Source: a bacterium
GTDB taxonomy: Bacteria > Auribacterota > UBA3054
Direction of reading: 5' to 3'
Assembly (NCBI GenBank): GCA_017554565.1
Contig: JAFZID010000157.1
Coordinates: 1-34,385, forward strand
Length of the DNA stretch: 34,385 bases
The first letter of the stretch is position 1. The number at the start of each line of letters is the position of its first letter. The position numbers and the translations under genes are program-made. The notes below the pieces were generated by a model. That model saw nothing but the letters and a program-made list of their open reading frames with translations, was not told the origin of the DNA and searched no databases. Positions 1 through 34,385 of this stretch are shown in pieces.

Positions 1-391
1 CGAGTATAAGATCTCCTACACCATGAGCTATCCCCATCCTCTTATCGGCACCCAATTCTTCGAGACCGAGGTCAACGAGGAAAACTTCCTGAAAAACATC
101 GCGCCCTCCAGGACCTTCGCCCTTTATAGCGAACTGTCGGCCCTGCTTTCCAGAGGACTCATCAAGGGCGGCTCCCTTAACAACGCCATAGTCATAACCG
201 ACAGCGCCATCCTCTCCAAGGACGGCCTGCGCTACGAGGACGAGTTCGTCCGTCATAAAGTCATGGACCTCATAGGAGACCTCGCCCTCACGGGAAGAAG
301 GCTGAAAGCCCACGTGGTCTCCTCCCGCTCCGGACACACCCTGAACAACAAAGCCGCAGCGGCGCTTTTCGCCCTCGCTAACAAAAATTAA
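1..391 (+). CDS. lpxC: LpxC, UDP-3-O-acyl-N-acetylglucosamine deacetylase (3' end only)
   Basis: This is the C-terminal part of LpxC, the zinc-dependent deacetylase that commits UDP-3-O-acyl-GlcNAc to lipid A synthesis in the cytoplasm. The gene enters from the left edge: the frame is open upstream of the Met at 23 (EYKISYT before MSYPHPLIG), so that Met is internal. Counting from it, RHKVMDLIGD carries the expected zinc ligands His78 and Asp82 (E. coli His238/Asp242), and SGHTLNN carries His105, matching the catalytic His265. ISYPHPLIGTQ and the RYEDEFVRHK block are also LpxC hallmarks. The protein ends right after the deacetylase domain, so it is not the LpxC-FabZ fusion known from Bacteroidetes. 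fabZ follows 18 bp downstream in the same direction, then lpxA, giving one lipid A operon. Confidence 0.95.
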   Translation, partial: EYKISYTMSYPHPLIGTQFFETEVNEENFLKNIAPSRTFALYSELSALLSRGLIKGGSLNNAIVITDSAILSKDGLRYEDEFVRHKVMDLIGDLALTGRRLKAHVVSSRSGHTLNNKAAAALFALANKN

Positions 392-409
392 TCACAAAAT
401 CTCAAGATC

Positions 410-886
410 ATGGAAGAAAACAAAACTCCGATAAGCTTAAACATCCAGGACATCATGGCGCTTTTGCCCCACCGTCCTCCCTTCCTTTTAGTTGACAAAG
501 TCGTGGCCACCGACTGCGAGACCTACGTTGACGCCGTCAAGAACGTCACCATGAACGAGCCCTTCTTCGTGGGCCACTTCCCCGGACAGCCCGTCATGCC
601 CGGCGTCCTCATCATGGAATCCCTGGCCCAGGCCGCGGCCATCGTGGTTTTGTCCAACCCCAGGTTCAAGGGCCTCATCCCCTACTTCCTGACCATGGAC
701 AAAGTGAAATTCCGCAAACCCGTCCAGCCCGGCGACCAGCTCCACCTTAGAATCGACATCATCTCCATGCGCTCCACCATGGGCAAATGCAAAGCCGTGG
801 CCTCCGTTGACGGCCAGAAAGTCGCCGAAGGCGAACTGGCCTTCGCCGTCGTGATCCCGAAAGAAGAAAAAGAAAACAAGGAATAG
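410..886 (+). CDS. fabZ: FabZ, 3-hydroxyacyl-ACP dehydratase
   Basis: A 158-residue hot-dog-fold dehydratase that removes water from 3-hydroxyacyl-ACP in the fatty acid elongation cycle. It competes with LpxA and LpxD for 3-hydroxyacyl-ACP. The N-terminal [14 protein letters not shown] (18-31) and the active-site helix [20 protein letters not shown] (55-74) are diagnostic. His56 and Glu70 are the expected catalytic pair. Length is normal for the family (about 140-160). The start at 410 is the first ATG after lpxC and lies 18 bp from its stop; I see no strong Shine-Dalgarno, so coupling to lpxC is plausible. lpxA begins 7 bp after the stop. A FabA-type isomerase is less likely because of the [10 protein letters not shown] signature and the lpx context. 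Confidence 0.96.
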
Positions 887-893
887 ATCCCAT

Positions 894-1664
894 ATGATAC
901 ATCCAACCGCAGTCATCAGCCCGGGCGCCCAGATCGCCCCGGACGTTGAAATAGGACCTTACTGCGTCGTCGGCCCGAACGTCAAAATAGGCGCCGGCTC
1001 GAAACTGATGAGCCACGTTGTCATTGACGGCCTGACGACCATCGGCGAAAGGAACACCTTCTTCCCCATGGCCGCCATCGGCCACAAGACCCAGGACCTG
1101 AAATACAAGGAAGGCAACAAATGCTACCTTGAGATCGGCAACGACAACGTCGTGAGGGAATTCGCCACCATCCACTGCGCCACCTTGGACGGCAGCAAGA
1201 CCATCGTCGGCAACAACAACCTCATCATGGCCTACTGCCACATCGCCCACGAGTGCGTCCTGGGCGACAACATCATCATGTCCAACGCCGCGACGTTGGC
1301 CGGCCACGTCCAGGTCGGCGACTACGCCGTTTTAAGCGGCATGGCGGGCGTGCACCAGTTCTGCCGCATCGGCAAAATGGCCATGATCGGCGGCTGCACG
1401 AAAGTCACCATGGACGTCGCGCCCTTCACGCTGGTGGACGGCGTTCCGCCCCGCTGCGCCACCATCAACAGAGTCAGGATGAGCAGGCTCGGCATCACCC
1501 AGGAAACCATCAACAAGATGAACCAGGCCTACAAGATCGTCTTCCGCCAGGAGATGAAACTCAAGGACGCCGTGGAGAAACTCAAAGAGGAATTCGCCGA
1601 CGTTCCCGAGATCATGGAACTCGCGGAATTCCTCACCAAATGCGAGCGCGGCCTGACAAGGTAA
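894..1664 (+). CDS. lpxA: LpxA, UDP-N-acetylglucosamine acyltransferase
   Basis: First enzyme of lipid A synthesis: it transfers a 3-hydroxyacyl chain from ACP to the 3-OH of UDP-GlcNAc. The 256-residue length fits the family (E. coli 262). The first ~185 residues are a left-handed beta-helix of imperfect hexapeptide repeats (for example IGPYCVVGPNVKIGAGS). CHIAHE at 115-120 matches the E. coli AHIAHD motif, so His119 is the likely catalytic base and His116 the neighbouring conserved His. The Asp after it is replaced by Glu120, a mild substitution. A C-terminal helical region follows (about 190-256). The start MIHPTAVISPGA is the canonical LpxA N-terminus, with AAGGA near 880 as a possible ribosome site. 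Last gene of the lpxC-fabZ-lpxA run; a terminator follows at 1697. Confidence 0.96.
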   Translation: MIHPTAVISPGAQIAPDVEIGPYCVVGPNVKIGAGSKLMSHVVIDGLTTIGERNTFFPMAAIGHKTQDLKYKEGNKCYLEIGNDNVVREFATIHCATLDGSKTIVGNNNLIMAYCHIAHECVLGDNIIMSNAATLAGHVQVGDYAVLSGMAGVHQFCRIGKMAMIGGCTKVTMDVAPFTLVDGVPPRCATINRVRMSRLGITQETINKMNQAYKIVFRQEMKLKDAVEKLKEEFADVPEIMELAEFLTKCERGLTR

Positions 1665-1696
1665 AGTTATGCCCATTATTTTCTAACACTTCAAAG

Positions 1697-1722
1697 GAAG
1701 CCCGGAAGGGCTTCTTTTTTTT
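1697..1722 (+). terminator. Intrinsic terminator after lpxA
   Basis: GAAGCCC (1697-1703), loop GGAA, GGGCTTC (1708-1714), then eight T. This is a perfect 7-bp stem with a strong U-tract, ending the lpxC-fabZ-lpxA transcript 33 bp after the lpxA stop. Confidence 0.9.
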
Positions 1723-1741
1723 GGCGTGCGCCTTTTTCCGC

Positions 1742-1747
1742 TATAAT
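1742..1747 (+). promoter_or_regulatory. -10 element (TATAAT) immediately upstream of the 1755 gene
   Basis: A consensus TATAAT lies only 7 nt before the ATG at 1755, so the expected transcription start falls at or next to the start codon and the mRNA would be leaderless. No Shine-Dalgarno is visible in the 7-nt gap. The -35 region is weak (TTGGCG at 1721, 15-bp spacing), lying against the lpxA terminator T-tract. Confidence 0.55.
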
Positions 1748-1754
1748 ATTAAGC

Positions 1755-2342
1755 ATGAAAAAAATAATTTTTGCCCTGCTTGTCATTTTACTGGCCGCCG
1801 GCGCTTTCTTGGCGGGAAGGCTCTCCGTCTCCCATGACAACGACCTTTTCGACGACGAACAAGGCTTCGGCTTTTCCAACAATCTCGTGGTTTACCTTGC
1901 CGCGCTGAGAGATTGCTGCCTGTCCGGGCAATGCAATATCGCCACGCAAGAGATCACGAACAGCTTTATGCTCAACTGGGAGGCCACCGAGGAGCTAAAG
2001 CCGATATACGCCGCCGAAGATCATGTCAGCTATATGTCGAAAGGCTTCTATTACACCGGCGGCGTCCACGGCATCACCGCCATAGATGTCGGCACCATCG
2101 ACAGGAAAAGCGGAAAAATATTGAGGATCGACGACGTTTGGAAAAAGGAAGAGCAAAAGGCTCTCCTAACCAAAATAAGAGAGTTGGTCGTTAAAGAATT
2201 GAAAGGAGAAGAGCATCTTCTGGCCGAGCCAACCCTTACGGAAAACTTTTATCTTTCCCATGACGGCTGGCATTTCGTTTTCAACCAGTACGAAGTGGCC
2301 TGCTACGCCGACGGCATCATAGAAGTCGTCGTGGAAAAATAA
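1755..2342 (+). CDS. Membrane-anchored DUF3298 (RsiV-like) domain protein
   Basis: A 195-residue protein with an N-terminal hydrophobic segment (about residues 4-22, MKKIIFALLVILLAAGAFLA) that acts as a signal anchor or signal peptide. The C-terminal half resembles DUF3298, the extracytoplasmic domain of RsiV-type proteins: GGVHG followed by DVGTIDRKSGKILRIDDVW, then NFYLSHDGWHFVFNQYEVACYADGIIEVVV, where the FxFNxYEVAxYAxG pattern is the family core. In Bacillus RsiV this domain binds lysozyme and sits beside a sigma factor gene. No sigma factor is adjacent here, so a lysozyme or peptidoglycan-ligand role is only a suggestion. It stands alone between two terminators with its own promoter and is convergent with the next operon. 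Confidence 0.75.
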   Translation: MKKIIFALLVILLAAGAFLAGRLSVSHDNDLFDDEQGFGFSNNLVVYLAALRDCCLSGQCNIATQEITNSFMLNWEATEELKPIYAAEDHVSYMSKGFYYTGGVHGITAIDVGTIDRKSGKILRIDDVWKKEEQKALLTKIRELVVKELKGEEHLLAEPTLTENFYLSHDGWHFVFNQYEVACYADGIIEVVVEK

Positions 2343-2365
2343 GCCGTCTTCGCCTTCGACGTCAT

Positions 2366-2397
2366 AAAAAAAGCGCTTCGTATGAAGCGCTTTTTTT
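2366..2397. terminator. Bidirectional intrinsic terminator between convergent genes
   Basis: Perfect palindrome: seven A, GCGCTTC, loop GTAT, GAAGCGC, seven T. Read on either strand it gives a GC stem followed by a U-tract, so it ends both the plus-strand 1755 gene and the minus-strand SUMF1-like gene. Confidence 0.93.
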
Positions 2398-2417
2398 ATT
2401 CAGCCGATCGCTTTTCC

Positions 2418-3704
2418 TTACGGAAGGATCAAAACCAGGCGACAGCCTATATAAGGCAGGGCATAGCCGCTGAGACTGGGGCTGACTCCGCTGCGGTAAG
2501 CTTGTCTGTATTGTTTTGTGGCAAAACTATTCTGATAAACGTTTCCGCCGCGTCTGATCCTGTTTGATCCGGTAGCCGGCCCGACGGGGTCGGTGGTGTA
2601 GGAAGTAATGTCCGCGGCCTGCCAATCCAGACACATTTCCGCAACGTTCCCGTGCATATCGTAAAGGCCGAGGCCGTTGGGTTCCAAAAGGCCCACCTCA
2701 CGAGTCGTCATAAAGCCGTTAGTATTGGCGTTATGAGTGTTCCAGCCAACTTTGTCAAGATTATTGTCTATATAAGGGCTAACCGGATCGTAAGGCAGTC
2801 CGTTGTTCCAGACGTTGTCGCCCCAGAAATCATAGCTGCCGTCTTCTTTTTCAATCGCTCTGCAAGCATACTCCCACTGAGCTTCCGTCGGCAGATCGAA
2901 GAGATACTTGTTGTCGAAATGCGCTCTGATCTTGCCGATCAGGCTGGTGTCATCGACGCGGTGGTCGGTCTGATTCGGCCAGGTGGCGCCGGCGCTGGTG
3001 CCGCGCAGCTTGTTGTAATTGGTACTATCGACGGGCAAACAATCGCCGCCGACAAATACATAACCCTCGCCGCTGTGGTAAGAGGGATTTTCGCCGGTCA
3101 GAAGCAGGCACTGCGCCTGCGTCAGTTCGAAAACGCCGATCATGAAAGGCTTCGTGATGGTCACTTCATGCTGAGTTTCGTTGGCGTTTCTGCCAACTTC
3201 ATCCGTTCCGGAGCCCATCGTGAAAGTTCCGGGCTTGACGTTCTTGAACCAGAGCTCAGTCCTTTTGCTGGAAGCGCCTGGAGCAACGCTCGGCCCGGTT
3301 TTGGAGATCACCATCTTGCCGGTGGCGAGATCCATCTTCATGAAGAAAGACTCTTCGGTGATATCCTCAGCGACAACGCCGATCTTCGCCTTGCATCCGG
3401 AAAGATTGGGCATATCCTGATAAGCGTCCCACACGGCCTTTTTCAAGCCGGGCGTAATAACAGCCTCACCGCCCACGCCGTCGCCTTCAATGGCAGTGAG
3501 AGCAATCGGTTCGCCGCCGTCGATGGAGACGTAATATTCAACAGAATAGATCCTCGTCTCGTCCGTATCGGGTTCCGGGATCGTAAATGTGATGTCCACT
3601 TTGCCGTTCCAGGGCCAGCGCTGATAAGCCGTAACGTTGACAGCCTCGGCAAAAACAAAGGAGGCCGTCAAAACTGCCATAACAGTCAGCAATAAAGATT
3701 TCAT
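2418..3704 (-). CDS. Secreted SUMF1/FGE-sulfatase-like domain protein
   Basis: A 428-residue exported protein with a signal peptide (1-19, ending VFA). Residues 20-145 form a beta-rich N-terminal region (VTAYQRWPWNGKVDITF; TPGLKKAVWDA) that I recognise as common in front of SUMF1 domains in Lentisphaerota/Kiritimatiellota. Residues ~151-425 are the formylglycine-generating-enzyme (SUMF1) fold: FTMGS (161-165), FELTQAQ (192-198), LPTEAQWEYACR (271-282), GLYDMHGNVAEM (346-357) and the final RRGGN...GCRL. I do not see the C-terminal cysteine pair of true FGE, so a binding or structural role is more likely than sulfatase activation. Its start is 1 nt after the stop of the upstream PEP-CTERM gene, and its Shine-Dalgarno (GGAGGAGGA) lies inside that gene's last Arg codons. 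Confidence 0.88.
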   Translation of the reverse strand: MKSLLLTVMAVLTASFVFAEAVNVTAYQRWPWNGKVDITFTIPEPDTDETRIYSVEYYVSIDGGEPIALTAIEGDGVGGEAVITPGLKKAVWDAYQDMPNLSGCKAKIGVVAEDITEESFFMKMDLATGKMVISKTGPSVAPGASSKRTELWFKNVKPGTFTMGSGTDEVGRNANETQHEVTITKPFMIGVFELTQAQCLLLTGENPSYHSGEGYVFVGGDCLPVDSTNYNKLRGTSAGATWPNQTDHRVDDTSLIGKIRAHFDNKYLFDLPTEAQWEYACRAIEKEDGSYDFWGDNVWNNGLPYDPVSPYIDNNLDKVGWNTHNANTNGFMTTREVGLLEPNGLGLYDMHGNVAEMCLDWQAADITSYTTDPVGPATGSNRIRRGGNVYQNSFATKQYRQAYRSGVSPSLSGYALPYIGCRLVLILP

Positions 3705-3705
3705 A

Positions 3706-4194
3706 TTATCTCCTCCTCCAAACTAAACCAAGCGCCAAAACAGCAATCAAAGCAACACAAGGTTCCGGCATGATCTTAACGTTCGCCGGCGCTTCATAGG
3801 TATCTATGACCTCATCGCCGCTGTAGATAACGTAAGAGAAAGTGTAATCGGTGTACCAGGGCAAATATTCTGGATCATCTATCTCAGCGTAATCGAAAAC
3901 ATAATTGCCCTCTTCTTCCAATTCGCTCGTAAAGACGAGATAAGGAACGCCCGTAGTCTTCGGCGTGGCGAAGATCTTCACATACCTGTCGGTTCCTTCC
4001 GCCCACTTAGCGTCGTAGCGGATAGCGTCCGTGTTGTAAAGGATCAGGCTGCCGCCATCGACAGTGTTCTGAGTGTCGATGGAGAATTCGTTCGACCAGC
4101 CGTCGTACGGGATCTCCACAGGATCCGCCACTGCCCAGGAAGCGAAAGCCAAAACCATCGCCGCCAGGCCGCATAAATAAATCGTTTTGTTCAT
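3706..4194 (-). CDS. Small PEP-CTERM surface protein
   Basis: I choose the ATG at 4194 (162 residues) because it follows GGAAGGAGGGGAT and begins a clean signal peptide (MNKTIYLCGLAAMVLAFASWAVADP); the longer reading from 4236 lacks both. The middle is a short beta-rich region with no domain I recognise. The C-terminus, PEPCVALIAVLALGLVWRRR, is a textbook PEP-CTERM sorting signal: Pro-Glu-Pro, a hydrophobic segment and an Arg cluster, which an exosortase recognises at the inner membrane. No exosortase gene is in the window. It is the first gene of a two-gene operon with the SUMF1-like protein, so the two products may work together at the surface. Confidence 0.82.
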   Translation of the reverse strand: MNKTIYLCGLAAMVLAFASWAVADPVEIPYDGWSNEFSIDTQNTVDGGSLILYNTDAIRYDAKWAEGTDRYVKIFATPKTTGVPYLVFTSELEEEGNYVFDYAEIDDPEYLPWYTDYTFSYVIYSGDEVIDTYEAPANVKIMPEPCVALIAVLALGLVWRRR

Positions 4195-4246
4195 ATCCCC
4201 TCCTTCCAAAATGGAATTCGTGATTATTAAATACATGATTGCGAAG

Positions 4247-4276
4247 ATTGTATCAAAACTAACATCTGAATTTCAA
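4247..4276 (-). promoter_or_regulatory. Promoter of the small PEP-CTERM/SUMF1 operon
   Basis: On the minus strand: TTGAAA (4276-4271), 18-bp spacer, TACAAT (4252-4247), a good sigma-70-type match. It predicts a leader of roughly 45 nt before the ATG at 4194. Confidence 0.6.
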
Positions 4277-4301
4277 ACGACAAAAACTGTGATCAGGCTT
4301 C

Positions 4302-4330
4302 GGCTCTCTATTCCCCAAATTTGAAAAAAT
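4302..4330. repeat. 29-bp repeat, copy 1
   Basis: Identical at 28 of 29 positions to 8320-8348 (GGCTCTC, TATTCCCC, AAATT, T or C, GAAAAAAT). Both copies lie just beyond the terminator of a minus-strand GLUG gene. This copy lacks the inverted right arm that completes the dyad at copy 2. Read in plus frame it continues into an open stretch ending IIDIADWLSANL and a stop at 4388, possibly a remnant of a lost gene. Confidence 0.6.
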
Positions 4331-4390
4331 TCACCACGAAGGCGTCAAAATTATAGACATCGCCGACTGGCTCAGCGCCAATCTGTAAAG

Positions 4391-4417
4391 AAAAAGGAGC
4401 CCCCACTTGGGGGCTCC
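4391..4417 (-). terminator. Terminator of the stand-alone GLUG gene
   Basis: GGAGCCCCC (4396-4404), loop ACTT, GGGGGCTCC (4409-4417), preceded on the plus strand by five A, which form the U-tract on the minus strand. A perfect 9-bp stem 26 bp beyond the stop of the GLUG gene. Confidence 0.92.
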
Positions 4418-4442
4418 CTTATTCATCAGGCGCTAAATAAGA

Positions 4443-6713
4443 TCACCTCTTTCTCACCGCCGCCAAAGTTAGCAAAATCAAAGCAAGCATCCCAACCGGC
4501 TCCGGCACGGCGTATCTGAAATACGGCGTTCCAACCCCCTCGTCGATATCCCAGATCTCGTCAAAATCCCAGCCGACATAGGTTTCCTGCTTCTTCATCT
4601 CTTCAGGGCTGACAAGGCCGGTTACATTTTCAGCGTGTGTAACGTAATTTGAGTTGAAGTAGCAATTAATGTATTGTCCTCCGTACAAACTAATATTTCC
4701 TTCCGCGTTTAGGTAGCAGTTGGAAAGCACATTGTGAGATAATTGTCCAGTAAAATTTCCCCTGGCGAAACAGTTTACTGCTTTTGCGTTAAGCCCATAA
4801 CCTTCCATAAAACAGTAAACATAACGCCCATTGGAATATAGTTCCACACCGCATTGATCCAAAAGCAAATTATATCCTGCCGCGCATAGCCCTCCAAAAT
4901 GACTGTCTTTCCCTAAAATTTCTCCGATGAAATTACACTTCGTTATGGTAGAATCTTGGGCCATTCCGCAAATACCGTAGCTCCCCTCCCCGCTTAGATT
5001 AATGCTTGCTAAAATATAGCAATTGCTGATAATCGAAAGCGCTGCTCGGTCAGTTACCAAAATCCCGCGATCCAAGACCTCGGCGTCAAGGTCAACAATA
5101 TTTAGATTGCACAGCGATGCCCCATAAATCTCCTTGAACAATCCGTAATCTTTCCAATTGGAATTTTTCCAATTTAAAATAGAATGGCTCCGCCCGTCAT
5201 AAGAACCGCTAAAATAAACTATTCTATTAGTAAAATCTATACCAGACAAGTCAAAATCTGATATTTGAACATACTGTTCGTCCCAGGGATATTTCTTACC
5301 TATTCCCCCAAATATATCTATAGACATGATTTGCTTGGCAAAATTTGCTTCTACCGTTACGTTTTCCTCAATCGTCAAGGTTTTGCTTGCTTCGCCGCCT
5401 TCTAAAGTTCCGCTGTAATTCAAAAATTCAGCTCCCTCATAAGGCTCCGCGATCACAGTTACAGTTTCGCCGTAACCATAACCGTCCTTTTCCGGCTGAA
5501 CCTTGACCGCGCCGAACCAATCGCCAATCAAAGCCGGTTTCAAATATCTGCCACTCTCAGCGGCGAAATACGGTGTGCTAAATCCTTCGTTTATTTCCCA
5601 AATCTTCCCAAAATTCCAATTGGAAAACGTTGAGCGCTTTTTTATCTTTGTTGAATTAACGCCCGTCCCAAAACCTGATCCTGATACCTTGTCAGAATTA
5701 TAGTAACAGTTGAAACAGACGGAATTCGTAACCCACCCCGCTATGCCTCCAGAAGCGACACCCGGAGCCGCTTCAATTTCGCAGTTGGAGTAGCATTGCT
5801 TAAATCCAAAATCACCTATGGTTATGTATCCGTAATAGTCTTCATAATTTTCCATGTTGTTAGCGCCAACCAGACCACCGACTACTCCAACTTTAGCGCT
5901 TAAACGCATATCTGAATAGCAGTACAAAACATCTGTTGTTCCGTAATTGATTCTCCCAAATAATCCTCCTAATGTACTCCCTTTTTCGCTAAAACTTAAA
6001 GCTGATCCTGACGTTCGGCAACGGACGAATTTGCAATCTGTACATTCTCCTATAATTCCGCCAATATTGACCGATGCACTAGCGCCTTTTATCTTTCCCA
6101 CAAAAGAACAGTTTGAAAAGTTGCTGTTCTTCGCGCTAGTCGCTATACCTCCGGCAAGCCTTCCATTCAATTGCCCGGTGGCGTGAACATTTGTGATCGT
6201 GCTGTCCGTAATGTTTCGAGCCAAAGCTCCGACACTCATTTTTGCAACATCTTTCCGCCCAAAATTGATGTTATGCAATTTAATATTACTGATGTTTGCT
6301 CCCAAAAGTTGGTAAAACAAACTGCCGCAAGCATCTTCGTAATATGCCCGGCTAAACAGATTTTTTATGGCATAATCCTGTCCGTCTATAGTCCCAGAGA
6401 ACTTATGGTTTTGTCCGTCTTTTGAAAGGAAACGGCTACCGATAGGAACAAAACCGAAACTTTCTCCATATTGCGTGCCAAACAATTTTACCCAATCTTT
6501 TGTCTCACTTGCGTCAATATCGTTTTCCAGACGGAAAACATTTGATTGACATTCAGCGATATTTTCCCCCATCCAAACCAAATTTTCAACCTTGGTCAAA
6601 AGGTAAGGAGACTCAGCGGTGCCATCGCCTTCCGGCTTGACAGCCTCGTTGGCGGCGAAAAGACAATTGGCAGCAAAAGCCAATAAGCAGGTTAAAAGCA
6701 GAAAGTTTTTCAT
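4443..6713 (-). CDS. GLUG-motif PEP-CTERM surface protein (stand-alone copy, G1)
   Basis: A 756-residue exported protein: signal peptide (1-20, ending LFA), then a conserved head (NEAVKPEGDGTAESPYLLT, ENLVWMG, NDIDASETKDW), then GLUG-type beta repeats such as GALARNI and VGGLVGANN. The first half ends with NWNFGKIWEINEGFSTPYF near residues 363-381. A divergent InlB B-repeat-like domain follows (about 400-460, YGYGETVTVIAEP...LTIEENVTVEANF), then a second GLUG-like half ending GWDFDEIWDIDEGVGTPYF. The C-terminus PEPVGMLALILLTLAAVRKR is a PEP-CTERM exosortase signal. GLUG proteins are usually adhesin-like; that role is inferred. It has its own promoter and terminator and no A/B/S8 partner. Paralogues are at 8421, 17412 and 27477. 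GGAG precedes the start. Confidence 0.85.
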   Translation of the reverse strand: MKNFLLLTCLLAFAANCLFAANEAVKPEGDGTAESPYLLTKVENLVWMGENIAECQSNVFRLENDIDASETKDWVKLFGTQYGESFGFVPIGSRFLSKDGQNHKFSGTIDGQDYAIKNLFSRAYYEDACGSLFYQLLGANISNIKLHNINFGRKDVAKMSVGALARNITDSTITNVHATGQLNGRLAGGIATSAKNSNFSNCSFVGKIKGASASVNIGGIIGECTDCKFVRCRTSGSALSFSEKGSTLGGLFGRINYGTTDVLYCYSDMRLSAKVGVVGGLVGANNMENYEDYYGYITIGDFGFKQCYSNCEIEAAPGVASGGIAGWVTNSVCFNCYYNSDKVSGSGFGTGVNSTKIKKRSTFSNWNFGKIWEINEGFSTPYFAAESGRYLKPALIGDWFGAVKVQPEKDGYGYGETVTVIAEPYEGAEFLNYSGTLEGGEASKTLTIEENVTVEANFAKQIMSIDIFGGIGKKYPWDEQYVQISDFDLSGIDFTNRIVYFSGSYDGRSHSILNWKNSNWKDYGLFKEIYGASLCNLNIVDLDAEVLDRGILVTDRAALSIISNCYILASINLSGEGSYGICGMAQDSTITKCNFIGEILGKDSHFGGLCAAGYNLLLDQCGVELYSNGRYVYCFMEGYGLNAKAVNCFARGNFTGQLSHNVLSNCYLNAEGNISLYGGQYINCYFNSNYVTHAENVTGLVSPEEMKKQETYVGWDFDEIWDIDEGVGTPYFRYAVPEPVGMLALILLTLAAVRKR

Positions 6714-6753
6714 GATTGTTACTCCAAGGTAAAACGCTTACATCATCGTTTTT

Positions 6754-6782
6754 ATTTTATTAAATAAGCTGTATGAATGCAA
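6754..6782 (-). promoter_or_regulatory. Promoter of the stand-alone GLUG gene
   Basis: Minus strand: TTGCAT (6782-6777), 17-bp spacer, TAAAAT (6759-6754), giving a leader of about 35 nt before the ATG at 6713. Just upstream is a run of 13 A (6797-6809) inside an 8-bp inverted repeat TTTGATTT/AAATCAAA (6787-6814), which could act as an UP-like AT-rich element. Confidence 0.5.
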
Positions 6783-6890
6783 CTTATTTGATTTGCAAAA
6801 AAAAAAAAATCAAACGTTAAATGGCTGTAATCAGCGTAGTTATATTTTGGCGTTCAAAGCGCTATGGGCAAGAATGTTTTTCGCAATTTT

Positions 6891-6919
6891 ATAAAAGGAA
6901 GAGCCCCCGCTGGGGGCTC
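6891..6919 (-). terminator. Terminator of the DUF3990 operon
   Basis: GAGCCCCC (6901-6908), loop GCT, GGGGGCTC (6912-6919). On the minus strand the stem is followed by TTCCTTTTAT, an interrupted U-tract. It lies 5 bp beyond the stop of the 144-residue gene. Confidence 0.8.
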
Positions 6920-6924
6920 CTCAA

Positions 6925-7359
6925 TTAGTCCGGCGTTCCTTTAGATTTCTGCGCGCTTATCTCTTTCAGGTCTTTTATGGCCAGTTCGGGAGCGAAGGTG
7001 TGGAACATAGGATAATTGCGCTTCATCGTTTTGGCCGGAGCCTGACGGTAGATCTTCGCGCTGTTTTCCCCGGTGTAATAATGCCAGTAACGGTAAAGAT
7101 AGCCCATCCAGTACAAGCGATCCTTGTCGAAAACTTCGCCGGGCTTTTCAAAGGCGTCCTTGGCCAGATCCTCTGTTTCCGCCAAAAGATATTCCTCTCC
7201 CGCCCACTGCAGCCGGTTGAACGCGGAATCCAGCCCTTTGGCCACAAAAGAGCGCATGAAGGTCTTTATAAACAGCTCGCTGGGCAGCTTGCGCTCCCCC
7301 GACAGCTCGAAAAGCCGCCCCTGAATGTCGCAGAGTTTCAGTTGCAGTTCGTTCAGCAT
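6925..7359 (-). CDS. Uncharacterised partner of the HTH-DUF3990 protein
   Basis: A 144-residue, apparently cytoplasmic, probably helical protein with no signal peptide. Its ATG overlaps the stop of the upstream HTH-DUF3990 gene (TAATG, one shared base), so the two are translationally coupled. It contains an aromatic-rich block, YWMGYLYRYWHYYTGENSA (about 83-101), then NYPMFHTFAPELAIKDLKEI near the C-terminus. The general look (FIKTFMRSFVAKGLDS, LQWAGEEYLL) resembles small proteins I remember next to DUF3990 genes in gut bacteria, but I cannot name a family. By position it may neutralise or complete the activity of the DUF3990 protein; that is inference. Confidence 0.7.
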   Translation of the reverse strand: MLNELQLKLCDIQGRLFELSGERKLPSELFIKTFMRSFVAKGLDSAFNRLQWAGEEYLLAETEDLAKDAFEKPGEVFDKDRLYWMGYLYRYWHYYTGENSAKIYRQAPAKTMKRNYPMFHTFAPELAIKDLKEISAQKSKGTPD

Positions 7360-8231
7360 TATTTACCCCTCTTTTTAGCTTCCAATATCTCGTCGAAAAA
7401 CAGCCCTTCTCTTCTTTTATCCTTGCAGATCTTGTTGGCCAATTTTATCCCTGTCTCTCTTTTCTCTTCCGCCACCTTTTTTATGAACTCGCGTTCCAGG
7501 TAAGACAGCTCTATCTCCTTTTCTATCTTCACGCAGTCGCAGGCTTTCTGGGTTACGGCTACATACTGCTTTCCCAGTCTCAAGGCGGACAGGCTTTCCG
7601 TCAGGGCGATGTCTGTTATATGCCCTTGGAAAAAATTGTCGACCACATAGAAGATCCTGTCGTTGGCGATGCTGCCTATGACAAGATCTTTCTTTAGGAA
7701 CGCACGGCTGTATTTTTCATAAAAGGGCGTCCCTTTGACCGCTTCCATTCTCCCTCTGTGAAAAGCCACCAGCAAAGCCCATTCCAGATCGGCCTTGACT
7801 TTCAGGGTCTCCAATTTTGAAACGTCCAGAGAAACGATATAGAGCTTCGAATCGTCATAATCGCACACAAGCGTCAGCGCCTGGCTTATTTCGTCGCCCA
7901 TATAGAACCCTGTCCCGAAATCGCACTCCGGCCGGCTTATCGGCCTTATCTTTCCAGCGATCCCGCTTTTGGAAGCGTGGTAAAGCAGCATACGATCCCC
8001 CGCAACGGAACAAGCCTTCCTTTGCTCTTCTATCCTTCCAAGCGTCAATTCGTAAACCGGAACGCCTTCCCCTTCGCAAAGCGCGAAGAGCTCTGCCTGC
8101 GCCAAAGCGTTCGGCAGCGCGTGCCCGTTCTCCCAGCGGTTGACCGCCGCAAACGAGACCTTCAGGCGTTCCGCCAGTTCCGTCTGGCTTAGCTTAAGGC
8201 ACTTCCTTATCTCTCTCAGCAAAATCTTCAT
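7359..8231 (-). CDS. XRE-type HTH plus DUF3990 (ADP-ribosyltransferase-like) protein
   Basis: A 290-residue cytoplasmic protein. Residues 1-55 are a Cro/CI-type helix-turn-helix (LREIRKCLKLSQTELAERLKVSFAAVNRWENG). Residues 81-235 match DUF3990: LLYHASKSGIAGKIRPIS, then DFGTGFYMG (104-112), the D-x-G-x-G-F-Y pattern that places the family near ADP-ribosyltransferase folds, then IVSLDV and later FYVVDNFFQG. A Lys-rich tail follows (about 240-290). HTH-DUF3990 proteins occur in toxin-antitoxin-like pairs; here the DNA-binding and enzyme-like parts are fused, so the protein could repress its own operon. The promoter at 8262-8289 carries inverted GCTATA half-sites consistent with this. No clear Shine-Dalgarno; the leader is A/T-rich. 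NAD use is inferred from fold only. Confidence 0.82.
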   Translation of the reverse strand: MKILLREIRKCLKLSQTELAERLKVSFAAVNRWENGHALPNALAQAELFALCEGEGVPVYELTLGRIEEQRKACSVAGDRMLLYHASKSGIAGKIRPISRPECDFGTGFYMGDEISQALTLVCDYDDSKLYIVSLDVSKLETLKVKADLEWALLVAFHRGRMEAVKGTPFYEKYSRAFLKKDLVIGSIANDRIFYVVDNFFQGHITDIALTESLSALRLGKQYVAVTQKACDCVKIEKEIELSYLEREFIKKVAEEKRETGIKLANKICKDKRREGLFFDEILEAKKRGK

Positions 8232-8238
8232 ATATTTT

Positions 8239-8289
8239 TATATAGCTTTGTTTATAAAAATATTATAGCATAAGCTATATAATTTTCAA
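8239..8289 (-). promoter_or_regulatory. Promoter and likely operator of the HTH-DUF3990 operon
   Basis: Minus strand: TTGAAA (8289-8284), 16-bp spacer, TATAAT (8267-8262). Three GCTATA half-sites overlap it: TATAGC at 8264-8269 and GCTATA at 8274-8279 form a dyad with a 4-bp centre over the -10 and spacer. A 10-bp perfect inverted repeat, TATATAGCTT (8239-8248) and AAGCTATATA (8272-8281), brackets the -10 and predicted start. The layout fits autorepression by the N-terminal HTH; binding is inferred. Confidence 0.65.
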
Positions 8290-8319
8290 ATACCGCCGCG
8301 CAAGCCCCTGCTCACCTCA

Positions 8320-8366
8320 GGCTCTCTATTCCCCAAATTCGAAAAAATATTGATTTTGGGGAATAG
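8320..8366. repeat. 29-bp repeat, copy 2, with completed 12-bp inverted repeat
   Basis: Positions 8320-8348 match 4302-4330 at 28 of 29 bases. Here CTATTCCCCAAA (8326-8337) is answered by its exact reverse complement TTTGGGGAATAG (8355-8366) across a 17-bp AT-rich loop. The dyad sits directly beyond the terminator of the GLUG gene at 8421. It could be a protein-binding site, a relic of a mobile element end, or an RNA hairpin. Confidence 0.6.
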
Positions 8367-8395
8367 AAAAAATAGGAGCTCCTCGCGGAGCTCCT
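8367..8395 (-). terminator. Terminator at the end of the long minus-strand operon
   Basis: GGAGCTCC (8375-8382), loop TCGC, GGAGCTCC (8387-8394), with an extra A-T pair at 8374/8395. On the minus strand it is followed by ATTTTTTC. It lies 26 bp past the GLUG stop at 8421 and is the first clear terminator met by transcripts from 24871. Confidence 0.9.
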
Positions 8396-8420
8396 CAATT
8401 TGTCCGTTATAAACTTCAGT

Positions 8421-10739
8421 TCACCGCTTCCTCACCGCCGCCAAAGTGAGCAAGAGCAAAGCAAATATCCCAACCGGCTCCGGCACAGCGTATCTGAAAT
8501 ACGGCGTTCCGACACCTTCCTCGATATCCCAGATCTCATCGAAATCCCAGCCGACGTAAGTTTCCTGCTGTTTCATCTCTTCCGAACTGACCATATTTGA
8601 TATTTCTCCGTCTGGATAAACATAATCGGAATTGAAATAACAGTTGTAATATTTTACGTCTTTATCCAAAACATAACTTAATTCATGTACATCTGCGTAG
8701 CAATTGGAATAAACAACGTTTTGACTGCCATAGTTGTAATTATTGTTAAAAACAAAACTGTTAAACAACCCCTTTGTGTAGCAGTTTACAAAGGAAGTGT
8801 CATTGCACGAAACGACCAATCCCGCTATCGTCGTATCATTAGAGTCAAGCATATCTGTGATATTCGCAGAAGATTCTTTAATAGCGCTGTTAAACGCTTC
8901 GCCCGATAATCCGCCGATACGGCAGCCGAAGATCCAAACTTCTCCCTTAAAACCGCAACGTATCAGTTCGGAATCATGCATTTGACCGCAAATCCCACCG
9001 TTATATCCATTAGCTAATTCAAAATTTCCTTCAACAAAACAATTGCTGATTTGCGTATTGTTTGCCAGGCCGACCAAAATCCCGCCTGTATTATATTTTT
9101 TCATGCGGAATTTGGCATTGGCGAATCGTATATTTTTAATTTCCGCATATTCAGAACAGCAAAACAAGCCTGCATATCCATAAGAATTAGTAAAATCCAG
9201 AGCAAGATTGTCAATAGTATAATTTTGACCGTCATAAATGCCGGTAAAGTACCGATAGATTTTAAATCCACTATTATATTCACCAATCGGTTTATTAAGT
9301 TTGGTTTCTCGCATATCTAAATCGCATGACTGCAAATAATGTCCGGAAAGAGGATAGGCATTATCAACTCCAATTTTATTCAAATCGTCCGGTTCTGATA
9401 TGTATTTCGCAAAGTTTGCTTCTATTACCATATCCTTTTCCACGCTAAGCGACACTGATGGCTCCTTCGACAAAAGGTCTTTCTTATATTCCAAAAATAC
9501 CGTTTTCTCTTTTTCGTCTGGGATAGCATTTATTAAAACATTTTCACCGTATGCGTATTTGTTTTTTCTAGGCGTTAATTCTATTTTTCCGAAATCCGAA
9601 GAAAAAACACATATTGTGCAAGCGGCGTCTTCAGCAAATTTGAAATAAGGGGGCGTTTCGTTCTCTCGGATCGACCAAATATGGTCAAAATCCCAACCAC
9701 GGAAAGTCGCTTTTCGTTTCATGCGTAGCGTACTAACTCCGGTGCCGAAGTCCGTTCCTTTCATAAGATTTGAATCATAATAGGAACTGAAACAAACGCA
9801 ATCATTCGTTGTCACGGCGCAAATGCCACCCACAACAGCATCGCAAGATTTATCGGCGCTGCAAGTTGCATAGCACTGCATTATTCCGAAATCATTGGTG
9901 TGAACATATCCGTAATAATCCTCCCGGTTTTGTAGCGCGTTGTAACTAATTCCCCCGATAAAGCCGTTCGCGCTAATTTTCATATCGGCATAAGAGTAGC
10001 GAATGTAAGAATCATATCCCAATCCGCCGCATATCCCTCCAATCCAGTTGTTTTTGGCAAATTTATTACATTCAATATATCCTGATGTTTTGCAAAAACG
10101 AACGTCACTTTCATAAATAGAACTAACAATTCCGCCGATCAGCGCCCCGTTTTCAGAATATATCAATCCTGAAAAAGAGCAGTTATACACTCTTGTGTTC
10201 TCTGCTCTGGTAACAACGCCGCCAGTATTAGATCCAGCATAAATAACTCCGCTTACGTGCACATTGGTTATGACGCTATTATCAGAAGAGTTAACCAATC
10301 CGCCTCTTTCAAGCCCTTTTACTCTTTTCCATGTAATATTTTCCAAAAACAAATTTTTTATTTCCGCTTTAGAAACTTTTGATATCAAGGCCGTGGCTTT
10401 TGTGGAGTACATGTTTAAAATAGAATAATTCTGTCCGTCCAACACGCCGCAAAAACTATGCTCTTTTCCGTCTTTGGATTTTTGAGCGTTTCCAATTTCT
10501 AAAAATTCATCTTCCCAATTTTTCGTTTCGCTTGCGTCAATATCATTATCCAAAAGGAAAACGTTAGATTTACATTCAGCTATATTCTGACCCATCCAAA
10601 CAAGATTTTCCAAACAGGTCAAGCGGTATGGCGACTCTCTAGTGCCATTGCCTTCCGGGGCAAGAGGTTCATTGGTGGCAAAACAAGCCGCGGCACAAAA
10701 CAGGGCGAAGATCCATAGCTTGATAAATAAGTGCTTCAT
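8421..10739 (-). CDS. GLUG-motif PEP-CTERM surface protein (unit 2, G2)
   Basis: I start at 10739 (772 residues) because MKHLFIKLWIFALFCAAACFA is a clean signal peptide; the frame is open further upstream to 10790, inside the protease gene. Architecture as in the other GLUG paralogues: conserved head (NEPLAPEGNGTRESPYRLT, ENLVWMGQNIAECKSNVF), GLUG repeats (IGGIVSS, IGGICGG), a first-half end WDFDHIWSIRENETPPYF, an InlB B-repeat-like domain (about 385-445), a second repeat half, then WDFDEIWDIEEGVGTPYF. The tail PEPVGIFALLLLTLAAVRKR is a PEP-CTERM signal. Ser/Asn/Tyr-rich repeats suggest an extended beta surface protein, possibly an adhesin. It is last in the minus operon, 23 bp after the S8 protease stop, so protease and GLUG are swapped relative to unit 1. 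Confidence 0.83.
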   Translation of the reverse strand: MKHLFIKLWIFALFCAAACFATNEPLAPEGNGTRESPYRLTCLENLVWMGQNIAECKSNVFLLDNDIDASETKNWEDEFLEIGNAQKSKDGKEHSFCGVLDGQNYSILNMYSTKATALISKVSKAEIKNLFLENITWKRVKGLERGGLVNSSDNSVITNVHVSGVIYAGSNTGGVVTRAENTRVYNCSFSGLIYSENGALIGGIVSSIYESDVRFCKTSGYIECNKFAKNNWIGGICGGLGYDSYIRYSYADMKISANGFIGGISYNALQNREDYYGYVHTNDFGIMQCYATCSADKSCDAVVGGICAVTTNDCVCFSSYYDSNLMKGTDFGTGVSTLRMKRKATFRGWDFDHIWSIRENETPPYFKFAEDAACTICVFSSDFGKIELTPRKNKYAYGENVLINAIPDEKEKTVFLEYKKDLLSKEPSVSLSVEKDMVIEANFAKYISEPDDLNKIGVDNAYPLSGHYLQSCDLDMRETKLNKPIGEYNSGFKIYRYFTGIYDGQNYTIDNLALDFTNSYGYAGLFCCSEYAEIKNIRFANAKFRMKKYNTGGILVGLANNTQISNCFVEGNFELANGYNGGICGQMHDSELIRCGFKGEVWIFGCRIGGLSGEAFNSAIKESSANITDMLDSNDTTIAGLVVSCNDTSFVNCYTKGLFNSFVFNNNYNYGSQNVVYSNCYADVHELSYVLDKDVKYYNCYFNSDYVYPDGEISNMVSSEEMKQQETYVGWDFDEIWDIEEGVGTPYFRYAVPEPVGIFALLLLTLAAVRKR

Positions 10740-10762
10740 ATCTTTAAATGTTTGGTTTAATG

Positions 10763-12877
10763 CTAGTGAAGTTTGTTCTTGCGCAGACAACAGGCTAAAA
10801 CGGACAAAAAGAGAAATGCTATAGAAGACGGCTCGGGAATCGGGCCTTCGTCCATACCTGTGATCGCCAACGCGAATTTCTGCGGCCCTTTCATGACGTT
10901 ATAGCCGTGCACCCTTACCTCAATATTGTCCTGCGCAACTAATTTGGCGGTACGATACGTTTCGCAGTTGTTTATGGAATCGTTATGCGATATCTTATTA
11001 TTGGCGTAATATGTCCTTTCTTTCGTCTTAACCTGGAGATCAAGATCGTTTATTAGGTCTATGCCTACTCCGGGTGTAGAAGGCGGATCTGTCCAGACCA
11101 AAGTAAACCTTGCCTCCCCGTCAGTATATTTATTGAAACAATAGGTGACAAGCTCTGAAGTATTGCTAATAACGCCTTCAATAACGGTCAAGTAACCGTT
11201 TGTCGACATAATGCTATTTCCAAGGTCAAGATGCCCGAAGCCGTTCACCCAGTTGGGCGTCTTGTTTGGAATTTCAACATATCCTTTATACTGTCCAGTT
11301 CCCATCGAACGAGTCCCGTTCAGCAATACCGCTTTGACAAGAGCGGAAGAAGGATTAGATATTCCCTGATCGCGCAGATATTGAATAACCACGGCCGCCG
11401 AACCGCTGACAAGCGGAGTCGCCATAGAAGTCCCACTTTTTGAGGTATAATACGAAAGTCTTTCTCCTCTGTTAACCCCATCATAAAAAGATGCTGCGGA
11501 CATAATTGCCGTTCCCGGGGCAACGATATCTGGTTTGTTTCTCCCGTCATGCGTTGGTCCTCGACTGGAAAAGGCCGCCATGCCTTGCGATTTTTCGTTT
11601 GCAGGATAAGCGATCAAATCATCCTTAAATGGTTTATCCACCAAAAATAAACTTCTATAAGAGGTTTTTTCTTCCGGTCTAAAAGACTCCGCAGCGCCGA
11701 CAGCTAACACATTTTTTGCCGAGGCCTGCGGGGAAATTGTGGCATTGTCATAAACATCTATACCTGTGTTACTGTTTCCAGCGGCGAAAAGCAATAGCAA
11801 ATCCGTATAATTATAACTCAATGTATCATATAACTCAGAATCTGTGTCATAATTTCCGTCAGAATAACTTCCCCAACTATTACTAATTATTTTGGCGTCG
11901 TTTTCATATGCTTTGACCACATCGCTTTCAATTATATTGAATACGCTGGGCATTGCGTTTCCATTGCATATAAAATAAAGATCAGCTTCTGGAGCTATGC
12001 CACAATATTGTCCGCCGGAAGCGACTCCTGTTCCGCAAACTGAACCGCTGACATGCGTTCCGTGTCCCAAAAGATCGCTCCAACTTCTCCTTTTGTTTAG
12101 GTCAGCAAAAACAGTTTTGATCTGTTTGTTCTGAAAATCGGGATGTAAGGTGTTAGTGTTGCCGGTGTCTAGACCACTGTCCGCAACGGCTACTGTTACG
12201 CCTTTGCCTTTCAGCCCTAATTCGTTATGAACGTACGCAACGTTCATAAGAATATTGCTTTTTACCACATCATTGTAAAAACTGTATTCGCCGCGTTTGT
12301 GCACTCGGAGAATATCGCTTCTTTTGGTAAGTTTTAAAACATCTTCTGTTTTTAAACGAGTTTCCAAGAGCGGAGGTTCATTGGCGATTATTACTATTTC
12401 GTTTGTGGTAGCGTTTTGCAGATAAGCCTGAACATCCGCTGAAAATTTCTGTGAAGCCAAACGTATCCGAACCGGCTCTGTCTTTTCTTCCGATGTCGAA
12501 AGCGCTCTTGCATAGGCTTTTTCCGTTTTATATTCAGGCAGATATTCTCCAACGTAAAGGAGCTCGAATCTATCCGCTAACGAAGCAATCTCTTCCCGCG
12601 TTCCCAAAAAGATATAGGCATTGGGAGGAATTATACCGATGACGCTTAAACCAAAGTCTTGTATTTCTTCGATCTCCCTGAAGCTAAAGTTCTTCTTCGG
12701 TTGAACTATGAACTGATATTCACCAGACGAAGTAGCCGCTGAAATCAATTCCTGATCTGCCAAAACAGATGGCTGACTCGCATCAATGCAGTTTTCCTGC
12801 AGTTTGATGATTCCTGGGTCAGCGACGACTGACATCGTCGCTGACGCCAGAAAAATAAATAAGCATAAAAACATCAT
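10763..12877 (-). CDS. Secreted subtilisin-like serine protease with PEP-CTERM tail (unit 2)
   Basis: A 704-residue S8 peptidase of KP-43-like layout: signal peptide (about 1-19), an N-terminal prodomain-like region (QFIVQPKKNF; GIIPPNAYIFLG; GEYLPEYKTE), catalytic domain from about 205, then a C-terminal beta-sandwich (TLVWTDPPSTPG, LINDLDLQV). The triad is intact: Asp233 (VADSGLDTG), His272 (GHGTHVSG) and Ser484 (SGTSMATP); oxyanion Asn368 is in AAGNS. The C-terminus has PEPSS, a hydrophobic segment and RKNK, a PEP-CTERM signal, so the enzyme is probably cell-surface anchored or sorted by exosortase. It starts with tandem ATGs and no evident Shine-Dalgarno, 33 bp after the family A stop. 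A 125-bp stretch (11331-11455) differs from the paralogue at 15852-15976 at only six bases. Confidence 0.93.
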   Translation of the reverse strand: MMFLCLFIFLASATMSVVADPGIIKLQENCIDASQPSVLADQELISAATSSGEYQFIVQPKKNFSFREIEEIQDFGLSVIGIIPPNAYIFLGTREEIASLADRFELLYVGEYLPEYKTEKAYARALSTSEEKTEPVRIRLASQKFSADVQAYLQNATTNEIVIIANEPPLLETRLKTEDVLKLTKRSDILRVHKRGEYSFYNDVVKSNILMNVAYVHNELGLKGKGVTVAVADSGLDTGNTNTLHPDFQNKQIKTVFADLNKRRSWSDLLGHGTHVSGSVCGTGVASGGQYCGIAPEADLYFICNGNAMPSVFNIIESDVVKAYENDAKIISNSWGSYSDGNYDTDSELYDTLSYNYTDLLLLFAAGNSNTGIDVYDNATISPQASAKNVLAVGAAESFRPEEKTSYRSLFLVDKPFKDDLIAYPANEKSQGMAAFSSRGPTHDGRNKPDIVAPGTAIMSAASFYDGVNRGERLSYYTSKSGTSMATPLVSGSAAVVIQYLRDQGISNPSSALVKAVLLNGTRSMGTGQYKGYVEIPNKTPNWVNGFGHLDLGNSIMSTNGYLTVIEGVISNTSELVTYCFNKYTDGEARFTLVWTDPPSTPGVGIDLINDLDLQVKTKERTYYANNKISHNDSINNCETYRTAKLVAQDNIEVRVHGYNVMKGPQKFALAITGMDEGPIPEPSSIAFLFLSVLACCLRKNKLH
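11331..11455 (-). repeat. Duplicated S8 protease segment, copy in unit 2
   Basis: Compared by eye with 15852-15976 (offset 4521), this 125-bp stretch around the active-site serine shows six differences, all isolated substitutions. The 5' thirds of the two genes are far more diverged, so this segment reflects recent duplication, gene conversion or strong local constraint. Confidence 0.8.
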
Positions 12878-12910
12878 ATGGGCATTAAGTGATTTTTATA
12901 CGCTCTAAAT

Positions 12911-13849
12911 TTATTCTCCATATTTTGCCTGGAAAATATCCTCTTCTGTGATATCATCCTTGGCGTTAAGTTTATTATACCAGTAATTAGAGTTTTTGGC
13001 GTTTTCGGAATAGTAACGTTTCGCGTTGCTTTGCCATTTGTTCATCATCTCTATCACTGATTCTTGAATTGGCAGAACGTTAATATCGAATCTTTTCTTG
13101 GCGGTATCTAATGTCTCGCATTCCGGCAAGGAGAATTTTTCTCCGTTCTCGGAATACCATTTGTTAAAATCGCTGAATCTCCAGTTCCCGCGTCCGGGAG
13201 TTTTGTACACTTCCACAAGTTTTTCCAGAGTTTTGTCGTTTTCAAGCGCGGAAGCCAGATATGGGAAAACGTGATATCCCAGCCCCGTTATTTCATTGGC
13301 AAGCTGATCCAAAACCAATGTGCGAGGTGCTTCTCTTTTGTTTTCTTCCTGCCAGCAAGCATACCATTCCGCCCAAATGTTAGGCATATACTTCCTGCCT
13401 TCATACCACCAGTAATAATGAAACAGCGTGGAAGGAATGGTCAAATCGTTTCCTTTGCCGCTAAGCCAAGGGAAGGCTATCGTTCCCAGAGAATCGAAAC
13501 CGAAGCAAAGCTGCGTTAGCAAAAAGGCCCTGCGGTCGGCAAATGAAAGGGCTTTGTTTTCAAAAGTCTGCCCGTCGCCTAAACTTTCCACGCGATTGGT
13601 TATTTCGCCTCTTTCCAGCAGAGTCATGATCAAGGGAAGCGCTTCAGAAACCGGAATGGCTTTGAAAGTTTTGCTTTCGCTATTCCAAATATCGATTTTT
13701 TCCTTAGGAATCTCCAGTTCTTTGTTTTGCTTGGCAAAATAAAGAGCGGAGGAATCGTAGAGCAAGTTTAGATATTCTTCGCTGCTAACTGCCGCTAAAA
13801 TATCCCCTACGCAAATCAGACAAAAACAAGCAAATAATATTTTTTTCAT
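12911..13849 (-). CDS. Secreted protein of unknown family A (unit 2)
   Basis: A 312-residue protein with a signal peptide (about 1-20, ending LAA) and no membrane anchor or PEP-CTERM tail. I recognise no domain. It is clearly homologous to the genes at 19685 and 26546. Shared marks: PVSEALPLIMTL (66-77), ITNRVE (83-88), FPWLSGKG (126-133), LTIPST (136-141), a tryptophan/tyrosine-rich block at 146-166 (YWWYEGRKY...WYACW), GLGYHVFPYLASALE (189-203), SLPECET (240-246) and the almost invariant end EEDIFQAKYG (302-311). The regular helical look could be a HEAT/TPR-like solenoid, but that is a guess. GGAG lies well placed before the ATG. It follows a family B gene by 12 bp, as in both other units, so A and B probably act together. 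Confidence 0.82.
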   Translation of the reverse strand: MKKILFACFCLICVGDILAAVSSEEYLNLLYDSSALYFAKQNKELEIPKEKIDIWNSESKTFKAIPVSEALPLIMTLLERGEITNRVESLGDGQTFENKALSFADRRAFLLTQLCFGFDSLGTIAFPWLSGKGNDLTIPSTLFHYYWWYEGRKYMPNIWAEWYACWQEENKREAPRTLVLDQLANEITGLGYHVFPYLASALENDKTLEKLVEVYKTPGRGNWRFSDFNKWYSENGEKFSLPECETLDTAKKRFDINVLPIQESVIEMMNKWQSNAKRYYSENAKNSNYWYNKLNAKDDITEEDIFQAKYGE

Positions 13850-13861
13850 TTTCGTTCTCCT

Positions 13862-15250
13862 TTATTCCTCTTCTAATATTGGGGCGTATTTAACAGGGGT
13901 ATAAGAATTAATAGGATGTTCAGTGTAGTAATCAAAAAAGTCTTTCCCGTTATGATTTAAGAAAAAACTATTCTCTAATTTCATTATGAACATATTCCCT
14001 ATATTACCGTTACCAGAGTCGGATCTTCTTGCAGCCAATAATCCGCCGTAGAACAAAACGATACTGTCACCAATAAAGTGTGATGAATATAAATTTATTG
14101 GCCATATTGTGCTTCTGTAAAATTCGCTTGCACCTTCAAATGCTTCATATGAAGTACAATACAAACCGTTGCTATACACGATTGGATTTGCTGTCGTTCC
14201 GTATCCGCTTTCGAATACTTTAAATGGGAAACCGATAACTGACCACGATGGATCAACAGCATATGCAGGAGCATTATAATTATTATTTTGATACATCATG
14301 TACTCATCTGTCCAGTCATCAACAACAGAATATTCGCAGTCGATGAGTGCTTGGAAACTGCTTTTCAAAGAGCTCCTTTCATTACGATTAGGTTGCCTTC
14401 CGTGTATATCGGCACAAGAACCATAATTAATATCGGCTATACAGTCAAAATAATTCGTGTCGTTTTTGTGTCCTATTCCTAATCTAACATGCCCGGAGCC
14501 TATAGCAACACTTTCTAAGTAAAGATTACAATCAAAAATATTGCCTTTATTAAAATTTGCTCCGCAATAAATATCCGTCGTTTGGCCCTGCGCCGCTATG
14601 GATTTATAATGTCGTATACCATACTCTAAATGAGAGCGACACAAGCGAATATGATTAGGCATAATTGCTCTGAGCAACACGTAATCCACATTCATAGTTG
14701 ATGGAGTATGACTAATTGTCAGCGGAAGAAGCTCGTCATCAAGGTAAGTCTTATCACCAACTAAAAAATCTTGAACTTCTATATTGGAATCAGTAGCCAT
14801 TCCGTCACCATCAAGATTAAAATAAATGTGTTTTTTGCCATATTGATCCCATTCGCCGTCTCTTATGGTGCTAACTTTTGTCAGCGTAAATAACGGTTCT
14901 CCGACGTTCACCACATAAGAAGCATAGATATACTTTTCTTCGTGAGTGACATGTTCCGTATAACGAAGTCTAGCGTTCAGTATAAAAGGTTGGTCTCCAA
15001 TGTCTAAAAAGACATCGTAATTCCAAACGCTGGTCTGAATATAATTCAATGGATTGCCGTTTAAGTCTGTGCATTCCCAATGATGATCGATTGGATTGCC
15101 GTTCAGATTTCCGCTGACCGCCATATAATATCGAACGTTGTAACTATGTTCGGATATATAGCTCGGCCCGAAAATGTGTAGTACTTTTTCCTCATTTGAG
15201 GCAAAAGCTGTTGCTACCATTAGCAACAAAAAGTAAATTAATTTTTTCAT
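13862..15250 (-). CDS. Secreted protein of unknown family B (unit 2)
   Basis: I start at 15250 (462 residues) rather than 15259: MKKLIYFLLLMVATAFASNE then aligns with the starts of the two paralogues. The signal peptide ends near AFA. It has no PEP-CTERM tail or known domain. The N-terminal ~130 residues look beta-rich and Ig-like (YYMAVSGNLNGNP; WECTDLNGNPLNY; YASYVVNVGEPLFTL). The C-terminal half carries the family marks: CADIHGRQ, a paired later Cys (DCEYS), NAPAYAVDPSW, SVIGFPF, YCTSYEAFEGASEFYRSTIW and LNHNGKDFFDY. Conserved cysteines in a secreted protein suggest a disulfide. It lies 33 bp after the upstream protease stop, whose tail is abnormal, so a new transcript could begin here; I see only a weak TATAAA nearby. 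Confidence 0.8.
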   Translation of the reverse strand: MKKLIYFLLLMVATAFASNEEKVLHIFGPSYISEHSYNVRYYMAVSGNLNGNPIDHHWECTDLNGNPLNYIQTSVWNYDVFLDIGDQPFILNARLRYTEHVTHEEKYIYASYVVNVGEPLFTLTKVSTIRDGEWDQYGKKHIYFNLDGDGMATDSNIEVQDFLVGDKTYLDDELLPLTISHTPSTMNVDYVLLRAIMPNHIRLCRSHLEYGIRHYKSIAAQGQTTDIYCGANFNKGNIFDCNLYLESVAIGSGHVRLGIGHKNDTNYFDCIADINYGSCADIHGRQPNRNERSSLKSSFQALIDCEYSVVDDWTDEYMMYQNNNYNAPAYAVDPSWSVIGFPFKVFESGYGTTANPIVYSNGLYCTSYEAFEGASEFYRSTIWPINLYSSHFIGDSIVLFYGGLLAARRSDSGNGNIGNMFIMKLENSFFLNHNGKDFFDYYTEHPINSYTPVKYAPILEEE

Positions 15251-15283
15251 ATGTCTCATTTTATAAAAGTGTTATTGTCTATT

Positions 15284-17410
15284 TCATATTGAAAATTGTA
15301 TTATCTTAACCCAAAACATAGCGAGCAAAAGCAAAGCAAGCATCCCAGTCGGTTCGGGTATCGGTCCTTCGTCCATGCCGGTAATGGCCAGAGCATAGCG
15401 CTGCGGACCTTTCATAATGTTGTAACCGTGAACTCTGACTTCTATATTGTCCTGAGCGGCCAATTTGGCGACGCGGTATGTCTCGCAGTTGTTTAGGGAA
15501 TCGTTATGACCTACTTTGTTGTTGGCGTAATACGTGCGTTCTTTCGTTTTTACCTGCAAATCAAGATCGTTGATCAGATCAATGCCGACACCAGGAGTGG
15601 AGGGCGGATCTGTCCAGACCAAGGTTACCCGAAGCGGCCCGTCGTTATATTTGTTGAAGCAATAGGTAACAAGATCAGATGTGTTGCTAACAACGCCCTC
15701 TATCGTGATCAAATGAGTGTTTGTCGGCATGATGCTTTGGCCAAGGTCAAGATGTCCGAACCCGTTCACCCAGTTGGGCGTCTTGTTTGGGATCTCTATA
15801 TACCCTTTGAACTGCCCTGTCCCCATTGAGCGAGTTCCATTAAGCAATACAGCTTTGACAAGCGCGGAAGAAGGATTGGATATACCCTGATCGCGCAAAT
15901 ATTGAATAACCACGGCCGCCGAACCGCTTACAAGCGGAGTCGCCATAGAAGTCCCGCTTTTTGAGGTATAATACGATAATCTTTTCCCGTCATTATATTT
16001 GTCATAAAGCGCTTCTGTAGAAATTATCGCGGTTCCCGGAGCAACGATATCTGGTTTGATTCGTCCGTCGTGCGTCGGTCCGCGGCTGGAAAACGCAGCC
16101 ATGCCCTGATGCTCGCCGTCAGCCGGGTAAGCTATCAAGTCATTCTTAAAAATATAGGCCATACCGTCATCGAGCGTAGAACTTGTATAAAAAGCCTTTA
16201 CTTCTGGTCTGAACGACTCCGCGGCTCCAACCGAAATAACGTTCTTCGCCGATGCCAAAGTGGAAATATTTGAGTTGTTGTTTATGTCTTTTTTTTCATT
16301 TTCGTTTCCAACGGCAAACAGAATAGAAAGATCTGGATATTTATAACACAATGTATCGTATAATTCCGAGTCTGTATCATAAATGCCTTGAGAATGATCG
16401 CCCCAACTGTTACTGATCAACTTTACATCGTTCTCATAGGCTTTATCCACATCGTTTTCTGTTAAAGGAAAAACATTATTTGATCCATCTCCAATACATA
16501 TAAAATAAAGATCGGCTTCAGGCGCGATACCGCTATATCGGCCATCGGAAGCCGCCCCCGTTCCGCAGACGGAACCGCTAACATGCGTACCATGACCAAT
16601 AAGATCGCTCCAACCATACCTTTTATTGTTTTCACCCAAAACGCCTACAATTCTTTTCTTTTGAAAATCTGGATGTATTGTGTTGGTAACGCCAGTATCC
16701 AGTCCGCTGTCAGCGATTCCGACCACAACGCCTTTCCCTTTGAATCCCAAGTCGTTGTGCACGTGGGCGACGTTCATTAGAACGTTAGTTTTCACAACGT
16801 CGTTGAAAAGGCTATACTCGCCGCGCCGGTGTACCCTGAGAACGTCACTTCTTTTTGTTAGCTTCAAAGCGTCTTCCGTTTTCAAACTGGTTTCCAAGAT
16901 CGGCGGATCTTTGGCAATAATATCTATTTCGTTTGTCGTTGCACTTTCGAGATACGGCAAAAATTCGGCGAGACAATCCACTGAAGCCAGGCGGATCCTA
17001 GTTAACTCTTCCTTGCCGTCAGATATTGAGAGTGACTTAACAAAAGTCATTTCCGTTTTATATTCCGGCAGATATTCGCCCGCATAAAGAAGGTCAAATC
17101 TATTTTTGAGCAGCGCGACGTCTTCCTTGGATGCCAGCATGATATAGGCATTAGGAGGTATTATGCCTATAAGACTTATGCCTATGGAATTGATCTCACT
17201 AAATTCCTGTGAACTAAAGTTTTTTGGGGGCTGTATTATGAATTGATTCTTGCCAGTCGAAGTAGGCGAGGAAATCAATTCCTGGTTCTCCAAAACAGAC
17301 AACTGACTAGCATCGATGCTGGTTTCCTGTAACTGGATGATTCCTGGATCGGCTATAACTAATACAGCCGCTGACACCAGAAAAACAAATAAACAAGGCA
17401 ATACCCTCAT
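15284..17410 (-). CDS. Secreted subtilisin-like serine protease, degenerate PEP-CTERM tail (unit 1)
   Basis: A 708-residue paralogue of the protease at 10763 with the same layout: signal peptide (1-20), prodomain-like region (FIIQPPKNF; GIIPPNAYIMLA; GEYLPEYKTE), S8 domain and C-terminal beta-sandwich (TLVWTDPPSTPG). Catalytic residues are Asp234 (IADSGLDTG), His273 (GHGTHVSG) and Ser488 (SGTSMATP); oxyanion Asn369 is in AVGNE. The tail reads PEPTGMLALLLLAMFWVKIIQFSI: the Pro-Glu-Pro and hydrophobic part are present, but the terminal Arg/Lys cluster is reduced to one Lys, so exosortase sorting may fail and the enzyme may be released or membrane-held. It starts 1 nt after the GLUG stop (TGATATG) with no Shine-Dalgarno, so translation is probably coupled. 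Confidence 0.93.
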   Translation of the reverse strand: MRVLPCLFVFLVSAAVLVIADPGIIQLQETSIDASQLSVLENQELISSPTSTGKNQFIIQPPKNFSSQEFSEINSIGISLIGIIPPNAYIMLASKEDVALLKNRFDLLYAGEYLPEYKTEMTFVKSLSISDGKEELTRIRLASVDCLAEFLPYLESATTNEIDIIAKDPPILETSLKTEDALKLTKRSDVLRVHRRGEYSLFNDVVKTNVLMNVAHVHNDLGFKGKGVVVGIADSGLDTGVTNTIHPDFQKKRIVGVLGENNKRYGWSDLIGHGTHVSGSVCGTGAASDGRYSGIAPEADLYFICIGDGSNNVFPLTENDVDKAYENDVKLISNSWGDHSQGIYDTDSELYDTLCYKYPDLSILFAVGNENEKKDINNNSNISTLASAKNVISVGAAESFRPEVKAFYTSSTLDDGMAYIFKNDLIAYPADGEHQGMAAFSSRGPTHDGRIKPDIVAPGTAIISTEALYDKYNDGKRLSYYTSKSGTSMATPLVSGSAAVVIQYLRDQGISNPSSALVKAVLLNGTRSMGTGQFKGYIEIPNKTPNWVNGFGHLDLGQSIMPTNTHLITIEGVVSNTSDLVTYCFNKYNDGPLRVTLVWTDPPSTPGVGIDLINDLDLQVKTKERTYYANNKVGHNDSLNNCETYRVAKLAAQDNIEVRVHGYNIMKGPQRYALAITGMDEGPIPEPTGMLALLLLAMFWVKIIQFSI
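15852..15976 (-). repeat. Duplicated S8 protease segment, copy in unit 1
   Basis: Partner of 11331-11455: 125 bp with six differences by eye, covering the active-site serine region. See the other copy for interpretation. Confidence 0.8.
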
Positions 17411-17411
17411 A

Positions 17412-19679
17412 TCAACGCAAATTTGTATATTTCTTTCTTTTAATGCCTAACATCAGCAAGAGCATAGCAAATAATCCAAGCGGTTCGGGCAAAGCGTACC
17501 TGAAATACGGCGTTCCAACCCCTTCATCGATATCCCAGACGTTATCAAAATCCCAGCCCACGTAAGTTTCCTGCTTCTTCATATCCTCGGGGCTTACGAA
17601 ACCGGTTACTCCGTCAATTCTTGCAACAGAATTAGAATTAAAATAACAGTTTACATAATTAACACTTGGATACAATTCAAAACTACCTTCCGCGCTCAAA
17701 TAACAATTTGAGACTAACCCTCCGTTAGTAAAAAAACCTTTGAAATTACCCTTCATACAACAATCAACAAATAAAGCATTAATACCAGCAGAGCAAAATG
17801 CCGAGCTAACCCTTTGTGAATACATTTCAAAACCGCATTGATCTATCGCAGTATTTTGGGCTATGCGACAAAAGCCTCCAAATAATCCGAAGCCACTAAA
17901 ATCACCTTTAAAAAAGCATTTGCTTATCACGGCGTCTCTGGCTTGATTGCACATACCACCGCCTGTCTTTTCACCGGTAACAACATTAGCAGAAACATAG
18001 CAGTTGCTAATAATTGAATTATTTACAAAAACTGCCAAGCCACCTCCGTTTTTAATACTGCCAACATCCAAATCCACGATTAAGTTGCAGATCAAAGAAT
18101 AAAGAACATTATTAAATAATCCACTGAACGCCCTTTCTGTACACAAATTTTTAAAAGCATGATTTCTTCCGTCGTAGATACCACCGCAAAAACGCTCAAT
18201 GGAATTGGTGAATGATATTTCCAGCGCATAATTCGATAAATCAATATCTGCCGTTTGCAGATAATGCCCGCTGTCTGGGTAATCCACGCCTATCTTTGCG
18301 AAAGCGTCAAGATTAGAAATATTCTTGGCAAATTCAGCCTTTACGATCACATTGTCCTCGATGGTCAACGTTTGCTGCGCTTCCTTTCCTTCCAGAGCGC
18401 CTTCGTAATATAAAAATGTTGCGCCTTCGTTAGGGATAGCCGTTATTGTTACGGTTTCGCCAATGGCGTAACCATCCTTTTCCGGCTCAATTTCAGATAT
18501 GCCAAAACAGTTGCTAAGCAACGCTACTTTCAAATATTTGCCGCTTTCAAAGTAAAAATACGGCGTGCTTTGCCCTTCGTCTATGCCCCAAAAGTTTGAA
18601 AAATTCCACTTACTGAAGGTAGAGCGTTGTTTGATTTTGGTAGAGTTTACGCCTGTTCCGAAAACAGTTCCCGAAGCCCTGTCTGAATTGTAATAACAAT
18701 TAAAGCAAACGCTATTGGTTGTGAAGCCAGCAATGCCGCCTATAGTTGCCCCAGATTGTTTCTCAATAATGCAGTTGGAATAGCACTGCTTGAAACCAAA
18801 ATCATTAGTGGTAATATAGCCATAATAGTTGTGATAATTTTCAAGTTCGTTTTTTCCGGCCAACCCGCCTACATATCCTTTTGAATTAATCTGCATATCA
18901 GAATAACAACAAACAACATCCTTCTCACCGCCTATCATGCCAAACAAACCACCAACCAGCAATCCCTCTAAAATAACATCTTTGGTTGATCTGCATACTA
19001 TCATTCCTGTTGTGCGACAATTAGAAACAAAACATTCTCCGCATCGTCCTATTAATCCACCGATTTCGCCGTCTGGTGAATTTAAATTGCTTGTTATTTT
19101 TCCAGAAAAAGAACAATTGATGAATGAACTATATTTAGCTAAATGCGTAAAACCTCCAACATAAGTTCCGTTTATTTTCCCTGTTACATGAACATTTGTA
19201 ATCGAGCTTGCTTCGATTGCTTCTGCTAATGCTCCTGATGACGGGCTTGCTCTTAAGCCAAATGAAATATCAACCATTTTTAAATTGCTAATTTCTCCCC
19301 CGTTAACGCTACTGAACAAAGAGCTGTTTCTGTTTTCGGAATAAAGGTGTTTTATAGCATAATTCATTCCGTCAAAAACCCCGGAAAAATTATGTGTCTT
19401 TTGATCTTTTGATTGCAAACTGCTTCCGATAGGAATGAATCCAAACCAATCTGTTTTTTTCCAATATCTTGTTTCGCTTGCATCAATATCATTTGCCAAT
19501 TTAAAAACATTGGACTTGCATTCAGCAATATTTTCCCCCATCCACACAAGATTCTCTATCCTTGTCAAAACATAAGGAGATTCAGTAGTGCCATCGCCAT
19601 CCGGTTTTATCGCTTCATTGGCGGCAAACACTAACGATGTCACGATAAGCGACATCACAAAGTAAAAAATGTTTTTCAT
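17412..19679 (-). CDS. GLUG-motif PEP-CTERM surface protein (unit 1, G3)
   Basis: A 755-residue exported protein: signal peptide (1-19, ending VFA), conserved head (NEAIKPDGDGTTESPYVLT, ENLVWMGENIAECKSNVF, NDIDASETRYW), GLUG repeats (GGLIGRC, VGGLFGMIG, VGGLAGKN), a first-half end WNFSNFWGIDEGQSTPYF, an InlB B-repeat-like domain at about 395-451 (YAIGETVTITAIP...EFAKNI), a second GLUG-like half and WDFDNVWDIDEGVGTPYF. The tail PEPLGLFAMLLLMLGIKRKK is a PEP-CTERM signal, here with five extra residues (YTNLR) after the basic cluster. It starts 5 bp after the family A stop and is coupled to the S8 protease 1 nt downstream, the tightest GLUG-protease linkage in the window. The middle is much more AT-rich and diverged than the two ends. 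Confidence 0.84.
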   Translation of the reverse strand: MKNIFYFVMSLIVTSLVFAANEAIKPDGDGTTESPYVLTRIENLVWMGENIAECKSNVFKLANDIDASETRYWKKTDWFGFIPIGSSLQSKDQKTHNFSGVFDGMNYAIKHLYSENRNSSLFSSVNGGEISNLKMVDISFGLRASPSSGALAEAIEASSITNVHVTGKINGTYVGGFTHLAKYSSFINCSFSGKITSNLNSPDGEIGGLIGRCGECFVSNCRTTGMIVCRSTKDVILEGLLVGGLFGMIGGEKDVVCCYSDMQINSKGYVGGLAGKNELENYHNYYGYITTNDFGFKQCYSNCIIEKQSGATIGGIAGFTTNSVCFNCYYNSDRASGTVFGTGVNSTKIKQRSTFSKWNFSNFWGIDEGQSTPYFYFESGKYLKVALLSNCFGISEIEPEKDGYAIGETVTITAIPNEGATFLYYEGALEGKEAQQTLTIEDNVIVKAEFAKNISNLDAFAKIGVDYPDSGHYLQTADIDLSNYALEISFTNSIERFCGGIYDGRNHAFKNLCTERAFSGLFNNVLYSLICNLIVDLDVGSIKNGGGLAVFVNNSIISNCYVSANVVTGEKTGGGMCNQARDAVISKCFFKGDFSGFGLFGGFCRIAQNTAIDQCGFEMYSQRVSSAFCSAGINALFVDCCMKGNFKGFFTNGGLVSNCYLSAEGSFELYPSVNYVNCYFNSNSVARIDGVTGFVSPEDMKKQETYVGWDFDNVWDIDEGVGTPYFRYALPEPLGLFAMLLLMLGIKRKKYTNLR

Positions 19680-19684
19680 GGTTT

Positions 19685-20605
19685 TTATTTCACATATTTA
19701 GCTTGGAAGATGTCTTCCTCGCTGTTAACTTCTTTATCCTGGATCTTATAGTACCAATAATTTGATGAAATGTTATTGGATCTATAAAATTCAGAAGCAG
19801 CTTTTTCCCATACCTGCATAAGATCAAGCGTCGTTGGGCTTACAGGAAGATTAGAGATATCGAATCTTTTGCTGGCAGCCGAAAATGTTTCAGCGGACGG
19901 CAAAGCAAACTTTTCAGAATTTGTTCTGTACCACTCGGAAAAATCCTTTATGCGCCAGCTGCCATGGTTTGGTTCGTTGAACATAGAGACGACCTCATTG
20001 AGGCTCTTGTCGCTTTCCAGATTTTGGTATATGTAGGGGAATACATGATATCCCAACCCACATATTTCATCAGCAAGCGTTTTCCTGACCAAAGGTCGAG
20101 GATAATCCCTTTCGCATTCGGCTCTCCAGCAGCCATACCAGGCTGACCATATTTGCTCAACATAGCGTCTTCCTTCATACCACCAAAAGAAAGAATACAA
20201 AGTTGAGGGAATCGTCATTAGCTGTCCATTGCCAGTCAGCCACGGGAAAGCAATATGACCGTAGGAATTAAAACCGAAAGTTAAGCCGGTTAGCAAAAAC
20301 GCTCTTTTATAGGCATAACTGGCAGCGTAATTAGTAACAGTTGTGCCGTCGAACTTTTCCACCCGATTGGTGATTGCCTTCCTTTCAAACAATGTCATCA
20401 TTTCAGGCAATGCTTCCGAAATTGGAATTGATTTTAATTGAACGCTGGCTGCTTTCAAATCCTCATATTTTTCAGCGTTGCTCTTATCCAGAGCTATTAA
20501 GCTTTCAAAAGCCGAAGCTTTGTAAAGCAATGACGCGTAATCGGCATCGGCAGCTTTGACCGCCAAGGGAACTAACAATAAAACCAAAAGAATTATATTT
20601 TTCAT
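19685..20605 (-). CDS. Secreted protein of unknown family A (unit 1)
   Basis: A 306-residue homologue of the genes at 12911 and 26546. Signal peptide MKNIILLVLLLVPLAVKA, then a secreted helical-looking body. Family marks are kept: PISEALPEMMTLFE, ITNRVE, FGFNSYGHIAFPWLTGNG, LTIPSTLYSFFWWYEGR, IWSAWYGCW, GLGYHVFPY, WRIKDFSEWY, LPSAETF, and the end EEDIFQAKYVK. It lacks the Cys of the PECET motif (PSAET here), so that Cys is not essential to the family. GAGGTG is well placed before the ATG, 8 bp after the family B stop, and the GLUG gene follows by 5 bp. The function is unknown; constant pairing with B and GLUG is the only clue. Confidence 0.82.
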   Translation of the reverse strand: MKNIILLVLLLVPLAVKAADADYASLLYKASAFESLIALDKSNAEKYEDLKAASVQLKSIPISEALPEMMTLFERKAITNRVEKFDGTTVTNYAASYAYKRAFLLTGLTFGFNSYGHIAFPWLTGNGQLMTIPSTLYSFFWWYEGRRYVEQIWSAWYGCWRAECERDYPRPLVRKTLADEICGLGYHVFPYIYQNLESDKSLNEVVSMFNEPNHGSWRIKDFSEWYRTNSEKFALPSAETFSAASKRFDISNLPVSPTTLDLMQVWEKAASEFYRSNNISSNYWYYKIQDKEVNSEEDIFQAKYVK

Positions 20606-20613
20606 TTTTCACC

Positions 20614-22032
20614 TCAATCGTTAGAGTTTAGCATGAATTTCATAGGACCGGGGGAATAATTTAATCCGGAAGAATAATCGAACAGCACTTCTCCTCTGTG
20701 ATTAAGAATTGGCCCGCTGTCAAGTTTCATGAAAAACATATTCCAGGCCGGCAATGTTCCGGTTGTAGACCAAGAACGAAGTGCCGCCCATAATTCATAA
20801 TAGAACATAACAACGCTGTCATGAAAACTCCCGCCCAAACTTAATTGTGGTGTCCACATTGGACTTTCGTAAAACTCCCTTACTCCACCAAAAGCTTCAT
20901 ACGATGTATAGTAATAACAAGAAGCGGGATCAAATATTATCGGGTTTCCCGGATTTCCTGAGTCGCTCACCAAAACTATAAATGGATAACCTATTGCGTT
21001 CCAATTGTGATCAACCGCAAAAGCAGGTGCGTTATAATCATACGCGCTGCTAAAGCTTGAGTTTGATTCGTCAAACAATGACCACTCGCATCCGTCTAAT
21101 TGATCGTCAAACTCTATATCCTCCAGTATACCGCCAACTGGTAAAGCTTGCCTACCACTGACATCGGCACATGTTCTATATCTTACGTCCGCAACTTGGG
21201 ATATTAGATTGCCATCAGAACCATAATAATTGATTTTCAAATTCCCAAGTCCAAGACCAACACCTTCGACAAATAGTTCTTTACCAAAAATGCGATCAAA
21301 ATTAGCCGGCGATCCGCAACTGATAGTTTGAAGATGGCCGGCGGTTCCTAGCGCCACATACTTGTTTTCCTGCGCGCTTCCTTTCCTATAAAGAACTAAA
21401 TGATTTGGCAAGTCAAGCTTTAAATGAATATACCTTACTTCCATTGACGCTGGAGTATGATTTATTCTAAAAGTTAACAAATCATCATCGTTAACAGTTT
21501 TTTGCTCAACGAGAAAATCCGGAATAATTTCTCCAGTGTTTGTTTGCGAATAATATGAGCCATTAACATAATTATCTGAATCGATATTAAAATGAATGAC
21601 TCTGGTCGTAACACCTGTTGTCGTTGTGTCAAACTCTCCGTTATGTATGCTCCCTATGTTTTGTAAAGTGAACGTTGGCTCGCCAACGTTGACTTGATAG
21701 GAAGCATAAGAATATCTTTCCGTGTTATCTTCGTATGATTCGTAACGGAATCTCGCATAAAGAATAAAGCTGGTTTCCCTTGCGTCAACTTTGATTTCTC
21801 GCACATAAGGATTTGTTTCAATATAATCCAGCGTGTTTCCGTTCAGGTCTTTACATTCCCATGTCCAACCAAGTGGCCTACCGTTTAAAAATCCTGAAGT
21901 CGCCATATAATATGGTACTGCATAACTGTTTTTAGCAACGTAACCAGGGCCGTAGATGTGCAAAGCCACAGGCTCGTTCGATGCTAACGCTGCTGTGCAT
22001 ATCAGCATCATAAAGATTAAAAGTTTTTTCAT
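20614..22032 (-). CDS. Secreted protein of unknown family B (unit 1)
   Basis: A 472-residue secreted protein: signal peptide MKKLLIFMMLICTAALASNE, beta-rich Ig-like N-terminal region (GYVAKNSYAVPYYMATSG; WTWECKDLNGN; ASYQVNVGEPTFTL), a middle part (GVTTRVIHFNIDSD; LTFRINHTPASMEVRYI) shared closely with the 25093 copy, and the conserved C-terminal half: RTCADVSGRQ (286-295), GCEWSLFD (314-321), NAPAFAVDHNW (334-344), YTSYEAFGG (375-383), ALRSW (417-421) and LNHRGEVLFDY (443-453). Cys288 and Cys315 are conserved in all three paralogues and may pair. AAGGAG precedes the ATG. It starts 21 bp after the repeat-like protein at 22054 and heads unit 1. Confidence 0.82.
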   Translation of the reverse strand: MKKLLIFMMLICTAALASNEPVALHIYGPGYVAKNSYAVPYYMATSGFLNGRPLGWTWECKDLNGNTLDYIETNPYVREIKVDARETSFILYARFRYESYEDNTERYSYASYQVNVGEPTFTLQNIGSIHNGEFDTTTTGVTTRVIHFNIDSDNYVNGSYYSQTNTGEIIPDFLVEQKTVNDDDLLTFRINHTPASMEVRYIHLKLDLPNHLVLYRKGSAQENKYVALGTAGHLQTISCGSPANFDRIFGKELFVEGVGLGLGNLKINYYGSDGNLISQVADVRYRTCADVSGRQALPVGGILEDIEFDDQLDGCEWSLFDESNSSFSSAYDYNAPAFAVDHNWNAIGYPFIVLVSDSGNPGNPIIFDPASCYYYTSYEAFGGVREFYESPMWTPQLSLGGSFHDSVVMFYYELWAALRSWSTTGTLPAWNMFFMKLDSGPILNHRGEVLFDYSSGLNYSPGPMKFMLNSND

Positions 22033-22053
22033 ATTTCTCCTTTGGTAAAGGTG

Positions 22054-22938
22054 TTATTTGCTCCATTTGTTTATCGCGTCCAGTTTCTCAAGCTCTTGCA
22101 GAGCCATTGAGGAAATTGGGAGGCGGTTTGTGTCGTTGGTGTTTGCTAAGGCTAGTTTGCGAAGCGCGGCGCGATAAAGCTTCTCTTCTTTTTCGTCTCC
22201 GCTTAGATTCAGATCGATCCCTTTTAAGCAAAGGCCTATCACATTTTGATTAGCGTCGGCGTTCTTGTCGAGCCACTGGATGCCTTTGCTGATTTTTCTT
22301 TCCCTGTCGCCGGTGGTGAAGATTCTTGCCATTTCAACGTCCGGATCTTTTCTTCCGCCGTTCTTGTCGTAGGCGGCCCAGAAATTGGTCATAGGTTCAA
22401 AATTCCATGGGTGATGGTAGTAGCAGTCGATAAGGTATAGGATGCTGTCTTGGGGATCGTACAAGAAGCAATCGGCCATGGCCTCGTCGTGCTTTTGTAT
22501 CTCCTGACGGTGATAGTGGAAGTCTTCGCTTATGACGTACATCATCTTATAGGCCCAGTAACGTTTGCCTTTGGCCATGTCAGCGTAGCGCTTTAGGGTG
22601 TCGTCGATCTCTTGGGACGCTATGGGAGCGTTCTTAGGCTCTCGGACAAATAGTCTTAATCTCCAGGCTGCCAGAGTTAGCTCCGCGTCGTCGCCGTTCT
22701 TTAGTTTGAATTTGTTAGTGCCGATCTCCTTGATCATATCGTCAACGATCATTCTGGCTTCGGTGTAGGCTCTTTGAGCGGACAAGTCCTCGGCTTCCAG
22801 GAAGAGTTTGTTCCATTCCTGGTGATCTTCCGGAGCCAGACCGGACATATGCCAGACGTCGCCATTTACTGTCACATCGGCATACATGGGCGCGGAGAAG
22901 GAGAGCAGGGCGATCAATAACAAAAGTTTCTTATTCAT
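22054..22938 (-). CDS. Secreted repeat-like protein, short paralogue of the 22931 gene
   Basis: A 294-residue exported protein (signal peptide about 1-20, ending MYA). It aligns along its whole length with roughly the first 295 residues of the neighbour at 22931: NGDVWHMSG against QGRVWLLSS; KRYADMAKGKRYWAYKMMYV against KKYAKEAKGKQWYAYRYALQ; ARIFTTGDRERKISKGIQWLDKN against VYIFDTGLSKEEKFKLINEWFSKN. It lacks the neighbour's C-terminal ~350 residues. The helical pattern suggests TPR-like repeats, but no consensus TPR is clear. Its ATG lies 8 bp inside the upstream gene, with GAGGGC as the likely Shine-Dalgarno, so translation is coupled. Probably a tandem duplicate that kept or lost part of the ancestor. 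Function unknown. Confidence 0.8.
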   Translation of the reverse strand: MNKKLLLLIALLSFSAPMYADVTVNGDVWHMSGLAPEDHQEWNKLFLEAEDLSAQRAYTEARMIVDDMIKEIGTNKFKLKNGDDAELTLAAWRLRLFVREPKNAPIASQEIDDTLKRYADMAKGKRYWAYKMMYVISEDFHYHRQEIQKHDEAMADCFLYDPQDSILYLIDCYYHHPWNFEPMTNFWAAYDKNGGRKDPDVEMARIFTTGDRERKISKGIQWLDKNADANQNVIGLCLKGIDLNLSGDEKEEKLYRAALRKLALANTNDTNRLPISSMALQELEKLDAINKWSK

Positions 22939-24871
22939 CTTTGCCCTCGTTTATTTCTTTCTGCTTCCGGATAAGGGAGGATAGTTCCTCGTCTATCCTG
23001 AAAGGGAAGATGTTGTTGTTCAATACTCGGTTGGTGGCCATGCCTTCCGGCATCTCAGGCGGCTTCGGCCAAATATGCAACAGGGCGTTGAAGAGCTCCT
23101 CGCGCCAGGCTTGGGCTTTCTCGTCGTCTAGGGCGGAGACTATGGCCTTGTTGCGGTCTTCGCTGGTGAACAGCTTGTCGGCGCAGTATTTCCACAGTTC
23201 CGGAGAGATACCGTTGCGGTATTCCTCCAGGACCTGATATTCGTGATCGCTTTCCTTACAGTAGCGGAGCGCTTCCTGGACGTGCCTGGTAAGGTTCGTG
23301 GAATCTTCTGTAAGGAAGCAATAACGGGCGGCGGCGGTATGCCGCATGGCTTTAACGGAGTTCCAGTCTATGCTCGGGACGTCTATCAAAAGAAGCGCCA
23401 GGGCGGGGTGGTTCAGGCCCATTTCGTGAAATATTTCAGCCGCCATAATGTACGAATAGGAAATATATGTCAGACAGGTGGCGTAAGTGTTGACCTTAAG
23501 CAGGTGTTCAAGCGCGTAATAGCTTCTTTCCTCCCTGTTGGAGAAGGGCATTAAGTCGGGAGGAAGGTCTTTGGCCATCCTGCCCAGGAAGAAGTGGGAG
23601 GCGCCTACGCCGAACTCGTCCTTGTTGTCTTCCGAGATAAGGAATTCGAAGCAAGTCTTCGCTTTGCCGTACTGGCCTGTCCAGAACAGTTTCTCCGCCA
23701 GATGGTATATTTGTCCGGCAATGTCTGGGATCTTTATGAGGTCTCTATAGTCCTCTATGTCGCTTAGATCGTCGTTGGGATCCTGGAGTTTTTCTTTAAG
23801 CTTGCCAGCCTTGTTCAAGGCGGAGATAGTCTGCTCAAGGGAAAGATTGCCTTTGTAGCGCTGGTTGGAGTGCTCGCTCCAGATGAAGGCGACGCTCTCA
23901 CACATGTTTTTCCATTCCGGCCCGTTGTTTGACAGCGTCTTTTCCAAACTGGCGGCGCTAAGCTCCTCGTCCAGCGGCTTGGACGTAGCGCCCACGGCCA
24001 ATTCCTTATCGGAGAGGGCGTTCTTGATAAGCGCAAGGACGGGAAGACGCTCTGATACGGGAGGCTGACGCAATGCCAGCAATTTCAAGGTTTCAACGAA
24101 CGCTTTTTTCTTATCGGGGTATTCCTTTATGACAAATTCTCCGGATCTTTCGATTGCCGTTTGCATTACCCGGTATATGGCCAAAGTGTTTTTGGAAAAC
24201 CATTCGTTTATAAGTTTGAATTTTTCTTCTTTGGAAAGTCCGGTGTCAAATATATAAACTAACTCCGTCTCGGCGTTGTTTTTTACGTCAGGATTTGAAA
24301 GTTCGGTCCAGTATTTGCGTATCTCTTCCGCTTTGTCAGGATATGTGCCGGCGTAGCGAAGAAGCCTTTCCAGCTGATATTTGTCGTAAACGTCATAGCT
24401 TACGATGTCTTTCATCGCCCTGATCATATTGTTGGTGTCGCTGGCTCTCCTGTAGTGGAATTCCAGATACTGAAGGGCGTATCTGTAGGCGTACCATTGC
24501 TTGCCTTTGGCTTCTTTGGCGTATTTCTTGATTATGGGCGTAAGTTCTTTTGCTACCGAAGGATTCTTTATATCTTTTCCGTATTTGTAGAAAACCTCCA
24601 TGACTTCAAGCGTCAGAGGAAGCAACTCTCCGTTAGCGAGATAGTAATCTTTTGCTTCACTCTTCTCTCGCAATTCTTTGGATAAAGCTATCGCTTCATT
24701 CCACTTTTCACTTTTAGCGTTGTTTTCTATAAGGCTAAGCGTCTCAGCGACAGTCGCGTTTGTCCCGCTGATGCTCGAAAGAAGCCACACCCTGCCCTGA
24801 ATGTCTATGATGGCAGAAACATCAAGCGTTGCGAAAAAAGCAAGAAAAAATAAAATGCGGACATTTTTCAT
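22931..24871 (-). CDS. Large secreted helical repeat-like protein, first gene of the minus operon
   Basis: A 646-residue exported protein: signal peptide (1-19, ending VSA), then a mostly helical body. Segments such as GQYGKAKTCFEFLIS, ASHFFLGRMAKDLPP, SYYALEHLLKV and AAEIFHEMGLNHPALALLLID look like degenerate TPR/SEL1-type helical pairs, mainly in residues ~370-520. The first ~295 residues are homologous to the shorter downstream neighbour. No catalytic motif and no PEP-CTERM tail. It is the promoter-proximal gene of the ten-gene minus run, so a scaffold role in the periplasm for the following A, B, GLUG and S8 products is a reasonable inference. The ATG is 7 nt from a -10 element, so its message may be leaderless. 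Base composition is noticeably more GC-rich than the genes that follow. Confidence 0.78.
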   Translation of the reverse strand: MKNVRILFFLAFFATLDVSAIIDIQGRVWLLSSISGTNATVAETLSLIENNAKSEKWNEAIALSKELREKSEAKDYYLANGELLPLTLEVMEVFYKYGKDIKNPSVAKELTPIIKKYAKEAKGKQWYAYRYALQYLEFHYRRASDTNNMIRAMKDIVSYDVYDKYQLERLLRYAGTYPDKAEEIRKYWTELSNPDVKNNAETELVYIFDTGLSKEEKFKLINEWFSKNTLAIYRVMQTAIERSGEFVIKEYPDKKKAFVETLKLLALRQPPVSERLPVLALIKNALSDKELAVGATSKPLDEELSAASLEKTLSNNGPEWKNMCESVAFIWSEHSNQRYKGNLSLEQTISALNKAGKLKEKLQDPNDDLSDIEDYRDLIKIPDIAGQIYHLAEKLFWTGQYGKAKTCFEFLISEDNKDEFGVGASHFFLGRMAKDLPPDLMPFSNREERSYYALEHLLKVNTYATCLTYISYSYIMAAEIFHEMGLNHPALALLLIDVPSIDWNSVKAMRHTAAARYCFLTEDSTNLTRHVQEALRYCKESDHEYQVLEEYRNGISPELWKYCADKLFTSEDRNKAIVSALDDEKAQAWREELFNALLHIWPKPPEMPEGMATNRVLNNNIFPFRIDEELSSLIRKQKEINEGKDE

Positions 24872-24878
24872 ATCAACT

Positions 24879-24907
24879 ATTTTACTGTTTTTTTAATATT
24901 ATTACAA
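24879..24907 (-). promoter_or_regulatory. Promoter of the long minus-strand operon (leaderless geometry)
   Basis: Minus strand: TTGTAA (24907-24902), 17-bp spacer, TAAAAT (24884-24879), only 7 nt from the ATG at 24871. No Shine-Dalgarno lies between. The spacing is the same as at the 1755 gene (-10, 7 nt, ATG). Confidence 0.5.
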
Positions 24908-25022
24908 TCAAATGTTATTTTATGTTTCTTAGTACCCCCCCGATTTAAATGTAAGTTGCTTGTATTTGGATATTTATTCCTGGAAACCGCCAAAAAGAGG
25001 CATCATATGAGATTATTACTAG

Positions 25023-25051
25023 TTGAAAACAATCACAAAGTTTTATACAAT
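25023..25051 (+). promoter_or_regulatory. Promoter of the plus-strand unit 3 operon
   Basis: TTGAAA (25023-25028), 17-bp spacer, TACAAT (25046-25051), predicting a leader of about 35 nt that contains AGGAGG (25084-25089) 3 nt before the ATG at 25093. It forms a divergent pair with the minus promoter 116 bp away. The rest of 24872-25092 holds a run of seven C (about 24935-24941) and no gene. Confidence 0.65.
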
Positions 25052-25092
25052 AAGTAAAATATGCTTGCAGTTAATCTTCACTTAGGAGGCAT

Positions 25093-26529
25093 ATGAAAAA
25101 ACTTTTAATCTTCATTGCGTTGTCGTGCGCAGCAGCAATGGCGTCTAACGAGCCAGCTATTATAGTCGTTTCTGGTCCTAATTATATAGCCGCTTCTAGT
25201 TATGGTGTAAAATATCACATAGGAGTAGGCGGTCATCTCAATGGAGATCACCGCGGCTATCTTTGGGAGGTTAGAGATGAAAATAATAATTCTGTAAATG
25301 ATTGGATCGTTAGTCGACACGATGAACAAAATGCAAGAATAAACATAATAAGCAATTGCACGATTTATGCAACTCTATATTATGAAGAATGGGATACGGG
25401 TATTAATAAAAGTTTACATACCTCATATGCAGTAACAACAGGAACGCCAACGTTTTATTTACATCATGCCGATAGCATTCATAACGGCCAATTTGATACT
25501 ACAGTAACCGGTGTAACAACTAGAGTAATACACTTTAACATAGATAATGACGATCATGGTCCAGGGCATGATCAATATACTCCTGACTATCAAATTTATG
25601 GTCAAAAGTATTTATCGGACGATGATGATATTTTGACATTTCAAATAAATTCTTCTCCTACTTCGATGAATGTTGAGTATATTAAACTGGATTTTGAATC
25701 TCCCCATCTACGTGTTTGCAGGATTGTGCCAGGTTCCACTAGCATTTGTTATCCTATTACAACCAATGGCATTATAACTACTGTTTATTGTGGCAATGGT
25801 AACAATCATGGCAGGATCTTTAATCGAAATTTGTATTTAGAGGGCAGAAGAACAGGCTTGGGCAGTCTAAAAATCAAATACAGGCTAGAGAATGGGGATT
25901 CTACAACAATAGCAGAGCTGCGGTATAGAACATGTGCGGACAAAGCAGGACGTCAAGAAATGTTTCCTGGAGATCAGCCCGTTTTTACTCAAGCCAGGTC
26001 GCTGCTTACTGGTTGCGAGTTTTCCATATTTGATTCTCATAATATGTCAAATATAATGCCTCCCTTTTTTTCAACAAACAACAATTTCAACGCCCCTGCT
26101 TTAGCTGTCGATAATTCCTGGAATTTAATGGGCACCCCATTTATAGTTGAATTAGATGGATATGGAACTCCTAACAACCCATTTGTATATAGCAACAATT
26201 GCCTGTATACATCCTACGAAGCGTTCGGTGGCGCTACAGCTTTTTATGAATCTACGCTGTGGGAACCAAAATTGTTTGGCAACGTACCTTTGAGTTATGC
26301 GCGCGTAATTAATTATTGCGAATTAGCCACAGCGCTTAGATCTTTTCACGAGCCGGGAATTTGTCCTGGTTGGAAAATGTTTTACATGAAGTTAACTGGG
26401 CTACCAGATTGGTCCGGAGACGCTATTTTGCATCACAGGGGAGAAGTATTGTATCAATATTATTACGATCAGTATTCTTTGGGCATATCAAGCTGGCAAC
26501 CGAAGATATATGGTTTAGAATTGCCATAA
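25093..26529 (+). CDS. Secreted protein of unknown family B (unit 3)
   Basis: A 478-residue homologue of the genes at 13862 and 20614, on the opposite strand. Signal peptide MKKLLIFIALSCAAAMASNE, nearly the same as in unit 1. The N-terminal beta-rich region is the most diverged part (HLNGDHRGYLWEVRDENNN). The middle block GVTTRVIHFNIDNDD and the C-terminal marks are conserved: RTCADKAGRQ, GCEFSIFD, NAPALAVDNSW, GTPF, YTSYEAFGGATAFYESTLW, ALRSF, LHHRGEVLYQYYY. The Cys pair (CAD and GCE) is kept. A strong AGGAGG and a good promoter make it the first gene of a three-gene operon. It is strikingly AT-rich compared with the housekeeping genes. Function unknown. Confidence 0.82.
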   Translation: MKKLLIFIALSCAAAMASNEPAIIVVSGPNYIAASSYGVKYHIGVGGHLNGDHRGYLWEVRDENNNSVNDWIVSRHDEQNARINIISNCTIYATLYYEEWDTGINKSLHTSYAVTTGTPTFYLHHADSIHNGQFDTTVTGVTTRVIHFNIDNDDHGPGHDQYTPDYQIYGQKYLSDDDDILTFQINSSPTSMNVEYIKLDFESPHLRVCRIVPGSTSICYPITTNGIITTVYCGNGNNHGRIFNRNLYLEGRRTGLGSLKIKYRLENGDSTTIAELRYRTCADKAGRQEMFPGDQPVFTQARSLLTGCEFSIFDSHNMSNIMPPFFSTNNNFNAPALAVDNSWNLMGTPFIVELDGYGTPNNPFVYSNNCLYTSYEAFGGATAFYESTLWEPKLFGNVPLSYARVINYCELATALRSFHEPGICPGWKMFYMKLTGLPDWSGDAILHHRGEVLYQYYYDQYSLGISSWQPKIYGLELP

Positions 26530-26545
26530 GACAGGAGACATGATT

Positions 26546-27472
26546 ATGAAAAAAATATTATTATTATTTTTAGTTTCTGTATCTGTAAATCTTTTTGCAC
26601 TGGAAGAAGCGGAATACTTGCGTTTACTTTACAACGCATCTAAGGCCGTTCCACTCTCGCAGTCAGATATTGACAAAGGAAAAACAAAAAGCTACATATC
26701 TTTTTCGGATCTTGAGCTTTTTAACAAGCTAGCTCCAGCGGAAGCACTTCCCTTATTAATTTCATCATTAGAAAAAGGCATAATAACTAATAGAATCGAA
26801 ACTATTGAAAACACCCAAATAACCAATAGCGTAATTGAATTTGCCAATTACAAAGCCTATTACCTAATGGGATTGTCTTTCGGCTTTGATTCCGTTGGGA
26901 CAGTTGTGTTTCCTTGGTTAACTGGCAAAGGTGATGACCTCACTATACCTGTCACCCAATATCATTACTTCTGGTGGTATGAAGGAAGAAAGTATATGCC
27001 AAAAATATGGAATAACTGGTATTCTTGTTGGCAGATGGAAAGCGGAAGAGAAACGCCACGAAAAATGGTTTTGAATCAGCTTGCCAACGAAATAACCGCT
27101 CTCGGATATCACGTCTTCCCCTATTTGGCCAGTGCGATGGAAACGGATCAAACATTAACAAATGTGTTGGTTTCTTTGCGGCAACCCCATCGCGGCGGAT
27201 GGAGCTTTAAAGATTTTCCAAAGTGGTATAGAGATAACAAAATAACATTTACACTGCCTGAATGTGAAACATTGAAAACGGTTTTAAACCGCATATCCCT
27301 TGATAAAATGCCCATTAGCGAGTCAAATAAAAATGATATGCTAAGATGGCAAAGGAACGAAGAGAGTTTTTATATAACCAATAATTTCTTAGAATATTAT
27401 TGGTACTATAAAATTAACCCCAAGGAAGATATCTCGGAAGAAGATATTTTCCAGGCAAAATATGGAGATTAA
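26546..27472 (+). CDS. Secreted protein of unknown family A (unit 3)
   Basis: I choose the ATG at 26546 (308 residues), since AGGAGA at 26533 is 7 nt away from it but only 1 nt from the in-frame ATG at 26540. Signal peptide MKKILLLFLVSVSVNLFA. The family A marks are present: PAEALPLLISSLE, ITNRIE, FGFDSVGTVVFPWLTGKG, LTIPVTQYHYFWWYEGRKY, IWNNWYSCW, ANEITALGYHVFPYLASAME, LPECET, and the end EEDIFQAKYGD. The last codons carry GGAGA, which also serves as the Shine-Dalgarno of the GLUG gene 4 bp downstream. It lies 16 bp after the family B stop, repeating the B-A-GLUG order of unit 1. No recognisable domain; the function is unknown. Confidence 0.82.
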   Translation: MKKILLLFLVSVSVNLFALEEAEYLRLLYNASKAVPLSQSDIDKGKTKSYISFSDLELFNKLAPAEALPLLISSLEKGIITNRIETIENTQITNSVIEFANYKAYYLMGLSFGFDSVGTVVFPWLTGKGDDLTIPVTQYHYFWWYEGRKYMPKIWNNWYSCWQMESGRETPRKMVLNQLANEITALGYHVFPYLASAMETDQTLTNVLVSLRQPHRGGWSFKDFPKWYRDNKITFTLPECETLKTVLNRISLDKMPISESNKNDMLRWQRNEESFYITNNFLEYYWYYKINPKEDISEEDIFQAKYGD

Positions 27473-27476
27473 AACT

Positions 27477-29756
27477 ATGAAAAAACTAATCTTTTTAACG
27501 TGCTTTTTGGCTTTGTTAGCCAATTGTCTGTTTGCTGCCAACGAAGCGATCAAGCCGGATGGCGAAGGAACAGCGGATTCTCCCTATGTTCTGACAAGAA
27601 TTGAGAATCTGGTTTGGATGGGAGATAACATTAAAACATGTAAAAAAAGTGTTTTCTGCTTAGGAAACGATATTGATGCAAGTGAAACGGCCAATTGGGA
27701 AAAGCAATTCGTGCCAATCGGAACAACAAAGGAAACATGGGGGCAAAATTATAATTTTGAAGGCACACTAGACGGAAAGAATTTTGCCATCAAAAACCTC
27801 CATGTCAGAGACAACGGTATGTTTTTACAAATTTTTGGTGCCAAAATCCAAAATTTATATCTGGATAATTACAGAGGCAAACAAGGCGGATTGGCTCCAA
27901 TGTGTGCTGCTAGCACAATAACTAACGTTCATGTCTCGGGTTTAATTTTAGGCTCTGGGTTCGCAGGAGGTATTTGTGGCTATGTTGATAACTCAGCAAT
28001 CGTTAACTGCTCTTTTATGGGACTTATAAGCACAATTAGAGAGGGTAGTTTTGGCGGAATTGTTGGTCAAGCTGAGTATAGCGACATTAGTTATTGCAAA
28101 TCTTCTGGTTACATCTATAGCTCAGGTGACACAGACAATGTTGGCGGTATTTGTGGGATTGTTAGTGGAAACGATTATTACGATAAATATTATCCCCGTG
28201 TTCGTTATTGCATAGCAGATATGAAAATCAAAGCCAAAGGAAATGTCGGCGGCATCGTTGCGCTAAATCAAATAGAAAATGTTGAACAATATCCCGGTGA
28301 AGACCCATATGTTTTGAATAATTTAGGCCTTATCGATAACTATTCTTTGTGTATTGCCGATGTTTCATCGGCTGTATGTGTTGGCGGTATATGCGCCGTT
28401 TTTGATAAAAACACCGCAGCAAGTATAAATAATTTTTACGACAAGACGGGAATCAATGGTACAGTTTTTGGCACAGGGTTGTCTTCCGAGAGAATGAAAA
28501 ATAAATCTTCTTACACTCGTTGGGATTTTAACAAGATTTGGACCATTCAAGAGGGAGAAACAACACCATATTGGGCTATATGCAACAACAAACCATATAG
28601 AGTCGCCTGCATATCCAATTTTGACAATACTCTGAACGTTGCTCCTGGAGAAAAAAGTTATGCCTTCAACGAGAATGCCACAATAAACGCTACAGCACCT
28701 GAAGACGGGGAGTTTCTTGGATTCAAGGGAGATATTGATGGCACAGAAACCTCAGTTTCTGTCGATCTGAAGAAAGATTTAGTTGTTGAAGGTGTGTTTG
28801 CGAAGCACATCGGTACGGCGGAGGATTTCCTAAAAATTGGAAGGAATAATGATTATCCAAAAGACGGATATTATATTCAAACTTCAAACATTGATATGTC
28901 TGGAATAGAATATCCGGTTCCCACGGATTTTTTGGGAGTTTATGATGGAAACAATCGCATCATTCGCAACATTAAATTTTGCAAATACGCAATAGAACTA
29001 GGCTTGTTTTCCAATATTCGATATGCAAAGATATGCAATTTAGGAATCATAAATGTTGAAAAGAATATCGGTGAACTATACAACCAAAATTTTGGCTTTT
29101 TGGTCGGCGGCGATACATCATATTCGGAAATAAGCAATTGTTATATTACAAGCGATGTGTTTTTAAACAATACCAGTTACGCTGGAGGAATCTGCAATGG
29201 TTTTGGTTATTCAAAGATGAGCAAATGCGAATTCCGAGGAACGATATTATATTCTCCTACTTCATTTGGCGGTTTAGTCAACACTGCGATCCAAAGTACA
29301 TTTGAAGAATGCAGTGTTGAAATCTTTAACGGACTTAACGCCAGAAAAAATACGATCAGCGGACTAACGTTCGGTGGCCAAAAATCTTTCTTTGCTAACT
29401 GTTATGTAAAAGGTGATTGTTTGGATTATGCCTTTGCCGCCTCTATACCTCGGGTAGAACCAGAATTTACTTTCTCTAACTGTTATGTGCTTGCCGAAAA
29501 TCCTAATGTTCAGGTTGACGCCAATATCATCAACTGTTATTTCAATTCCAACTGTGTTGAGCAAGTCGAAGGCGTGACTGGATTCGTCAGCCCTGAAGAG
29601 ATGAAACAGCAGGAAACCTACGTTGGCTGGGACTTTGACGAGATCTGGGATATCGACGAGGGTGTTGGAACGCCGTATTTCAGATACGTTGTGCCGGAGC
29701 CGGTTGGGATGCTTGCTTTGTTTTTGCTTGCTTTGGTGGCGGTGAGAAAGCGGTGA
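27477..29756 (+). CDS. GLUG-motif PEP-CTERM surface protein (unit 3, G4)
   Basis: I start at 27477 (759 residues): MKKLIFLTCFLALLANCLFA is a signal peptide like that of G1, with GGAGA 8 nt upstream; the in-frame ATG at 27462 lies inside the previous gene. Conserved head (NEAIKPDGEGTADSPYVLT, ENLVWMGDNIKTCKKSVF, NDIDASETANW), GLUG repeats (GGICGYVD, GGIVGQA, VGGIVALN), first-half end WDFNKIWTIQEGETTPYW, InlB B-repeat-like domain (about 385-443), second half and WDFDEIWDIDEGVGTPYF. The tail PEPVGMLALFLLALVAVRKR is a PEP-CTERM signal. The middle diverges strongly from the other copies, while the last ~65 codons are almost the same as G1 and are more GC-rich. No protease gene follows; a terminator does. 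Confidence 0.84.
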   Translation: MKKLIFLTCFLALLANCLFAANEAIKPDGEGTADSPYVLTRIENLVWMGDNIKTCKKSVFCLGNDIDASETANWEKQFVPIGTTKETWGQNYNFEGTLDGKNFAIKNLHVRDNGMFLQIFGAKIQNLYLDNYRGKQGGLAPMCAASTITNVHVSGLILGSGFAGGICGYVDNSAIVNCSFMGLISTIREGSFGGIVGQAEYSDISYCKSSGYIYSSGDTDNVGGICGIVSGNDYYDKYYPRVRYCIADMKIKAKGNVGGIVALNQIENVEQYPGEDPYVLNNLGLIDNYSLCIADVSSAVCVGGICAVFDKNTAASINNFYDKTGINGTVFGTGLSSERMKNKSSYTRWDFNKIWTIQEGETTPYWAICNNKPYRVACISNFDNTLNVAPGEKSYAFNENATINATAPEDGEFLGFKGDIDGTETSVSVDLKKDLVVEGVFAKHIGTAEDFLKIGRNNDYPKDGYYIQTSNIDMSGIEYPVPTDFLGVYDGNNRIIRNIKFCKYAIELGLFSNIRYAKICNLGIINVEKNIGELYNQNFGFLVGGDTSYSEISNCYITSDVFLNNTSYAGGICNGFGYSKMSKCEFRGTILYSPTSFGGLVNTAIQSTFEECSVEIFNGLNARKNTISGLTFGGQKSFFANCYVKGDCLDYAFAASIPRVEPEFTFSNCYVLAENPNVQVDANIINCYFNSNCVEQVEGVTGFVSPEEMKQQETYVGWDFDEIWDIDEGVGTPYFRYVVPEPVGMLALFLLALVAVRKR

Positions 29757-29778
29757 GCTTGTTTAGTGCAGGATAAAT

Positions 29779-29809
29779 AAAGGAGCCCCCGCACGGAGGC
29801 TCCTTTTTC
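29779..29809. terminator. Bidirectional terminator between unit 3 and carB
   Basis: AAAGGAGCC (29779-29787) pairs with GGCTCCTTT (29798-29806) around a CCCGCACGGA loop, followed by TTTTTC on the plus strand and TTTATTTAT on the minus strand. It ends the plus-strand GLUG gene and, converging, the carAB transcript. Confidence 0.85.
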
Positions 29810-29835
29810 TTGCGATTATTTTTTTGTTGCTGAAT

Positions 29836-32800
29836 TTACAGGTTGCGGACGGGAATGTCGGCCTGGCCAAATTCTTTTTCCAGGGCGGCGACAGCGTAGC
29901 GGAGGCCGTCTATTGTGGTGGTGACAGGGACGCCCGCGGCTACGGCTTCCGCTCTGATCCTGAAGTGGTCGTCAGCAGGTTCCATGCCGGATTCAGAAGT
30001 ATTGACCACCCAGCCTATCTCTCTTTCCCTGATGTAGTCGATGGCGTTGGGGCGGCCTTTGGAGACGCGGTAAACGCCGGTAGATTTTATGCCGTTGTTC
30101 CAGAAGCAGGTGGAGGTGCCAAGGGTGGCGTAGATGAAGAAGCCCATATCGACTAATTTCTGAACCAATGGTATGGCGTCCAATTTGTCCTCGTCTTTTA
30201 GGGAGACGAAGATCTTGCCGCTTTTGGGAAGCGGGCTGCCGGCGGCCTGCTGGCTCTTGTAGTAGGCTTCCATGGGGTCGGAGCCGATGGCCATCACTTC
30301 GCCGGTGGAGCGCATCTCGGGAGTAAGGTCGATAGCGGCGCCTTTGAATTTTATGAAGGGGAAGACGGCTTCCTTTACGCAGTAGCACTGCGGGGCTTTT
30401 TCCTTGGTGAAACCGAGGTCTTTCAGTTTATAGCCGACCATGCAAAGAGCGGCGTAGCCGGCAAGGGGTACGCCAATGGCTTTGGAAACGAAGGGCACGG
30501 TGCGGGAGGCTCTGGGGTTCACCTCGATCATCCAGAGCTCGTCGTTTTTGACGGCCAGCTGAAGGTTCATTAGTCCTACGACTCTCAGACGCTTGGCGAA
30601 GATCTCGGCGTAGCGCCTGATCTCGCTTATGACTTGCGGCTTTAAGGAGACGGGCGGCGTGATGGCCGCGGCGTCGCCGGAGTGGCAGCCCGCGGCTTCC
30701 ACGTGCTCAAGAATAGCGCCTATGACGACTAGGTCGCCGTCGGAAATGCAGTCCACGTCGAGCTCCACGGCGTTCTCCAAGAATTTGTCGATAAGGATGG
30801 AGTTGCCTTCGGAGGCGGCGACCGCCTCCCCTACGTAGCGATTCAGTTCCTTGGCGTTGGAGACGATGGCCATGCCGCGGCCGCCCAAAACGAAGCTGGG
30901 ACGGACCAGGACGGGATAGCCGATCTCCTCGGCTATCTTGGCGGCGTCTTTTACGGAATGGGCGATGCCGCTCACAGGCTGCTTCATGCCGACGTCACTG
31001 ACGAGTTGCTTGAAGAAGTCCCTGTCCTCCGCCAGGGCGATGTCCTCGGGCGTGGTGCCGACTATTTTGGCGCCGGCGGCTTTTAATCTGGCGGCGAGGT
31101 TAAGGGGCGTCTGTCCGCCGTACTGGACGATGATGCCGTCGCAGTCTTCCTTCTCGTAGACCTCCATGACGTCCTCGAAAGTCAGAGGCTCGAAGTAGAG
31201 CTTGTCGGAGGTGTCGTAGTCAGTGGAGACGGTCTCCGGGTTTGAGTTCTGCATGATCACCTCGAAGCCTTTTTCCTTCAGGGCGAAGGCCGCGTGGCAG
31301 CAGCACCAGTCGAACTCTATCCCCTGGCCGATGCGGTTGGGGCCGCCGCCCAAGACCATGATGCGTTTCTTGGTCTTGGGTTTCTGCTCTTCCGTTTGCT
31401 TGTCGTAGGAATAGTAGGAGTAGTAGTAGGGCGTCTTGGCCTCGAATTCGCCGGCGCAGGTGTCCACGGCGCCGAAGGTGGGATGGATGTTCAGCTCGTT
31501 TCTCTTCTTCCTGACGTCCTCTTCCTTGGCGTTCAATTCGCGGGCGATCTCCTTGTCGGAAAAGCCCATTACCTTGGCTTGGAGCAAAACGTCCTCGGGA
31601 ATGGTGTCGAGTTCGAAGATGCCCAAAAGTTTTTTGAAGGCCTTCAGTTCTTTCAGTTCGTTCTTGAACCAGGGGTCGAAGGAATCCTCGTCATGGTACT
31701 TGAGAGGCGCTTCCAGAGAGCGCACGGCCTTGAGGTAGGCCTGCTTGAAAGTTTTGCCGATGGCCATCACTTCGCCCACGGAGTGCATCTGGGTGCCGAG
31801 CTTGGTGTCGGCGCCGGGGAATTTCTCGAAGGTGAAGCGCGGGATCTTTACGACGCAGTAATCCAGGGCCGGCTCGAAGCAGGCGGGCGTTTTTTCCGTA
31901 ATATCGTTTTTCAGTTCGTCAAGGGTGTAGCCTACCGCTAAGAGCGCGGCGATCTTGGCGATGGGGAAACCGGTGGCCTTGGAGGCCAGGGCGGAAGAGC
32001 GGCTGACGCGGGGGTTCATCTCGATGATGACTCTTCTTCCGTTTCTGGGATCCACGGCCCATTGGACGTTGGAACCGCCGGTGGCGATGCCGATCTTTTC
32101 CAAGACTCTTATGGAGTCGTCGCGCATGGCCTGGTATTCCACGTCGGTCAAAGTTATGGCCGGAGCGACGGTGATGGAGTCGCCGGTGTGCACGCCCATG
32201 GGGTCTAAGTTCTCGATGGAGCAGACGATGACGGCGTTGCCAGCCTTGTCGCGCATGACTTCCATCTCGAATTCCTTCCAGCCGATAAGAGATTCCTCTA
32301 TCAGGATCTCGCTTTTAAGGGAGGCTTCAAGGCCTTCTTTGGCGATCTCGAGAAGTTCCTTTTCGTTGTGCGCGATGCCGCCGCCGGTGCCGCCCAGAGT
32401 GAAAGCGGGCCTTATGATGAGGGGCCAGGTGCCGATCTTTTTGGCCACCGCTTTGGCTTCCTCAAGGTCGTGGGCGCAGTCGCTCTTCGGCATGTCCAGG
32501 CCCAGTTCCGCCATGGCCTGCTTAAAGAGGTCGCGGTCCTCGGCGCGGTCGATGGCCTTGTCATCAGCGCCGATCATTTCCACTTTGTATTTTTTGAGGA
32601 CGCCGGACTTGGCCAGTTCCATGGCGAGGTTCAGGGCGGTCTGTCCGCCTAATGTCGGTAGGAGAGCGTCCGGTCTTTCCTTTTCTATGATCTTCTCGAC
32701 GTACTCGGGAAGCAGGGGCTCTATGTAAACTTTGTCGGCTTCCTCGGCGTTCCTTTTGAAGGCGTCCGTCATGACGGTGGCGGGATTGGAGTTCACAAGT

Positions 32801-32931
32801 ATGACCTCGTAGCCTTCCCTCTTCAGAACCTTGACGGCCTGCACTCCGGAGTAGTCGAATTCGCAGCCCTGGCCTATGACGATGGGGCCGGCGCCCAAAA
32901 GCAGTATCTTCTTAAGGTCTTTTCTCTTCAT
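29836..32931 (-). CDS. carB: Carbamoyl-phosphate synthase, large subunit
   Basis: A 1031-residue synthetase subunit that makes carbamoyl phosphate from bicarbonate, ammonia (from CarA) and two ATP, for pyrimidine and arginine synthesis in the cytoplasm. Two homologous ATP-grasp halves are visible: the first begins [21 protein letters not shown] (near residue 9), the second [19 protein letters not shown] (near 524). [21 protein letters not shown] and [20 protein letters not shown] are the two metal/ATP-site signatures. An MGS-like allosteric domain occupies about 902-1031. It is slightly shorter than E. coli CarB (1073). A few extra residues (KRNAEEADK) lie after TDAF in the first half. It starts 1 bp after the carA stop. 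Confidence 0.97.
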
Positions 32932-32932
32932 C

Positions 32933-34060
32933 TCATTTCCCCAATATCATCTTTTTAAATTCCTCGAAAAGATAATTGGAATCGTGGGGGCCGGGGCAGG
33001 ACTCGGGATGATACTGCACGGAGAAAGCCGGCAGCTTCTTGTGCCTCAGGCCCTCGATGGTCTGGTCGTTCAGGTTGATATGCGTCACTTCCAGCGTCTT
33101 GGGAACGCTTTCAATTTTCACCGCGAAGTTGTGGTTCTGGCTGGTTATCTCCACCTTGCCGGTCACAAGATTTTTGACGGGGTGGTTGCAGCCGTGGTGG
33201 CCGAACTTGAGGCGGCCAGTCTCGGCGCCAAGGGAAAGCGCCAGCAGCTGGTGTCCCAAACAGATGCCCATGACGGGCGCCAGGCCCAAAAGGAGCTTGA
33301 TGTTCTTGACGGCGTAAGGCAGCGCGGCAGGGTCCGCCGGGCCGTTGGAAAGGAAAATGCCGTCGGGCTTCATCTTGATGATGTCCTCAGCCGGCGTCTG
33401 GGCGGGAACCACCGTGACGTTGGCGAAGCGGGCAATGTTCCTCAATATGTTCGTTTTCACGCCGAAGTCGTAGCAGACGACCAGGGGCGCGTCGCTTTTG
33501 CCCTCGTTGAAATTGTAGGCGTCTTTGGAGGAGACCTTGGCGGCGTAGTCCTGGCCGTCCAGGCCTTCCCAGGCCTGAGCCTTCTTTATCGCTTCCCCTT
33601 CAGAAAGAGAATCGTCCTCCACGTGGAGGTAGGCTTTCTTGTTGCCGTAGGTCCTAAGGTGAAGCGTCAGCGACCTGGTGTCCACGCCGTAGATCCCCGG
33701 GATCTTGTTCTTGTTAAGGTAAGCTCTCAGGGAGGAGGTGGCGCGGTAGTTGCTGGGCGCCGTCAGATCGCCCAGAACGAGCCCATTCAGAAAGAGCGAG
33801 CGGGATTCCCGATCGTCGCCGTTCACGCCGTAGTTGCCGACTTCCGCGGTGGTCAGCGTCACGAACTGCCCGGCGTAGGAAGGGTCGGTCACAATCTCCT
33901 GATATCCGCACATGCCGGTGTTGAAGACCACCTCGCCCACACGGTCCAACTTATAGCCAAAAGAGACACCGTGAAACACGGTGCCGTCTTCCAGAGCCAA
34001 ATAGGCTTTGCGTTCTCTTTCAGCGCGCCATTTCTCTATGAGGTCAGTAGGAGCGTTCAT
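32933..34060 (-). CDS. carA: Carbamoyl-phosphate synthase, small (glutaminase) subunit
   Basis: A 375-residue glutamine amidotransferase subunit that releases ammonia from glutamine for CarB. The N-terminal CarA-specific domain ([35 protein letters not shown]) is followed by a class I GATase domain: [14 protein letters not shown] with nucleophile Cys267, and [10 protein letters not shown] with His351 and Glu353 completing the triad. Length matches the family (E. coli 382). The start at 34060 overlaps the 3' end of the purF-like gene by 17 bp; the first ~17 residues are an extension before the usual KAYLALEDG start, and no in-frame Met lies closer. carB follows by 1 bp. Confidence 0.97.
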
Positions 34061-34385
34061 GCTTGTGTTCCAAATAATTGTTTATGGCCTGCTGCAAAAC
34101 TTTCTCCCCGCCCGGCGTGGGATAATTGCCGGTGAAGTACCAGTCCCCCGCGGCGTCCGGGCAGCATTTCTTAAGGTCAGGCAAAGTCTGGAAAATGACC
34201 TCCACTTTCGCCTTCATGCCCTCCGGTCTCAAAAGGTCCGCGATCGTCTGGGAAAGTTTTTTAAGCGGTATACTATTATAGGCTTTTCTCAAACTGTCCG
34301 GGGTCAGGGGCGCTTTCCCCTTCCTTAGCTTGATGAGCGCCCTAAAGGCTATGAGTTCTTCCAGGGAGCTCATGTCTATGCCGTA
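34044..34385 (-). CDS. purF: Amidophosphoribosyltransferase (PurF-like), C-terminal part only
   Basis: The gene enters from the right edge; the frame stays open upstream of the Met at 34373 as YGID, so that Met is internal. YGID followed by ELIA is the signature of the C-terminal PRTase part of PurF (E. coli YGIDMPSATELIA-like region). The distal part, DWYFTGNYPTPGG, resembles the PurF end that reads FTGxYP. PurF makes 5-phosphoribosylamine from PRPP and glutamine, the first step of purine synthesis. Only about 113 codons are visible, so the N-terminal Cys and the PRPP loop cannot be checked. It overlaps carA by 17 bp, suggesting a joint nucleotide-precursor operon. Confidence 0.75.
   Translation of the reverse strand, partial: YGIDMSSLEELIAFRALIKLRKGKAPLTPDSLRKAYNSIPLKKLSQTIADLLRPEGMKAKVEVIFQTLPDLKKCCPDAAGDWYFTGNYPTPGGEKVLQQAINNYLEHKHERSY

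What the first reader, a model, noticed from the sequence alone, without database searches (positions are those of the whole stretch)
8421..29756. Three copies of a secreted gene module: family B, family A, GLUG/PEP-CTERM, with or without an S8 protease
Sequence shows three B-A pairs (20614/19685, 13862/12911, 25093/26546). Each is followed by a GLUG PEP-CTERM protein, and two units also hold a KP-43-like subtilase. All products have signal peptides, intergenic gaps are 33 bp or less, and the set is arranged as divergent arms around one promoter region. A and B match no family I know. Inference: a dedicated surface system in which A and B help export, assemble or modify the GLUG protein and the protease matures or releases it. 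The constant B-A order over diverged copies argues for selection on the set rather than chance. This is the strongest candidate here for an undescribed system.
Basis: partly seen in the sequence, partly recalled or inferred. Interest (0 to 1): 0.82.

Follow-up and report, generated by a model that had tools for sequence, protein, structure and literature searches.

The report
Secreted DUF7689–HEAT pairs, catalytically dead here
A gut bacterium carries three copies of a secreted protein pair that looks descended from a toxin-like enzyme and its partner; in these copies the enzyme's active-site residues are gone and the pair now travels with variable, surface-sorted proteins.

Summary
In detail: three B-A pairs, each followed by a GLUG/PEP-CTERM gene, in tight operons. 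Two genes were missed (C 22054-22938, D 22931-24871), and the S8 proteases are not core. Across eight genomes of this gut genus, all 33 B copies lie beside an A. C and D recur too; S8 is missing from the orthologous locus.

B is not an unknown family. Remote copies show it is Ig-like domain + 'NDDDD' beta domain + Pfam DUF7689, a domain with an NC...HAAR motif. A is HEAT-like. In another phylum an 1832-aa fn3 protein ends in the same domains and is followed at once by a HEAT-repeat protein, the layout of an effector and its immunity gene. C-D pairs in sister genera sit directly upstream of RHS proteins (3 of 4).

Within the genus there are two classes: B with intact Cys/His and no GLUG neighbour (9), and B with the Cys lost plus a GLUG neighbour (19, including the window). 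The switch maps to one branch. Window genes are under purifying selection, and B and GLUG alleles are mosaic.

Best reading: a toxin-immunity-like pair repurposed as a non-catalytic, recombining surface module. The genomics is shown; toxin ancestry and surface function are inferred.

The parts
22931..24871 (-). D (long form, 646 aa): secreted helical/TPR-like protein; N-terminal half homologous to C
   Evidence: 91% identical in G006, omega 0.14; homologues upstream of RHS proteins in sister genera
22054..22938 (-). C (294 aa): secreted helical protein, paralogue of the N-terminal half of D
   Evidence: omega 0.10
20614..22032 (-). B1 (472 aa): Ig-like domain + NDDDD/DDD beta domain + degenerate DUF7689-like domain (YDYNAPAFAVD, WAALR: Cys and His lost)
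19685..20605 (-). A1 (306 aa): secreted all-alpha HEAT-like partner
   Evidence: (pLDDT 84, all helical apart from one hairpin)
17412..19679 (-). GLUG1: GLUG-type beta-solenoid plus InlB B-repeat protein with PEP-CTERM sorting tail
15284..17410 (-). S8a: subtilase with PEP-CTERM tail, catalytic D/H/S motifs readable; not part of the recurrent core
13862..15259 (-). B2 (465 aa): as B1; NNYNAPAYAVD, LLAARR (Cys and His lost)
12911..13849 (-). A2 (312 aa): secreted HEAT-like partner; 96% identical to its G006 orthologue
10763..12877 (-). S8b: subtilase with PEP-CTERM tail
8421..10739 (-). GLUG2: GLUG/PEP-CTERM protein (start at 10739, not the upstream TTG)
24872..25092 (.). divergent promoter region between the two arms
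   Evidence: 7 promoter-like sites against 1.3 expected (scan of 24700-25150)
25093..26529 (+). B3 (478 aa): as B1; NNFNAPALAVD, ATALR (Cys and His lost)
26546..27472 (+). A3 (308 aa): secreted HEAT-like partner
27477..29756 (+). GLUG3: GLUG/PEP-CTERM protein
   Evidence: Pfam Glug 29.5 bits
4443..6713 (-). GLUG0: fourth, solitary GLUG/PEP-CTERM paralogue; C-terminal 174-263 bp is 84-88% identical to the same part of GLUG2 and GLUG3

Best explanation
The set is a repurposed effector/immunity-like pair. SHOWN: B is an exported protein whose C-terminal domain is homologous to DUF7689, a compact domain with a conserved N-C...H-A-A-R...S-K-[LM]-G...I-E/x-H signature; A is an exported HEAT-like helical protein encoded directly downstream; related DUF7689-HEAT gene pairs occur in another family of the phylum and in another phylum, there with DUF7689 at the extreme C-terminus of a giant fn3 exoprotein; C and D recur with B-A in this genus and with RHS proteins in sister genera; B copies fall into a Cys/His-bearing class without GLUG and a Cys-less class with a GLUG/PEP-CTERM partner; the window holds three Cys-less units. 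INFERRED: DUF7689 is a papain-like thiol hydrolase acting as the C-terminal effector domain, A binds it (ancestrally as inhibitor/immunity), and C-D assist export or assembly of such proteins. In the window's class the enzyme is dead and only the binding role remains: B and A are exported and form a complex, and the exosortase-sorted GLUG protein of the same operon places that complex at the cell surface. Recombination between alleles and paralogues varies the middle parts of B and GLUG, so the likely output is a diversified surface or adhesion layer rather than a toxin.
For: 33/33 B copies beside A. DUF7689: Pfam 23.2 bits over cut-off in a B copy of the same genome and 21 bits in L042; hhalign of two stand-alone DUF7689 proteins against the B profile, 95% and 2e-8. 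L158 (other phylum): DUF7689 61.6 bits at residues 1673-1829 of 1832, preceded by B's beta domain (B profile 5e-24), followed 13 bp later by a protein with HEAT_2 at 1e-10. A against the HEAT partners of L158 and L148: hhalign 94%, 1e-7. Distant A next to DUF7689 in G033. C-D directly upstream of RHS/YD proteins in 3 of 4 loci outside the genus. Active-site survey: 9 of 28 intact, 19 of 28 lack Cys, matching GLUG absence or presence without exception; one switch on the tree. Purifying selection on all members and mosaic alleles. A and B divergence correlated, r 0.79-0.91. Exosortase in 7 of 8 genomes. Literature precedent: HEAT immunity proteins, NC-H papain-like toxins, and catalytically dead papain-fold domains beside Ig domains in RHS polymorphic toxins (PMC3482391).
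Against: No assay of any DUF7689 protein was found (0 papers), and the papain-like fold was not confirmed: the model of the B C-terminal domain has pLDDT about 30 and no PDB relative was found. Window B proteins alone do not match DUF7689; the link runs through the rest of the family. The A-HEAT match rests on a 2-sequence profile. A also occurs fused to a GH27 alpha-galactosidase in six genomes, odd for an immunity protein. A divergence tracks all parts of B, not its C-terminal domain specifically. Cys loss and GLUG association arose once, so they are one event, not repeated evidence. Physical complexes and surface location are untested.
Confidence: 0.5

Rival explanations
1. A dedicated surface-protein export/assembly/modification system: A, B, C and D are chaperone or assembly factors for GLUG/PEP-CTERM proteins, never toxin-related.
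For: All products carry signal peptides; GLUG neighbours in 19 of 28 B units; window B copies have no active site; helical C, D and A look like scaffold or chaperone proteins.
Against: Nine B units have no GLUG neighbour. The pair without GLUG is found in another phylum with DUF7689 as the C-terminal domain of a giant exoprotein. C-D associate with RHS proteins outside the genus. Solitary GLUG genes exist without A/B (GLUG0).
Confidence: 0.2
2. A still-active polymorphic toxin-immunity system: B is secreted as a toxin even in the window, A protects the producer, and diversity reflects competition.
For: Effector-then-partner gene order, HEAT-type partner, orphan tandem A genes in G004 (three in a row at C182), strong divergence between copies and mosaic alleles; RHS link of C-D.
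Against: The three window copies and all 16 other GLUG-linked copies lack the nucleophile Cys, and the window copies also lack the HAAR His. No RHS or other delivery gene in the window. A is fused to GH27 elsewhere.
Confidence: 0.15
3. An adhesion or glycan-foraging module: A and B are binding proteins for host or plant polysaccharide, and GLUG is the adhesin.
For: A domain fused to GH27 alpha-galactosidase in six genomes; Ig-like and beta-solenoid architectures; rumen/gut origin of the named relatives; variable middle regions.
Against: No carbohydrate-binding family is matched by A, B, C or D; CAZyme neighbours are not a feature of the B-A loci.
Confidence: 0.13

Closest known systems
Pfam DUF7689 (PF24738), stand-alone and as C-terminal domain
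   Same: Cys-bearing B copies share the YNCxAWA / HAAR / SKLG-IEH signature; one is over the Pfam cut-off and hhalign gives 95%.
   Different: Window copies have lost Cys and the HAAR His and score nothing with Pfam; B adds an Ig-like and an NDDDD beta domain and a signal peptide.
Polymorphic toxin systems with Imm-HEAT immunity (Zhang et al. 2012, PMC3482391)
   Same: C-terminal NC-H domain on an exported carrier, followed directly by a HEAT-type gene; orphan partner genes; C-D linked to RHS proteins.
   Different: The partner is exported; most B carriers are short (440-680 aa); no toxicity shown; in the window the active site is absent and a PEP-CTERM protein has joined the unit.
Inactive transglutaminase domains of RHS polymorphic toxins (PMC3482391)
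   Same: Papain-fold-type domains that lost catalytic residues, next to Ig domains in exported proteins.
   Different: Those lie at the N-terminus before RHS repeats; here the dead domain is C-terminal and comes with a separate HEAT partner.
PEP-CTERM/exosortase sorted proteins (PMC1569441)
   Same: GLUG and S8 products end in PEP-[TM helix]-basic tail, and the genome encodes exosortase.
   Different: A, B, C and D carry no PEP-CTERM tail.

Membership tests
DUF7689 (PF24738) | Profile score over the curated cut-off | tested here: inconclusive
   Met for one B copy of the same genome (23.2 against 22.6 bits) and for L158 (61.6); not met for window B1 and B3.
DUF7689 (PF24738) | NC and HAAR motif residues | tested here: not met
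   Window copies read NAPA and WAALR/LAARR/TALR; intact in 9 other copies of the genus and in L158.
Polymorphic toxin/immunity system | Putative effector domain at the C-terminus of an exported protein, with partner gene directly downstream | tested here: met
   (for the family; in the window the domain is degenerate).
Polymorphic toxin/immunity system | Functional toxin active site | tested here: not met
   Window copies lack the nucleophile; toxicity of Cys-bearing copies untested.
Polymorphic toxin/immunity system | Immunity protein neutralises the effector | not testable with these tools
   Needs binding or growth assays.
Imm-HEAT type partner | HEAT-repeat profile | tested here: inconclusive
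   L158 partner matches HEAT_2 at 1e-10; window A matches no Pfam model, links by hhalign at 94% and is predicted mainly helical without a PDB match.
PEP-CTERM/exosortase substrates | PEP + TM + basic tail and exosortase in the genome | tested here: met
   GLUG0-3 and both S8 proteins have the tail; Exosortase_EpsH 124 bits in G000.
RHS system | RHS/YD repeats in the locus | tested here: not met
   No RHS hit among the window proteins scanned; RHS only beside C-D in sister genera.
Peptidase S8 (subtilase) | Profile match and catalytic triad | tested here: met
   160.9 and 164.3 bits; DSG, GHGTH and GTSMA motifs in both. The KP-43 subgroup was not tested.

The most novel reading that the evidence does not exclude
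A lineage has turned a toxin-immunity-type pair into a multi-copy surface module: after one loss of the effector's active site, the pair joined a GLUG/PEP-CTERM protein, kept its binding interface and its C-D accessory pair, and spread to as many as about 15 B-A copies of both classes in one genome with mosaic, recombining alleles, as a variable surface-display system.
Probability: 0.3. Interest if true: 0.75.

Novelty: new variant of a known kind. Interest (0 to 1): 0.6.

Why it matters
It gives DUF7689, an unstudied domain, a genomic context (exported effector-like domain with a HEAT partner) and a clean natural series: Cys-bearing pairs without a surface partner against Cys-less pairs with one, in the same small genomes. 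That makes two questions testable: whether DUF7689-HEAT is an effector-immunity pair, and whether such pairs can be recycled as structural surface proteins. It also assigns C and D, which had no annotation, to RHS-type loci.

Tried and rejected
Pfam, NCBIfam, PHROGs and PADLOC on window A, B, C and D: nothing meaningful. PDB by sequence: nothing (the weak shark-antibody hits to the beta domain are treated as chance). Foldseek of A: no hit below 1e-3; of B: generic Ig-like hits to the N-terminal part only. Phage, plasmid and viral-contig searches: no relatives, so no sign of mobile or phage carriage. The S8 protease as a core member: rejected, because it is absent from the orthologous G006 locus and from all other module loci fetched. 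Independent repeated Cys loss: rejected, one switch on the tree. Specific co-evolution of A with the B C-terminal domain: not supported over the other parts. Chance adjacency: rejected. Decay of dead copies: rejected, omega 0.07-0.23 and no internal stops.

Full report
WHAT IS THERE. The window holds two divergent operons with a 221-bp spacer. The minus arm reads D, C, B1, A1, GLUG1, S8a, B2, A2, S8b, GLUG2 and the plus arm B3, A3, GLUG3; gaps are 33 bp or less and every product has a signal peptide by inspection. C (294 aa) and D (646 aa) were overlooked; C is homologous to the N-terminal half of D. Sigma-70-like sites are enriched around the spacer.

RECURRENCE. Family A occurs in all eight held genomes of the genus, with one weak hit outside it. 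The named records are rumen and intestine metagenome assemblies of water buffalo and yak. A search with B alone finds 33 copies in seven genomes, every one beside an A on the same strand, 30 with A directly downstream. D lies within 1.5 kb of B in 15 of 19 cases. S8 is found only in the window's own copies. The orthologous locus of G006 has the same flank (carB) and D, C and three B-A-GLUG units, but in a different order and without S8. A without B: six A-GH27 alpha-galactosidase fusions, four orphan A genes in G004 (three in tandem) and three further loci (two are fusions with the B N-terminal domain, the third is cut off by its contig end).

WHAT B AND A ARE. Window copies match no library. 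Remote copies do. Their C-terminus reads CEW...YNCIAYAVD...HAAR...SK...IHR and matches Pfam DUF7689: 23.2 bits, over cut-off, for the copy on contig C60 of this genome and 21 bits in L042. A profile of two stand-alone DUF7689 proteins aligns to the B profile with 95% probability, 2e-8. In G148, of another phylum, an 1832-aa secreted fn3 protein ends with B's beta domain and DUF7689 (61.6 bits, residues 1673-1829); 13 bp downstream is a 410-aa exported HEAT protein (HEAT_2 1e-10). In G033, another family of the same phylum, a DUF7689 remnant, probably split by a frameshift, is followed by a distant A. These two partners align with each other and with family A (hhalign 94%, 1e-7). A is predicted mainly helical (pLDDT 84) without a solved relative. 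The N-terminal two domains of B model as beta-sandwiches; the C-terminal domain does not model.

C AND D. Outside the genus, D homologues occur in two genomes of the same order. In three of four loci the C-D pair is directly upstream of a full-length RHS/YD-repeat protein; in the fourth it precedes an Ig-domain protein whose C-terminus looks transglutaminase-like by eye. I take C-D to be accessory to exported effector-type proteins; this is inference.

TWO CLASSES. Of 28 full-length B proteins, nine keep NC and the HAAR His and none has a GLUG neighbour; nineteen lack the Cys (NA, NS, SS or SA) and all have a GLUG protein in the same operon. Long D (C fused to D) goes only with the GLUG class. 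On the B tree both traits change once, on the same branch (84/83 support), so this is one evolutionary event. The three window copies have lost both Cys (NAPA) and the HAAR His, but keep the CE[WFY] Glu and the last His.

SELECTION AND MOSAICISM. Between the window and G006, omega is 0.07-0.23 for every gene, with no internal stops, so the dead copies are maintained. dS is 0.17-0.47 for carB, the FGE gene, C, D and A2, but 1.2-5 for B and GLUG (A1 0.81, A3 2.3). Along genes, near-identical blocks join blocks at about 50% identity (B2, B1, D, GLUG), and GLUG C-termini are 84-88% identical between paralogues 4-25 kb apart. Together with the reshuffled gene order this points to recombination between alleles and paralogues. 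A and B divergence are strongly correlated (r 0.79-0.91) but not specifically through the C-terminal domain.

HOW IT MOST LIKELY WORKS. Steps shown: homology, pairing, class split, loss of active-site residues, purifying selection, mosaic alleles, PEP-CTERM tails and an exosortase in the genome. Steps inferred: DUF7689 as a thiol hydrolase and ancestral effector; A as its binding partner or inhibitor; C-D as export or assembly helpers; in the window, a non-catalytic A-B complex held at the surface with GLUG. Precedent for HEAT immunity proteins, NC-H papain-like toxins and inactive papain-fold domains beside Ig domains in RHS toxins is in PMC3482391.

LIMITS. Only 44 genomes of the phylum are held and most are fragmented assemblies. 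hhalign values come from small profiles and single comparisons. Structure prediction was limited to two jobs and failed for the decisive domain. Signal peptides were judged by eye and a simple pattern. No function of any member has been measured.

Noticed in passing
window 6925-8231 (-): Two-gene cassette inserted beside the locus: HTH + DUF3990 protein (Pfam 101 bits) and a 144-aa partner matching PADLOC candidate defence models PDC-M42A/PDC-M13B and PDC-M42B.
   Followed up: partly
L061:9679-11952, L056:4305-6569, L067:9068-11341, L040:2062-4311, L049:9783-11741, L054:2-1867: Family A domain fused N-terminally to a GH27 alpha-galactosidase, one per genome in six genomes of the genus; suggests that A has a use beyond pairing with B.
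   Followed up: partly
L051:6331-9563 and L050:15022-16032 (G004): Orphan A genes without B, three in tandem, resembling orphan immunity arrays.
   Followed up: no
L070:10130-11452, L057:264-1628: Fusion of the B N-terminal Ig-like domain to an A domain, without DUF7689.
   Followed up: no
L185:2-3970 (-) (G205): Giant exported protein built of repeated NDDDD...GENDL beta domains (B domain 2), with a secreted TPR protein directly upstream; this domain has no Pfam model.
   Followed up: partly
window 2418-4236 (-): FGE-sulfatase-type (SUMF1-like) protein and a small PEP-CTERM protein next to each other; the same duo recurs beside B-A-C-D in L052 and L062.
   Followed up: no
L144:1826-3181 (G008): Ig-like N-terminus similar to B joined to what reads as a transglutaminase-like domain (Cys, His, Asp visible), placed after C-D where sister loci carry RHS.
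   Followed up: partly
L066 and L068 (G006 C4 and C6): Two contigs with the same GLUG-B-A-GLUG unit and the same flanking genes (identical hit scores): a large duplication or an assembly artefact.
   Followed up: no
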